Shown here in pieces: positions 1 to 64,000 of a stretch of 64,000 nucleotides of DNA (position 1 is the first letter of the stretch; every line of letters begins with the position of its first letter). Origin of the DNA: Pseudooceanicola nanhaiensis (GTDB lineage: Bacteria; Pseudomonadota; Alphaproteobacteria; Rhodobacterales; Rhodobacteraceae); contig NZ_JAIUZP010000016.1 in the NCBI RefSeq assembly GCF_020171315.1, positions 1 to 64,000 on the forward strand, given 5' to 3'. A program made the position numbers and the translations under genes. Below the pieces are notes generated by a model, which saw nothing but the letters and a program-made list of their open reading frames with translations, did no database searches and was not told where the DNA came from.

Positions 1-3000
1 CGTAGGTCCCGTCCTGAGCGTTGTCGTTGAAGAGATCGGCCCCGTTGTTGAGGTAGATCACGTCCCGACCGTTGTCGCCCCAGACGGTGTCATTGCCGCC
101 GCCGCCCTTGATGGTGTCGTCAGCGCCGCCGCCATGGAGTTCGTCGTGGCCATTCCCCCCGACGATGGAATCCGCACCGTCGCCGCCGTCGACCGTGTCG
201 CGGCCCCCGGCGCCGTTGATCGTGTCATCGCCAGCGCCGCCGTCGATCGAGTCCTTGCCCGCCAGACCCAGCAGCGTGTCGTTGCCGCTTTCGCCGAGGA
301 GCGTGTCGTTCTGGCTCGAGGCCTGCAGGAGGTTGTCGGAGCCGTTGCCGATCATCGTGACTTCGACATTGGCCCAGGACAGGATGTTCTCGATCCCCGA
401 CCAGGTGCCCTGGAAGGCGCCGCCACCGATGGAATAGCCCTGGTCCACATCGAGGGTCCGCGGGTTCGTGAGCGTGGAGGTGACCCCGTAGGTCAGGATA
501 TCGACGGTGTCGGTGCCTGCGCCGCCGGCGATCGTGCTGTCGCCGACGTAGTTGATCTGGATGAGGTCGTCGCCGTCGCCCCCGTCGAACGAGTCGCCGT
601 CGCCCTGACCGACCAGCGTGTCGTTGCCCGCATTGCCGATCAGCGTGTCGTCGCCCCCGTTGCCGTTGATGGAATCGTTCCCGGCGCCACCATCGATGAC
701 GTTGCTGCCCGTGGTGCCGGTGAGCGTGTCGTTTCCGTCCCCGGTGATCAGGTCCTCGAAGTTCACGAAGCTCTCGCCGGTCCAGTCGGTGAGGCCTGTC
801 GCCAGGTTCACGACGTAGCTGAAGTCGTACGTGCTCGTGTCCAGCAGGTCGGTGCCGGCGCCGCCGTCCAGCGTCTCGGCCGCGTTGAGGCCCGCGACGA
901 TCGTATCATCGCCGTCGTTGCCGTAGAACTCCCCGCCGGAGTTGTCGGCGATGATCGTGTTGGCGCCCGAGCCGTCCTGATAGATCTCGATGCTGACCAA
1001 CGTGGCGGAGGCGCCGTTCAGGCCGGTGCCCGTGATGGTTTCCGTCAGGAAATCGAAGGTCGTGCCGCTGTAGGTCGCCGCGGAATGATCCAGCGTATCC
1101 GTGCCGGTGCCCCCGTCCACGCTGTCGTAGTATTCACCGTCCAGCGCGTAGATCGTATCGTTCCCGGCGCCGCCGGAGACACTGTCGGTGTGGAAGCCGC
1201 CATAGAGCTGGTCATTGCCGGCCCCGCCGATCAGGGTGTCCGCATTGCCGCCGCCAAAGATCGTGTCACTGCCGGATCCACCGTCGAGCACGTTGCTTGC
1301 GCTCGATCCGACGATGCTGTCGTCGCCGTTGCCCGCATTGACGTTCTCGATGCCGGAGACGGTCGAGAGGTAGCCGCCGAGGATGGTGTCGATTTCGCCC
1401 GCGGCGAGGTCGATATCGTAGTCGTTGTTATAGGAGCTCATCTCCAGCGTATCGGTGCCCCCACCCCCGTTGAAGACTTCGCCGGCGTTGAAACCGCCGT
1501 TGCCCGGGTAGATGGTGTCGTTGCCCGCGCCGCCACTGACGGAATCAACGCCATAGCCTCCGATCAGACTGTCGTCGCCGTCGCCGCCATCGATCGTGTC
1601 GTTGCCGCTCTGACCATCGATCGTGTCGTTGCCGCCGCCGCCTTCGAGAATGTTGGCGGAGCTGTTGCCGATGATCTCTTCATCGCCGTCGCCGCCGATC
1701 GCATTCTCGATGACGGTGCCGGGGGCGATGGCGAGGTTGCCGATGAGGCCCGCGACATTCGAGAAGGCGGGCGCGATATCGCTGCCGTAGGTCACCTCGA
1801 GGCTGATCTTGGTGTTGTTGGCATAGCCGGAGAGATCCAGCGTGTCGTTGCCGCCGCCGTCGACGATGGTCACGGCGGTGCTGCCCAGCAGGGTGTCCAG
1901 CGAGGCATAGGCCGTGTTGGCATAGCCTTCGACCGGGCCGCTGGTGGTCGGGGTCCAGTCGTACCAGGTGGAGTTGAAGCCCCAGGTGGTGTCACCCGTG
2001 GTGGTGCCATCGTCGATGCCGTAGCCCATCCCGTCATAGAGCCGGTCGAGTGCCAGCCAGTCCACGGACATCGGGCTGATCAGGTCCACGCTCCCCAGGA
2101 AGGCGCCGCTCGGGGTGGATTCCCCCGGTGCGGTGTAGTTCGCCTGTGCCCAGTAGGACATCATGGTGAACTGGATGGTGTCGTTTTCCCAGTAGGCGTC
2201 GTTGTAGGTCGGCGTGCCGCTGCCGGCGTTGTAGAGACCGGAGTGGCCGAGGCCCAGCGTGTGGCCGATCTCGTGCAGGGCCGTCTGGAAGTAGTAATCG
2301 CCGATGTTGCCGACGCCGCTCCAGTTCTCGGCGATGTTGACATAGGCGTTGTAGATCTCGCCGCCGCTGCCGAGGCTGAAGTTGGCAAAGGCGCGGCCCG
2401 AGGTCTCGTTGCCGAAGGCAAGGTCGACCGTCGCGGAGGAACTGACGGTGGTCTCGACGAAGTTGATGCCGAGGATGTCCTCGTAGATGTTCAGCGCGTG
2501 GCGGATCGCGTTCATCTTCGTGGTGGCGTCGGCGCCGTCATCGGTCAGGCCGTCGGCATCGTACCAGTTGCCGGCCACGTTGTAGTAGATGGTGCCGCCC
2601 TGGGCCTGGGTGCCGCTGCTGGTCAGGTTCCAGTGCGGGGTCACGGTATCGGCGCCGCCGCCCCAGAACTCGTCCCAGAAGTCGTTGGCGGTGCTGCTGG
2701 TGTTGTATTCGTTCAGGTAGGTCGCGATGGTGTTCATCGAGGTCGCGGCCGCGGGGGCCGAGAGGCTGGCGGAGGAGAGGCTGGCCTCGGTGTCGGGAGC
2801 GATGTTCGAGGTGCCCGATCCCTCGCCGGAGGCCGTCGTGGTGGTGCCTGCGTCTGCGGTGTCCCCTGCGGCTGCGGTCACGCCGGAGATGGGGCCCGAG
2901 ATGGGACCGGAGGAGGGTGCGGCATGGGAGGCGCTGCCGCCGAGGGCGGGCATCGCGCTGCTGCTGGAGGCGGTGTTCAGGGACAGCTGAACCGGGGCGG

Positions 3001-3373
3001 CCTCGCGGGCGTCCTCGCCCGCATCCACCGCGGTGAAGAGATCCGTGGTCTGCGCGGTGCCGGTCTCGTCACCCTCGGCATCCGCGGTGATCAGCCCGCC
3101 CGCGTCGGAGCCTTCGGAGGCGTCATCGGAGGCGGTCTCTTCCAGGTCGGGAAGCGTGTCCTCGGCAGAGGTCTCCTCGGCGGTGGTCTCCGCCTCGGCC
3201 TCGGTGCCGGGCTCCACGAGCGCGTTCAGGACGGCGCCGGTGCCGGGGGTTACCTTGTCGGTGTTGAGCGTGAAGCTGCCGACCTGCGCCCCCATGTCGA
3301 GGCTGTCTGCGCTCCGCCGTCTCGTATCGCTGACATCGAATGCATTGGGGGCAATATTGCTCGCGTTGCTCAT
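1..3373 (-). CDS. Serralysin-like (M10) metalloprotease with RTX repeats, C-terminus beyond window
   Basis: The frame stays open from an ATG at 3373 to the window edge, giving about 1124 residues, so the C-terminus is missing. Residues 1 to about 205 are acidic and rich in Ala, Ser, Thr and Glu, with no signal peptide. The catalytic region follows: zinc motif HEIGHTLGLGH at residues 367-377 (around base 2275) and a downstream Met-turn, TMMSYW (about base 2155). This is the metzincin pattern of serralysins. From about base 1850 to the edge are RTX Ca2+-binding nonapeptides (GGxGxDxxx) with interspersed beta-rich segments. Serralysins leave by type I secretion using a C-terminal signal, which lies off-window. 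The last visible segment contains the 'DLFNDNAQ' module also found in the RTX proteins at 36.2-43.1 kb. Substrate unknown; matrix remodelling or nutrient release are guesses. Confidence 0.9.
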   Translation of the reverse strand, partial: MSNASNIAPNAFDVSDTRRRSADSLDMGAQVGSFTLNTDKVTPGTGAVLNALVEPGTEAEAETTAEETSAEDTLPDLEETASDDASEGSDAGGLITADAEGDETGTAQTTDLFTAVDAGEDAREAAPVQLSLNTASSSSAMPALGGSASHAAPSSGPISGPISGVTAAAGDTADAGTTTTASGEGSGTSNIAPDTEASLSSASLSAPAAATSMNTIATYLNEYNTSSTANDFWDEFWGGGADTVTPHWNLTSSGTQAQGGTIYYNVAGNWYDADGLTDDGADATTKMNAIRHALNIYEDILGINFVETTVSSSATVDLAFGNETSGRAFANFSLGSGGEIYNAYVNIAENWSGVGNIGDYYFQTALHEIGHTLGLGHSGLYNAGSGTPTYNDAYWENDTIQFTMMSYWAQANYTAPGESTPSGAFLGSVDLISPMSVDWLALDRLYDGMGYGIDDGTTTGDTTWGFNSTWYDWTPTTSGPVEGYANTAYASLDTLLGSTAVTIVDGGGNDTLDLSGYANNTKISLEVTYGSDIAPAFSNVAGLIGNLAIAPGTVIENAIGGDGDEEIIGNSSANILEGGGGNDTIDGQSGNDTIDGGDGDDSLIGGYGVDSVSGGAGNDTIYPGNGGFNAGEVFNGGGGTDTLEMSSYNNDYDIDLAAGEIDTILGGYLSTVSGIENVNAGNGDDSIVGSSASNVLDGGSGSDTIFGGGNADTLIGGAGNDQLYGGFHTDSVSGGAGNDTIYALDGEYYDSVDGGTGTDTLDHSAATYSGTTFDFLTETITGTGLNGASATLVSIEIYQDGSGANTIIADNSGGEFYGNDGDDTIVAGLNAAETLDGGAGTDLLDTSTYDFSYVVNLATGLTDWTGESFVNFEDLITGDGNDTLTGTTGSNVIDGGAGNDSINGNGGDDTLIGNAGNDTLVGQGDGDSFDGGDGDDLIQINYVGDSTIAGGAGTDTVDILTYGVTSTLTNPRTLDVDQGYSIGGGAFQGTWSGIENILSWANVEVTMIGNGSDNLLQASSQNDTLLGESGNDTLLGLAGKDSIDGGAGDDTINGAGGRDTVDGGDGADSIVGGNGHDELHGGGADDTIKGGGGNDTVWGDNGRDVIYLNNGADLFNDNAQDGTY

Positions 3374-3941
3374 TTCAAAGTCCTCTCCGCACGTGCAGCC
3401 GTGGCTGCGAAAAAGATTTACAAGAACAATCCAGCCGTCTCCGTCCTTACAAAAAAATCCCCAAGGGGTTCTTAGGGACATTCCTTTCAGAGGGGGGATG
3501 GGGCGCGCCGGAAATAAGTGGCGCAGGGACTGCTTCTGGCTCCGGAATTAAGTCACTAACTGAATAGATTAAGAGATGTGTTTTAAATGTATTCGATCAA
3601 ACGTGTCCGCTTAGAGTTGCGAAAACGTGCCCCATGTTTTGCATATCACACAGAGTTGTCAAGCTGTGTGCAGGCGGTAACCGCCCGGGCGGGGATTGGT
3701 TTTTGTCGCACCAAGGGCAGGGTGGTCGCAACGATGCGCCCGACGGGCGCCCGTCCTGCGGGCCTAGTGCCCGTAAAGATTGACCTTTGGTCAACCGGTG
3801 CCTCTTCTGCGTGCAGGATGCAGGCGGAAGAGGCCGGGTCTGTCCGGATGCGGGCCCGGGCCTCCATCTCGGCCCGGGACGCTCGAATCGCGACGCCCCC
3901 GGGCCCGGGAACGCCCGTCATGCCCCCCGTCATGCTCCCTG
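3374..3941. other. Intergenic region upstream of the RTX metalloprotease
   Basis: No convincing gene in 568 bp. Bases 3540-3670 are clearly more AT-rich than the surroundings and probably hold the promoter of the leftward metalloprotease gene. The part next to the manC stop is GC-rich and contains inverted repeats. Short open frames here lack ribosome sites and family resemblance. Confidence 0.6.
3855..3878 (-). terminator. GC-rich hairpin downstream of manC
   Basis: CCCGGGCC (3855-3862) can pair with GGCCCGGG (3871-3878) across an 8-nt loop, about 65 bases past the manC stop. There is no T-tract on the minus strand, so this is only a possible terminator. Confidence 0.25.
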
Positions 3942-5363
3942 TCAGTCCCGCGCGTAGGCGTCCTCGTAGCGCACGATGTCGTCCTCGCCGAGATAGGCCC
4001 CGGTCTGCACCTCGATCAGCACCATGGGCACCTTGCCGGGGTTTTCCATCCGGTGCACCGCGCCAAGCGGGATGTAGACCGACTGGTTCTCGCTCACCAG
4101 TTTGACCTCGTCGTCGATCGTGACCCGGGCGGTGCCCTCGACCACGATCCAGTGCTCGGCCCGGTGGGTATGGGACTGCAGCGACAGGATGCCGCCCGGC
4201 TTGACCGTGATCCGCTTCACCTGGAAGCGGGAGCCCTGCACGAGGCTCTCGAACCAGCCCCAGGGGCGGTAATCGACGGGGAAGGTCTCGGCCTGTTTCG
4301 CGCCCCGCGCCTTCAGGGCCGAGACCGCCAGTTTCACGTCCTGCGCCCGGGACATGTCGGCCACCAGGACCGCATCCGCGGTCGCCACGGCGATCACGTC
4401 ACGCAGGCCGAGGCCCACGAGTTCGATGCCCGGATCCTCGGAGCGCAGCAGCGTGTCGTCGCAATCGATCGCCGTCGCCGCCCCGGAGAGGGCGACGCCG
4501 CGCGCATCGGGGGTGCCGCTGCGCCAGATCGCGTCCCAGCCGCCGAGATCAGACCATCCGGACTCGTACGGAATGACGGTCAGGTTGTCCGCCTTCTCCA
4601 TCACCGCGTAGTCGATCGAGATGTCCGAGGCCCCGGCCCATGCGGCGGGATCGAGCCGGAAGAAGCCGAGATCGGGATGACCGCCGGAGATCGCGGCCTC
4701 GACCGGCCCGATCAGCTCGGGGGCATGGGCGCGGAAGGCGGCGATGATCGTCTCTGCGGCAAAGAGGAAGATCCCTGCGTTCCACAGGTGGCTGCCGGAG
4801 GCCAGCATGGCCTCGGCCGCGGGGGCATCGGGCTTCTCCACGAAGCGCTTCAGGGCGCGCGGGGTCGGGCCGAAATCCTCCGGGGCCTCGGCCAGTTCGA
4901 GATAGCCATAGCCGGTCTCGGGCCGGTCCGGCCGGATCCCGAAGGTGACCAGCTGGCCGGCCTGCGCGGCGGGCACCCCGGCGGCCACCGCCGCGCGGAA
5001 GCTTTCGGGATCGTCGACCGCGTGGTCGGAGGGGGCGACCAGCATCAGCGCCTTCGGGTCGGTCTGCGCCAGCCAGAGCGCCGCGGCCAGGACGGCGGGG
5101 GCGGTGTTGCGGCCCTCGGGTTCGATCAGCACCCCGGCGGGGTCGATCCCCACCATGGTGAGCTGCTCGCCCACGACGAAGCGGAAGTCGGCATTGGTCA
5201 GCACGAGGGGACGGGCGAACTCCGCCCCCGAAAGGCGCAGGGCGGAGGCCTGGAACAGTGTCGTCTCGCCCAGCAGGGGGACGAACTGCTTGGGGAAGCT
5301 GCGGCGCGACAGGGGCCAGAGCCGGGTTCCGGAGCCGCCGCAGAGAATGACTGGGGTAATCAT
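3942..5363 (-). CDS. manC: Mannose-1-phosphate guanylyltransferase / mannose-6-phosphate isomerase
   Basis: Bifunctional type II PMI/GMP enzyme of about 473 residues, the usual length. It converts fructose-6-P to mannose-6-P and mannose-1-P plus GTP to GDP-mannose in the cytoplasm. The N-terminus has the nucleotidyltransferase signature CGGSGTRLWP followed by FPKQF. The C-terminal 110 residues form a cupin isomerase domain with the QSHTHRAEHWIVVEGTA block. I chose the ATG at 5363 because GAGGA lies five bases upstream; a GTG four codons earlier (5375) is the alternative. It is divergent from the DUF2793 gene. No phosphomannomutase is nearby, so mannose-1-P must come from a gene elsewhere. GDP-mannose presumably feeds the glycosyltransferases of this replicon. 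Confidence 0.93.
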   Translation of the reverse strand: MITPVILCGGSGTRLWPLSRRSFPKQFVPLLGETTLFQASALRLSGAEFARPLVLTNADFRFVVGEQLTMVGIDPAGVLIEPEGRNTAPAVLAAALWLAQTDPKALMLVAPSDHAVDDPESFRAAVAAGVPAAQAGQLVTFGIRPDRPETGYGYLELAEAPEDFGPTPRALKRFVEKPDAPAAEAMLASGSHLWNAGIFLFAAETIIAAFRAHAPELIGPVEAAISGGHPDLGFFRLDPAAWAGASDISIDYAVMEKADNLTVIPYESGWSDLGGWDAIWRSGTPDARGVALSGAATAIDCDDTLLRSEDPGIELVGLGLRDVIAVATADAVLVADMSRAQDVKLAVSALKARGAKQAETFPVDYRPWGWFESLVQGSRFQVKRITVKPGGILSLQSHTHRAEHWIVVEGTARVTIDDEVKLVSENQSVYIPLGAVHRMENPGKVPMVLIEVQTGAYLGEDDIVRYEDAYARD

Positions 5364-5529
5364 GACCGTCCTCACTGGTTCGAACTGCGCCGCCGGGCCG
5401 GGCCGCCGGTCGTTACCTGCCGTTATGACGGGTTCTGCGGTCTTGTGGAATCGTTAACCGACGGGGCGGGCAGTTGGATTTTCCTTCAGCCGCCCTGCCT
5501 AGGGTCTCGCCGCAGCTATGGAGAGGCCC

Positions 5530-6840
5530 ATGTCTGACAGTTCCCCCCGTCTTGCCCTGCCCTATCTGCAACCGGCCCAGGCCCAGAAACATGTGACCGT
5601 GAACACGGCGCTCGCAGGGCTCGACCTGCTGGTGCAGTCCAGCGTGGCCGCGATCGGCAGCGTGACACCGCCCGCGGTTCCCGGCGAGGGCGAGGCCCAT
5701 GTGCTGGGCAGCGGGGCCACCGGGGCCTGGGCCGGGCAGGACGGCGCGCTGGCGCTCTGGGCCGACGGCGCCTGGAGTTTTCGCGCCCCGCAGCCGGGCT
5801 GGCGGGTCTGGGACCTTGCCGAAGGCGCCCTGCGGATCTGGGACGGCACCGGCTGGGTGCATCCCCCCGTCGACCTTTCGGAGATCGAGGCGATCGGCAT
5901 CGGGACCGCGGCCAGCACGGCGAACCCGCTGTCCGTGGCCGGGCCTGCCAGCCTTTTTACCCACGCCGGTGGCGGCCACCAGCTGAAGATCAACAAGGCC
6001 GCCACCGGCGAGACCGCGACCCTGCTGCTGCAGAGCGACTGGACCGGTCATGCGGAGATCGGGCTGGCCGGGACGAATGCGCTGGCGCTGAAGGTCTCGG
6101 CTGATGGCAGCGCCTGGACAACGGCGCTGAGCTTCGATCCCGCCACCGGGCTGGCGAGCGGGGCCTGCGTGCAGCAGGCGCCCGAGGACGGCAGCGCCGG
6201 GCAGTTGATGCCGGTGGGCGCCTTCGGGCTGGGGGCCACGGCAGTGGCCCTGGATTCGAGCGCCGACATGGCGGACAACCTCAACGCGACGCATTTCTTC
6301 GCGAACCCATCGGTGAACAGCGTACCGGCCAATGCGCCGCCGGTCGCGGACATGGCCTGGGCGGGATACCAGGTCCGGATCACGTCGAGCCGCAGCATCC
6401 GCCTGGTGGGCAGTGCCAGCGGGGACCACCTGTTCTGGCAGGGCAAGACCAGCGGCACCTGGGAGGACTGGGACCGGCTGTTCACCCAGCGGTCGGTGCT
6501 GGGCAGCGTGACGCAGAGCGCGGGCCGCCCGACCGGGGCGCTGATCGAATCCGGCAGCGGCGCGAACGGACGCTACCGTCGGTTTGCCTGCGGCTTCATG
6601 GAATGCTGGCACAGCATGACGGCCTCGGCCGCGGCAGCGACGGGCTGGACCTTCCCGGCGGCCTTCGCGGAGCCGCCGGTGGTGACCGGAACCGCGGTGG
6701 CAACGGTGCTGGCCGCGGTCGTGCTGGACGCGGCACCGACCACCACCGCGGCCAGCCTCTCGGTGCGGGACGCGGCGGATGCCCGGCGCGCCGACGGGAT
6801 GTATCTGCGCGCCACGGGGTGCTGGTCGCTGATGAGCTGA
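5530..6840 (+). CDS. DUF2793 protein with tail-fibre-like C-terminus
   Basis: A 436-residue protein. The N-terminus (LALPYLQPAQAQKHVTVN) is the DUF2793 signature, a domain of unknown function common in Rhodobacterales. Around residues 235-325 a segment with YQVRI, GDHLFWQGKTSG and WEDWDRLF resembles the 'knob' regions of pyocin and phage tail fibres. The C-terminal 100 residues (NGRYRRFACGFMECWHSM, then WTFPAAFAEPPVVTGTA) resemble receptor-binding tips of tail fibres. The start at 5530 is favoured over 5518 because GGAGAGG sits just upstream. It lies between manC and a giant RTX gene, converging on the latter. Location and role are unknown; surface glycan binding is an inference from fold resemblance. 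Confidence 0.75.
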   Translation: MSDSSPRLALPYLQPAQAQKHVTVNTALAGLDLLVQSSVAAIGSVTPPAVPGEGEAHVLGSGATGAWAGQDGALALWADGAWSFRAPQPGWRVWDLAEGALRIWDGTGWVHPPVDLSEIEAIGIGTAASTANPLSVAGPASLFTHAGGGHQLKINKAATGETATLLLQSDWTGHAEIGLAGTNALALKVSADGSAWTTALSFDPATGLASGACVQQAPEDGSAGQLMPVGAFGLGATAVALDSSADMADNLNATHFFANPSVNSVPANAPPVADMAWAGYQVRITSSRSIRLVGSASGDHLFWQGKTSGTWEDWDRLFTQRSVLGSVTQSAGRPTGALIESGSGANGRYRRFACGFMECWHSMTASAAAATGWTFPAAFAEPPVVTGTAVATVLAAVVLDAAPTTTAASLSVRDAADARRADGMYLRATGCWSLMS

Positions 6841-6847
6841 AACGCGA

Positions 6848-6872
6848 GAAGGGGGCGCATGGCGCCCCCTTC
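6848..6872. terminator. Bidirectional hairpin between convergent genes
   Basis: Perfect 11-bp inverted repeat (GAAGGGGGCGC / GCGCCCCCTTC) with a 3-nt loop, 7 bp after the DUF2793 stop and 25 bp before the RTX stop. It lies between converging genes and can serve both. There is no long T-tract. Confidence 0.65.
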
Positions 6873-6897
6873 CGTGTGGGTCAGGACCGGAGCATGA

Positions 6898-9800
6898 TCA
6901 GACGAAGAGGAAATCGTCCGAGGTCATGTTGCCGAGGTAGGTGCCCTGGATCGTGATCGTGTTCACCCCGTCACCGTCCATGTCGTAGATGACGTCCGAG
7001 CCGACCTGCGTCGATGCGGCGATGAACTCGGCGAAACTGGTCGCCTCGCCATTGCCGGTCACGAACTGGAGCACGTCGTGATCGGCGTTGTAGGCCGCGG
7101 TGGAGAAGCCATCGAGCGTGTCGTTGCCGAAATCGGCGCCGCTGAAGACGAAGACATCCGCCCCGTCGCCGCCGCTCAGCAGGTCGTTGCCGCCCTGGCC
7201 TTCCAGCGTGTCCGCCCCGGCGCCGCCGAAGATCCCGTCGTTGAGACCACCGCCGACCAGAAGGTCGTCGCCCTGCTCGCCGTAGAGGCTGTCGAGGCCG
7301 CCGCCGCCCAGGACGGTGTCGTCGCCCGCCCCGGCCCAGAGGGTGTCGTTGCCGCCACCGCCATCGAGGGAATCCTGGTCGTCGCCGCCGACGAGGAAGT
7401 CGTCGCCGTCGCCCCCCAGCAGCGTGTCGTTGCCGGCATCGCCATAGAGCTCGTCCGCATCGTCGCCGCCATCGAGGCTGTCGTCCCCGGCGCCGCCGCG
7501 CAGCGTGTCGAGCCAGGCGCCCCCGTCGAGCACGTCGTCGTCGTCCTGCCCGAGGAGGCTGTCCGCCCCGACCCCGCCGATCAGCACGTCGTTGCCGGTG
7601 CCGCCGAAGAGGTCGTCCCCGTCGCCGCCGCCGTTGAGCGTGTCGTTGCCGTCGCCGCCGATCAGCGTGTCGCTGCCGGCCTCGCCGAGGATGCGGTCTG
7701 CACCGTCTTCGCCGCCGAGGCTGTCATCGCCGTCGCCGCCCTGCAGGGTGTCGTTGCCGAGACCGCCCCACATGGTGTCGTTGCCGATGTCGCCGAGCAG
7801 CGTGTCGCGCCCGGCGCCGCCGAGGACGAAATCGTCGCCCGCGCCGCCATCGAGACTGTCGTCCCCCTCGTCGCCGTAGAGCTCGTCGTTGCCCGCGTCG
7901 CCGGTCAGCACGTCGCTGCCGCCGCCACCGCGCAGGGTGTCGAGCCCCTTGTCGCCCACCAGCGTGTCGCTGCCCGCGTCGCCGAAGAGGCTGTCGTTGC
8001 CGTCTTCGCCGAGCACGTAGTCGTCGCCCGACTGGCCGTTCAGCGTGTCGTCGCCGATGCCGCCGATCAGCGTGTCCTCGTCGTCGCCGCCGGTCAGGAG
8101 GTCGTCGCCGTCCTCGCCGCGGATCAGGTCGTTGCCGGCCTCACCGCCCAGCGTGTCGTTGCCGAGACCGCCCCAGACGCTGTCCTGCCCGTCGCCGGTC
8201 CAGATCTCGTCGTTGCCGTCTTCGCCGAGCAGCGAGTCATTGCCCGCGCCGCCGTAGATCTCGTCGTTGCCGAGGCCGCCGAGGACCGTGTCGTCGCCGC
8301 CGCCGCCGACCAGAAGGTCGTCGTCGGCATTGCCGTAGAGCTCATCGTCACCGGCATCGCCGTAGAGTTCGTCGTCGCCGGTGCCGCCGATCAGCGTATC
8401 GTCATCCGCGCCGCCGACCATCGTGTCGTTGCCATCGCCGCCGTCGAGCGTGTCCTCGCCCTCGTCGCCGAAGAGGCTGTCGGCCCCGGCCTCGCCGATC
8501 ATGGTGTCGTTGCCCGCACCGCCGACCATCGTGTCGTTGCCGTCGCCGCCCTCGAGCGTGTCCGCGCCGTCCTCGCCGAAGAGACGGTCATCGCCCTCCT
8601 CGCCGTAGAGCGTGTCGTCGCCGTCGTTGCCGTTCAGCGTATCGGCGCCGATGCCGCCATAGAGCAGGTCCTCGTCGGCGCCGCCGAGCAGCACGTCCAT
8701 GCCCGCTTCGCCATGGATCGTGTCGCGCCCGTCGCCGCCCTGGCCGGTGTCGTTGCCGATCCCGAGGGTGATGCTGTCCTCGCCCGCGTCGCCGCTGGCA
8801 AGGTCGTCCCCGCCGCCGCCGAGGATCGTGTCGTCGCCGCTCCAGCCATAGATGCTGTCGCCGCCGGTGCCCCCGTCGAGCCAGTCGGTGCCCTGGCCAC
8901 CCTTCAGGATGTCGTCGCCACCGTTGCCGTAGATCGTGTCGTTGCCGAAGCCGCCGTAGAGCACATCGTCGCCATCGGCCACGTCGCCGAGGGTCGCCAG
9001 TGCCGGGATGATGATGTCGTACCAGGAGCCGTTGACCGCCGGGTCGTAGAACTCGGGACGGATCTGCAGGTTCTCGAGGTCGAAGTAGCCCGCGCTGTGG
9101 ACCGCCGGATCGTAGTCTTCCAGCGTGGTCTCGAACCACTGGGTGATCACCCAGGTGCGGAATTCCTCGAGGGTGAAGCTGGCATCGCCGCGGATCAGGT
9201 CGTCGCCGTAGCCGCCGTCGATCCCGTCGTCCCCGCCGCCGCCGACGAGGAAGTCGTCGCCGAAATCGCCGGTCAGCGCGTCGTTGTCCGCGCCCCCGTC
9301 GAGCCAGTCGTTGCCGAAACCGCCCATCAGCAGGTCATGGCCGGACTCGCCCCACATCATGTCGTCGCCGCGGTTGCCTTCCGACAGGTCGTCGCCGACG
9401 CCGCCGAGCAGGAAGTCGGGCTTGTCGTCGCCGTGGATGTCGTCGTCGCCGCCGAACATCACCATGATGTCGCGCCCGGCGTTGCCCGCCAGCGAGTTGC
9501 CCTCGTCGTTGTCGAAGTAGATGTCGTCGCCGAAGCCCAGGGACTGGGCGGTGCCGTCCAGGGTGAACTGCTCCTCCAGCGTCAGGGAGGACATGAACCA
9601 GGTGTGGTCATGGGCGTTGGATTCGTCGAAGCTCTCCGAGGTGTCGTCGAGGATCACCACCTGGATTTCCTCGTCCGCCGGTTCATCCGCGATCACCGGC
9701 GGCACGCCGACCTCGATGAAGTCGTCCATGAAGGACCCGGTGCCATCGGCGGAGAGACCGTCGAGATCGAAGATGTCCGTGGTCAGGTCGCTGAGCAGGG

Positions 9801-12800
9801 TGTTCTTCAGGATGATCGTGCCGCGGCCGGTGGTCATCTCCACGTCGTCGCCGTTCTGCACGAAGAGCGAGAAGAGGTAATCGGCCGCGCCGTTGAAGGT
9901 GCTGAGGTCCAGCTTGTCCAGCAGCGGGTCGAAATCCATGATGATGTTCGTGCCCGTGCCCGGGGTGGCCACGACGGCGGCCTCGCCGTCCTCCATGTAC
10001 TGGCCGCTGATGTAGGTGTGGTTGTTGCCGATCACGTAGATGTCCGACACGGCCTCGGTGGCCGCGGCCAGGCCGTCGCCGCTGGCCAGCAGCGAGTTGC
10101 CGTAGTCGAAGATCCAGTCGACCTTCTCCTCCCAGCTCGCGGTGCCCTCGTAGGCCCCTTCGAGGCTGTCGAGCGCGAGGACATAGGCATGCAGCGCCAC
10201 GCTGCGGTCGCCGAAGATGACGTTGTCGCTGCCGCCGGACGAGATGATGTCATGGCCCGCGCCGCCCAGCAGGCGGGTGCCGCCCTCGATCGAGAGCGTA
10301 TCCTCGTTGGCATCCACGGTCTCGGCCCGCGCCATCGAGCCGTCGACGTAGTCGTTGCCCGCGCCGCCGTCGAGGAAGCCGGTGAAGTCGAAGGCCCAGA
10401 CCACGTCGTTGCCGTCGCCGCCGTTGATGCCGGTCACGCCCCAGTCGGGGCCGGTGGTCACCGTCAGGTCGGCCACGGTCTGGGTCGGCAGCAGCTTGCT
10501 GGTGAAGACGATCACGTCATCATCCGCGCCGCCGTCCATGTAGCGGTCGCGGCCGTGGTTGGCCTCCATGTAGTCGTCGCCCGCGCCGCCGAAGACCACG
10601 TCGTCGTACTGGTCGCCGAAGACGTAGTCATCGCCGTCGCCGCCATGCACGAGGTCGTCGCCCCAGTTGCCGCTGACATGGTCCTCGCCCAGGCCGCCGA
10701 AGACCTGGTCGTTGCCGTAGAAGCCGCCGACCGTGTCCTCGCCTTCCTCGCCCCAGACGGTGTCGTCGCCGTCCTGGCCGTTGGCATAGTCGCTGCCCTT
10801 GCCGGTGAAGATCAGGTCGTTGCCGGTGCCGCCCAGCAGGATCAGGTCGTCGCCGCCGCCCGCGATCAGCGTGTCGTCGCCATCCTCGCCGTTCAGCGTG
10901 TCCGAGCCGCGCCCCGCGGTCAGCAGGTCGTTGCCGCTGCCGCCGGCCAGCACGTTGCTGCCCTCGCCGCCGTCCAGCGTGTCGTTGCCCGCGCCGCCGT
11001 AGACGGAATCGTCCCCTTCGCCGGCCACGAGGCTGTCGTTCCCGCCGACGGGATCCTCCTCGTCGTCGCCGACCATCAGGTCGTTGCCGTCACCGCCGTC
11101 CAGCGTGTCGCTGCCCTCGCCGCCGAACATCGTGTCATTGCCCAGGCCGCCGTTCAGCGTGTCGTTGCCGAGGTTGCCGAACATCGAGTCGTCGCCGGCC
11201 TGGCCGATCAGCGTGTCCCGGCCATCGCCGCCCCAGAGCGTGTCGAAGCCCTTGCCGCCGCGCAGCCGGTCGTTGCCGTCGTTGCCCTCTAGGCTGTCGG
11301 CACCCTTGCCGCCTTCAAGCTGGTCGTTGCCCTCGTTGCCGAAGGCGGTGTCGTCACCGTCGCCGGCCTCGATCGTGTCGTTGCCGTCGTTGCCCGCGAT
11401 CAGGTCGTTCTCGGTGTAACCGTCCAGGAAGTCGGCGCCCTCGCCGCCATAGAGCGTGTCGTTGCCGACGCCGCCCTGCAGCGTGTCGTCGCCGAGGTTG
11501 CCGATGAGGCTGTCGTCGCCGCCCTGGCCCACCAGCGTGTCGTTGCCCTGGCCGCCGACCAGCGTGTCGAAGCCCTTGCTGCCGCGCAGCCGGTCGTCGC
11601 CCGCGCCACCGTCGAGGCTGTCGGCGCCCTTGTCGCCCTCGAGGCTGTCGTTGCCGTCGCCCCCGAAGGCGGTGTCGTCGCCTTCGCCGGTCTCGATCAG
11701 GTCATCGCCCAGGTCCCCGACCATCAGGTCGTTGCCCACGAGCCCTTCGAGGTAGTCGTCGCCCGCGCCGCCGTAGAGCGTGTCGTCGTTCCAGCCCCCC
11801 AGCAGCGTGTCGTTGTCATCGCCGCCGATGAGGCTGTCATAGCCGCCGCCGCCGACCAGCGTGTCGCTGCCCGCGCCGCCCAGAAGGGTGTCGTTCTGGG
11901 TGCCGCCGCGCAGCCGGTCGTTGCCCGCGGCCCCGTCGAGGCTGTCGTCGCCGTCGTCGCCGTCGATCTGGTCGTCGCCCGCACCGCCATAGGCGCTGTC
12001 GTTGCCCAGGCCCCCGGTGATGATGTCCACCGACCCGAGGGTATCGTCGCCGTTGTCGCCGATCAGCGTGTCGTCGCCGTCGCCGCCATCCAGCGTGTCG
12101 GCCCCGGCGCCACCGGCGAGGCTGTCGTTGCCACCGCCGCCCAGCAGGCTGTCGGTGCCGTCCTCGCCGAACATGCTGTCATTGCCGGCCCCGCCCACGA
12201 GGGTGTCGTTGCCCTCGTTCGCATTCATCAGGTCGTCGCCGTCATCGCCCTGCAGCCGGTCGTTGCCGGTGCCGCCGAAGAGGCTGTCATTGCCGTCGCC
12301 GCCGAACAGACGGTCGTCGTCGGCCGCCCCGGTCAGCATGTCGTTGCCGGCCCCGCCCGACATCGTGTCGCGCCCGGCCTCGCCATAGAGTTCATCGTCC
12401 CCGGCGCCGCCGTCGAGGCTGTCGCTGCCGCCGCCGCCGTTCAGCGTGTCGTTGCCCGCGTCCCCCAGCAGCGTGTCCGCGCCGTCGCCGCCCACCAGCA
12501 GGTCGCCCTCGCTGTCGGTGCCGCTGGCCGAGGCACTCTGCAGCAGGTCGTCGCCGGTGCCGCCATAGAGGCTGTCGATCCCGCCGCCGCCGATCAGCGT
12601 GTCATCGTCGTTGTTGCCATAGATCTCGTCGTTGCCGCTGCCGCCGTCGAGGCTGTCGTCGCCGTCATCGCCCACCAGCAGGTCATTGCCCGCGCCGCCC
12701 AGCAGCGTGTCCGCAAAGGCCCCGATGCCACCGCGCAATTCGTCGTCGCCGTCGCCCCCGTCGAGCAGGTCGCGGCCGTTGCCGCCCTTCAGCGTATCGC

Positions 12801-13044
12801 TGCCGCCCTGGCCGCTCAGGGTGTCGTCCCCGTCATAGCCTTCCATGAGGTCGTCGCCGGAGGTCCCGTCGAGACTGTCGTCCCCGGCGGTGCCGGGCAC
12901 GGTGGTGATCGCGTCCACGGGCACAGTGAGGGCCGCTGAGGCCAGCGTGGCGGTGGCGCTGCTGCGCTCTGCTTCACCGATTTCGGAAATGACGTTCGAA
13001 TCCAGTTCGTCGGCGACAATCGTCGATTGCGTCGGCATACCCAT
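6898..13044 (-). CDS. Giant RTX calcium-binding protein, 2048 residues
   Basis: Most of the protein is uninterrupted RTX nonapeptides (GGxGxDxLx), well over a hundred copies by eye, which fold as parallel beta-rolls when Ca2+ is bound. No classical signal peptide is present. The C-terminus ends in an acidic and hydrophobic tail (last residues DDFLFV), typical of a type I secretion signal. Two non-RTX islands interrupt the repeats: about bases 9,500-10,330 and a shorter one near 8,975-9,190 (TLEEFRTWVITQWF and RPEFYDPAVNGSWYD). No protease or lipase motif was seen, so an adhesin or matrix protein is more likely than an enzyme. Start: ATG at 13044 or two codons later; AGGG upstream fits either. 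It shares a 377-bp divergent region with the sulfotransferase operon. No ABC exporter is encoded nearby. Confidence 0.9.
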   Translation of the reverse strand: MGMPTQSTIVADELDSNVISEIGEAERSSATATLASAALTVPVDAITTVPGTAGDDSLDGTSGDDLMEGYDGDDTLSGQGGSDTLKGGNGRDLLDGGDGDDELRGGIGAFADTLLGGAGNDLLVGDDGDDSLDGGSGNDEIYGNNDDDTLIGGGGIDSLYGGTGDDLLQSASASGTDSEGDLLVGGDGADTLLGDAGNDTLNGGGGSDSLDGGAGDDELYGEAGRDTMSGGAGNDMLTGAADDDRLFGGDGNDSLFGGTGNDRLQGDDGDDLMNANEGNDTLVGGAGNDSMFGEDGTDSLLGGGGNDSLAGGAGADTLDGGDGDDTLIGDNGDDTLGSVDIITGGLGNDSAYGGAGDDQIDGDDGDDSLDGAAGNDRLRGGTQNDTLLGGAGSDTLVGGGGYDSLIGGDDNDTLLGGWNDDTLYGGAGDDYLEGLVGNDLMVGDLGDDLIETGEGDDTAFGGDGNDSLEGDKGADSLDGGAGDDRLRGSKGFDTLVGGQGNDTLVGQGGDDSLIGNLGDDTLQGGVGNDTLYGGEGADFLDGYTENDLIAGNDGNDTIEAGDGDDTAFGNEGNDQLEGGKGADSLEGNDGNDRLRGGKGFDTLWGGDGRDTLIGQAGDDSMFGNLGNDTLNGGLGNDTMFGGEGSDTLDGGDGNDLMVGDDEEDPVGGNDSLVAGEGDDSVYGGAGNDTLDGGEGSNVLAGGSGNDLLTAGRGSDTLNGEDGDDTLIAGGGDDLILLGGTGNDLIFTGKGSDYANGQDGDDTVWGEEGEDTVGGFYGNDQVFGGLGEDHVSGNWGDDLVHGGDGDDYVFGDQYDDVVFGGAGDDYMEANHGRDRYMDGGADDDVIVFTSKLLPTQTVADLTVTTGPDWGVTGINGGDGNDVVWAFDFTGFLDGGAGNDYVDGSMARAETVDANEDTLSIEGGTRLLGGAGHDIISSGGSDNVIFGDRSVALHAYVLALDSLEGAYEGTASWEEKVDWIFDYGNSLLASGDGLAAATEAVSDIYVIGNNHTYISGQYMEDGEAAVVATPGTGTNIIMDFDPLLDKLDLSTFNGAADYLFSLFVQNGDDVEMTTGRGTIILKNTLLSDLTTDIFDLDGLSADGTGSFMDDFIEVGVPPVIADEPADEEIQVVILDDTSESFDESNAHDHTWFMSSLTLEEQFTLDGTAQSLGFGDDIYFDNDEGNSLAGNAGRDIMVMFGGDDDIHGDDKPDFLLGGVGDDLSEGNRGDDMMWGESGHDLLMGGFGNDWLDGGADNDALTGDFGDDFLVGGGGDDGIDGGYGDDLIRGDASFTLEEFRTWVITQWFETTLEDYDPAVHSAGYFDLENLQIRPEFYDPAVNGSWYDIIIPALATLGDVADGDDVLYGGFGNDTIYGNGGDDILKGGQGTDWLDGGTGGDSIYGWSGDDTILGGGGDDLASGDAGEDSITLGIGNDTGQGGDGRDTIHGEAGMDVLLGGADEDLLYGGIGADTLNGNDGDDTLYGEEGDDRLFGEDGADTLEGGDGNDTMVGGAGNDTMIGEAGADSLFGDEGEDTLDGGDGNDTMVGGADDDTLIGGTGDDELYGDAGDDELYGNADDDLLVGGGGDDTVLGGLGNDEIYGGAGNDSLLGEDGNDEIWTGDGQDSVWGGLGNDTLGGEAGNDLIRGEDGDDLLTGGDDEDTLIGGIGDDTLNGQSGDDYVLGEDGNDSLFGDAGSDTLVGDKGLDTLRGGGGSDVLTGDAGNDELYGDEGDDSLDGGAGDDFVLGGAGRDTLLGDIGNDTMWGGLGNDTLQGGDGDDSLGGEDGADRILGEAGSDTLIGGDGNDTLNGGGDGDDLFGGTGNDVLIGGVGADSLLGQDDDDVLDGGAWLDTLRGGAGDDSLDGGDDADELYGDAGNDTLLGGDGDDFLVGGDDQDSLDGGGGNDTLWAGAGDDTVLGGGGLDSLYGEQGDDLLVGGGLNDGIFGGAGADTLEGQGGNDLLSGGDGADVFVFSGADFGNDTLDGFSTAAYNADHDVLQFVTGNGEATSFAEFIAASTQVGSDVIYDMDGDGVNTITIQGTYLGNMTSDDFLFV

Positions 13045-13421
13045 ACCCTATGTGTCCATTACGTGGATTTGTTGTCTATCTGTGTGCAAGGCTCGAAGTG
13101 CAGCGCCCCATCGTGTTTTGACGCTATTTAGCCACAGAGGTTGACGCTGTGGAAACCATGCTATCCCGGCCCCGGGCCATTCTGACCCGCACATGAGTCC
13201 GTTTTGCCACGGTTATCGGGCCAAATTGGGGCCGCAACGGTCATCTGGCGGGCTGTTTCTCTGGCGCAATTGTGGCGAATTCGGACACGGTCCGGCGGGT
13301 CCTGTCCGAGGGCGCCAGCCACTGCTTGACCCCCGGGCCGGTTATACGGCACTGATAGGCCGCCTGCCTCGGCCTGGGGCGCCCACTTCCAGAGAGACGC
13401 CTCTCGCGACGTTAGCCGGAC
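13045..13421. other. Divergent promoter region between giant RTX gene and sulfotransferase operon
   Basis: No coding frame is supported in 377 bp. The hexamer TTGACG occurs twice 23 bp apart (near 13117 and 13140), and the segment next to the RTX start is AT-richer than average. It must hold the promoters of both flanking transcription units; I cannot place them precisely. Confidence 0.5.
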
Positions 13422-14504
13422 ATGTCAAAGACACTTTATATTCACATCGGCCACTACAAGACCGGTACGACCGCCCTGCAGATTTTCTTCGACGAGGAGA
13501 CCGAGCTTCTGACCGAAGCCGGGGTCGAGTATCCCCGCGTCCGGTTCTACTACTCGAAGCATTCCGATTTCGCCTTCTCCATCCTGCGCGCCGCAGGGGT
13601 CGAGAAGATGATGTACGACTATACCAATCCCACCCCGCCGCAGGAGATGTGGGACGAGCTCTATGCCCACATCCGGGAGAGCACGTTCGACACCACGCTG
13701 ATCAGCTCCGAGGAATTCATCCGCCTGGGCCAGTTCGACCGGTCGCGCGAGATCCTGAAGCAGATGCTGGCCCGCAAGCCCGATGACCTCGAGATCAAGG
13801 TCGTGGCCTACCTGCGGTCGCCCGGGGCGCACCTGCGCTCGTGGTACAACCAGCTGATCAAGATGAACCACCCGGTCCCCGACCTGAACGCCGCGGTCAT
13901 GGGCGAGATCGAGGAAATCCACTACGACTACCGCCACGCGCTCGAACCCTGGGTCGAGGCGCTGGGGGCGGAGAACGTCATCGTCCGGCCCTACCGGCAC
14001 GACCGCAAGAACCCGGCCGCGCTGCACCAGGACTTCATGAAGATCTTCGGCGTCGATCTGCCCGCCCGCCGGGTGCGCCACACCACCGATCCCAACCCGC
14101 GTCTCGACGACCGGGTGATCGAGCTGGTGCGGATGATGCAGAACTCGAAATTCCCGCGCCCGACGATCAACGCGATCCTCAGCCAGGCCGACCTCTATTT
14201 CGCCCAGCAGGACGAACAGGTCGTCCGCAAGCCCGACCAGATGGCCGCAGCCCGCGCGGCGGCCGCCGAGGGGCTCGATTGGTTGGCAGAATTGCCCGGG
14301 GGCGCGCCCCATGCAGAACATTTCCGGCGCAATCTGCCGCAGCCGGTCGACCCTGCCGAAGTCGAACTCTACACTATGATCGGCTTCGTCTTTTCAGAAC
14401 TCATCCTGCTCCGGCAGCGGATCAACCGGATGAACCCGGAAGACATGACCGAACGGGTCAGCCGGCTTGAAAAGCAACTCACGGAGATCAGTGCGAAGAT
14501 ATGA
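13422..14504 (+). CDS. Sulfotransferase-family protein
   Basis: A 360-residue P-loop protein. The N-terminal strand and loop HIGHYKTGTTALQ (residues 8-20) match the 5'-phosphosulfate-binding loop of PAPS-dependent sulfotransferases, with K13 as the expected catalytic lysine. VVAYLRSPGAHLRSWYNQ (about 127-144) supplies the Arg and Ser of the 3'-phosphate-binding site. The last 20 residues (RVSRLEKQLTEI) can form a short coiled coil. It is the first gene of a rightward unit and overlaps the next gene by 4 bp (ATGA), so they are probably translationally coupled. Closest relatives in the window are at 20871 and 48663. The sulfate acceptor is most likely a surface glycan, by context. Confidence 0.8.
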   Translation: MSKTLYIHIGHYKTGTTALQIFFDEETELLTEAGVEYPRVRFYYSKHSDFAFSILRAAGVEKMMYDYTNPTPPQEMWDELYAHIRESTFDTTLISSEEFIRLGQFDRSREILKQMLARKPDDLEIKVVAYLRSPGAHLRSWYNQLIKMNHPVPDLNAAVMGEIEEIHYDYRHALEPWVEALGAENVIVRPYRHDRKNPAALHQDFMKIFGVDLPARRVRHTTDPNPRLDDRVIELVRMMQNSKFPRPTINAILSQADLYFAQQDEQVVRKPDQMAAARAAAAEGLDWLAELPGGAPHAEHFRRNLPQPVDPAEVELYTMIGFVFSELILLRQRINRMNPEDMTERVSRLEKQLTEISAKI

Positions 14505-16042
14505 GAATCCTGTTCTACAACTGGGTCGACTACCTGGACGACGAAAAGCGCGGGGGCGGGGTCAGCGTCTATCAGCGCAACCTGATCCGGGAACTGGACG
14601 CCGATCCGGAGACCGAATGCTATTTCCTCTGCTCCGGCATTTCCTACGACGTGCTGTCCGACGCGCCCCGCTGGGAGCGCATCAAGCACGGCCCTTCCGA
14701 GAACCGCGAGCGCCGCTTCGAGATCGTCAATTCCGGCGTTCTCTCGCCCGCGCACCACGCCTTCGGTGACGAACGCCAGCTCGACGAGCCGGCGACGGAA
14801 GAGATTTTCTACGATTTCCTGCGCAAGCACGGGCCCTTCGACGTCGTGCATTTCAACAACATCGAGGGCCTGCCCGCCACGGTGCTGCAACTGCGTGACC
14901 ACTTCCCCGACACCAAGGTGATCTTCGCCCTGCACAACTACTTCCCGGTCTGCCCGCAGGTGAACCTGTGGTTCCAGGAGAAGGAAAACTGCACCGACTA
15001 CGACAAGGGTCGGAAATGCGAGGTCTGCCTGCCCCACCGCCATGACCAGCGCGTCGTGCGGCTGGCCAACTCGGTGGCCTACAACCTGAAGAAACGCGGC
15101 ATCCGTCCCGGCACCCGGACCTTCGACCGGGCCTTCATGCCCGGCATGCGCATGGCCGGCCGGGCGTTGCGCTTCTACGGGCGCCGCTTCGGCAAATCCG
15201 GGCCCAAGCTCGCGGATCCGAACGCCGGCAAGCTGCTGCAGCGGGTCGAGATGGGCCATCACAAGTATGTCCGCCACCGGGAGAAGATGGTCGAGGCGAT
15301 CAACAAGAACTGTGACCGGGTGCTCTGCGTCTCGGACCGGGTCGGCGTGGTCGCGGCCAAGTTCGGCGTCGATCCCGCGCTGCTGACGACCTCCTACATC
15401 GGCACGCTGCACGCGGAGAAATTCGCCGAGACCCGCGCCCGGGACACGATCCTGAAGGCCGACGGCACGCTGACCATCGCCTACCTGGGCTACATGCGGC
15501 GCGACAAGGGCTTCTTCTTCCTGCTCGACGCGCTCGAGGCCCTGCCGGACGAGATGGCCGAGCGGATCAACCTCGTGATCGCCTCGCGGATGATCGACCA
15601 GGCCACGGCGGAACGGATCGCCCGGCTGAGCGACCAGTTCCGCTCGGTGCTCCATGCGGACGGCTACAGCCACGACAACCTCGACGAGCTGCTCTCGGAG
15701 GTCGATCTGGGCGTGATCCCGGTGCTCTGGGAAGACAACCTGCCCCAGGTGGCGATCGAGATGCATGCCCGCCACATCCCCCTGCTGACCTCCGACCTGG
15801 GCGGCGCGCAGGAGCTGGGCAATTGCAGCGACTTCGTCTTCACCGCCGGCGACCGGCGTGATTTCCAGCGCAAGATCAACCACATCCTCGACGGCGTGAC
15901 CGATCCGGCAGACTACTGGCGCTCTGCGATGGCGCCCAAGTCGATGGCCGAACACGTGGCCGAGCTGCGCGAGATCTACACCGATGGTGTCACGCCCGCG
16001 CAGGGGACCGATCCGGAAGATCAGGATCTCAAGGCCGGCTGA
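14501..16042 (+). CDS. Glycosyltransferase, group 1 / GT4-like
   Basis: A 513-residue enzyme with two Rossmann-like halves (GT-B). The N-terminus MRILFYNWVDYL followed by RGGGVSVYQRNL is the usual opening of GT4 enzymes. The C-terminal half contains LTIAYLGYMRRDKG, VDLGVIPVLWEDNLPQVAIE and the Gly-rich TSDLGGAQEL, matching the donor-binding region. It should transfer a sugar from a nucleotide donor to a growing glycan at the cytoplasmic membrane face. Its start overlaps the stop of the upstream sulfotransferase, and a PF03567-type sulfotransferase follows 13 bp downstream, so sugar addition and sulfation appear co-expressed. Donor and acceptor cannot be read from the sequence. Confidence 0.85.
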   Translation: MRILFYNWVDYLDDEKRGGGVSVYQRNLIRELDADPETECYFLCSGISYDVLSDAPRWERIKHGPSENRERRFEIVNSGVLSPAHHAFGDERQLDEPATEEIFYDFLRKHGPFDVVHFNNIEGLPATVLQLRDHFPDTKVIFALHNYFPVCPQVNLWFQEKENCTDYDKGRKCEVCLPHRHDQRVVRLANSVAYNLKKRGIRPGTRTFDRAFMPGMRMAGRALRFYGRRFGKSGPKLADPNAGKLLQRVEMGHHKYVRHREKMVEAINKNCDRVLCVSDRVGVVAAKFGVDPALLTTSYIGTLHAEKFAETRARDTILKADGTLTIAYLGYMRRDKGFFFLLDALEALPDEMAERINLVIASRMIDQATAERIARLSDQFRSVLHADGYSHDNLDELLSEVDLGVIPVLWEDNLPQVAIEMHARHIPLLTSDLGGAQELGNCSDFVFTAGDRRDFQRKINHILDGVTDPADYWRSAMAPKSMAEHVAELREIYTDGVTPAQGTDPEDQDLKAG

Positions 16043-16055
16043 GGAGATCAGCACC

Positions 16056-16910
16056 ATGTCGTCGACGGTCTTCAACATCGCCTCGGCGCGCCATCCGCAG
16101 AAGCAGCGGCGCGCCAAGGACTTCTACACCGACCACGAGGCGCTCCTCGTGGACGAGAAGGATGCCTACAGCTTCCTCGACTACATCTTCACGCCGGCGG
16201 ACAAGAGCTGGGCCTACCTGCCCTCGGGCAAGACGGGCACCAGCTCGACCCTCGCCTTCCTGTTCCACCTGACGACAGGGCACCCGCTCACGGCCCATCT
16301 CCAGCAGCTGAACGGGATGAACCCGGATCAGGCGGCCCACGAGCTGCACCGCACCATGGTCTTCTGCTCCCTGCTGGCGCGCGGCGACAAGATCCGGCCC
16401 GCACGCTACCTGCAGAGAACCCTGAAGCTCGCCACCGTACGGGACCCGATGGCCCGGGCGATCTCGGGGTTCCGCTACCTCTGCCAGGCGGATGCGCGGG
16501 GCATGACCCAGTTCTACACCGACCGGGCGCGGATGTCGGCGCTGACCGGCTTCGACTGGAACCGGCATCCCGATACGCCCGAGGGCTTCGAGCGGTTCCT
16601 CGACTACCTCCGGATCGACCTCGTCCACCACGCCGACCGCCCGGTGGATTCCCATTTCCGGCCGCAGGTGCTGAACATCCGCCCCGCCCTGTTCGTGCCC
16701 GATCTGATCGGGCGCTGCGAGGATCTGGGCGCCTTCTTCACCGCGATCGCCGACCGGCTTGGCCGGGCGCTGCCCGAGGGCGCGCTGGAGGCCCCGGCCC
16801 GCAACCGCGGCACCGGTCCCGAACGGGCGGATCTCGTCTCCCAGCAGGCCCGGCAGCTTGTCGCCGAGATCTTCGCCGCGGACTACGAGGCCTTCGGCTA
16901 CGACCTGTGA
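16056..16910 (+). CDS. Sulfotransferase, PF03567 (carbohydrate sulfotransferase) type
   Basis: A 284-residue protein. AYLPSGKTGTSSTLAFLFH carries the PAPS-binding loop with the catalytic-type lysine, and LATVRDPMARAISGFRYLC is the typical 3'-phosphate-binding block (R-D-P then S-x-F) of the carbohydrate sulfotransferase group, which includes the chondroitin and dermatan enzymes. The ATG at 16056 is chosen because GAGGAG precedes it and the protein N-terminus then fits. An upstream in-frame extension would overlap the previous gene heavily. It is the last gene of the 13.4-16.9 kb unit, followed by hairpins. Likely substrate: hydroxyls on the exported polysaccharide (inference). Confidence 0.82.
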   Translation: MSSTVFNIASARHPQKQRRAKDFYTDHEALLVDEKDAYSFLDYIFTPADKSWAYLPSGKTGTSSTLAFLFHLTTGHPLTAHLQQLNGMNPDQAAHELHRTMVFCSLLARGDKIRPARYLQRTLKLATVRDPMARAISGFRYLCQADARGMTQFYTDRARMSALTGFDWNRHPDTPEGFERFLDYLRIDLVHHADRPVDSHFRPQVLNIRPALFVPDLIGRCEDLGAFFTAIADRLGRALPEGALEAPARNRGTGPERADLVSQQARQLVAEIFAADYEAFGYDL

Positions 16911-16911
16911 A

Positions 16912-16946
16912 CCGGCCACATGACGCTGGCCGGGGGTGTCCCCCGG
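16912..16946 (+). terminator. Double hairpin after the sulfotransferase unit
   Basis: Two adjacent inverted repeats follow the stop at once: CCGGCCA/TGGCCGG (16912-16933, 8-nt loop) and CCGGGGG/CCCCCGG (16930-16946, 3-nt loop). They overlap, so they may be alternatives. The second is strong but lacks a T-run. Confidence 0.5.
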
Positions 16947-17203
16947 CGCTCGTGCCTTGTATCTGGCAACGTTGACCGACATACTCGGGGCAAGCTCATC
17001 CTTTCATGCACAAAAGTCGAATTCGCCATGTCCATCCCTTTTCAGGAACCGTCCGTTACATGGCCCTCCATTGATCTCGCTCCGCCCCGGCTGACCCGCT
17101 CGTTCCGGCCCCGCCCGTTCCGGAACCGCCCGATCGGGTCCCGTCCGATCACCGGACGCCGGTAGCGCCCTCCTCATTCCCACAGCAACTCAAGAGGATC
17201 GCA

Positions 17204-19267
17204 GTGCACGGTTTGCGCGCCTTCGACATCATCCTGAATTCGGCCGGGTTCGATCCCGCGTGGTATGACGGCCAATACCCCGACGCCCTGCGGATGGGGA
17301 TGTCCCCGCAGCAGCATTACGAGGCCTTCGGCTACCGACTCGGCCGCGGCCTGTCGGCGGCACAGCCCCGGCTGGAACCGGACACCTCCCTGGCCCGGGC
17401 GCTCGCCCGGACGCCGGTGATCTCCTACTGCACGCCGATCATGAACCGGCCCGACGATATCCGCACCACGCTGGCGGCGAACCTCGAGGAGAACCGCCCG
17501 CTTCAGGAGCAGGTGGAATTCGTCATCGCCTTCATGGACGAGGATACCGAGACCCACGACTGGCTGCGCGAGACCTTCGCCGAGGACATCGCCTCCGGCT
17601 ACCTGCGGATGCTCCTCCTGCCGCCGCTCGAGAGCTGGCATTTCGGCAAGGCCAAGAACATGCACCGCCCCTATGCCCGGGGCGCCGTCTACTCCAGTCT
17701 CGACGGCGACAACTTCGTCACCCTGGAGGAGACCCGGCAGCTGCTGGAGGTCCACGAGGCGCATCCCGAAGGCTTCGTCTTCCACCATTTCACCGGCAGC
17801 TGGGGCGACGGCAGCTCGGGTCGGATCAGCATGCCGATCGCCCTCTACCGGGAATTCGGCTACGACGAGAGCTTCATGCCGCGCCAGTACGACGAGATGG
17901 ACGTGCTGCTGACCGCGCTCTGCGCGGATCCGGACCTGCCCTTCGTCCGGCTGCGCACCGACAACCACGGCTTCAGCTCCAAGCGCTCGGTGCGCTTCAT
18001 GGAGGAGGCCGCTGTCGGCAACCCGATCCTGGAACTGGATGCGCCGCGCCACGTGGCGCCGGCCAACCCCAAGGACGAAGGCTACGTCCAGGCCGACCGC
18101 TCCATGGCGGCCATGACAAGCTTCAACCAGGGCCTCTGCTTCATGAAGAACGCCCGCACGCCGAAGATGCGGACGACCTACCTCGAACTGGCGATCGCCG
18201 GGCGGCACCGGGTGATCGACACCGTCCCCCGCGAGAAGATCCTGGCCACCCTGTTCCACATGCAGGGCGTGCCCGATCCCGCCACGCTGGAGATCGGCCC
18301 CGAGGATGTCTGCATCTTCGCCTGCATGAAGAACGACGATCTCTTCCTGCCGGATTTCTATGCGCACCACAAAGCCCTCGGCGTGGCGCATTTCTTCATC
18401 GTCGACGACGGTTCGGATGTTCCGATCGGCCAGACCCTGCCCCATGACGACGTCCATGTCTTCCGGCCCAAGGTCGGCAATTTCGTCACCGCCAAGGGCC
18501 TCTGGATGGAAGGGCTGATGAAGGCCTACCTCGACGAGGGGCAATGGGCGCTAACCCTCGACGCGGACGAGTTCCTCGACCTGCCCGAGGGCTGCGAGAC
18601 CCTGCCCGCCCTTGGCCGGCTGCTGGCAGAGCGCGGACAGGACCTGCAGGCCGCCCTTCTGGTCGACCTCGTCCCGCGCCCCGACGTGACCCCGGAAGAA
18701 CTGGACCGGGTCGAGACCGACTTCCTGTCGATCTTCGACCACCATGTCTACATCGACAGCCCGATCGCCAAGACCTATGCCCAGGCCGGATCGATCAAAT
18801 GGGCCTTCGGCCCCTATGCCCAGCTCTCCTGGCATCTCGACACGCGCTACCACGGCTTCGGGACCTTCGACGCGCTGCGCAAGATCCCGCTGATCCGCCA
18901 CCAGGCTGGCCGCCACCTGAACCAGGGCTTCCATACCCTGCATTACACCGATGGCCGCAAGGAACCCGGGCACGAGATCTGGGACACGGACCTGGTGATC
19001 ACCCTTCGGCACTTCAAGCTGCTGAAACTCTTCTCGACCACGGCGCGGACCCGCATGGCCGCGCAGGTCGCCTCGGCCCAGAATTCGCAATACCATGCCC
19101 GAACCACTGCAAATATCGCAAAGATCTTCGGCGATGGGGGGGAAGACAAGCTACACCAGATCTTGGCCTTGCCCAGCCGTCCGCTTGCCGATAGCGTCCT
19201 CCGAGGGCTCAAGCCCATGGAGTTTCGACAAAAAACCGACCGGAAAGATCCGCAAGGAACCGTATAA
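17204..19267 (+). CDS. Two-domain glycosyltransferase (GT2 plus PF13704/GT92-like)
   Basis: A 687-residue protein with three parts. Residues 1 to about 55 hold a short motif region (FDPAWYDGQYPDAL, then HYEAFGYRLGRG) seen in front of many bacterial glycosyltransferases. A GT2-like domain follows (VISYCTPIMNRPDDI; SLDGDNF as DxD-type motif; GSWGDGSSGR). From about residue 365 a second domain begins with VCIFACMKNDDLFLPDF and contains VDDGSD and TLDADEFL, matching PF13704/GT92-like enzymes. GTG start at 17204, with AGAGGA 5 bases upstream. Its N-terminal two parts match the gene at 23455 and its C-terminal domain matches the ends of the giant enzymes at 24861 and 60278. The next gene starts right after its stop, so they form an operon. 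Confidence 0.85.
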   Translation: MHGLRAFDIILNSAGFDPAWYDGQYPDALRMGMSPQQHYEAFGYRLGRGLSAAQPRLEPDTSLARALARTPVISYCTPIMNRPDDIRTTLAANLEENRPLQEQVEFVIAFMDEDTETHDWLRETFAEDIASGYLRMLLLPPLESWHFGKAKNMHRPYARGAVYSSLDGDNFVTLEETRQLLEVHEAHPEGFVFHHFTGSWGDGSSGRISMPIALYREFGYDESFMPRQYDEMDVLLTALCADPDLPFVRLRTDNHGFSSKRSVRFMEEAAVGNPILELDAPRHVAPANPKDEGYVQADRSMAAMTSFNQGLCFMKNARTPKMRTTYLELAIAGRHRVIDTVPREKILATLFHMQGVPDPATLEIGPEDVCIFACMKNDDLFLPDFYAHHKALGVAHFFIVDDGSDVPIGQTLPHDDVHVFRPKVGNFVTAKGLWMEGLMKAYLDEGQWALTLDADEFLDLPEGCETLPALGRLLAERGQDLQAALLVDLVPRPDVTPEELDRVETDFLSIFDHHVYIDSPIAKTYAQAGSIKWAFGPYAQLSWHLDTRYHGFGTFDALRKIPLIRHQAGRHLNQGFHTLHYTDGRKEPGHEIWDTDLVITLRHFKLLKLFSTTARTRMAAQVASAQNSQYHARTTANIAKIFGDGGEDKLHQILALPSRPLADSVLRGLKPMEFRQKTDRKDPQGTV

Positions 19268-19987
19268 ATGCCCCAAGGAAACATTCTCGTATCTTCTGCC
19301 CGATCGGGGACGAACTACTTTCTCAGTGTCTACTCCAAGTGCTTCCCCGACGCCTTCGTGGTTAAGGAGATCTTTCGCGAGGGCGGCGACAGCCTGCCCC
19401 GCCTCGAAGAACTGCTTGGGGTCGGCAGCCAGCGCATCCTGAAGATGGTGGAAAACAACCCGCTGCGGCTGTGGCGGAACATCAAGGAAGCCTGCGCCGA
19501 AGAGGAAATCCCCGCTCTGGCCAAGATCTTCTACTACCACGTGGAGTGGAACGCGCCGCTCTGGGAGAACTTCCGCAAGAACGACCGGGTGATCCACCTG
19601 ATCCGGCAGAACCCCTTCGACGTCTTCCTCTCGCACAAGGTCGCGCAACAGACCGGCCAGTGGCAGAAATTCGCCCGGGATGGCGAGGCGGCTCCCGTGG
19701 AACCGCTGGTTCTGGACCCTGAGGAACTCTCGAAGTTCATCGAGCGTCAGGGCGAGCATATCGAGAAGACCCGCAGCTTCTTCAAGGACGCGAACTTCAG
19801 CGAGATCTATTACGAGGACATCGCCAAATCCACCGAGGACTGCGTGGCGGCGATCTCGAAGATCTTCGAGATCGACGGTCCGAAGCAAGAGGTGAAGATT
19901 CCGCTCAAGCGTCAGAAGAGCGCCACGAACCAGGAACTCGTCGCGAATTACGACGAGGTTGCGATGTTCGACAAGGCCACGTTCTGA
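19268..19987 (+). CDS. Sulfotransferase-like P-loop protein
   Basis: A 239-residue protein beginning MPQGNILVSSARSGTNYFLS. SSARSGTN is a PAPS-loop of the Stf0/NodH-like type, where Arg replaces the more common Lys. HLIRQNPFDVFLSHKVAQQ supplies the 3'-phosphate-site Arg and Ser. The C-terminus ends VANYDEVAMFDKATF. The ATG directly follows the TAA of the upstream glycosyltransferase, with AAGGAA as ribosome site. A clear paralogue at 22478 on the other strand shares the N-terminal block, the Arg/Ser block and the NYxEVAxxDxxxF tail. It probably sulfates a glycan built by its neighbours. Confidence 0.78.
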   Translation: MPQGNILVSSARSGTNYFLSVYSKCFPDAFVVKEIFREGGDSLPRLEELLGVGSQRILKMVENNPLRLWRNIKEACAEEEIPALAKIFYYHVEWNAPLWENFRKNDRVIHLIRQNPFDVFLSHKVAQQTGQWQKFARDGEAAPVEPLVLDPEELSKFIERQGEHIEKTRSFFKDANFSEIYYEDIAKSTEDCVAAISKIFEIDGPKQEVKIPLKRQKSATNQELVANYDEVAMFDKATF

Positions 19988-20042
19988 CCCCAGGCGCCGC
20001 GCATGGCCAACGGCCGTGCCTAGACAATTACGGAAGAGTCCC

Positions 20043-20816
20043 TTGGAAACTGACAAAATTGCCAAACCCTTCGTCATCTGGACCCTGCAGCGGACCGGCG
20101 GCACCAACCTTCACAGCTTCCTGAACCGCAACTCGGCCTTCCAGAAGGTGCAGGACGAGCCCTTCAACGGACGCCGGGAATACGGTCACCTGACCCGGGA
20201 CTGGAAGGCCTCGAAGGACACCGAGGCCCTCGACAAGGGCATGAAGGACGTCTGCGCCCTGCAGCGCAACATCAAGCATTGCGTCGAACGCGTCCCCATG
20301 GCGGTGAGCAAATCCCTGGCCACGGCCTCTGTGGAGGCGGGCTACGTGCACCTGTTCCTCTACCGGGAGAACCCGACCGGCCGGCTGCTCTCGATGGAAT
20401 ACGCGGAGCGCACCCGCTCCTGGGGGCCCAGCCGTACGCTCGAACCCGGGGCCGATGCGGAGGCCTTCGAGGAGCCGCTCGACGTGGCCAAGCTGGTCGC
20501 CCATGAGACCGAAGCGAACGACAAGCTGAACAAATGCTGGCGCGCCCTGAAGAAGGCCGGCGCCAAGGCGGCAACGATCTCCTACGAGGAACTCTACGCC
20601 GGGGATGAGGACACCGCCCGGACCGCGCTGCAGCGGCTGTTCGACGGCTTCGGCTTTGCCGTGGATGCCGAGAAGCTGACCGAAGCGACGGAGGCGGTGC
20701 GCGGCCGCGGGGACCAGCAGACCCGGGACCGTTACGCCAGCTTCAAGGGGATCGAGACCCTGAAGGAAGGAATCTCCGGCATCCCGCCGCTGGTCTTCAG
20801 CCGGACCGCCACCTGA
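20043..20816 (+). CDS. Sulfotransferase-like P-loop protein
   Basis: About 257 residues from a TTG at 20043, preceded by GGAAGAG. No ATG or GTG gives a better in-frame start; the frame upstream reads through the previous gene and has no family resemblance. FVIWTLQRTGGTNLHSFL is the PAPS-loop region (QRTGGTN) and LFLYRENPTGRLLSMEYA the 3'-phosphate-site block, as in Stf0-like sulfotransferases. Acidic C-terminal half (KKAGAKAATISYEELYAGD). It lies 55 bp after a related gene and before a 9-bp hairpin. Substrate unknown, presumably carbohydrate. Confidence 0.7.
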   Translation: METDKIAKPFVIWTLQRTGGTNLHSFLNRNSAFQKVQDEPFNGRREYGHLTRDWKASKDTEALDKGMKDVCALQRNIKHCVERVPMAVSKSLATASVEAGYVHLFLYRENPTGRLLSMEYAERTRSWGPSRTLEPGADAEAFEEPLDVAKLVAHETEANDKLNKCWRALKKAGAKAATISYEELYAGDEDTARTALQRLFDGFGFAVDAEKLTEATEAVRGRGDQQTRDRYASFKGIETLKEGISGIPPLVFSRTAT

Positions 20817-20825
20817 TCTGATCCT

Positions 20826-20846
20826 GGTCCCCCCTCTGGGGGGACC
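20826..20846 (+). terminator. Strong hairpin between two sulfotransferase genes
   Basis: Perfect 9-bp stem GGTCCCCCC/GGGGGGACC with a 3-nt loop, 10 bp after one stop and 24 bp before the next ATG. There is no T-run, so it could be an attenuator or mRNA-stability element rather than a full terminator. Confidence 0.5.
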
Positions 20847-20870
20847 GCGGCAAGAGACGACACGCACGCG

Positions 20871-21869
20871 ATGACACGTATCCTCCACTTGCACATGGGC
20901 ATGCCGAAGTGCGGCTCCAGCTCCCTGCAGGCCTACCTTCGGGCCCACCGTGAGGCCCTGGCCGCAGGCGGCGTCTGCTACCCTGATCTCGCCGGCAAGG
21001 CGATCGGGAACCTGACGCCCTTCATCATGACCCTGCACGGGGAACAGAAACAGGCCGTCTTCAAGCACAACAACCCTGACTACGATCCCGACGCGGCCCG
21101 CCCCGCGCTCGTGCGTTTTCTGGAGACCTCCGAGGCACCGCTGACGGTGCTCTCCTCCGAGGGCGTGTCGGAAATGGGCAAGCGTGCGAACCTCGACTTC
21201 ATCTTCGAGAGCTTCGACCGGGTCGTCGGCCATATCTTCTACCGCCCCCGGGTGGACTGGCTGCTGTCCCACTACACCCAGGCCATCAAGGCCGGGCGCT
21301 ACGACACGCCTCTCGAAGACGTTCTGGAGAACACCACCTTCAAGACCGTGACCAGTCAGAAGATGCGGTTCAGCGGCAGCCTCGCCTTCTGGCAGGGCAA
21401 GCTTGGCCGGGACAATGTCGAGGTCCACTTCCTGTCCCGCAGCTTCCCGCCGCCGGAAGAGCAGTTCATGTCCAGCCTGGGCGTCGAGATGGCGCTGCCG
21501 GCCTTGGAAAAAGGCGCAGCGAACAGCTCGCCCACGCCCTTCGAGACCTGCGTGCTGGCCTCTGCCAAGCGGACGTCGCAAAAGCAGTTCCTGAAGATCA
21601 GCCGCAAGATCCGGCGCATCGCCGCGCCCTTCGATCCCTTCCCGAAGCGCTCCCTGCTCTCCGAGGCGATCCTCGAGCGGATCAACGCGACATTCGCGGA
21701 GGATACCGACCGCTTCCTGACGCTGCAGGATCGGATCAGCCGCGCGGATCTCGAACCCGACCTGTCGCAGAAGACGGCACAGGCGATCACCTTCGAGGAG
21801 ATCCGGGCCCACCCCGCCTATGCAGAGGTACGGGCCGTGCTGGCGAAAAAGAAGATCGAACTGGCCTGA
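20871..21869 (+). CDS. Sulfotransferase-family protein
   Basis: A 332-residue P-loop protein. HLHMGMPKCGSSSLQAYL (residues 6-23) is the PAPS loop with K13. LTVLSSEGVSEMG and HIFYRPRVDWLLSHYTQAIK align with the SSE block and the 3'-phosphate-site block of the proteins at 13422 and 48663, so the three form one subfamily. Charged C-terminal end (EIRAHPAYAEVRAVLAKKK). It is the last rightward gene before a convergent small gene. Acceptor unknown. Confidence 0.78.
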   Translation: MTRILHLHMGMPKCGSSSLQAYLRAHREALAAGGVCYPDLAGKAIGNLTPFIMTLHGEQKQAVFKHNNPDYDPDAARPALVRFLETSEAPLTVLSSEGVSEMGKRANLDFIFESFDRVVGHIFYRPRVDWLLSHYTQAIKAGRYDTPLEDVLENTTFKTVTSQKMRFSGSLAFWQGKLGRDNVEVHFLSRSFPPPEEQFMSSLGVEMALPALEKGAANSSPTPFETCVLASAKRTSQKQFLKISRKIRRIAAPFDPFPKRSLLSEAILERINATFAEDTDRFLTLQDRISRADLEPDLSQKTAQAITFEEIRAHPAYAEVRAVLAKKKIELA

Positions 21870-21903
21870 TCCGGCCCGGGATCAGGCTCGGATCATGTTG
21901 GGT

Positions 21904-21919
21904 CCGGTCGGAAGACCGG
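21904..21919. terminator. Small hairpin between convergent genes
   Basis: CCGGTC/GACCGG stem of 6 bp with a GGAA loop, in the 91-bp gap between converging genes. Weak evidence for termination. Confidence 0.3.
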
Positions 21920-21960
21920 CCCCGCCCACCCTCCGGGTGCGCAGAACCGGCCCTTCCGGG

Positions 21961-22224
21961 TCACTTGGACTCGGCAGAGGCTTGCGGGGCCTCCGGGTAA
22001 TTCTCGATAAAGGATTGCGCCGCGAGCTTGGGCCGTTTGATCGTGCCATCGGCAATCTGCTGCAGCAGTTCGTAAGCCAATGCGTGGCGCTTGCGCTCGA
22101 ACTTCTTGGGCTTCTCGATGGACGCGATACGGCCCAGCTTCTTCGAAACCCGTTTCTTGTTGAGGCCGGTCTTCGGCGCGCCTTCCCCGGCGGGCGTATC
22201 GGAGGACGTATTTTGCTCGCTCAT
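21961..22224 (-). CDS. Small basic protein, 87 residues, unknown function
   Basis: Not recognised. The middle is strongly basic (NKKRVSKKLGRIASIEKPKK, then FERKRHALAYELLQQIADG), the N-terminus polar and acidic, the C-terminus acidic (APQASAESK). No membrane segment or signal peptide. AAAAGG lies seven bases before the ATG. It lies between sulfotransferase genes, and another 87-residue protein sits directly before the sulfotransferase at 48663. The two share no obvious motif by eye, but their similar size and position are worth noting. Confidence 0.65.
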   Translation of the reverse strand: MSEQNTSSDTPAGEGAPKTGLNKKRVSKKLGRIASIEKPKKFERKRHALAYELLQQIADGTIKRPKLAAQSFIENYPEAPQASAESK

Positions 22225-22477
22225 AAAGGGACCTTTTCTGAACTAGGAAATGATCTGTTTCTCTTTGAAACGGAGAGGGATGAAGGGCCCATCCCCCATG
22301 CCGGGCAGACTGCAGCGAAGCGATTTCGAGTGCAATGCCGTTCCGATCGGGCCCTGCGGAATCCCGCTGCAGCCCCCGGAAACGGCACCCGGGCGCCAGT
22401 TCGCCCGGCAGTTCTGCGCCCGCTTTCTTCGGCAGTCTCTTAGGCGCCCCAGTCTCCCGGAGCGCCAGCCCCGCGGC

Positions 22478-23248
22478 TCAGAACACCTCGAGGCGATCGA
22501 GGTCGGCAACCTCGCCGTAGTTGCTCACCACGTCGGCATTGCTGCGCTGCTTCATCCGCTGGAAGCTGGGCCGGATCTTGTCGACCTCCACGATGCCCTT
22601 GGGCAGGTCGTACATGTCGGTCACCGCCCGGGCGCAGCGCAGCGGCGAGCGGATGACGTCCTCGAAGACGATCTCGTGGTAATTCGCCCCGGTGAAGAGG
22701 TTGCGGAACTGCACGATCTCCTTCCGGCGCGCGGAGATGTAGCGCTCGACATCCTTGCGGTCGACTTCGACCAGGAGGTCATCGGGGGCCGCCTCGTCAT
22801 GCAGGTTGCGCCACCACTTCCCGGTCTTCTGGGCAATGAGCCGCGACAGGTAGGCCTCGAACAGGTTGCGCCGCACCAGGTGGATCACATGATCTTCCCG
22901 GGCCACCGCGCCCCAGAGCGGATTGCCTGTGGGCTTGTGGTAGTAATAGGCCTTGGCGATCACCGGAACACCGCGGTCGGCCACCGCCGCCTTCACCGCG
23001 CTCCAGAAGCCGACGGGGTCCTCGTTCGCCTGTTTGCGAACCTCGTCGCGGGGCTGGCCCAGCAGGTCCGACAGGACGTTGAGATTGTCGGTGTCCTTTC
23101 GGAAAATCTCGTTCAGGACAAGCGCGTCTTCAAAAACTTTTCTATAAATATCAATAAAGTAGCTGGCACCGAACCGGGCGGAACTGACCAGGACCGTTGC
23201 CTGGAGCGCGGCCGCAGACCCGGGCTCATACACAGGCTGTGGAATCAT
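22478..23248 (-). CDS. Sulfotransferase-like protein with altered PAPS loop
   Basis: A 256-residue paralogue of the protein at 19268. VLVSSARFGASYFIDIY aligns with its SSARSGTNYF block, but Ser-Gly-Thr-Asn has become Phe-Gly-Ala-Ser, so the phosphate-binding loop is weakened. The rest is conserved: VIHLVRRNLFEAYLSRLIAQ for the 3'-phosphate site and the SNYGEVADLDRLEVF tail. It may bind PAPS differently or be inactive. The protein is encoded on the strand opposite its paralogue, next to the small basic gene and downstream of a GT2 gene. The 206-bp gap upstream probably holds a promoter. Confidence 0.75.
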   Translation of the reverse strand: MIPQPVYEPGSAAALQATVLVSSARFGASYFIDIYRKVFEDALVLNEIFRKDTDNLNVLSDLLGQPRDEVRKQANEDPVGFWSAVKAAVADRGVPVIAKAYYYHKPTGNPLWGAVAREDHVIHLVRRNLFEAYLSRLIAQKTGKWWRNLHDEAAPDDLLVEVDRKDVERYISARRKEIVQFRNLFTGANYHEIVFEDVIRSPLRCARAVTDMYDLPKGIVEVDKIRPSFQRMKQRSNADVVSNYGEVADLDRLEVF

Positions 23249-23454
23249 TGAAGCTTCCTCTGTGAATACATCGACGAAGAATGGATATGCCTAGGACATG
23301 GCATGATTTTTCCCCTGCTGCAATCGCGGCAGCCTCCCGGTTCCCGCCTCGGTCAGGACTTGCCGATGAGCACGACCCTGCCGGGCATCACCGCCGCATT
23401 TCAGGGCAAACAGGGCCCCCGGCGCCGGGGCGCGGGGGGGCGTCGCCCCGCCCG

Positions 23455-24762
23455 TCAGTCCTCCACGAGGAGATCCCCCTGGGCCTGCAGCGCCTTTTTC
23501 AGCGCCCCGAGCCAGAGATCGCGGGCCGTGTCCGCATGACCGAATCGCGGCTGCAGCGCATGGCCCACGGGCGGCCCCTCGCCCTGCGCGGACCAGACCT
23601 CGAGGCAGCGATGCCCGGACAGCGGCGCGCGCGCGGGCAGGCGCACCCGCCAGCGGGTGCCCTGCCCCGTCCCCAGCCGGGAGAAACCCTGAAACAGCCA
23701 GTTGCCCAGCGTTTCGGCCGAGACCGCCTGGATGAACCGCTGCGCGCTGCGCTTCATTTCGACCAGGTGGCGGTTGCGGTCCTCGGGGAGGGCGGCCAGT
23801 TTATAGTAGCAGGCGGCCTCGTTGTAGGAATGCATCGCCCGGATGACCGGATCGGTCTGGACGTAATCCGCCTCCTTCGCATCCAGCGCCGCGATCCGGG
23901 CCGGGAAAGGCAGCCGGTGCGGTGCCACGTCAAGTCCCTGCGCCGCGAGGAACCGCAGGATATTCTCCGACGACAGGGCCGTCTCCTCGGTATCGTAGCA
24001 GAAATAGGGCAGCCCCGGACGGGCCGAGAGGCAGCCCAGGATCAGGTCGATCTCGTCGAACTGGCGCGGCATGAAACGCTCGTCGTAGCCGACCCGGCGG
24101 TACAGCGCGGCCGGCAGGCTCACCCGGCCCGAACTGCCATCCCCCCAGACCCCGGAAAAATGGTGGAACAGGAAGCCGCCGGGATGCTGCTCATGCAGGG
24201 CCAGCAGGAGGTCGGTCTCCTCCAGCGTCGGCACGTTGTCCGCATCCAGGCTGGCGTAGACCTGCCCCGACAGGCACGACCTGAAGGCATTCTTGGCGAT
24301 CCCGAAATGCCAGCCGGACAGCGCGTCGCTGTGCCGGACCCGCAGGAAGCCGCTGCGCAGCGCCTCCGGGAACTGCGCCCGGACCCAGTCGATCACCGCC
24401 CGGTCCGCATCGAAGACCATCACCAGGATCTCCACCTGCCCTGCACGCGGGGCCTGTTCCTTCAGGATGTCGGGCAGCGTGGTGCGCAGCAGGTCGAAAC
24501 GGTCGAGCACCGGGATGCAGTAGGACAGCACCGGCCGCGCCGACAGCGCCGCCTCCAGCCCCTCGAGCTCGGCCGCAAGGGCCGCCCCGGACAGGTCCCC
24601 ATGGGCCGGACGCCCCAGGTGCCGCCCCAGGGCAAGGTAGTGGTCCGCCGGCGTCAGGCCCGAGGACAGCCCGTCCCGGCCCACGTCCCCATATTGCCGG
24701 CAATACCAGACCGGATCGAAACCATAGCCATTCAGCAGGATGTCCGACCGGTCCCCGTCCAT
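23455..24762 (-). CDS. GT2-like glycosyltransferase
   Basis: About 435 residues. After a short lead the FDPVWYCRQYGDV motif and HYLALGRHLGRP match the N-terminus of the enzyme at 17204. The GT2-type domain follows: VLSYCIPVLDRFDLLRTTLP, SLDADNVPTLEETD (DxD motif) and GVWGDGSSGRVSLP. The enzyme therefore equals the first two parts of the 17204 protein without its GT92-like domain. Start: ATG 24762 is preferred because AAGG lies eight bases upstream; ATG 24771 and TTG 24780 are in frame but badly spaced. It is divergent from the very large glycosyltransferase at 24861. Donor unknown. Confidence 0.8.
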   Translation of the reverse strand: MDGDRSDILLNGYGFDPVWYCRQYGDVGRDGLSSGLTPADHYLALGRHLGRPAHGDLSGAALAAELEGLEAALSARPVLSYCIPVLDRFDLLRTTLPDILKEQAPRAGQVEILVMVFDADRAVIDWVRAQFPEALRSGFLRVRHSDALSGWHFGIAKNAFRSCLSGQVYASLDADNVPTLEETDLLLALHEQHPGGFLFHHFSGVWGDGSSGRVSLPAALYRRVGYDERFMPRQFDEIDLILGCLSARPGLPYFCYDTEETALSSENILRFLAAQGLDVAPHRLPFPARIAALDAKEADYVQTDPVIRAMHSYNEAACYYKLAALPEDRNRHLVEMKRSAQRFIQAVSAETLGNWLFQGFSRLGTGQGTRWRVRLPARAPLSGHRCLEVWSAQGEGPPVGHALQPRFGHADTARDLWLGALKKALQAQGDLLVED

Positions 24763-24860
24763 GATATTCATCCTTGTCAAACCCCCGGGCGCACCCTAAC
24801 CGGGATGGAGGCTATAGCTATGCAGAAAGTGCAGACCCAAAGGAAGTCCCCCCTGACGTC

Positions 24861-28661
<3,801 letters not shown>

Positions 28662-28807
28662 TTCCGCATAGGGATTGCCCGTCTTTCGGCGGAGCTCCGA
28701 GCATGGAAAATCGACCGGGGGAAAACGCTGGACCCCCTTCGGAGAACTGGCTAAGTCTGAGGCGGAAGGTCGGACCGACCATAATATAATTTCAAAATAT
28801 GTAGGTT

Positions 28808-30190
28808 ATGTCAGCATCTTCTAGACGCAAAAAACCGACATTGAGCGCCACGGCCCGGAAGCAGAACCTGCAACGGGCACAGGCATTGGCCGCCGAGGCC
28901 GCGTTCCAAACTCCCACCTATTTGACGGAGAGGAGACACGCAGCCCTCATGCCCCTGTTCTGCTGGCTCGCAGGGCAGGTGCACCCCGGCACGATCCTCG
29001 CCCTCGAGGGCGTGTCGCCCGACGTGCATTTCGGCTTCTGCCAGGCCACGGCGGAGAGCAGCCCCGAGACGCTCTGCATCTTGCTTCAGGACGGGCAGAT
29101 CCCGGCCGATGTCGCAGCCTTCGGGGCCGCGACCTATGGCGAGCGCTGCTGCCTCCAGCTCACGACGGAGCGCCCCGACGAGGAGATCGACATCCTCTGC
29201 ATCGCCGGAACCGCCGCCGTTCCCGGGGACCTGCAGCTGTCGGAGCGGGCCGTCGTGCTGCGGACCGGGCTGACCGCCGCCGAAACGGACATCTCCGGGG
29301 AAACCGGCCCGCGACTGGTCCTCGCCCTGTCGCCGACCGTCACCGTGACCTTCGTCGGAAGCCTCTGGCAGACCGATGCCGAGGCGCTTCAGGCCGCGCT
29401 CGGAACCCCCGGGGCCCCCGGGGTCGACCGGCTGCTCGCCGCACTCGGCCGGGACCTGCTGGCCAGCGCAACCGACGCCCCGACCACCGAACGGGCCACC
29501 GAACAGACCGCCGAAGCCGCACCCGCTGTCACCTCGATTTCTGGCCCGATTTCTGGCCCGATGCCCGCAGCGGACGGGGCGCAGTTGGAAGAGCTGATCA
29601 CGCTCCAGACCCTGCTGCAGGCCAGTGAAACCCGCGAGGACCGCCTCGCCCAGGATCTGACCCAGCTGAAGCGGCAGCTCGCCCTCGCCCGCAAGGCCGG
29701 CGCCGCCGCTGCTCCCGGGGTCGAAGCCCCCGCCGCGGCCCAGGGCTCCAAGGCCGATCTCATGGAGCGGATCACCCGGCTCGAAACCGCCGTCGCCAGC
29801 AAGGAACGCGCGCGCTTCCTCCTCGAGGAGGAGCTGCGCAGCCTGACGCACGACTTCTACGAGCGGGACTACGCCTTCGACCTGGCCCAGTCCGATGCCG
29901 CACGCGCCGGGGAGATGATGCAGCTGTCGGAACATGCCATCACCCTGGACGCGAATGTCCGGGACTATGCCGCGCAGGCCGAGGCACAGGAACAGCGCGC
30001 AGCGGAACTCTCGGCCGACCTCGAAGCCGAGCGCCGGTCCCACCTCCGGGAGCGCGCAACCCTCGAGCAGTCCATCGCGGAGATGGAACAGCATCTCCGG
30101 CTGGAGCGCCGACTGCAGGCCGAAGCGCTCGCCACTCTGCACCGGCTCACCCTGTGGCCCCGCACAGATCTGGAACTGTCTGACCAATGA
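28808..30190 (+). CDS. Coiled-coil protein of unknown function
   Basis: A 460-residue protein I do not recognise. The N-terminal third (LMPLFCWLAGQVHPGTILAL, then FGFCQAT) faintly resembles the Rossmann-like start of a methyltransferase fold, but no SAM motif is clear. Residues about 265-455 are long charged heptad-like helices (SETREDRLAQDLTQLKRQLA; EAQEQRAAELSADLEAERR), a predicted coiled coil. A Thr/Glu/Ala-rich and Pro linker lies between. It is first in a tight unit with two sulfotransferase-like genes; its stop overlaps the next start (ATGA). A scaffold for the glycan machinery is a guess. Confidence 0.7.
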   Translation: MSASSRRKKPTLSATARKQNLQRAQALAAEAAFQTPTYLTERRHAALMPLFCWLAGQVHPGTILALEGVSPDVHFGFCQATAESSPETLCILLQDGQIPADVAAFGAATYGERCCLQLTTERPDEEIDILCIAGTAAVPGDLQLSERAVVLRTGLTAAETDISGETGPRLVLALSPTVTVTFVGSLWQTDAEALQAALGTPGAPGVDRLLAALGRDLLASATDAPTTERATEQTAEAAPAVTSISGPISGPMPAADGAQLEELITLQTLLQASETREDRLAQDLTQLKRQLALARKAGAAAAPGVEAPAAAQGSKADLMERITRLETAVASKERARFLLEEELRSLTHDFYERDYAFDLAQSDAARAGEMMQLSEHAITLDANVRDYAAQAEAQEQRAAELSADLEAERRSHLRERATLEQSIAEMEQHLRLERRLQAEALATLHRLTLWPRTDLELSDQ

Positions 30191-30930
30191 TCTCTCCCCA
30201 AGCCCCCGAGGAGACGGGCCTGTCCCCCGCCCTCTCCGCGCAGCCGCAGTTCCCGGATCTCTGCCGGCCTGAAAAATACGTCTTCATCGTCACCTACGGG
30301 ATGTCCGGGGACATCCCGCTGCAGGCGCTGCTCAACCGGATCGAGGGCTATTGCATCCGCGGCCGCAACAACAATGCGGTGCACCACATGGTGCGCAGCT
30401 GGTGCGCCGCGAAGGCCCATCTGGCGGCGCGGCTGCAGCAGGGCGGAACGGTCAGCTCCGAGGATTTCCGGCGGCTGGACAGGATGGGCCTGCAGCTGGC
30501 GGACAGCTTCGTGCGCAACGTGATCGTCCCCCCGGAGGAGACCCGCGTCGCCGGCTTCCGCGAGATCGAGTTTCACCGCAGCAGCAGCTTCTTCGAAGTC
30601 GAGCTGGACTTCCTGCACACCTTCTTCCCCAACGCCCGCTTCGTGTTCAACACGCGCGATCACAAGGCGGTCTCGCAACTGGGCTGGTGGCGGGACATGG
30701 CCCCGGCCAAGGTGTCGGCCCTCCTGGGGAGCGCCGACCGTCTCTTCGCCGAGTACACCGCCAGCCATCCCGAGCGTGCCCTCCTGCTGCACTACGAGGA
30801 TTACGCCAAGGACGTGCAGAAGCTGGCCCCGCTCTATGCCTTCCTCGGAGAGAGCTTCGACCCGACTGTCCTCGAGCAGACGCTCGACAAGGCCGGCCGT
30901 GACGGCACCCCGCACTGGATGAAAGCATGA
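30187..30930 (+). CDS. Sulfotransferase-like protein with degenerate P-loop
   Basis: A 247-residue protein. YVFIVTYGMSGDIPLQALLN sits where sulfotransferases carry a GRSGST-type loop, so the phosphate-contacting Arg and Thr are missing. FVFNTRDHKAVSQLGWW keeps the Arg and Ser of the 3'-phosphate site, and LLHYEDYAKD fits the later conserved region. It overlaps both neighbours by 4 bp (ATGA at each end), which implies translational coupling. It may be a non-catalytic paralogue or use a different donor geometry. Confidence 0.65.
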   Translation: MISPQAPEETGLSPALSAQPQFPDLCRPEKYVFIVTYGMSGDIPLQALLNRIEGYCIRGRNNNAVHHMVRSWCAAKAHLAARLQQGGTVSSEDFRRLDRMGLQLADSFVRNVIVPPEETRVAGFREIEFHRSSSFFEVELDFLHTFFPNARFVFNTRDHKAVSQLGWWRDMAPAKVSALLGSADRLFAEYTASHPERALLLHYEDYAKDVQKLAPLYAFLGESFDPTVLEQTLDKAGRDGTPHWMKA

Positions 30931-31565
30931 CCGCCTCCGCAGACATCTCCGTTCCGATCCTCGTCCTCGCCCATCCGGGCCTCGCGGACACCGTCCTCAT
31001 GACCGGCCTGGAGGACGCCGCCGGCGCCTCTCTGGTGAAGGGCGAGGAGGACATGATCCTGGAATGCGCCCTCGCCTGGCAGGCCGCGGCGCAGAGCCAC
31101 GACCGGGCTGTCGCCGCCGCCGGCGACACCCTCACGGACACGCTGCATGCCTTCTATGGCGCCGAGCAGATCACGCCGCAGCGCCTCGCCTCCGAGCTGC
31201 TCGGCATCCTGCGGGACTTCCGGGGTGCCCCCGACGCGGCGCTGCACCCGGTTCATGTCAGCCTGAAGATCTTCGATGACATGCCCACGCTGCAGACCTA
31301 TATCGCCTTCCTGCAGGCCGCCCTGCCGGATCTCTGCATCCTCTTCGTGCATGATGAGCGCCCTCGGGCCACGAACCTCTGCGCCGAGCAGATCGGCCAT
31401 TCCCCCGAGCGGACCCGGGAGCTCCTGAAGCGCCGCGGACAGGCTCTGGAACAGCTCTCCGAGACCTTCGGCGACCGGTTCTGGCTCTATGACCGGGAAG
31501 CGGAGAAGGACACGGCCCTGCTCGAGCAGTTCCAGGACCTGCTGCTGACCTCCGGCGTCAGCTGA
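30927..31565 (+). CDS. Hypothetical protein, possible sulfotransferase remnant
   Basis: A 212-residue protein. VPILVLAHPGLADTVLM has the spacing of a sulfotransferase first strand and loop but no Gly-Lys/Arg-Ser-Gly-Thr residues. LPDLCILFVHDERPRATNL could correspond to the 3'-phosphate-site strand. The resemblance is weak and may be fold-level only. Coupled by ATGA to the upstream gene and convergent with kpsT, 45 bp away. No signal peptide or membrane segment. Confidence 0.5.
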   Translation: MTASADISVPILVLAHPGLADTVLMTGLEDAAGASLVKGEEDMILECALAWQAAAQSHDRAVAAAGDTLTDTLHAFYGAEQITPQRLASELLGILRDFRGAPDAALHPVHVSLKIFDDMPTLQTYIAFLQAALPDLCILFVHDERPRATNLCAEQIGHSPERTRELLKRRGQALEQLSETFGDRFWLYDREAEKDTALLEQFQDLLLTSGVS

Positions 31566-31610
31566 CCCGTCACGCCCGATCTGCCAGGCCCGACCTGTCA
31601 GCCTGATCCG

Positions 31611-32264
31611 TCAGGCCATCAGCGCCTGGTGCCGGGCGATCGCCTCGTCGAGATCGTCGAAATACTGCAGCCGCCCGTCTTCCAGCACGATGCCGGCGTC
31701 GCAGAAGGCGCGCACGTCGTTCATGCTGTGGCTGACGAGGATCGCGCTCGCCGCCTTGACCCGCTCGCGGAAGACCGCGTTGCTCTTGCGCTTGAACGAG
31801 GCGTCGCCCACCGCCGTCACCTCGTCCACGAGGTAGGTGTCGAAGCGGATCCCCATGGAGGTGCCGAAGGCCAGCCGCGAGCGCATCCCCGAGGAATAGC
31901 TGTGCACGGGCATGTAGAAATACTTCCCGATCTCGGCGAAATCCTCGACGAAGGCCACGAGGCTGTCGGTATCGACCCCGTAGATGCGCGCGATGAAGCG
32001 CACGTTCTGCGCCCCGGTCAGATCCCGGTGGAAGGAGCCGCCGAAGCCCACCGGCCAGGAGATCGTGCCATCGCTGACGATGCGCCCGCTGTCCGGGCGC
32101 ATGTTGCCGGCAATCATCTGCAACAGGGTCGATTTCCCGGCCCCGTTGCGCCCCAGCAGCGCCAGCGACTTGCCGGTCGGCAGCGTGAGGTTGAGATTGT
32201 CGATCACCACCTTGCGTTCGCCACGCAGCCGGAAGCTCTTGGTGAGGTTTTCGAACCTGATCAT
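31611..32264 (-). CDS. kpsT: Polysaccharide ABC exporter, ATP-binding protein (KpsT-like)
   Basis: A 217-residue ABC ATPase, the usual KpsT/CtrD length. Walker A is GRNGAGKST, the signature is YSSGMRSRL, Walker B is FDTYLVDEV and the switch His is in ILVSHSMND. DGTISWPVGFGGSFHRDLTG is the characteristic group-2 capsule-type block after Walker A. It powers export of lipid-linked polysaccharide through KpsM. It lies 11 bp downstream of the KpsE-like gene, in the same unit, while kpsM is divergent on the other side. Confidence 0.93.
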   Translation of the reverse strand: MIRFENLTKSFRLRGERKVVIDNLNLTLPTGKSLALLGRNGAGKSTLLQMIAGNMRPDSGRIVSDGTISWPVGFGGSFHRDLTGAQNVRFIARIYGVDTDSLVAFVEDFAEIGKYFYMPVHSYSSGMRSRLAFGTSMGIRFDTYLVDEVTAVGDASFKRKSNAVFRERVKAASAILVSHSMNDVRAFCDAGIVLEDGRLQYFDDLDEAIARHQALMA

Positions 32265-32275
32265 CGGGCCCGCGC

Positions 32276-34090
32276 CTATCTCCGGTCCCGCAGACTGTAG
32301 TAGATCAGGGTCAGGATCCCCCAGACCAGGACCAGGAAGGCCGCCAGCAGGCCCAGGATCATCCCGCGCTGCGGGAACTTGGAATCCTGCGGCAGGGTCG
32401 GCTGGATGTAGGTCGCGAGGTAGAGGCTCTGACGCGAGGCCTGCGCCCGGGCCGCATCCAGCGCGGTGAGCGCCGCCCGGTAGCTTTCCTCGGCATATTC
32501 GCGATCCACCGTCAGCCCCTCGTATTCGGCCATCAGGGTCGGGTAATCGGCCTCGCCGCTGCCGAACTTGTCATTGGCGAAGGAGGCGCGCTCGTCGGCG
32601 ATCCGGCTCCGGATCGCGTCGATCTGGCGCTGGACCTGGGTCACCCGCGGGTCCTGCGTGCTGGAGGTGGAGCGCAGCAGGTCCAGCTCCACCAGGGCGC
32701 TCGCCAGCTGCTGCTGCAGGCTGTTGACCACGCCCATCTGGCCCTGGATGTCCGCCGAGGGATCGACGATCTGGGTCCGGGTCCGGAAGGCGGTCAGGGC
32801 GCCGCGGGCGGTCTTCAGCCGCTCGATCGCCTCGGCCAGATCCGCCTCGGCGTAGCGCATGGCATCGGCCCGGGCGTTCTGGTTCATCTCGTTGATCTTC
32901 TTCTGGCTCTCGGCGACGATCCCCTGGGCCAGGCTCTGGGCCGTGTCGGCATCCAGCGCGATGACCCGGACCTCGATCAGCCCCGAGGACTGGTCGAAGG
33001 AGATCCGCACCGCCTGCTGCCAGTACCAGAGCAGCTCCTCGATGCTGGCGTCGGGCCAGAGCGAGAACAGCGGATCGTCCCCCCAATGCGCCGAGAAGAT
33101 CGCCCGCAGGTCGAACTGGGCGTCGATGGCCTCGACCATCTCCTGGCTCTGGATGAACTCGTAGAGGATGGCGCTGTTCGAGGAGGAGGAAGAGCCGGTG
33201 AACTGGACGATCCCGCCCAGAAGCTCGCTCGCGCCGCCGCTTTCCTCGCTGCGCACGGTGAACCCGGTGATCGAGCCGTAGCGGTCGAGGCTGACGCCGT
33301 AGAGATAGGTGGCCGCGGCCGTCAGGGGCACGATGACCACGAGGAAGAAGCTGAGCAGCAGCCCCCAGTGCCGGCGGTGAAAGCTGGCGCGATCGGCCAG
33401 CGGCCGCACCTCGACCACCTTGGCGCCGGCGCCCATTCCACCCTGTTGCGGGCCACCCTGCTGCGGCCCCCCCTGCTGCGGACCGTTCTGTCCGGCGGGT
33501 TTCTGCTGTGCGCCCGGTTGCGGGCCAGCCTGCGCGGCGGGTTTCGCCTGTGCACCCGGCTGCGGACCGTTCGGCGCGGCGGGCTTCGCCTGCGCGCCCG
33601 GTTGCGGGCCAGCCTGCGCGGCGGGTTTCGCCTGTGCACCCGGTTGCGGGCCGTTCTGCACGGCGGGTGTCGCCTGTGCGCCCGGCTGCGGGCCGTTCTG
33701 CGCGGCGGGTTTCGCCTGTGCGCCCGGCTGCGGGCCGCTCTGCGCGGCGGGCTTCGCCTGTGCGCCCGGCTGCGGGCCGTTCTGCGCGGCGGGCTTCGCC
33801 TGTGCGCCCGGTTGCGGGCCATTCTGCGCGGCGGGCTTCGCCTGCGCACCCGGTTGCGGGCCGCTCTGGGCCACCGCCTTCAGCGGGGCTTGCCCGGTCC
33901 CGCCAGCCTTGGCCGCCTTGGCGGCTTTCTTCCATTTCGGCTTGGTTTTTGCAGGCTTGCTCTGCCCGTCGCCTTCCGACCGATCCGCAGGCGCTGCCGA
34001 TTGGCCGCCCTTGCCGGGGTACGGCACCACCCTGTCTTTTTCGCTCACGATCAGCCCCGCTCGTTCCCGATCAAAATTGAACTCGCTCAA
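32276..34090 (-). CDS. kpsE: Capsule polysaccharide export inner-membrane protein (KpsE/CtrB-like) with repeat-rich N-terminus
   Basis: A 604-residue protein. The C-terminal 380 residues match KpsE/CtrB: a first membrane segment (LLSFFLVVIVPLTAAATYLY), a periplasmic region with long helices, and a second membrane segment near the end (LGLLAAFLVLVWGILTLIYY). The family is usually about 350-400 residues, so the N-terminal 200 are extra. They are Lys-rich and then carry nine 14-residue Gln/Pro/Gly/Ala repeats, presumably cytoplasmic. The only in-frame start near the beginning is TTG at 34090 (an in-frame TAG is just upstream). GTG at 34048 is possible. It forms a unit with kpsT. Confidence 0.88.
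   Translation of the reverse strand: MSEFNFDRERAGLIVSEKDRVVPYPGKGGQSAAPADRSEGDGQSKPAKTKPKWKKAAKAAKAGGTGQAPLKAVAQSGPQPGAQAKPAAQNGPQPGAQAKPAAQNGPQPGAQAKPAAQSGPQPGAQAKPAAQNGPQPGAQATPAVQNGPQPGAQAKPAAQAGPQPGAQAKPAAPNGPQPGAQAKPAAQAGPQPGAQQKPAGQNGPQQGGPQQGGPQQGGMGAGAKVVEVRPLADRASFHRRHWGLLLSFFLVVIVPLTAAATYLYGVSLDRYGSITGFTVRSEESGGASELLGGIVQFTGSSSSSNSAILYEFIQSQEMVEAIDAQFDLRAIFSAHWGDDPLFSLWPDASIEELLWYWQQAVRISFDQSSGLIEVRVIALDADTAQSLAQGIVAESQKKINEMNQNARADAMRYAEADLAEAIERLKTARGALTAFRTRTQIVDPSADIQGQMGVVNSLQQQLASALVELDLLRSTSSTQDPRVTQVQRQIDAIRSRIADERASFANDKFGSGEADYPTLMAEYEGLTVDREYAEESYRAALTALDAARAQASRQSLYLATYIQPTLPQDSKFPQRGMILGLLAAFLVLVWGILTLIYYSLRDRR
33494..33871 (-). repeat. Nine 42-bp tandem repeats inside kpsE
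   Basis: Encode residues 74-199 as nine copies of AQxGPQPGAQAKPA with few substitutions, followed by three short PQQGG units (15-bp repeats). Copy number is likely variable between strains. Confidence 0.9.
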
Positions 34091-34206
34091 AGATCTCTAC
34101 ATAGTCGCATTGCAAAACACCAGAGCAGCGGAGCCTTACCCTGTCCCTCCCGCCCACCGGAACACCCGACCTGTCCTCTCCGCTCCCCGCGGACGGCCTC
34201 AGAACT

Positions 34207-34980
34207 GTGAAAACCCGCAGCCATGCCACCTTCCGCAGCGTGATTGCGCTGATGCTGCGCGAGATGTCGACCCGCTACGGCAAGACGCCGGGGGGATATC
34301 TCTGGGCGATCCTCGAACCGATCGCGGCCATCAGCATCATGGCGCTCGCCTTCTCGATCATGCTGCGCTCCCCCTCGCTGGGCAACAGCTTCATCCTGTT
34401 CTACGCCAGCGGTTTCCTGCCGTTCAACATCTACCAGAGCGTCTCGGTCATGTCGGCCCGCTCGATCCTCTTCTCGCGGCCGCTGCTGTTCTATCCCAGC
34501 GTGACCTGGATGGATGCGATCCTCGCCCGGTTCCTGCTGAACACGCTCACCGGCTATCTCATCGCCTTCGTGGTCATGTCCGGGGTTCTGGCGCTGTCCG
34601 ACACCGCTGTCGTGCTCCGGGCCGGTCCGATCCTCTCCGCCATGGTCCTCTCCGCCCTCATGGGGCTGAGCGTCGGCACGATGAACTGCCTGATCATGGG
34701 GCTCTATCCCACCTGGGACGTGATCTGGTCGATCGCCACGCGGCCCCTCTTCATCATCTCGGGCATCATCTTCATCTACGAGGACCTGCCGCGCGCGGTG
34801 CAGAACATCCTCTGGTTCAATCCGCTGGTCCACATCACCGGCCTGTTCCGGTCCGGGGTCTTCCCGATGTACAGCCCGAACTACATCTCGATCGTCTACG
34901 TGATGGGCTGGATCCTGGTCCCGATGGTCGTCGGGATGATCGGCCTGCGCCGCTACCACCGGGACATCCTGAACGGCTGA
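34207..34980 (+). CDS. kpsM: Polysaccharide ABC exporter permease (KpsM-like)
   Basis: A 257-residue ABC-2 type permease with about six membrane segments, e.g. LEPIAAISIMALAFSIML and LFIISGIIFIYEDLP. The opening LMLREMSTRYGKTPGGYLWA is the KpsM/CtrC cytoplasmic hallmark, and the central LWFNPLVHITGLFRSGVFP is also conserved. It pairs with KpsT. GTG start at 34207, with no better start upstream in frame. It is divergent from kpsE, with a 116-bp shared promoter region, an arrangement unlike the usual adjacent kpsMT. Confidence 0.9.
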   Translation: MKTRSHATFRSVIALMLREMSTRYGKTPGGYLWAILEPIAAISIMALAFSIMLRSPSLGNSFILFYASGFLPFNIYQSVSVMSARSILFSRPLLFYPSVTWMDAILARFLLNTLTGYLIAFVVMSGVLALSDTAVVLRAGPILSAMVLSALMGLSVGTMNCLIMGLYPTWDVIWSIATRPLFIISGIIFIYEDLPRAVQNILWFNPLVHITGLFRSGVFPMYSPNYISIVYVMGWILVPMVVGMIGLRRYHRDILNG

Positions 34981-35000
34981 TCCGCGGCACCTCCCGCGGA
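34981..35000 (+). terminator. Hairpin directly after kpsM
   Basis: TCCGCGG/CCGCGGA, a 7-bp stem with a 6-nt loop, starts at the base after the stop codon. No T-run. Confidence 0.4.
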
Positions 35001-35069
35001 ACAGGGCGCTGAGCGGAGCCCCGCACGGAGCCCCCGCACGGGGCACGGAACGGAGCGCGCGGCCCCGGC

Positions 35070-36113
35070 TCAGCCGGCAGGCGGCGGGGCCGGCAGGCTG
35101 GCGATCAGCGCCGCGTGGTCGGTGCCGGTGCGCCGGCGCAGCCCGTCCACCACGGCGCGGGCCAGCAGGCGCAGGAAGGCCCCCCGGGTGCCGGAATGAT
35201 GGCGCACCTTCAGCAGCCATTTCGGCAAGATCACCAGCAGCAGCGGCCAGAACAGCAGCGGCCCCGCCGCCATGCGGTAAAGCATCAGCAGGTTGCGGTG
35301 GTAGTAATAGACCTTCCACAGCGGGCGGAAGCGCCGGTCCTCGCCCAGCGTGCGGCAGTCATGCTCGAAGCGGACCGCCGGCAGGAAGGCGATCCGCCCG
35401 CCCGCCGCGCTGAGCCCGAGGGAATAGATCCCATCCTCGCCGTAGACGAAGAGCGCCCCGTCCGGGTAGCCGAAGCGCGCCACCGCCGCCCGGGAGACGA
35501 AGAAGCCCACGAAGGAGGTGATGTCGATCGCCAGCGGCGGGCCGTCATAGGCCGCGGGCGGGATGTGGAACGTGTCCCGGGAGCCGCCCCGGCGCACGGC
35601 CCGGCGGAAGATCGCCCCGTGCCAGAACGGGTTGCGCGAGGGGCGGTTCATCTCGCAGATGCGCCCGTCGGGATAATAGACCGCGGCGGCCACCGCATCC
35701 CACTGGCCGGGATCGGCCCCGTGGAAGGCCGCCAGCGCCCCCGGTTCGGGGCGTCCGTCGTCATCCATCAGCACGATCCAGTCCGGATCGCGCTGCGCGG
35801 TGATCTGGCGCATGCCCAGCTCGAAGCCCCCGGCCCCGCCAAGGTTCTTCGGGCAGGAGATCACCTCAAGCCGGGGATCCGCGCGCCCGGCCAGCCAGGC
35901 CCCGGTGCCATCGGTGGAGGCATTGTCCACCACGACGACACCCTCCAGCTCTGCCGGCGGCGAGGCCAGCAGGCGATCCAGGGTGATCTTGAGCTGTTCC
36001 AGGCGGTTGAAGGTCACCACGAGGGCGACCAGCCGCCCCGCGCCCGCTGTCAGATCCTCGTCCGGCACGCTGCGCCCGCCCCCTGTTCTGTGTAAGTCCG
36101 GTCCCCCTTCCAC
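35070..36113 (-). CDS. GT2 glycosyltransferase, rhamnosyl/galactofuranosyl-transferase type
   Basis: A 347-residue GT-A enzyme. LVALVVTFNRLEQLK (29-43) opens the fold, VVVVDNASTDGT holds the nucleotide-site Asp, NLGGAGGF (90-97) and the MDDDG metal-binding motif (116-120) follow. The combination of VVTFNR, NLGGAGGF and DDDG is typical of GT2 rhamnosyl- and galactofuranosyltransferases. A hydrophobic stretch near residue 295 (LLFWPLLLVILPKWLL) may anchor it in the membrane. Both UDP-galactofuranose (glf) and dTDP-rhamnose (rml) donors can be made by this replicon, which fits. GTG start at 36113; the GTG at the VPDEDL position is an alternative. Confidence 0.82.
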   Translation of the reverse strand: MEGGPDLHRTGGGRSVPDEDLTAGAGRLVALVVTFNRLEQLKITLDRLLASPPAELEGVVVVDNASTDGTGAWLAGRADPRLEVISCPKNLGGAGGFELGMRQITAQRDPDWIVLMDDDGRPEPGALAAFHGADPGQWDAVAAAVYYPDGRICEMNRPSRNPFWHGAIFRRAVRRGGSRDTFHIPPAAYDGPPLAIDITSFVGFFVSRAAVARFGYPDGALFVYGEDGIYSLGLSAAGGRIAFLPAVRFEHDCRTLGEDRRFRPLWKVYYYHRNLLMLYRMAAGPLLFWPLLLVILPKWLLKVRHHSGTRGAFLRLLARAVVDGLRRRTGTDHAALIASLPAPPPAG

Positions 36114-36207
36114 TGGGGCAATTCCGCGCCACTGTCAAATCAGAGGCGGGCAAATCAGAAGTCGGCACCCCCGGGCCCCGGGACACCGAGGTGCCGCCAA
36201 GCCAGGG

Positions 36208-39030
36208 TCAGAAGATCTCGATATCGCCCGTCAGGTCCCCCGGCCGGTGCAGCCCCTCCAGCAGCAGGGTCTCTTCGCCGAAGTCGAAGAGGATCCCCTC
36301 CGCCGTGTCATGGGCGAACCGGGCGATGACCTGCCCCGGGCCGAGGCTGCCGCTCCAGAGCCCGTCGTCGAACCGCAGCACATCCTCCCCGGGGGTGAAA
36401 TCCCAGATCACGTCCCGGCCGTCGCCCGCGCGGAAGACGAAGGCATCCGCCCCGCCCCCGCCGGTGAGCCGGTCTGCCCCCGGCCCGCCGATGAGCACAT
36501 CCGCCCCCTCGCCCCCGCGCAGCACGTCGTCGCCGCCCTCGCCGCCGAAGACATCCGCCCCGGCCCCGCCCTCGATCGTGTCGTTGCCCTGCCCGGCCCA
36601 GACCGTGTCGCGGCCGAAAACATCACCCTGCGCGTTGTCGTAGAAGATGTCGTTCCCGGTCCCGAGGAAGGCGAGGTCCGCCCCGTTGCCGCCCACCACC
36701 GTGTCGTTGCCCGCGCCGGCCTCGATCCGGTCAGCGTGGTTGCCGCCGAACAGCCGGTCGTTGCCGTTGCCGCCATAGAGGTGATCCTCCTCGTCGCCCC
36801 CGTCCAGCACGTCATTGCCGTCGCCGCCGAAGAGCGTGTCGTTGCCGCGCCGCCCCAGCAGCAGGTCATCGCCCCATTCGCCGCCGAAGACATCCGCCCC
36901 CGCGCCGCCTTCCACCGTGTCGTGGCCCTGCCCGCCCCAGACCGTGTCGGCGCCGAACACCCCGCCCTGTCCGTTGTCGTAGAAGATGTCATTCCCGGTC
37001 CCGAGGAAGGCCAGGTCCGCCCCGTTACCCCCCACCACCGTGTCGTGACCGTCGCCGCCCTCAAGCCGGTCCGCGTGGTTGCCCCCCAGCAGGCGGTCGT
37101 TCCCGGCTCCGCCCTGGAGGAGGTCCTCGTCATCGCCGCCGTCCAGCACGTCGTTGCCATCGCCGCCGAAGAGACGGTCGTTGCCGCGCCGCCCCAGCAG
37201 CAGGTCATCGCCCCATTCGCCGCCGAAGACATCCGCCCCGGCCCCGCCTTCCACCGTGTCGTGGCCCTGCCCGGCCCAGACCGTATCGGCGCCGAAGGGC
37301 CCGCCCTGGGCGTTGTCATGGAAGATGTCATGCCCGGTCCCGAGGAAGGCCAGATCCGCCCCGTTGCCACCCCAGACCGCGTCATCGCCCCCGCCCCCCA
37401 GCAGAAGGTCGTCCTGATCGCCGCCATAGAGACTGTCGTCGCCCTCGCCGCCGTCCAGCCGGTCGCTGCCGCCGAAGCCCGCCAGCACGTCGCTGGCCCA
37501 GAAGCCCGTCAGGCTATCGGCATCGTCGCTGCCCAGGGTCTCGCGCGCGATGGCCATGGGCGGGCGGTCGGGGCCGCGCAGGATCGCCGCGCGCACCGCC
37601 GCGGGATCGAGCGCCCGGCCGTCCACGCTGCGCAGGTTGATCACCTCCTGCCCCCAGGACAGCAGCGCCCCGCCGCTGACCGGGGTCACCTCGACCCGTT
37701 CGGGATCGTAGAGCATCCAGTACCCCGAGAGGTCGAGCCGGTCCTCGCCGGGGTTGAAGCCCTCGATCCGGTCCCGCGCCCCGTCCTGCACCATGACGAA
37801 GACATCCGCCCCCGCGCCGCCGATCAGCGTATCCGCCCCGGCCCCGTCGAGCAGGATGTCGTCCCCCGCCCCGCCGTCGAGCCGGTCATCGCCGCCCCCG
37901 CCGGTCAGCACGTCGTCCCCGTCGCCGCCGCGCAGCTGGCCGCCCGCGCCCCCCGTGCTGCGCTGCACCCCGAGATCCCCGACCGGAACCGAGAGCCGGG
38001 TCAGCCCCTCCGCGCTTTCCCGCGCGGCGAGGACCTGGATCTCCGCTCCGACCCGCGCCGCGGCGAGGGTGCGGATGTCCGACAGATCGGCACCCGCCTC
38101 GGCGGCGAGGCTGTCGAGATGCAGAAGCCGCCCGCCGGGCAGCAGCCGGAACAGGCTGATCCCGTCGTCCGCGCCTGCGGCCAGCACGAAGACATGGCCG
38201 TCCGCCGAGACCGTTTCCAGTGTCTGTACATGGGAGAACCGGCTGTTCAGGCTGTCGATCACATGGTCCCGGACCAGCAGGTCGCCCCCCGGGCCGATTT
38301 CGATCACGCTGATCGAGGAGGAGCCCCCGCCCGCCAGCAGGAGGTAGTCCCGCCCCATGACCTCGACCGCCTGCAACTCCATGGGATCCGCCACGCCGAG
38401 GCCCGAGGCCGCGGCGGCGCTGGAGGTGGCCTCGGGACGCCCGGTCCCGGACAGCCGGTAGCCCACGACGCCCTGCACCCCGGATCCGGCGGTATAGAGC
38501 CACGCCTGCCCGTCCACCTCGACGGTCAGCATGGCGGAGACCTCGCCCGTCCCGGCCACGCTGCCCGTGGCCCGGTAGCCCTCGGCGCTGGTGGCCAGCG
38601 TGGTGAGCCGCCCGTTGGCGTCGGTGGCAAAGAGATGCCCGTCGCCATCGCAGGCCAGCGCCGTGGCCGCGGTCGGCCCGCCCGCGAGGTCCACCTGCGA
38701 GAGCCCCGACATCCGGCCGTCCGACTGCAGCCGGACCCCGGCCATCGCGCCGCCCGCACCCGCCACCGCGAGGAAGGGCGCATCCGGCAGCGCCACCGGC
38801 ACCAGCGCGTCGCAGCCGAGCGGCACCGAGAGGCCGCGGAAGACCTCGGTGTCGATCAGCTCCGGCGCCCGCCCCTCGGACAGGCGCCAGGCGGAAAGCC
38901 CGCCCCCGGGGCCCGTGGAGGCGTAGGCATAGAGACTACCGCCCATGTTAGAGACATATATTTGCGAGATCCCGATATCGAGCGCCTCGCGCCCGGTGGC
39001 CGATGTACCGCGCCATAGCAGATGGGTCAT
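36208..39030 (-). CDS. RTX protein with N-terminal propeller-like domain
   Basis: About 940 residues. The start at 39030 has a near-perfect AGGAGG six bases upstream. Residues 1 to about 330 form repeated units of 45-50 residues with phrases such as LFATDANGRLTTLAT, DYLLLAGGGSSSISVIEIG and VFVLAAGADDGISLFRLLP, a seven-bladed-propeller-like (lactonase/YncE-type) pattern. From about residue 345 come RTX repeats, including the 113-residue unit repeated two and a half times. The C-terminus (DDGLWSGSLGPGQVIARFA, then FDFGEETLLLEGL) matches the end of the next RTX protein, so both probably share a type I secretion signal. A surface adhesin or matrix protein is most likely. Confidence 0.85.
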   Translation of the reverse strand: MTHLLWRGTSATGREALDIGISQIYVSNMGGSLYAYASTGPGGGLSAWRLSEGRAPELIDTEVFRGLSVPLGCDALVPVALPDAPFLAVAGAGGAMAGVRLQSDGRMSGLSQVDLAGGPTAATALACDGDGHLFATDANGRLTTLATSAEGYRATGSVAGTGEVSAMLTVEVDGQAWLYTAGSGVQGVVGYRLSGTGRPEATSSAAAASGLGVADPMELQAVEVMGRDYLLLAGGGSSSISVIEIGPGGDLLVRDHVIDSLNSRFSHVQTLETVSADGHVFVLAAGADDGISLFRLLPGGRLLHLDSLAAEAGADLSDIRTLAAARVGAEIQVLAARESAEGLTRLSVPVGDLGVQRSTGGAGGQLRGGDGDDVLTGGGGDDRLDGGAGDDILLDGAGADTLIGGAGADVFVMVQDGARDRIEGFNPGEDRLDLSGYWMLYDPERVEVTPVSGGALLSWGQEVINLRSVDGRALDPAAVRAAILRGPDRPPMAIARETLGSDDADSLTGFWASDVLAGFGGSDRLDGGEGDDSLYGGDQDDLLLGGGGDDAVWGGNGADLAFLGTGHDIFHDNAQGGPFGADTVWAGQGHDTVEGGAGADVFGGEWGDDLLLGRRGNDRLFGGDGNDVLDGGDDEDLLQGGAGNDRLLGGNHADRLEGGDGHDTVVGGNGADLAFLGTGNDIFYDNGQGGVFGADTVWGGQGHDTVEGGAGADVFGGEWGDDLLLGRRGNDTLFGGDGNDVLDGGDEEDHLYGGNGNDRLFGGNHADRIEAGAGNDTVVGGNGADLAFLGTGNDIFYDNAQGDVFGRDTVWAGQGNDTIEGGAGADVFGGEGGDDVLRGGEGADVLIGGPGADRLTGGGGADAFVFRAGDGRDVIWDFTPGEDVLRFDDGLWSGSLGPGQVIARFAHDTAEGILFDFGEETLLLEGLHRPGDLTGDIEIF
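36545..37368 (-). repeat. 339-bp tandem repeat encoding a 113-residue RTX-variant unit
   Basis: Two full units (37030-37368 and 36691-37029) and a partial third. Markers such as the DNAQ/DNGQ codons fall exactly 339 bp apart (36634, 36973, 37312). Each unit holds GNGADLAFLGTGxDIFxDN followed by canonical RTX nonapeptides. Confidence 0.88.
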
Positions 39031-39265
39031 CCCCGCCTCCTGTTCCGACAGGGCGGGAATGACAGGCAAAGCGGTGCGGGGCCGGATCGCGATTCAGGCG
39101 AAACCGGGGCGTTTGCAGAGAATGCGCGCTATTCCGGACGCCGCGGCCAGAGACGCGGCCCGGGTCGGGCATCAGGCTGGGGCCAGATGGGAGGTCTTAC
39201 CGGGAGGCCCGGGCGTGCGGTGACGGGGCCGTCCGATCCGGCCGCACGCCTGCATCCCTGGACGC

Positions 39266-39298
39266 AAAAAGGGCGCCCGGGACAGTCCCGGGCGCCCT
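39266..39298 (-). terminator. Rho-independent terminator of the RTX gene
   Basis: Perfect 13-bp stem (AGGGCGCCCGGGA/TCCCGGGCGCCCT, 3-nt loop) followed on the minus strand by TTTTT. It starts about 30 bp after the stop of the 39.3-43.1 kb gene. Confidence 0.88.
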
Positions 39299-39300
39299 GA

Positions 39301-44559
<5,259 letters not shown>

Positions 44560-44677
44560 CCCGTCTTCGGGTCCCCGCCGGCTGCCCCTGACGGGTTCCG
44601 AAACCGGATCCAAACTGGATCAAAACCGGGGGCACGGCGGGAAACCCGGCAAAAAACGGCCAGGCCTCGGGGTTTTC

Positions 44678-44710
44678 CGGGGTTTTCCGCAACCGAGGCG
44701 GGAAACCCCG
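44678..44710 (+). terminator. Imperfect hairpin after glf
   Basis: CGGGGTTTTCC pairs with GGAAACCCCG with one bulge. A second copy of the left arm (CGGGGTTTTCC at 44668) gives an alternative pairing. About 120 bp after the glf stop. Confidence 0.35.
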
Positions 44711-44783
44711 GGAACCCGCGTTGCCTCCGCCCCCGGAGGCGGCCAGAACGGTCAGACACAGCAGAGAGCGCAACGGGCCCCCC

Positions 44784-45269
44784 ATGAGACTGACGACAAA
44801 GAACACGATCGACGCCCCGGCCGAGATGGTCTTCGACTCGATCCTGAATTTCGCCGGCGCCCGCCGGGACGCGGTCCCGGAAGGGGCCCGCGTCGCGCGG
44901 ACCGACCGGCTGGAACAGCCCGGCCCCGGGATGACCTGGGAGCTCGTCTTCGACCTGCTGGGACAGCGGCGCGAGATGCACCTGCGCCTGCTCTCCTGCG
45001 ACCGCCCCGGGCGGATGGAATTCAAGGGCACCTCGCCCGGGCTCGACATCGAGTGCACCGCGCAGCTGTCCAGCCCGGAGGCCGGCCGGACGGTGCTGGC
45101 GCTGGTAATCGACATCAAGCCGCAGAACCTCTCGGCGCGGATTCTGGTCCAGTCTCTGAAACTGGCGAAATACCAGGTCTCGCGGCGGATCGAGGACAAG
45201 CTCGGCGGGTTCTGCCGGGGCATCGAGGCGCGCGCGAAGCAGGGCACGGGCGCCAACCAGAGCGCCTGA
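44784..45269 (+). CDS. SRPBCC-fold protein
   Basis: A 161-residue protein. The opening LTTKNTIDAPAEMVFDSILN is typical of SRPBCC/START-like ligand-binding proteins, as are the alternating strands that follow and the C-terminal helix (RILVQSLKLAKYQVSRRIED). The ligand is not predictable. The start was chosen at the Met preceding the SRPBCC strand. It is separated from glf by 224 bp and convergent with the DUF1501 gene, so membership in the glycan pathway is uncertain. Confidence 0.7.
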   Translation: MRLTTKNTIDAPAEMVFDSILNFAGARRDAVPEGARVARTDRLEQPGPGMTWELVFDLLGQRREMHLRLLSCDRPGRMEFKGTSPGLDIECTAQLSSPEAGRTVLALVIDIKPQNLSARILVQSLKLAKYQVSRRIEDKLGGFCRGIEARAKQGTGANQSA

Positions 45270-45335
45270 GCGCCGCCCGGCACAGCCTTTCCCGTCCGGT
45301 CCCTCCGCTCTGCGGGCCGGACCGCGGTCTTCCGG

Positions 45336-46634
45336 TTACAGGACCAGCCCGGGCTCCGACCCCATCTCGAGGCCGGGGAAGATCGCCGCCTCCAGGTCCG
45401 GGATCGAGAGGCCGAAGAGGCCGCGCATGATCCAGGCCGCATGGGCGCGCACGTCCCGCGTCGGCATCAGGTCACGCCGCACGTAGAGCGCCTCCTCCGC
45501 CAGCCCCGGCCAGTCGCCATAGACCTTGCCACCACGCAGGGCCCCGCCCGCCAGCAGCATCGCGCCGCCGGTGCCGTGGTCGGTGCCGCCGGTGCCGTTG
45601 GTGGCCGCGGTGCGGCCGAACTCGGTCATGGCGATCACGCCGGTCTTGCCCCAGATCGGCCCCAGCCCCTCCTTGAGCCCGAGGATCACGCTCTCGAGCC
45701 GTTCCAGCGGCGCGGCGATCGTGCGCTCCTGGCTGGCATGGGTGTCCCAGCCGTTCAGGGAGAAGGAGGCGATCCGGGCATCGCCGCGCAGTTTCTCGGC
45801 GGCGAAGGCGGCGATCTGCGCCACGCCGCTGTTGCGCGCGGCCGCGGCCATCTCCTTCAGCTCCCGGCGCGGGCTGGCCCCGCCCGACATCGCCATATCC
45901 CCGGTCATGCCTCCGGCCATATCTCCCGCCATATCTCCGGCCATGTCCCCGACAGAGAGCGCGGCACTGTCCGCCAGCCCCGACAGGACGATGGCCTCGC
46001 CGAGGTTGTCGCGGAACAGCGGGTCCTCGTGCATCATCACGTCCATGCGCCGCAGCGCCGAGGCGTCGATCCCCAGCGAGGCGTCGGGCGACCAGTCGGA
46101 GACCGGCGCCGTGCCGCGGGTCAGCAGCATGTCGCCCCGGCCGATGGCATAGGTCGTCTCGGCGGTCACGCCGGGCACCTGCTGCAGCATCCGGTTCAGC
46201 CAGCCGTCCGAGCGCACCGAGGCGGCCTCGTCCGCGACGCCGGCCTCGAGGATGTCCTGCCCGGTGAAATGGCTGCGCTTGTCCCGGTAAGGGGTCGAGA
46301 CCGCATGTACGAAGCCCAGTTCCCCCGCCCGCCAGAGCGGCATCAGCCTTGCCAGCCCGGGGTGCAGCGCGAAGTAGCCATCGAGGTCCTTCGGCCCGCC
46401 CTCGGTGCCGGGACGCGGGGCACCGGGGCGCAGTTGGGCAAAGGCCGGATCGCCCCAGGGCTGGACCACGTCGAGCCCGTCCATGGCCCCGCGCAGGATG
46501 ATCACCACCATCCGCGCATCCCAGGGCGCGGCGGCAAAGCTGACCGGCGTCCAGAGCGGGCTGGCCGCGGCGGAACAGCCCAGCAGCAGCGAGCGGGTCA
46601 GGAACTTGCGGCGGTCCAGTGTCTTTCCGGCCAT
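45336..46634 (-). CDS. DUF1501 family protein, Tat-exported
   Basis: A 432-residue protein. The N-terminus RRKFLTRSLLLGCSAAASPL is a Tat signal (RRxFL followed by a hydrophobic stretch), so it is probably periplasmic. VVIILRGAMDGLDVVQPWGD, TEFGRTAATNGTGGTDHGTG and LAGGALRGGKVYGDWPGL are DUF1501 hallmarks; the family is sulfatase-like in fold. ATG 46634 has GAGGAGG five bases upstream. A local GDMA repeat (bases 45900-45955) is inserted. It lies 10 bp downstream of the DUF1800 gene, the usual pair. Function unestablished. Confidence 0.9.
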   Translation of the reverse strand: MAGKTLDRRKFLTRSLLLGCSAAASPLWTPVSFAAAPWDARMVVIILRGAMDGLDVVQPWGDPAFAQLRPGAPRPGTEGGPKDLDGYFALHPGLARLMPLWRAGELGFVHAVSTPYRDKRSHFTGQDILEAGVADEAASVRSDGWLNRMLQQVPGVTAETTYAIGRGDMLLTRGTAPVSDWSPDASLGIDASALRRMDVMMHEDPLFRDNLGEAIVLSGLADSAALSVGDMAGDMAGDMAGGMTGDMAMSGGASPRRELKEMAAAARNSGVAQIAAFAAEKLRGDARIASFSLNGWDTHASQERTIAAPLERLESVILGLKEGLGPIWGKTGVIAMTEFGRTAATNGTGGTDHGTGGAMLLAGGALRGGKVYGDWPGLAEEALYVRRDLMPTRDVRAHAAWIMRGLFGLSIPDLEAAIFPGLEMGSEPGLVL

Positions 46635-46644
46635 GACAGCCTCC

Positions 46645-48042
46645 TCACATCCGTTGAAACGCCGGGGAGCAGAGCACGAGCGCCACTCCCTCGGTGCGAT
46701 CGGCCGCCGCCTTGACGGCGAAGTCCAGGGCCTCGTCGACCCGGTCGCCCACGGCAAGCGTCAGCAGCGCGCGCGGATCGGGCAGGTCCTCCATCAGGAC
46801 AGAGGGCGCGGTCCAGGCCCAGCGGACCCGCGCGGCGAGCCGCTGCGGCGAGACCCAGGCCTCGTCTTCCTCGGGCCAGCCTTCCGGGCCCGGCGGTTCG
46901 TCCCAGGGCTGTCCCATGAGCATCAGCGGCGCCCGCAGCAGGTCGCCCTGGATGCCGGGCTGGCGCCCGGCGCGGCTGTCCGGCGGCACGGCGAAGAGCC
47001 GCAGCGCGGAGCCGATGAAATCCAGCGGCCGCTTGACGTTGCCCGGCGCGGGATCCCAGGCGGCGGGATGTTCCAGCAGCGCGCCATAGACCGCGTCGAG
47101 CTGGCCGCCGGTTTCCTCGAAGCGGGCCGCCACGTGATCGACCAGCGCGGGATCGGGCGTGTCGGCCACGAAATGCACCGCCAGCTTCCGCGCGATGTGG
47201 CGCGCCGTGACCGGGTGGGTCGCAAGATCGTCGAGCACCTGCAGCACGTCCTCGAGCCGGGCCTCTCCCGGCCCGCCATAGGACCGGCCCAGCACCGTTT
47301 CCGCCCCGGGTTCGGCCAGCGCCGGACGGAACAGGAAGGAGAAATCCGCCCCGATCGAGAGGCCCGCCAGCAGTTCCGCCAGTTCCCGGACATCGGCCTG
47401 GGTATAGGGCCCGTCGACGCCCAGCGTGTGCAGTTCCATCAGCTCGCGGGCGAGGTTCTCGTTCAGCCCGCCGCCCTTCTTCTTCTGCGCCATCTGCGAG
47501 TTCGGCCCGCGCGAGGTCGTCTGGTCGAGGAAGTGCAGCATCAGGGGCTGGGTCATCACCGCCTTCACCAAGTCGGCGAACCGCCCGGTCAGATGCGGCC
47601 GGATCGTGTCCTCGTGGCTGGGCGCCACGGAGAGGTTGAAGACCGCGTTCTTCCCCGAGGCGGCGAAGTGATCGGCCCAGAAGGCAACCAGGCGCTCGCG
47701 CAGCCCGTCCTCGGTATGGGCCCGGCGCATCATCTGGTTCCAGAGCCAGAGCCGGTGTTCGCGGCGCAGCTCCTTGATCTCGCGCATGTACATCTCGCGG
47801 TAGGCGGCCTGCATCTTATCGCGCCGCGCCTTGTCCTTGACCGGCTTGATCTCGCGGCGCTGCCGGGCGAATTCCGCCTGTTTCGCGCTCAGCATGTCAT
47901 AGCCCGGTACCGGGAACTGCGCCGCCGCCGCATCCGGCCCGGTCAGCCGCGTCAGCATCTCCTCCACCCCGGAGGGCGGCGCGATCACCGGCGAGCGGCC
48001 ACAGCCGAAACGGATATCCGCAAGAAGAGGGTCGAAGGCCAT
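46645..48042 (-). CDS. DUF1800 family protein
   Basis: A 465-residue protein with DUF1800 hallmarks: the opening ADIRFGCGRSP, RERLVAFWADHFA, and NLARELMELHTLGVDGPYTQ. The function is unknown; these proteins nearly always accompany DUF1501. ATG 48042 begins where family members begin. The ribosome site is weak (GGGGA). It is the first gene of a two-gene leftward unit and is divergent from the small gene at 48319 across 276 bp. Confidence 0.9.
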   Translation of the reverse strand: MAFDPLLADIRFGCGRSPVIAPPSGVEEMLTRLTGPDAAAAQFPVPGYDMLSAKQAEFARQRREIKPVKDKARRDKMQAAYREMYMREIKELRREHRLWLWNQMMRRAHTEDGLRERLVAFWADHFAASGKNAVFNLSVAPSHEDTIRPHLTGRFADLVKAVMTQPLMLHFLDQTTSRGPNSQMAQKKKGGGLNENLARELMELHTLGVDGPYTQADVRELAELLAGLSIGADFSFLFRPALAEPGAETVLGRSYGGPGEARLEDVLQVLDDLATHPVTARHIARKLAVHFVADTPDPALVDHVAARFEETGGQLDAVYGALLEHPAAWDPAPGNVKRPLDFIGSALRLFAVPPDSRAGRQPGIQGDLLRAPLMLMGQPWDEPPGPEGWPEEDEAWVSPQRLAARVRWAWTAPSVLMEDLPDPRALLTLAVGDRVDEALDFAVKAAADRTEGVALVLCSPAFQRM

Positions 48043-48318
48043 GAGCGGGTCCCCGTGTGGTGGCACCGTGATCACTGCGCGGCAGTGTCCACGCGGGAAG
48101 GATAATCCGCCCGGGCCGGCTGTCACCTCACATTCCCGGGGGCACCGGGGGCGATCGGCGGGGAACCGCCCCGCCGCCGCCCCCAACGGCCCCCTCGGGT
48201 CCGGGCGCCGGTCACCGTCGGCAGCCCCCTGCCGCCGCTCACAGTCCTGTAGCATTGAGGATCGAAACCTCGTAGACAGGAGCGAGCCCTACAAACCCAT
48301 GATTTTCAAGAAGGCTTC

Positions 48319-48582
48319 ATGATGAGCGATATTGAAGAAACCCTTTCCGAAGACGAGATCTCCAGCGCCCGCGACCTGCAGGCCGCCAGTTTCCAGATCG
48401 CCCGCGCGATCTGGAAGATCGAAACCAGCGGCATGGCCAAGGAAGAGAAGCAGGCCGCCTGGACCGAGAACCGGAAGGAGCGGATGCAATACGCCCGCAA
48501 GCTGGCCCGCAGGCTGGGCGAGCGCGGCGTGACGCTGAACATCCCCGCGGCGCCGGATGCCGCTGACGACACCGCCGAGTAA
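48319..48582 (+). CDS. Small helical protein, 87 residues, unknown function
   Basis: Not recognised. It is highly charged and probably all-helical: SDIEETLSEDEISSARDLQA, IARAIWKIETSGMAKEEK and RMQYARKLARRLGERG. GAAGG lies upstream of two consecutive ATGs (48319 and 48322). No signal or membrane segment. It lies 80 bp before a sulfotransferase gene on the same strand, so they are probably co-transcribed, echoing the 87-residue gene at 21961 beside other sulfotransferase genes. Confidence 0.65.
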   Translation: MMSDIEETLSEDEISSARDLQAASFQIARAIWKIETSGMAKEEKQAAWTENRKERMQYARKLARRLGERGVTLNIPAAPDAADDTAE

Positions 48583-48662
48583 CCTCGCCGCCTCGGTGCG
48601 GGGCGGTCCCTGCCCCGCACCTGACGAGACCTTGCGAAGAGCCCCGGGCCAGGAGGAGAGCC

Positions 48663-49736
48663 ATGACCGAGCTCGTTCTGCATATCGGCGACATGAAGAC
48701 CGGCACCACGTCGATCCAGAGCGCCCTGCTGGCGCAGGACTGGCAGGGGGCCACGCGCCGTGTCTGCTATCCGACCGCCCCGGGCCAGCCCTACCACCAT
48801 GCGCTGGTCGAGTTCATCCGCCAGAACAACACCGAGCAGGTCACCCGGAGCTTCGACGAGATCCGCGAGCGGATCGAGACGAGCGACGCCGAGATCGCCG
48901 TGATCTCCTCGGAGCTGCTGGAGGAATTTCCCGCCGAGCAGGTGATGGAGGTCTTCGCCCGGCACCTGCCCGATCTCGTCCCGACGATGCGGGTTCTGGC
49001 CTATGTCCGCCCCCACGCCGAGCGGGTGATGTCGAGCTGGACCCAGCAGATGAAGCTGGGCTTCTTCTCCGAGGGGGTCGAGGACTTCCTGCCCGGGTTC
49101 CTCTCCCGCGGGAAGCTGGCCTATTCCCAGCGCTTCGGCGCCTGGCGCGACATCGTCGGCCCCCGGCTGACCCTGCGCCCGATGATCCGCAGCGCCCTTG
49201 CGGGCGGCGACGTGGTGCAGGATTTCATGGCCCAGGTCCTGCCCGGCGACAGCCTGACCTTCCCGCCCCGGCAGGAGATCAACGAGACCCTGAGCATCGC
49301 CGATCTGGCCCTGCTGCGCCGCCTGCACCAGCACCCGAAGCGGGTGCTCGACGACCGCACCCGGGATGCCCACATGCGGATGGGCGAATACCTGGCCTAT
49401 ACGCTCTCGGCCCTGCCCCGCAGCGGCAGCCCGCGCCCGGCCCTGTCGCGCGCCGCCTACGAGCGGATCCGCGAGACCTGCACCGAGGACGCCCGGCTGC
49501 TGGACGAGACCTTCTTCGACGGCCGCCCGATGCAGGACGCGCTGCTGGCCGCCGAGGCCAAGGTGACGGAAGAGGCGCAGTCGCTCGACCCGGCAGATCA
49601 CCTCGGACCGGAGGAGCTGCGCCTGTCGGAAGTCTACGCGGTGCTGCTGCACGACCTGGTGAGCGGTGCGCCGGTGCGGATCAACGAGGTCCTGATGCAG
49701 CGGATCGACGCCGTCATGCGGGGATCGGGGGACTGA
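48663..49736 (+). CDS. Sulfotransferase-family protein
   Basis: A 357-residue relative of the proteins at 13422 and 20871. LVLHIGDMKTGTTSIQSALL is the PAPS loop (K12). IAVISSELLEEFPAE and VLAYVRPHAERVMSSWTQQ are the SSE and 3'-phosphate-site blocks. GGAGAG precedes the ATG. It lies between the DUF1800/DUF1501 pair and the rhamnose operon, some 27 kb from the other sulfotransferases. Acceptor unknown. Confidence 0.8.
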   Translation: MTELVLHIGDMKTGTTSIQSALLAQDWQGATRRVCYPTAPGQPYHHALVEFIRQNNTEQVTRSFDEIRERIETSDAEIAVISSELLEEFPAEQVMEVFARHLPDLVPTMRVLAYVRPHAERVMSSWTQQMKLGFFSEGVEDFLPGFLSRGKLAYSQRFGAWRDIVGPRLTLRPMIRSALAGGDVVQDFMAQVLPGDSLTFPPRQEINETLSIADLALLRRLHQHPKRVLDDRTRDAHMRMGEYLAYTLSALPRSGSPRPALSRAAYERIRETCTEDARLLDETFFDGRPMQDALLAAEAKVTEEAQSLDPADHLGPEELRLSEVYAVLLHDLVSGAPVRINEVLMQRIDAVMRGSGD

Positions 49737-50131
49737 TCTCCCGGCCCTGCCGCTTGATTTTCAAAAATCACATTTACTCTCATATTTTCAATTTATTACG
49801 CAAAATAAAAGAACGAAAAATCCACTTTCAGTCTGCCACTCCCGCAGTTTCTCCGACACCGCGCCCGTCCCGCTCCCCGGGGTGATCTGCGCGCAGCCCC
49901 ACCCGGCCCACAGCCGACCGCAGCCCCATGTCCGCAAGGGACATGGCCCACCGGCCGGACAGGTGTCGGGATATTTCAGGATAACATATGCCTCAAAACG
50001 ACTGTTTTTCACTGTCTTCCATTTATGGAAATCCCCCCGCCCCCCCCTTGCCGCGGCCCCGCTCCCGGGAAAGCTGACAAGGCCCCGGCGGTTTGCTAGA
50101 TCTTTGTGACACCTCGGAAACCGGACAGACC
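49737..50131. other. AT-rich island upstream of the rhamnose operon
   Basis: No gene in 395 bp. Bases 49752-49830 are strikingly AT-rich for this DNA and include a 14-bp palindrome, GATTTTCAAAAATC (49755-49768). A second AT-rich patch lies at 49975-50030. The stretch must contain the rml promoter; exact elements cannot be fixed by eye. Confidence 0.55.
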
Positions 50132-50737
50132 ATGCAGATCGAGACGACGGCCCTTGAGGGGGTCCTGATCCTGACACCGGCGCGATTTGGCGACGCCCGC
50201 GGCTTCTTCTCCGAAAGCTGGAACCGGCGCCGCATGGCCGAGGCCGGGATCGACATCGACTTCGTGCAGGACAACCACTCGCTCTCCGAGGCCGCCGGGA
50301 CCCTGCGCGGGCTGCACTACCAGGCGCCGCCCCACGCCCAGGCCAAGCTGGTGCGCTGCGGGCGCGGGCGGCTCTTCGACGTGGCGGTGGATTTCCGGGC
50401 CGGCTCGCCCAGCTTCGGCCAGTGGGTCGGCGTGGAGCTGAGCCATGAGAACGGGCGCCAGCTGCTGATCCCCGCGGGCTTCCTGCACGGCTTCATCACC
50501 CGGGAGCCGATGACCGAGGTGATCTACAAGTGCAGCGATCACTATGCGCCGGAGTGCGACGGCGCGGTCCGCTGGGACGATCCCGAGATCGGCATCGACT
50601 GGGGCCTGCCCGAGGTGTCCTCCGGGGACGCCCCCGGGACGCCGATCCTCTCGGACAAGGATCGCGCGGCGCCCCTTCTGGCCGCGGCACCCCGGCCGTT
50701 TCGCTTCGAAACAGGGTCGATGGAGGGCGCGTCATGA
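50132..50737 (+). CDS. rmlC: dTDP-4-dehydrorhamnose 3,5-epimerase
   Basis: A 201-residue cupin enzyme, third step of dTDP-L-rhamnose synthesis. Conserved blocks are [21 protein letters not shown] (with the catalytic-type His) and FLHGFI. The ATG at 50132 gives the family N-terminus, and a start 13 codons earlier has no support. First gene of rmlCBDA; its TGA overlaps the next ATG. Confidence 0.95.
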
Positions 50738-51771
50738 AGCTGCTCGTGACCGGCGGGGCGGGCTTCATCGGCTCCGCCGTGGTGCGCCTCGCCATCGCCC
50801 GGGGCCATGCGGTGGTCACGCTTGACGCGCTGACCTATGCCGCCTGCCTCGACAACCTCGCCCCCGTGGCGCAGAGCCCGCGCCACCAGTTCGAACATGC
50901 CGACATCCGCGATGCGGCCGCGCTGACCCGGATCTTCGCCGACCACGCCCCCGACGCGGTGATGCATCTTGCCGCCGAGAGCCATGTCGACCGCTCGATC
51001 GACGGTCCGGGGGCCTTCATAGAGACGAATGTCACCGGCACCTACACCCTGCTGCAGGCTGCCCGGGCCTATTGGGAGGCGCAGGGCCGCCCGGACAGCT
51101 TCCGTTTCCACCATATCTCCACCGACGAGGTCTTCGGCACCCTCGGGGCCGAGGGGCTCTTCACGGAGGAGACACCCTATGCCCCCAATTCCCCCTATTC
51201 AGCGTCGAAGGCGGCCTCGGACCACCTCGTCCGGGCCTGGCACGAGACCTATGGCCTGCCGGTGGTCCTGACCAACTGCTCGAACAACTACGGCCCCTAC
51301 CACTTCCCCGAGAAGCTGATCCCCGTGGTGATCCTGAACGCCCTCGCCGGAGAACAGATCCCGATCTATGGCACCGGCGAAAACGTCCGGGATTGGCTCT
51401 ATGTGGAGGATCACGCCGAGGCGCTGCTGCTGGTGCTGCAGGCGGGTGCCACCGGGCGCAGCTACAACATCGGCGGCGAGGCCGAGGCCCGCAACATCGA
51501 CCTCGTGCGCAAAATCTGCGCCATCCTCGACCGGCTCCATCCCGGAAACAGACCCTATGCCGAGCAGATCGCCTTCGTGCGCGACCGGCCCGGCCATGAC
51601 CTGCGCTATGCCATAGACCCGTCCCGGATCCGCCGGGAACTGGGCTGGCGGCCCTCGGTGACCCTCGACGAGGGGCTGGAGCGGACGGTGCGCTGGTATC
51701 TCGACAACCCGGACTGGTGGCGCGCCCTGCAGCAGCGCGACGGCGTCGGCCGGAGGCTGGGCACGGGATGA
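50734..51771 (+). CDS. rmlB: dTDP-glucose 4,6-dehydratase
   Basis: A 345-residue extended SDR enzyme, second step of the pathway. It has the NAD-binding [21 protein letters not shown], the active-site region STDEVFGTL and the YSASK catalytic motif. It overlaps rmlC and rmlD by 4 bp at each end (ATGA), so translation is coupled across the operon. Standard length, nothing unusual. Confidence 0.97.
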
Positions 51772-52664
51772 GACTGCTGGTCTTCGGTCAGGGCGGTCAG
51801 CTCGCCACCGAGCTGGCCCGGCAGGCGCCCGGGGCGCAGCTGCTGGGGCGGGACCGGGCCGACCTCTCGGACCCGGAGGCCTGCGCCGCCGCGATCGCCG
51901 CCGCCGTGGCCGGGGACAGCCCGCCCCAGGCCGTCATCAACGCCGCCGCCTGGACTGCCGTGGATGCCGCCGAAGCCGAGGAGAAAGCCGCCCATGTGGT
52001 CAACGCCGCCGCCCCCGGCGCCATGGCCCGGGCCTGCGCGGCGCGAGGGCTGCCCTTCCTCCATGTCTCCACCGATTATGTCTTCGACGGATCCGGCACC
52101 CTGCCCCGGCGCGAAACAGACCCTGTTGCGCCGCTGAACGCCTATGGCCGCAGCAAGCTGGCCGGCGAGGCGGCGGTGCGGGCCGCCGGGGGGGCCCATG
52201 TGATCCTGCGCACCTCCTGGGTCTTCTCGGCCCATGGCAGCAACTTCGTGAAGACCATGCTGCGCCTGTCGGAAAGCCGGGACGCGCTGCAGGTGGTCGA
52301 CGACCAGATCGGCGGCCCCACCCCGGCGGCAGCGATCGCCGCGGCGCTGCTGACCATGGCGCAGGCCATGGCCGAGGGCCAGACGAGGGCACAGACGGGC
52401 ACTCAAACGGCCCCCCGGCCCGGCGGCACCTATCATTTCGCGGGCCAGCCCGCGGTCAGCTGGGCAGATTTCGCCCGGGCGATCTTTGCCACCGCCGGGC
52501 GCGCGGTGACGGTGACCGGCATCCCGACCCGCGACTGGCCGACCCCGGCCGCGCGGCCGCTCAACTCCCGGCTCGACTGCAGCCGGCTGGAACGGGACTT
52601 CGGGATCGCGGCACCGGACTGGCAAGCCGGGCTGGAAGAGGTCATCAGGGAGGCAGGCACATGA
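51768..52664 (+). CDS. rmlD: dTDP-4-dehydrorhamnose reductase
   Basis: A 298-residue SDR enzyme making dTDP-L-rhamnose with NAD(P)H. The N-terminus is [15 protein letters not shown], then [10 protein letters not shown] and the catalytic YGRSK. GRPAL-like C-terminal block ([11 protein letters not shown]) is present. Overlaps both neighbours by 4 bp. Confidence 0.95.
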
Positions 52665-53539
52665 CACGACGCAAGGGGATCATCCTCGCCGGGGGCTCCG
52701 GCACCCGGCTCTACCCGATCACGCAGGGGCTCTCGAAGCAGCTGCTGCCGGTCTACGACAAGCCGATGATCTACTACCCGCTTTCGGTCCTCATGCTGGC
52801 GGGCATCCGCGAGATCGCGGTGATCACCACGCCGCAGGATCAGGACCAGTTCCGCCGGGCGCTTGGCAGCGGGGCGCAATGGGGGCTGCGGCTGGACTAC
52901 ATCGTGCAGCCCTCCCCCGACGGGCTGGCGCAGGCCTATACCCTGGCCGAGGACTTCCTCGCCGGGGCGCCCTCGGCGATGGTCCTGGGCGACAACATCT
53001 TCTTCGGCCACGGGCTGCCCGAGCAACTGGCCGCCGCCGATGCCCGCCCCGAGGGCGGCACGGTCTTCGGCTACCGCGTCGCGGATCCGGAGCGCTATGG
53101 CGTGGTGGACTTCGGCCCCGACGGCACCGCCCGCGCCATCGTCGAGAAACCCGCCGTCCCGCCCTCGCGCTACGCGGTGACCGGGCTCTACTTCCTCGAC
53201 GGCACGGCGCCGGAGCGCGCCCGCAAGGTCACCCCCTCCGGGCGCGGAGAGCTGGAGATCGTCTCTCTGCTGGAGATGTACCTGCAGGAGGGGCTGCTGG
53301 ACGTGCGCCAGATGGGCCGGGGCTATGCCTGGCTCGACACCGGGACCCACGCGAGCCTGCTCGATGCCGGGAACTTCGTCCGCACGCTGAGCGAACGGCA
53401 GGGCCAGCAGGTCGGCTGCCCCGAGGAGATCGCCCATGCCGCGGGCTGGATCGATGACACCAGCCTGCTGGCCCGGGCGGAGATGTTCGGCAAGAACGGC
53501 TACGGCGCCTACCTGCGGGGCCTACTGCGGGAGCGCTGA
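52661..53539 (+). CDS. rmlA: Glucose-1-phosphate thymidylyltransferase
   Basis: A 292-residue nucleotidyltransferase, first step of the pathway (glucose-1-P plus dTTP). It has the signature LAGGSGTRLYPIT, KQLLPVYDKPMIYYPLS and LGDNIFFGH. The length fits the family. Last gene of the operon; the long palindrome at 53540 begins at the base after its stop. Confidence 0.97.
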   Translation: MTRRKGIILAGGSGTRLYPITQGLSKQLLPVYDKPMIYYPLSVLMLAGIREIAVITTPQDQDQFRRALGSGAQWGLRLDYIVQPSPDGLAQAYTLAEDFLAGAPSAMVLGDNIFFGHGLPEQLAAADARPEGGTVFGYRVADPERYGVVDFGPDGTARAIVEKPAVPPSRYAVTGLYFLDGTAPERARKVTPSGRGELEIVSLLEMYLQEGLLDVRQMGRGYAWLDTGTHASLLDAGNFVRTLSERQGQQVGCPEEIAHAAGWIDDTSLLARAEMFGKNGYGAYLRGLLRER

Positions 53540-53567
53540 GGGGATGTTTCGCGCGCGAAACATCCCC
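53540..53567. promoter_or_regulatory. parS: parS-like palindrome (28 bp), also a possible rmlA terminator
   Basis: Perfect 28-bp palindrome whose 18-bp core TGTTTCGCGCGCGAAACA is identical to the site at 54762. GTTTC half-sites facing each other are the form of chromosomal parS (TGTTTCACGTGAAACA). It begins directly after the rmlA stop, so as RNA it would also make a 14-bp hairpin. Confidence 0.8.
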
Positions 53568-53643
53568 TCCCTATAGTCTCTATATACTGGTTTAGAGCCT
53601 GTTTTATCCGTGCCCGCGTGAGGCGGGCGCGGACCGCGGGGCC

Positions 53644-54729
53644 TCAGCCCCGGCGCAGCCAGTCTTCCAGCCGCGCCCGGAAGGCCGCATCAACCCCGGG
53701 CCCCGAGAGCCGCAGGGTCCCGTCGGCCTCGGCCTCCAGATGCACGGTGTCCTGCTCGGCCGCCCGCGGCGCGCGATCCTGCGCCTTGCCCCGCGCAGGC
53801 GTGCTGGCCTGCGTCCCCGCGGACTTGCCCCCGGAGGTCGCAGGTTGCCGCCCCTCGGTCATCAGCCGCTCCACCAGCGCCAGTTCCGCCGCCGGATCCG
53901 TGGGCGGGGCCGCGTCGAGCGCGGCGGCGATCCGCCCCGCCAGCGCCGGATCCGTCTCCAGCGCCTTGGCCAGGCTCAGACCGGCCCGTTCGCCGAGCGC
54001 CTCGGGGAACCGCAGCTGCCCGTCGAGCGCCCGGACGATGGTGACGAAGCTGCCGATCTTTGACCGCTTCGCCCGGGAGGCCGCGGCGAAGAGCCCCCGC
54101 AGCGCGGCCTGCACCGTCTCGAAGACGCCCTGGTCCGCCGCCTTGGCGGCGATGCGCGCGCGCTCGTAGTAGCTCAGCCCGACGCGGATCTCGTTCTCCT
54201 CGACCATGGCGACATAGGCCTCGGCCGAGACCTCGGGCCGGCGCAGCAGCGCCAGCACCCGGGCGAAGCGGGGCTCGCCGGTCTCTTCGTGCAGCCGCCG
54301 CAGGGCCCGGCAGCGCCGCCAGCCCGAGATCAGCCCGTAGCGCCCCTCGCCCAGGTCCACGACTTCGACGGGCGTCTGCTGGCCGCGGGCGCGCAGGCTC
54401 TCCATCAGGGCCTGCATCTCCTCCTCGTCCAGCGCCACCCGGTCGCGCACGAGATAGCCGCTCTCCACCGCGTCGAGCGGCAGTTCCAGCACCATGCGCC
54501 CCTCGGCGCGGGCGCGCTCCAGCGTCTCTGCCAGCTCACCCAGGGCCGCATGGGCCGAGGCCGAGCCCGCCATATCCGCCACCGGCGGCCGGGGCCGGGC
54601 AGGGGTGTCGGGCAGCGCGCCCGCACCGCCGCCGGCGGGAAAGATCGCCCGGGCCTCCGAGGCGGTCGCCGGCGGAGCAGAGGAGAGGTGATCGGGATTG
54701 GCCGGGGTCAGCCGTCTGCGCTTGGCCAT
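53644..54729 (-). CDS. parB: ParB partition protein
   Basis: A 361-residue ParB/Spo0J-family centromere-binding protein. The N-terminal 100 residues are a variable extension. The ParB domain follows with ALDEEEMQALMESLRARGQQ, GLISGWRRCRAL (equivalent to the GERR box) and MVEENEIRVGLSYYERARIA, then a helix-turn-helix region. AAGGAG six bases before the ATG at 54729. It lies 125 bp downstream of parA, with one parS-like site in between and another just past its own 3' end. Confidence 0.93.
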   Translation of the reverse strand: MAKRRRLTPANPDHLSSAPPATASEARAIFPAGGGAGALPDTPARPRPPVADMAGSASAHAALGELAETLERARAEGRMVLELPLDAVESGYLVRDRVALDEEEMQALMESLRARGQQTPVEVVDLGEGRYGLISGWRRCRALRRLHEETGEPRFARVLALLRRPEVSAEAYVAMVEENEIRVGLSYYERARIAAKAADQGVFETVQAALRGLFAAASRAKRSKIGSFVTIVRALDGQLRFPEALGERAGLSLAKALETDPALAGRIAAALDAAPPTDPAAELALVERLMTEGRQPATSGGKSAGTQASTPARGKAQDRAPRAAEQDTVHLEAEADGTLRLSGPGVDAAFRARLEDWLRRG

Positions 54730-54761
54730 GGGTCAGTCTCCTTTCCGCTGCGGGGCGAGGG

Positions 54762-54779
54762 TGTTTCGCGCGCGAAACA
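54762..54779. promoter_or_regulatory. parS: parS-like palindrome between parA and parB
   Basis: 18-bp perfect palindrome TGTTTCGCGCGCGAAACA (20 bp with flanking G/C), identical in its core to 53545-53562. It lies 33 bp upstream of the parB start. The pair flanking parB strongly suggests ParB binding sites. Confidence 0.85.
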
Positions 54780-54854
54780 CGGCCTCTCCGGGGGCCTCGG
54801 GCCCGGCAGTCACGGGGCGGGGATTCGCGGTTCCGGTGCTCACAGGACGGGGGC

Positions 54855-56246
54855 TCATTCCGCTGCCTCCCGCGCGGCCAGTTCGTCCCGCCGCCAGGCC
54901 CCGAGGAGGAGCCGCTTGAAGGCGGCATAGGTCTCGTCGAAGGTCTCGCGACCACGGGCGTAGGTCTCGCGGTTGAAGTCGCGGTAATCGGCCTCGTAGA
55001 TGCCCTGAACCTGTTCGCCCGCCTGCCCGATCAGCGCGGTGAAATCCTGCCGGTGCGGGCTGAGCGTCTGGCCGAGGTAGCTTTGCATCAGGGCGGCCAG
55101 TTCCGCCTGCTGCATGCCGTCATAGCGGGTGATGACCGCACGCACCGCATCCCATTCGAAGCTCAGCTCGGCCCGGCCAAGCGCCCGGGCGGCCATGTTC
55201 TCCGCCTCCTCGATCGAGGCGAAGGTGGAATGCAGCATGTCGAAGAACCGCCCCGTGGAATCGAATTCGAGGAAGGAGGCCCCGAGCGGCACGAGGACGA
55301 TGTCCGCCGCGGCCAGCCCGTTGATCGTCAGGTAGCCGAGGGCAGGGGGCGTATCCACGAAGATGATGTCGTAGGCGTCGAGCAGCCCGTCCGCCTCCAG
55401 CCCCTCGCCGAGCGCATCCCACAGCTTCCAGCCCCGGCCCTGGATCCGCCAGACGGGGATCTGGAACTCGGCCCAGTAGAGGTTCAGCTGGGCGCCGATC
55501 AGGTCGATATTGGGCCAGTGGGTCGGCTGGACGAGGTCGGAGGCCTTCGCCTTGAGCGCCTCGGTCAGCGTGTCGTCGAGCGGCTGCGGCGCCTCGCCCC
55601 GGTCCAGCCGGCGCTGGTTCTCGCCGCGCAGGTGCTGGGCGTAGTGCCGGGCCAGCAGCGGGAAGACGGTCTGCCATTCATCGGCGACCTTGCCGCCGAA
55701 GATCGAGGTCATCGACCCCTGGCTGTCGAGGTCGACCACCAGCACCCGGTAGCCGTCGAGGGCGGCGGACATGGCGAGATGGGCCGCGGTCGAGGTCTTG
55801 CCGACCCCGCCCTTGAAGTTCGCCACGGCGACGATCTTGGCGGGCTGGCCCTCGGGGCGCCAGGGCAGGTAGTTCTTGGCCTTGGAGCCCTCGGCCGCGA
55901 AATGGGCCCGCAGGCGGAGCACCTCGTCGAGGGTGAACCACTTGGCCCCGCCCTCGGTCTCCGAGCGGCCCTGGGGCAGGTCGGGGTTCTGTTTCAGCAC
56001 CCGGCGGAAATGGCCCTGGGCCACGGGGATCAGGTAGCGGGTGATCTCCCAGGTGGAGAAGAGCCGCAGGCTGCGCCGGCCGTCCTCTTCCAGCCCGCGC
56101 CCGGCGAGGTCCTGGCGGCCCCGGTCACAGGCCTGGGCGATGGCGCCGAAGCCCGCGGTGTCCGTCGGCGTGCCGAGCGCCTCGAGCGCGGCATCGGGAT
56201 CGATGTTGAAATAGGGGGGCGTTCCGCCTGTCCGGTCCGTCTTCAT
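54855..56246 (-). CDS. parA: ParA partition ATPase
   Basis: A 463-residue ParA with an N-terminal DNA-binding extension (STWEITRYLIPVAQGHFRRV, a MerR-like helix-turn-helix). This large form usually autoregulates its operon. The deviant Walker A is FKGGVGKTS (residues 144-152), followed by VVDLDSQGSM and FVDTPPALGYLT. ATG 56246 is preferred (GAGGG upstream) over a start 20 codons earlier that would cross the operator-like palindrome. It is divergent from repA across a 452-bp region. Confidence 0.95.
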   Translation of the reverse strand: MKTDRTGGTPPYFNIDPDAALEALGTPTDTAGFGAIAQACDRGRQDLAGRGLEEDGRRSLRLFSTWEITRYLIPVAQGHFRRVLKQNPDLPQGRSETEGGAKWFTLDEVLRLRAHFAAEGSKAKNYLPWRPEGQPAKIVAVANFKGGVGKTSTAAHLAMSAALDGYRVLVVDLDSQGSMTSIFGGKVADEWQTVFPLLARHYAQHLRGENQRRLDRGEAPQPLDDTLTEALKAKASDLVQPTHWPNIDLIGAQLNLYWAEFQIPVWRIQGRGWKLWDALGEGLEADGLLDAYDIIFVDTPPALGYLTINGLAAADIVLVPLGASFLEFDSTGRFFDMLHSTFASIEEAENMAARALGRAELSFEWDAVRAVITRYDGMQQAELAALMQSYLGQTLSPHRQDFTALIGQAGEQVQGIYEADYRDFNRETYARGRETFDETYAAFKRLLLGAWRRDELAAREAAE

Positions 56247-56262
56247 GCTGCCCTCGATGTTC

Positions 56263-56294
56263 GCTGTTTTTGGTATCATACCTAAAAAGGCAGC
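56263..56294. promoter_or_regulatory. Inverted repeat upstream of parA, likely ParA operator
   Basis: GGTATCATACC is a perfect core (centre at 56277), extended by TTTTT/AAAAA and GCTG/CAGC arms to an imperfect 32-bp inverted repeat ending about 17 bp before the parA ATG. The position fits autorepression by the ParA helix-turn-helix; ParB binding is another option. Confidence 0.55.
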
Positions 56295-56500
56295 ACATGG
56301 AAGCATTGCCGATACACGCCTTTATTTCTCTTCAAATTCAAGAGCTTTCCGGGCGTGTTCCGATGCGGTGCTGCGCAGCTTTTCGACAGCCGCGATCTTT
56401 TTGCCTGTTATATTCGGTTAGTTTATTCGTTACGGGATCGGGGGTGACCTTTCAGGCCCTTGGGATTCAAGGGGAATTCGTGCAATCCCGGGGGCGTGCC

Positions 56501-56623
56501 GACTCTGAAACCACGCTGGGGTGACTCTGATCCCACGAGCAGGCGATTCCGATCCGCCGAAGCCGCGCTGGACGGGTCCTGTGGATAAATCTAAGTTGGG
56601 TGTCACTGAAACGCCGTTGGGCG
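56501..56623 (+). repeat. Four 22-bp iteron-like repeats
   Basis: Three abut at 56501, 56523 and 56545, and a fourth starts at 56602. Consensus opens GACTCTGA and continues with C and CG at fixed positions. Pairwise matches I counted are 14 to 15 of 22. Iterons upstream of a rep gene normally bind the initiator and set copy number. Confidence 0.65.
56580..56588 (-). promoter_or_regulatory. Perfect DnaA box
   Basis: TGTGGATAA on the plus strand is the exact complement of the DnaA consensus TTATCCACA. It lies between the third and fourth iteron-like repeats. Confidence 0.75.
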
Positions 56624-56698
56624 GATTCGGGGCGAGAGCGGCAAACGACCGGTTCAAGAGGGGAAGACCCCCGACCGGCAGGACAGGGCAGGCGGATC

Positions 56699-57727
56699 AT
56701 GGCTCAGGCCAGCGACAGGGGCGCGGGAGCGCGCGGGCTTCTGCCCGAGCGACATCCGACCGCCGATTTCTTCGTCTGCGATATCTTCGACGCCACCCCC
56801 AAGGACGACCTGGGCAGCATGGAGCATCCGCTCTTCTCGCTCTCCACCCGGCCGGACCGGCGCATCCTGACCTACGCCCACAACGGGGTCACCGTGGAGG
56901 TCACCCCCAGCGTGAAGGGCCGGGCGACGATCCACGACAAGGACATCCTGATCTACTGCGTGAGCCAGCTCATGGCGGCGCTCAATGCGGGGCGCGAGGT
57001 CGGGCGCACGCTGCAGATCCGCGCCCACGACCTGCTGGTGGCCACCAACCGCGATACCAGCGGCGACAGCTACACCCGGCTGCGCGGCGCCTTCGAGCGG
57101 CTGGCGGGCACGCGGATCACCACCAACCTCGAGACCGGCGGGCTGGAGACCACGAGCGGCTTCGGCCTGATCGAGAGCTGGGAGATCGTGCGCCGCTCGC
57201 GGGGCGGGCGGATGGTCTCGGTCATGGTGACGCTGAGCGACTGGCTCTACCGCGCGGTGCTGGCGAAATCGGTCCTGACGCTGAGCCGGGATTACTTCCG
57301 CCTGCGCAAGCCGCTGGAGCGGCGGATCTACGAGTTGGCGCGCAAGCACTGCGGCCGCCAGCCGGACTGGACGATCTCGGTTCCGGTGCTACACAAGAAG
57401 GCAGGCTCGGCCGCGCCGGTCCGGGTGTTCCGCGCCGCCCTGCGCCGGATGATCGAGGAGGCGAACCTGCCCGATTACAGCATGACGGAAGAGCCCGGCG
57501 ACCTGATCCGCTTTGCCCGCCGCACCGCCGCCCCGACGGCGGCCCAGGGCGGGCCGGTCCTGTCGCAGGAGGCGCTCGACGAGGCCCGGCGGCTGGCACC
57601 GGGGCGCGACGTCTATGCGCTGGAGGCGGAATGGCGCGGCTTCTGGGACAGCACCGGGCGGGTGCGGCTCTCCTCTCCGGACCGGGCCTTCCTGGCCTGG
57701 GTGAAGGGCAGGGCGAGCCGCCCATGA
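56699..57727 (+). CDS. repA: Replication initiator protein A (RepA, PF10134-like)
   Basis: A 342-residue initiator. Family blocks recognised are DFFVCDIFDATPKDDLGSME, PLFSLSTRPDRRI, IHDKDILIYCVSQLMAALN, TRLRGAFERLAGTRITTN and SRDYFRLRKPLERRIYELAR. It matches the RepA initiator of Rhodobacterales plasmids, defined by this protein plus divergent parAB. ATG 56699 is chosen where family resemblance begins. Its stop overlaps the start of a glycosyltransferase by 4 bp. Confidence 0.93.
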   Translation: MAQASDRGAGARGLLPERHPTADFFVCDIFDATPKDDLGSMEHPLFSLSTRPDRRILTYAHNGVTVEVTPSVKGRATIHDKDILIYCVSQLMAALNAGREVGRTLQIRAHDLLVATNRDTSGDSYTRLRGAFERLAGTRITTNLETGGLETTSGFGLIESWEIVRRSRGGRMVSVMVTLSDWLYRAVLAKSVLTLSRDYFRLRKPLERRIYELARKHCGRQPDWTISVPVLHKKAGSAAPVRVFRAALRRMIEEANLPDYSMTEEPGDLIRFARRTAAPTAAQGGPVLSQEALDEARRLAPGRDVYALEAEWRGFWDSTGRVRLSSPDRAFLAWVKGRASRP

Positions 57728-60126
57728 CCCAGAGCCCGACCGACTGCACAGAGGGGCCTGCAGGGGGGGCCGCGCCCCTGGCCCCGACCGATGCGGTCCC
57801 CACGCCCCAGACCGGCCCTCAGGTCGACACCCCGGCGGGCACGGTCCCGGCGATCTCGGTCATCGTGCCGGTCTACAACGTGAAGGCCCATGTGGCGGCC
57901 TGCCTCGCCTCGCTCCGCGCGCAGAGCTTCACTGACTTCGAGGCGATCGTCATCGACGATGGCTCCACCGATGGCAGCGGGGCGCTGGCCGCCGAGGCCG
58001 TCGCGGGGGATCCCCGCTTCCGGGTGATCCGGCAGGAGAATGCCGGGCTGTCAGCGGCGCGCAATGCCGGGCTCGATCTCGCCCGCGGCAGCTTCCTCGC
58101 CTTCCTCGACAGCGACGACCGGCTGGCGCCGGCGTTCCTCGAGCGGATGCACGGGGTGCTGGCGCAGAGCGACAGCGACTGGGTCGCCTGCGCGATCCGC
58201 TTCGTCGGGGCGGATGGCAAGGGCAAGGCCCATCCCGGGGTGCACGGGGCGCAGGACATGACCGGCTTTGCCGGGCTCAACCGCGTCGCCCTGACCGACT
58301 GGCGCGAGGTGGTGCGGATCTTTCCCTCGGCCTGGAACAAGCTCTACCGCCGCAGCCTCGTCGAAGGGCTGCGCTTCGACGAGGGGCTGAACTACGAGGA
58401 CCACGCCTTCTACTGGCGCGCCGCGGCCCGGACCGACCATATCCTCCACCTCTCCGAGCCGCTCTATGTCTCGACCCAGGGCCGGCCGGGGCAGATCACC
58501 CGGGACGGGTCGGACCGGGTCTTCGAACAGTTCGACGTGCTGGAGATCCTGCGCGGGGTCCTCGCGCAGGACGCTTCCGGGACCGCGTCCAAGACTGAGT
58601 CCAAGACCGGGGCGCCAAAGACCGGGGCCCCCAAGACCGGCGCGCGCGAGGCCTTCGCCGAGATCGCCACGCGGCTGACCTTCGAGCGCTACGTGGCCAT
58701 CACCGATCCCGCGCGGCGGGCGCGTTTCGCCGATCGGGCGGCGGCGCTGCTGGCGGAGGATCCCGTCTCCCCCGAGCGGGCCGAGCGGCTGGGGGTTCCG
58801 GCTTCCTGGTGCGCGCGGATGGCGGGGGAGCTGCCGCTGAGCGTGGTGATCCCCTCCGACGGCAATCTGGGTCCGCTGCGGGAGACGCTGCAGGCGCTGG
58901 CCGGGCAGCACCTGCGCGATTTCGAGACCCTCGTCGTGCTCGACGGCACCCCGGGCCTCGTGCCCGGCAGCGCGCCGCAGCCGCTTCTGGAGGGGCCGCA
59001 GGGGCTGGAGCCCCCGGCCCTCGCCCCGGAACGGGCCGCGCTCTTTGCCGCCGTGGCCGGGCTGCAGGGCGCCTCGCTGATCGGGGACAGCGGGCGCGGC
59101 GTGGCCGCGGCGCGCAACCGCGGGCTGGAGGCGGCCCGGGGCGGGGCGGTGCTCTTCCTCGATGCGGGCGACCGCCTGCCGCCGGCGGCGCTGGAAAGCT
59201 GGCTCAACCGCCTGCGCCGGAGCGGGGCCGAACTCGGCTTTGCCGGGATGATCATGGGCGATGACACCGAGCACCCCCACAGCGGGCTGCACGAGCCTTT
59301 CCTGCGCCCGGGGATGCCCGCGGGCACGGGGCCGCGCCCCGGCGCGGAACCGGAGGCCCCGGAGACGGAGCAAGCAGAGACGGGGGCCTCCGAGACCGGA
59401 CAGCCCGGGCCCGGAAAACCCGAGACGGGGAGCCCGGTTCCGGGAGACACCCCCGAAGCCATCCGTGCGACGGAAGCGGAGACGGCCAGGGCGGCCATCC
59501 CCCCCAGCTGGGGCCCGCCGCCGCCGCAGGGCGGCGCCACCGCGGGCCTGCCGCCGGAGCGCGAGGATGCGCTGCGGATCCACGCCCATCCCTCGGCCAA
59601 GCTCTTCGACCGGGCCTTCCTGCTGCGCGAGGGGCTGCGCTTTGCCCCCGAGCCGCTGTCCTCTTGGACCTTCCTGGCCGCGGCCCTGTCCCGGGCGGAC
59701 CGGATCGTGGCGTTGGGGCCGGCGCGGGTGCGCATCGCGGTGCGGGCCGAAACCCGGCTGTCCTGGCGCGCGCCGGTCCCGGCGGAGGCGCTTGCCGCCG
59801 CCGTGCGGCGCACCCAGGCGGCGGGCGGCCTCGAGGCCGCGCAGGCGGCCCGGCTCTTCGTCCGGGCGGTCTGGGAGAAGGCGAATTTCGCGGAGTTTGC
59901 CGATCCGGAGGCACGAGAGGCCTTCCTGACCGCGGCCCGCGCAGAGCTGACCGGCTTCCTGCCGGACGGGGCCGATGCCGGGCCTGAGGCATGGCCCCAG
60001 ACTTGGCCGCTCGACCCCTACGTGGGGCCCTGGCTGCAACGCCGCCTTGGGCTGGCGGGGCCGGAGACCCCTGCGGAAACCCCCACTGGTACCGGGACAG
60101 TTACGGGGACTGGCACCGGGACCTGA
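57724..60126 (+). CDS. Tandem GT2 glycosyltransferase
   Basis: An 800-residue protein with two GT-A domains. Domain 1 (about residues 44-280) is complete: ISVIVPVYNVKAHV, VIDDGSTDGSG, QENAGLSAARNAGLD and LDSDDR as the metal motif. After a KTGAP-repeat linker, domain 2 (from about residue 375) begins LSVVIPSDGNLGPLRETL, but its motif reads LDAGDR, so Asp is lost at the second position. A 70-residue Pro/Glu/Thr/Gly-rich insert follows. The start overlaps the repA stop by 4 bp (ATGA), so it probably shares the repA transcript. Followed by a terminator. Confidence 0.85.
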   Translation: MTQSPTDCTEGPAGGAAPLAPTDAVPTPQTGPQVDTPAGTVPAISVIVPVYNVKAHVAACLASLRAQSFTDFEAIVIDDGSTDGSGALAAEAVAGDPRFRVIRQENAGLSAARNAGLDLARGSFLAFLDSDDRLAPAFLERMHGVLAQSDSDWVACAIRFVGADGKGKAHPGVHGAQDMTGFAGLNRVALTDWREVVRIFPSAWNKLYRRSLVEGLRFDEGLNYEDHAFYWRAAARTDHILHLSEPLYVSTQGRPGQITRDGSDRVFEQFDVLEILRGVLAQDASGTASKTESKTGAPKTGAPKTGAREAFAEIATRLTFERYVAITDPARRARFADRAAALLAEDPVSPERAERLGVPASWCARMAGELPLSVVIPSDGNLGPLRETLQALAGQHLRDFETLVVLDGTPGLVPGSAPQPLLEGPQGLEPPALAPERAALFAAVAGLQGASLIGDSGRGVAAARNRGLEAARGGAVLFLDAGDRLPPAALESWLNRLRRSGAELGFAGMIMGDDTEHPHSGLHEPFLRPGMPAGTGPRPGAEPEAPETEQAETGASETGQPGPGKPETGSPVPGDTPEAIRATEAETARAAIPPSWGPPPPQGGATAGLPPEREDALRIHAHPSAKLFDRAFLLREGLRFAPEPLSSWTFLAAALSRADRIVALGPARVRIAVRAETRLSWRAPVPAEALAAAVRRTQAAGGLEAAQAARLFVRAVWEKANFAEFADPEAREAFLTAARAELTGFLPDGADAGPEAWPQTWPLDPYVGPWLQRRLGLAGPETPAETPTGTGTVTGTGTGT

Positions 60127-60189
60127 CCGGCGGGGCAGGCCCGGTTCAGACCCCGGCCCGCTCCCTGTGCGTCAGGCCCCGAAACGGCG

Positions 60190-60217
60190 AAGGCCCGGCG
60201 GTGAGGCCGGGCCTTTT
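60190..60217 (+). terminator. Rho-independent terminator after the tandem GT2 gene
   Basis: AAGGCCCGGC/GCCGGGCCTT, 10-bp stem with a 6-nt loop, ending in TTTT. It lies 63 bp after the stop. Confidence 0.82.
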
Positions 60218-60227
60218 CATTGCGGGG

Positions 60228-60272
60228 TCAGGCCAATTCTGTTCAGGCCAATTCTGCTCAGGCCAGCACTGC
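60228..60272. repeat. 15-bp tandem repeat, three copies
   Basis: TCAGGCCAATTCTGT, TCAGGCCAATTCTGC and TCAGGCCAGCACTGC lie head to tail, ending 5 bp from the stop of the leftward glycosyltransferase. The period is a multiple of three, but the copies lie outside the coding frame. Confidence 0.8.
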
Positions 60273-60277
60273 CCGGA

Positions 60278-63200
60278 TCAGCCCAGAAGGGCCCGGACCG
60301 GGGCGCTGTCGCGCCATGGCACAGAGACCTGCGGATCGTGCAGGCTGAGCCCGCCTTCGCTGAGGGCGGCGAGGTAGAGCCGGTATTCTTCGGCTGCGTT
60401 GAAGTGCAGGCCGCGATCCACCTCGTCGCGCACGCGGGCCTCGAAGGCCGCGTCGTACTTGAAGTGGCAGAAGACCAGTTCCTGCTCGGCGACCTGCCCC
60501 TCGGCCATGAAGTGCAGCCCCTCGGAGAAGCGCATCCACGGCATGTAGCGCACCAGCGCGTATTTCTGCGCGAGGTAGAGCAGCGGGCGGCTGCCCGGCA
60601 GGATACGATGCCGTACGGAGCTGGCCAGCGTCCGGTCGTTGGAGAAGACGCCGCGATAGGGGCCCATCTCCAGCAGCGGATCGCGGTCGGTGAACCCGGC
60701 CTTCTCGAAGGGCGAGCCCTCGGAGAGATCGGCCTCGGACAGCGGCCCCTGCGGGTACATGTCGACCATCTGCAACCGCACCGCATCCGCCGTGCCGAGG
60801 GCGCCGCCGGTCACGTAGCCGGGCAGGGAGGGCTTGGCCGCGTCCCAGCCGGGATAGACGATCAGCTCGTCGATATCGGCCACCAGGCTCCAGCGGCCGG
60901 TCCGCAGGCTGGCCATCAGGGTCAGCTGCCAGGTCGTGCCATAGGCGCCCACGTTGTAGTGGGTGTCGCAGGAGAAGGTGACGCAGTCGGGCTGCTCGAG
61001 CAGGAATTCCCGGCTGCCGTCATCGGAGAGGTTGTCCACGAAGAGGAAGCAGGTGACCCCGAGCGCCCGGTAATGGGCGAGGAAGACCGGCAGCCGGTCG
61101 AGCTCGTTGTGGCAGACGCAGATCACCGCGAGATCGGCGGCGTTGAGCTCGGCCAGCCGGGCCTCGTCGCTCATCAGCTCCAGCTGGTTGCTGTTGAAGC
61201 CGAGCCCGGCGCGCTGGAACGTCGGCCAGAGCTTGCGCGGCAGCAGCGTGGGCAGGTTGCGGGCCCCGTGGGTCCAGCCCTGTGCCGTCTCGGTGTCGAG
61301 ATGGATCATCTTGCAGGGCGAGGCGGCGGAGGGCAGGAAGTAGTTGTCCCACCGCATCACCGGCTGGGCCGGGCCATGGGTGCGGCGCCAGATCGAGGTG
61401 TAGTAATCCTCGGAGCCGACGTTGATGCCGCGCATGTTCAGCAGGTCGCCGGCCATCTTGTCCTCCATGAAGGAGGAATGCACCAACCGCTGCCCCTCGG
61501 GGGAGCGCGCCGCCAGCAGCAGGGCCTGCATCGCGCGGCGGCTGAGCATGTAGCCCCCGCCGCCATCGGCATAGGAGGAGGGCTCGGGCGACTTGTCGAG
61601 TTCCATACGCCCGCGTTCGCTGCGCGATTTCTCGTGGTGCCAGGCGCGGTTCATCGAGCCGGGATCACGGGTGATGTGGCGGCCGTAGTAGTGGAACTTG
61701 CGGTAGCTCTGGCTGAAGAAATACTCGTCGACGTTGACGAAGCAGTCGTCGTCGATCTTCAGCATGTAGCTGAAGTCGGTGTTCTCGTAGACCCATTCGA
61801 CGGTCTTGAGCGTCTTCTGCGGCAGCCCCTCGTAATCGTCGGGCGCATCGAGATGGACGATGTCGCCCTCGATCCGGCCGTCCCCGTCGCCCACCACGAT
61901 GACATAGGGAATGCCGAGCGCCTCGAGGTCGGCCAGCCAGCTGGCCCGCATCGGCGGGATCCGGGTCTCGAGGTAGGGCAGGCAGGAGAAGACGGTGACC
62001 AGCGTGTCGAAGAGCGGCGAGCGCGCGGCCCAGCCGGGCCGGTCCAGCGGCGCGACGGGCATCAGCTCGTCGTTGTCGCCGCGCTGCGGGAAGAGCGACA
62101 GGGCGGCCAGCGCCGCGGGCGAGGGCGTCGCGGCCACGGTCCGGTCCAGCGCGGTCAGCGCGCTCTGCAGGCAGGGCGCGGCGATCACGGCCTCATGCAT
62201 CTGCGGCGGCATCGCGTCGAGGATCGCGCTCAGGTGCGCCAGCACCTGTGCGGCGTGATCCTCGGCCCCGAGGCGCACCAGCCCCTCGAGGGTCAGCAGG
62301 CCGAGGCTGAGGCCGACGTAGCCGCTGGCCTGGCCCGAGAGCTTGCGCAGCCGGGGCATCAGCTGGTCGAGCGCGGTCGCGATCTCCTCGGCCGGGGCGC
62401 CGGCCTCGATCCGGGACAGCAGGGCGAAGATGCCGCGGCTGCTGTCACCCTGGGCCTGGTAGTAGGGCGCCTTGTCGACGTTGTTCCAGCGCTGGCGCAG
62501 GGCGTTGCGCGCGGTCTGGGCCAGGGCGGCGTCCTCGGGCGCGCCGGGGGCGGCCAGCACCCGCAGCGCGGTCTCGGTAGGGTCCTGTCCGCTGGCGCGG
62601 ATCCCGTCGTAGAGCCCGGCCTGCCCGGACGTGGCGAGACCGGAGGGGCCCAGCACCTCGCGCTGCACGCGCGGCAGGTCGATGGCCTCGACGGCGGCAA
62701 AGACGGCCAGGGCCTCGGCCAGGGCCGCGGGGGCGGCGGGGGTGCCACGCAGGTGGCCCTCGATCACCGCGAAGGCCCGTTCGCCCGCGGCAAGGTCCGG
62801 GGACATGCGCAGGCGCCCGCTGTCGGCGACGGCGCGCAGGCGCTGCCAGAAGCTCCGCGACAGGCCGAAGCAGCGCAGGGCGAAGCTGGTCGTATTGTGC
62901 TCGAAGATGTCGGGCTGGCGGCTGCCGAGCTCGAGCAGGGCCACCACGGAGGCGATCATCTGCTCGCAGGGCAGGCGCCAGTAGCTCTGGGCCAGCCCTT
63001 CGGCGAGGGTCATGTAGCTGCGGATGATCGTATCGACATGCCGGTCGTCCCAGGGGTTGGGCTCACGCTCGGCCAGTTGTCGCAGGGTCCAGCCCAGCGT
63101 GGCCGGGGACACCCGGGCGCCGCGGATATGGGCCAGGTCCTCGAAGGCCTTCGCCAGGTCCGCCAGTTTGCCGCCGAGCAGCAGGAAGGGCAGGCGCAGG

Positions 63201-64000
63201 GAGTTTTCCCACGGCCCCTTGCCGGCCTCGGGCAGGCCCTGCCCCTGTGCGGTGGCCAGGGCGTGGAGCCCGAACATCTCGTCCCGCTGGCAGGCCGGTT
63301 CGGCCATCTGCAACAGGAAGCTGCGCATCGCGGAGGCGGGCAGCGGGTAGGGTTTCAGCAGCGGGCGCAGCGCCTCGGCGAGGGTCTTGCCGGGGGTCGC
63401 GCGCAGCGCCTCGGCCAGGCCGTGCCGGATCCGGTCGGCCACCAGCGTCGAGGGATCGGGGGTCTCGCGCGCCTCGGCGATGGCCTGTTCGCTGCGGGCC
63501 GCGGCCTCGGGGAAGAGGAACTCCATCGCGTTGTAGAGTTTCGCCGCCGCCCAGATGAAGCCCTGGGCCGGTTCGGAGAGCTCTTCGAAGAGACCGGCGA
63601 AGCGGACGTGCTCGAGGGCGCTGAGCGCCACGAAGCTGTTGTCCTCGGGTTTGCTGCGGGCCGCGAGATCCTCGATCTGCGCGAGGATGTCGGTGCGGCT
63701 CAGCTCCAGCGGATCGCCGCAGCGCAGGCCGTTGCAGGTGGCATGGATGCGCACGGTGCCCGTGTCGTCCGAGGCCAGCCAGATCCGGCCGGGCAGGGGG
63801 GCATGGAAGGCGATCATGTCGCTCGGCGCCCCGATGGGCCGGGCGATGCCGGGGGCGCTGGTGGGGATCACCAGCGGCTGATCTTCCAGCCCTTCGACCT
63901 CGATGCCCAAATCCTGTGCAGGGCGCGCGGCGTCATAGGCCCAGCCCCAGAGCGCCAGCGGCGGCTCGGACTGAATTTCGCCGATGCCGCCCGTGGTGTC
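60278..64000 (-). CDS. Large multidomain glycosyltransferase, N-terminus beyond window
   Basis: The frame is open to the window edge (1240 residues visible), so the 5' end is missing; TTG 63910 is not a credible start. The first visible residues (LALWGWAYDAARPAQDL) form a 'GWxxD' element often found in bacterial glycan enzymes. About 600 helical residues of unknown fold follow. Then comes a GT31/fringe-like domain (about bases 62015-61500): DTLVTVFSCLPYLETR, VIVVGDGD, and LKIDDDCF with the DDD triad at 61743-61751. The C-terminal domain is PF13704/GT92-like: LAVICVCHNELDRLPVFLAH, FVDNLSDDGS and VADIDELIVY. It is a paralogue of the protein at 24861 but with intact motifs, so both transferase domains could be active. 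Confidence 0.83.
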   Translation of the reverse strand, partial: DTTGGIGEIQSEPPLALWGWAYDAARPAQDLGIEVEGLEDQPLVIPTSAPGIARPIGAPSDMIAFHAPLPGRIWLASDDTGTVRIHATCNGLRCGDPLELSRTDILAQIEDLAARSKPEDNSFVALSALEHVRFAGLFEELSEPAQGFIWAAAKLYNAMEFLFPEAAARSEQAIAEARETPDPSTLVADRIRHGLAEALRATPGKTLAEALRPLLKPYPLPASAMRSFLLQMAEPACQRDEMFGLHALATAQGQGLPEAGKGPWENSLRLPFLLLGGKLADLAKAFEDLAHIRGARVSPATLGWTLRQLAEREPNPWDDRHVDTIIRSYMTLAEGLAQSYWRLPCEQMIASVVALLELGSRQPDIFEHNTTSFALRCFGLSRSFWQRLRAVADSGRLRMSPDLAAGERAFAVIEGHLRGTPAAPAALAEALAVFAAVEAIDLPRVQREVLGPSGLATSGQAGLYDGIRASGQDPTETALRVLAAPGAPEDAALAQTARNALRQRWNNVDKAPYYQAQGDSSRGIFALLSRIEAGAPAEEIATALDQLMPRLRKLSGQASGYVGLSLGLLTLEGLVRLGAEDHAAQVLAHLSAILDAMPPQMHEAVIAAPCLQSALTALDRTVAATPSPAALAALSLFPQRGDNDELMPVAPLDRPGWAARSPLFDTLVTVFSCLPYLETRIPPMRASWLADLEALGIPYVIVVGDGDGRIEGDIVHLDAPDDYEGLPQKTLKTVEWVYENTDFSYMLKIDDDCFVNVDEYFFSQSYRKFHYYGRHITRDPGSMNRAWHHEKSRSERGRMELDKSPEPSSYADGGGGYMLSRRAMQALLLAARSPEGQRLVHSSFMEDKMAGDLLNMRGINVGSEDYYTSIWRRTHGPAQPVMRWDNYFLPSAASPCKMIHLDTETAQGWTHGARNLPTLLPRKLWPTFQRAGLGFNSNQLELMSDEARLAELNAADLAVICVCHNELDRLPVFLAHYRALGVTCFLFVDNLSDDGSREFLLEQPDCVTFSCDTHYNVGAYGTTWQLTLMASLRTGRWSLVADIDELIVYPGWDAAKPSLPGYVTGGALGTADAVRLQMVDMYPQGPLSEADLSEGSPFEKAGFTDRDPLLEMGPYRGVFSNDRTLASSVRHRILPGSRPLLYLAQKYALVRYMPWMRFSEGLHFMAEGQVAEQELVFCHFKYDAAFEARVRDEVDRGLHFNAAEEYRLYLAALSEGGLSLHDPQVSVPWRDSAPVRALLG

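Follow-up and report, generated by a model that had tools for sequence, protein, structure and literature searches.

Background

RepA-I rhamnose "biofilm plasmids" are known from roseobacters (Michael et al. 2016, as relayed in extracts of PMC8224337 and PMC9044938). In Synechocystis 6803, the xss cluster on megaplasmid pSYSM underlies synechan, a proven sulfated polysaccharide with rhamnose, and the extract of the 2021 report states that, to its authors' knowledge, such genes were unreported in other bacterial polysaccharide clusters (PMC8205485). For Vibrio sp. KMM 8419, the structure of a sulfated capsule was reported with its gene cluster (extract of PMC11641403). Like the replicon studied here, xss is a plasmid-borne cluster of glycosyltransferase and sulfotransferase genes, but as far as its extract goes it has two sulfotransferases and Wzx/Wzy export (PMC8205485). 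The Vibrio locus and the genome studied here have ABC export in common, as well as genes for rhamnose, PAPS and sulfotransferases; in the extract the locus is chromosomal and has three sulfotransferase genes (PMC11641403). The gene combination of these clusters, glycosyltransferases, sulfotransferases and export together and PAPS supply in the genome, was also found here.

Nature of the replicon and related plasmids

The window, meaning the whole stretch of DNA analysed, comprised 64,000 bases of a contig that spans 68,950, with 4,950 bases lying beyond it. The replicon encodes a RepA replication initiator (56600..57727, plus strand; 71% identity to the annotated RepA of plasmid pS3B) and ParB and ParA (53644..56306, minus strand; Pfam, ParB slightly below the cut-off; 51% and 81% to pS3B). 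It also carries rmlC, rmlB, rmlD and rmlA (50093..53539, plus strand; Pfam for rmlC, 55-78% to annotated pS3B genes), a manC-type mannose-1-phosphate guanylyltransferase gene (3942..5375, minus strand; 66.5% to the annotated pS3B gene) and the UDP-galactopyranose mutase gene glf (43417..44559, plus strand; 79% to annotated pS3B glf); beside these, a UDP-glucose dehydrogenase-type gene is a predicted further source of sugar nucleotides. Export genes were a KpsT-type ABC ATPase (31611..32264, minus strand; Pfam ABC_tran), a KpsE-type export protein (32276..34090, minus strand; no Pfam match, 54% over 365 aa to a pS3B 'sugar transporter') and a KpsM-type ABC permease (34207..34980, plus strand; Pfam ABC2_membrane). 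Pfam and the identity to pS3B bear out the co-residence of KpsMTE-like export, glf, manC and rmlCBDA given in the preliminary description. With four large RTX-type genes, RepA/ParAB, rmlCBDA, manC, glf and KpsMTE occur together here as on the rhamnose "biofilm plasmids" of Rhodobacterales, and by gene content the replicon resembles the RepA/rhamnose plasmids already described and is predicted to be a Rhodobacterales biofilm plasmid of the rhamnose type. Plasmids of this type are circles of about 65-70 kb on which biofilm formation and attachment depend; the ends of our contig did not overlap at the nine lengths tried and looked RTX-repeat-like by eye.

The sulfotransferase-type genes are interspersed with the glycosyltransferase, sugar-nucleotide and KpsMTE genes. 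The glycosyltransferases comprise a Glyco_trans_1 type (14501..16042, plus strand; Pfam, 64% to its pS3B counterpart), a GT2 type (17204..19267, plus strand; Pfam, 60-65% to five counterparts), a glycosyltransferase-like protein related to the latter and upstream of 22478 (23455..24780, minus strand; no Pfam match, 42% to the pS3B glycosyltransferase adjoining the 22478 counterpart), a large Glyco_tranf_2_4 protein (24774..28661, plus strand; Pfam), another GT2 protein (35070..36113, minus strand; Pfam), one that shares 45% identity with a GT2 protein of pS3B along 482 aa (57724..60126, plus strand) and a large one (60278..64000, reaching 64390 on the contig, minus strand; Pfam). Partial translational coupling with glycosyltransferases, proposed before, was visible as a 4-base overlap between 13422 and 14501 and in 19268, whose start immediately follows the stop of 17204; 30187 and 30927 also begin with 4-base overlaps.

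The Thalassococcus sp. S3 plasmid pS3B (63 kb) is a public sibling that shares many genes with our replicon, including all three lineages of altered or missing donor loop described below, although gene order is rearranged between the two. Best matches were 42-65% identical for glycosyltransferases and 26-43% for sulfotransferases; 13422, 16056, 65367 and 30927 gave no pS3B match by blastp. Phaeobacter pGal_F69, a single replicon that is likewise close to 69 kb long, also carries RepA/ParAB, rmlCBDA, KpsMTE-type, glf, manC, DUF2793 and RTX-type genes, but type I secretion genes are present on it and none were seen among our gene calls, and it had none of the three lineages at E <= 1e-4, all of which our replicon carries. 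The comparison across related plasmids suggested in the preliminary description gave 12 sulfotransferase-type genes on our replicon, at least nine sulfotransferase-fold ORFs by profile on pS3B (the N-terminal part being absent from one) as well as a sulfotransferase recognised by its annotation, and at least three by the same profiles on pGal_F69; counts for other plasmids are lower bounds because the profiles contain members from our replicon and the Cereibacter, Alloyangia and Jannaschia plasmids were read over 50 kb. Given the known plasmid setting, pS3B and the published sulfated-polysaccharide clusters, the replicon is a dense form of an already described type. The former proposal of an undescribed system is not supported for the replicon as a whole: RepA/rhamnose plasmids are described, the sibling is public and the extracts report such clusters from a cyanobacterium and a marine Vibrio (PMC8205485, PMC11641403).

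The sulfotransferase-fold proteins

All nine ORFs of the preliminary description were recovered in place, and the contig holds 12 sulfotransferase-like genes: the eight named as sulfotransferases, 30927, and three in the tail past the window, at contig 64585-67118. In single-protein searches of the eight, only 16056 (PF03567, 1.4e-15) and 30187 (PF13469, 4.8e-8) exceeded Pfam cut-offs; 19268 (about 3e-4), 22478 (0.02) and 48663 (0.005) stayed below, as did 20043, whose sulfotransferase match (0.08) ranked under an unrelated DUF (0.009), and 13422 and 20871 had no sulfotransferase match in Pfam. NCBIfam gave no match for the six of these eight that were scanned with it. Single-protein Pfam and NCBIfam scans were too weak to decide most members.

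Group profiles, not these scans, decide the fold membership of most named proteins. The KTGTT/KCGSS group (alignment A1, from 22 of 29 fetched loci, near-copies and one locus without an ORF being left out) matched the PDB sulfotransferase 3rnl at 1.5e-13, and the AF2 model of 20871 (pLDDT 83) had 3rnl as its top Foldseek match (8.4e-5). The SARSGTN/QRTGGTN profile, with 7 of 10 rows from other genomes, matched 'LPS sulfotransferase NodH' 9vki at 3.6e-21. PF03567 formed another group, and the fourth, TYGRSGST, with PF13469 in 11 of 12 rows, contained 30187. Every group could be linked to solved sulfotransferases by profile or by fold, weakly in the case of 30927. Profile searches, which could have overturned the family assignment, thus placed all eight proteins within sulfotransferase-fold groups; the number eight was an understatement, and of "at least three groups" the plurality held, the number being four with 30187 in its own group.

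Nine of the 12 have a canonical or near-canonical donor loop, taken as Lys/Arg, Gly or Ala, plus a hydroxyl residue. In the KTGTT/KCGSS group these are 13422..14504 (plus strand; intact loop), the KCGSS-type 20871..21869 (plus strand) and 48663..49736, which adjoins the rml genes (plus strand; 37% to pS3B 16409). The others are the PF03567 protein 16056..16910 (plus strand), the SARSGTN-type 19268..19987 (plus strand; intact loop by group profile and alignment), the QRTGGTN-type 20043..20816 (plus strand; profile A3, 43% and 58% to the pS3B and L129 counterparts), with the near-canonical loop RTGGTN, and in the tail 64585-65340 (plus strand), 65367-66053 (plus strand; near-canonical KVACTS) and 66060-67118 (minus strand).

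In the genome, PF13469 (2 of 5 matches) and PF03567 (2 of 7) together place 4 of 12 matches on a replicon that makes up 1.43% of the sequence (binomial 1.9e-5), so the concentration of sulfotransferases on it is more than chance. PF00685 had no match in this genome at E <= 0.001.

Lineages with an altered or missing donor loop

The combination of Lys/Arg, Gly and hydroxyl residue is absent from 22478..23248 (minus strand; loop SARFGAS, with RFGAS at the site), 30187..30930 (plus strand; loop GMSGDI, with MSGDI at the site) and the loop-less, divergent paralogue 30927..31565 (plus strand). As judged from sequence, these three of the 12 may not transfer sulfate. All three lineages occur in six genomes of several genera. 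The 30187-type loop reads G[DN][IL] in 6/6 genomes (alignment A5), while of the TYG-type relatives from outside the module described below, 28/28 distinct ones examined had GR[ST]GST; beyond these 28 stand G199:C5:9591 and G304:C5:33662 (not fetched) and L114 (under the profile threshold). The 22478-type loop reads RFG[AG] in 6/6 genomes (alignment A7), whereas a hydroxyl residue follows the glycine in 12/12 other rows of its family tree, which was built without 20043. Trees calculated without the loop columns united both the 22478-type (99/99, starred) and the 30187-type lineage (94/92, not starred). Frame errors were rejected as a source of the odd loops, since each lineage shares its change and no reading frame is interrupted.

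It is unlikely, though conceivable, that the 12 proteins, with or without 30927, are all active PAPS sulfotransferases and that the odd loops form a variant donor site. All six 22478-type proteins retain the loop Arg and the 3'-site Arg, Asn and Ser, which would suit such a site, but their loops have lost Thr and gained Phe. In the 30187 type, Asp/Asn and Leu/Ile replace the Ser-Thr pair and the loop Arg is gone in 5/6, the exception being Shimia thalassica; the 3'-site Arg is present in 6/6, with Ser or Thr there in 4/6. Noncanonical loops are no proof of inactivity: according to the extract of a review, a consensus loop may be absent from bacterial sulfotransferases, and searches may miss such proteins (PMC11625862).

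Counterparts of 30927 occupy the same position in five other genomes, so the idea of a possible remnant, or stray degraded copy, was rejected. The profile of these counterparts matches TYG-type sulfotransferases, and in the tree the lineage has long branches and an unsure place. Searches of the plasmids by tblastn found no match, the pS3B counterpart included, and detection was by profiles and position. The AF2 model, whose alignment contained sulfotransferase rows, was P-loop-like; Foldseek gave no match at E <= 0.001; kinases led the list and TPST2 stood at ranks 7 and 10, which is consistent with the fold but not decisive.

A protein with a heptad-rich C-terminal part (28808..30190, plus strand) precedes 30187, and this part aligns with the small ORF preceding the 30187-type gene in sibling loci. 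The heptad-rich, 30187-type and loop-less genes are adjacent in 6/6 genomes, and a glycosyltransferase gene is next in five, completing a four-gene module. Decay into functionless copies is highly improbable for 22478, 30187 and 30927. The altered loop residues and the 13-33% identity of 30927-type proteins to each other would fit decay, but a similar loop change recurs in six genomes, with open frames and kept gene order, and codon position 2 has changed less than position 3. Differences per codon at positions 2/3 were 0.42/0.68 (30187 type), 0.39/0.63 (22478 type) and 0.56/0.69 (30927 type), as compared with intact relatives (0.34-0.36/0.58-0.63) rather than a neutral baseline.

PAPS supply, product and proposed roles

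An APS kinase domain (1.2e-60) was found in a 573-aa ORF on contig C1, off the plasmid, and contigs C1 and C7 carry three ORFs with KpsC/KpsS-type domains (PF05159). With KpsM and KpsT recognised by Pfam and KpsE by similarity, the gene set of an ABC-exported capsule is present in the genome, and the KpsC/KpsS-type proteins presumably serve the plasmid's polysaccharide. With 12 sulfotransferase-like genes among surface-polysaccharide genes, the replicon likely makes a sulfated, ABC-exported surface polysaccharide. Given the gene mix, the APS kinase and the KpsC/KpsS-type genes, a plasmid-borne sulfated-glycan locus is the best reading.

We infer active enzymes, a sulfated product and a partner role for the altered proteins, and as a joint reading we lean towards a biofilm plasmid that makes a sulfated, exported polysaccharide with nine probable sulfotransferases and three non-catalytic partners. 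Sugar nucleotides would come from manC, glf, rmlCBDA and the UDP-glucose dehydrogenase-type gene and PAPS from the enzyme encoded on the other contig; the chain would probably be started by KpsC/KpsS-type enzymes from other contigs. The nine loop-bearing proteins would probably sulfate different sites, while 22478, 30187 and 30927 would most likely be non-catalytic partners in docking, acceptor binding or chain control, acting around glycosyltransferases 17204 and 23455 and the heptad-rich 28808, before export via KpsMTE.

A different sulfotransferase target, such as lipopolysaccharide, a glycolipid, a secreted RTX protein or a small molecule, appears quite unlikely. The 19268 group is closest in the PDB to 'LPS sulfotransferase NodH', then Stf0, and the four RTX-type genes share the replicon, but both here and on pS3B the interspersed glycosyltransferases and co-resident KpsMTE speak against such targets. 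If the polysaccharide is sulfated, the replicon would hold the densest sulfation toolkit among the eight plasmids compared, and its sibling belongs to a publicly available strain.

More speculatively, and with considerable doubt, the altered proteins could be pseudoenzymes of bacterial polysaccharide assembly: the four-gene module and the RFG-loop protein would act as a scaffold or ruler that keeps active sulfotransferases and the elongating chain together, setting the place or duration of sulfation before KpsMTE export, with the active sulfotransferases evolving fast around a slower glycosyltransferase core. Such retained dead-site lineages would parallel pseudoenzymes, in bacteria, and would offer a handle on how a chain acquires its sulfation pattern. 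SULT4A1 is a retained sulfotransferase-fold protein with little or no reported activity, from an animal cytosolic family without a gene cluster. Among the matches listed, no literature description was found of two changed-loop sulfotransferase lineages with an adjacent loop-less paralogue.

Distribution of the four-gene module

The four-gene module provides a searchable marker. A search with 17204 gave nine loci, and module status covers six of them: the four at >=60% identity have the module, and L127 (46%) and L128 (42%) are without it in the DNA examined, with L130, L131 and L133 (31-33%) outside this count. The 17204 counterpart directly follows the 30187/30927-type pair in five sibling loci, whereas on our replicon the pair does not adjoin 17204.

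Gene content of the replicon

The window forms the first 64,000 bases of a 68,950-base contig (C16) in a genome of 4.8 Mb and 30 contigs. A replication gene, repA, was located at 56600, and ParA, ParB, RmlCBDA, ManC, Glf, KpsM, KpsT and KpsE were identified on the replicon by Pfam or similarity. Also encoded in the window are seven proteins of glycosyltransferase type, five recognised by Pfam and two by similarity, together with four of RTX type (two by Pfam, two by translation or similarity) and one DUF2793 protein. The last 4,950 bases of the contig (the tail) hold three genes of sulfotransferase type as well as one of UDP-glucose dehydrogenase type. The large RTX-type genes occupy about 16 kb (1-3481, 6898-13044, 36208-39069 and 39328-43080 (-)). 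Since RTX-like repeats were seen by eye at both contig ends, the assembly may break inside an RTX gene of a circular plasmid. A DUF1501 and DUF1800 gene pair lies within this polysaccharide replicon at 45336-48255 (-). By annotation, the DUF2793 protein (5518-6840 (+)) also occurs on pGal_F69 (a Phaeobacter rhamnose biofilm plasmid), pS3B (the sibling plasmid of Thalassococcus sp. S3) and plasmids of Jannaschia, Cereibacter, Tropicibacter and Alloyangia.

Sulfotransferase-fold proteins

The preliminary description counted eight sulfotransferase-family proteins in at least three groups. Scanned singly, only two of the eight (16056 and 30187; genes are named by start coordinate) passed the Pfam cut-off, and none of the six scanned against NCBIfam gave a match; group profiles were clearer than either scan. 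The KTGTT group (13422, 20871, 48663 and tail 66060), with 22 profile rows from other genomes, matched the PDB sulfotransferase 3rnl at 1.5e-13 and then cytosolic sulfotransferases, and its members taken one by one matched the Pfam sulfotransferase families in 3, 2 and 1 of 26 cases (E <= 0.01). For the 20871 model (pLDDT 83.4), 3rnl was the sole Foldseek match at E <= 0.001 (TM 0.46/0.59), with zeta toxins and P-loop kinases among tyrosylprotein and heparan-sulfate sulfotransferases at lower ranks. The SARSGTN/QRTGGTN group (19268, 22478 and 20043), whose profile has 10 rows, 7 of them from genomes other than the query's, matched 'LPS sulfotransferase NodH' at 3.6e-21. PF13469 was found in 11 of the 12 rows of the TYGRSGST group (30187 and tail 64585), the exception being 30927, and the best PDB match of this group was the CurM sulfotransferase (1.2e-5). 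Both members of the PF03567 group (16056 and tail 65367) exceeded the Pfam cut-off. Profile searches thus confirmed the description, tied four groups rather than the three named to known sulfotransferases, and raised the count above that claimed, to 11 members plus 30927, or 12 in 69 kb.

The protein 30927 is likely related to sulfotransferases. Of 390 genomes searched with its profile (six counterparts), 22 beyond the two with true members gave matches to TYGRSGST-type sulfotransferases at E values of about 1e-6 to 1e-19. AF2 modelled it with a P-loop-like fold (pLDDT 81), for which Foldseek returned no match at E <= 0.001, ranking kinases first and TPST2 at 7 and 10.

PF13469 (2 of 5) and PF03567 (2 of 7) together placed 4 of 12 genome matches on 1.43% of the genome (binomial 1.9e-5). 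The KTGTT profile placed 4 of 9 on this contig, a count biased towards plasmid members because the profile was built with those four. Other contigs hold 13 of the 21 matches from these three whole-genome searches.

Comparison with known plasmids and pathways

The best-matching named plasmids were from Rhodobacterales, the best record spanning only 34% of the stretch searched; at the rml end some matches came from other orders. The host is placed in Rhodobacterales on the strength of these matches, and that assignment is accordingly tentative. Like the query, pGal_F69 carries RepA/ParAB, KpsMTE-type genes, glf, manC, DUF2793, rmlCBDA and RTX-type genes; RepA-I plasmids bearing a rhamnose operon have been termed 'biofilm plasmids'. 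The closest plasmid was pS3B (RepA 71%, ParA 81%, KpsT 69%, Glf 79%); its best glycosyltransferase matches reached 42-65% and its sulfotransferase matches 26-43%. With the same profiles, sulfotransferase-fold proteins numbered 12 in the query, 9 in pS3B (omitting one further annotated sulfotransferase missed at the threshold), 4 in Tropicibacter, 4 in Sulfitobacter W027 (including one copy inside a repeated block) and 3 in pGal_F69, and in 50-kb parts 3 in Cereibacter pA, 2 in Jannaschia and 1 in Alloyangia. Three annotated proteins missed by the profiles bring Cereibacter pA to at least six. Four sulfotransferases are annotated on this plasmid of the laboratory strain C. sphaeroides 2.4.1, alongside rml, RepA and KpsMTE-type genes, and it might be a tractable test case. 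On the Sulfitobacter sp. W027 plasmid (NZ_CP083568.1) a block of about 12 kb occurs twice (3388-15531 and 53569-65712) with identical protein accessions, either a true duplication or an assembly artefact.

Sulfated polysaccharides are reported from six bacterial genera, and loop motifs may deviate (review, PMC11625862). Synechan involves two sulfotransferases on a megaplasmid, its sulfated product being reported as demonstrated (PMC8205485); in Vibrio KMM 8419, whose capsule is described as sulfated, three sulfotransferase genes accompany those for ABC export and rhamnose (PMC11641403); and Pontiella, with a sulfated exopolymer, is credited with three putative glycosaminoglycan sulfotransferases, one of them clustered. 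Among the matches listed, literature on sulfotransferases with roseobacters, biofilm plasmids or Rhodobacterales gave no recognisable report of such a locus, and titles and abstract openings on inactive or pseudo-sulfotransferases gave no bacterial case. The system as a whole belongs to a known kind of plasmid and pathway, of which it is a dense variant, and the earlier proposal of an undescribed system was not supported at that level; among the matches listed, no description was found of the dead-site lineages treated below.

In the pathway we propose, PAPS would be supplied from a 573-aa ORF on contig C1 containing the only APS kinase match in the genome, chains would be initiated by the KpsC/KpsS-type (PF05159) proteins found on contigs C1 and C7, and export would use the plasmid KpsMTE. 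Gene content suggests a backbone of rhamnose, galactofuranose, mannose and glucuronate. The PAPS loop is canonical or near-canonical in nine proteins, which would leave room for several sulfation sites.

A rare gene module with changed loops

Nine loci in named genomes were found with the 17204 glycosyltransferase as query. Counterparts of both 22478 and 30187 are present in the four loci with 60-64% identity, those of Shimia thalassica, Shimia sp. CNT1-13L.2, a Pseudorhodobacter MAG and Paracoccus aestuariivivens. With the query and pS3B, a 30927-type gene lies directly 3' of the 30187-type gene in 6 of 6 loci; 30927, first described as a possible remnant, is therefore not a stray one. The order heptad-rich ORF, 30187-type, 30927-type, 17204-type was found in 5 of 6; the query keeps the first three contiguous at 28808-31565, with 17204 elsewhere. 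The 22478-type gene adjoins a 23455/17204-type glycosyltransferase in all but Shimia thalassica (5 of 6). The heptad-rich ORFs have a KER motif region in common, and a crude count with no control suggests coiled-coil character. Judged from the genomes searched, the module is rare: among 390 genomes of the order, true 30927-type members (E < 1e-70) were found in two, the query and one whose contig and protein match pS3B, and 22478 alone had a strong match outside its own genome in just one.

The loops read SARFGAS in 22478 and YGMSGDI in 30187, and their counterparts on pS3B are altered in like manner (SARFGGR and CGLTGDL). G[DN][IL] is present in all six 30187-type loops, with Arg retained in one; their 3'-phosphate site has Arg in 6 of 6 and Ser or Thr in 4 of 6. 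GR[ST]GST occurs in all 28 distinct relatives examined outside the module (two further matches and one weak locus below threshold lie outside this set), and also in the query's own 64585 and in the second copy at locus L129. RFG[AG] is present in 6 of 6 22478-type loops, and the other family rows (20043, RTGGTN, left out) have Ser or Thr after the glycine in 12 of 12. When the loop columns were excluded from tree building, a single branch set the 30187-type rows apart from all others (94/92, not starred; recovered in 96% of bootstrap trees), and the same held for the 22478-type rows (99/99, starred); the 30927-type rows grouped at 79/88, on long branches with unsure placement. Differences at codon positions 2/3, taken without a neutral control, were 0.42/0.68 (30187-type), 0.39/0.63 (22478-type) and 0.56/0.69 (30927-type); intact relatives gave 0.34-0.36/0.58-0.63 and the 17204-type 0.20/0.57. 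Six independent loop changes are disfavoured by these loop, tree and codon-position figures, which fit a single origin of each lineage followed by retention. The three proteins, retained beside particular glycosyltransferases, would most likely have a non-catalytic role, and these retained dead-site lineages are the part deserving specialist attention.

Changed loops also occur in the KTGTT group of sibling loci: TTGSA in one pS3B member (15190-16416 (-)), and KTATT common to three loci (pS3B 36541-37587, L125 15082-16095 and L126 17032-18084 (+)).
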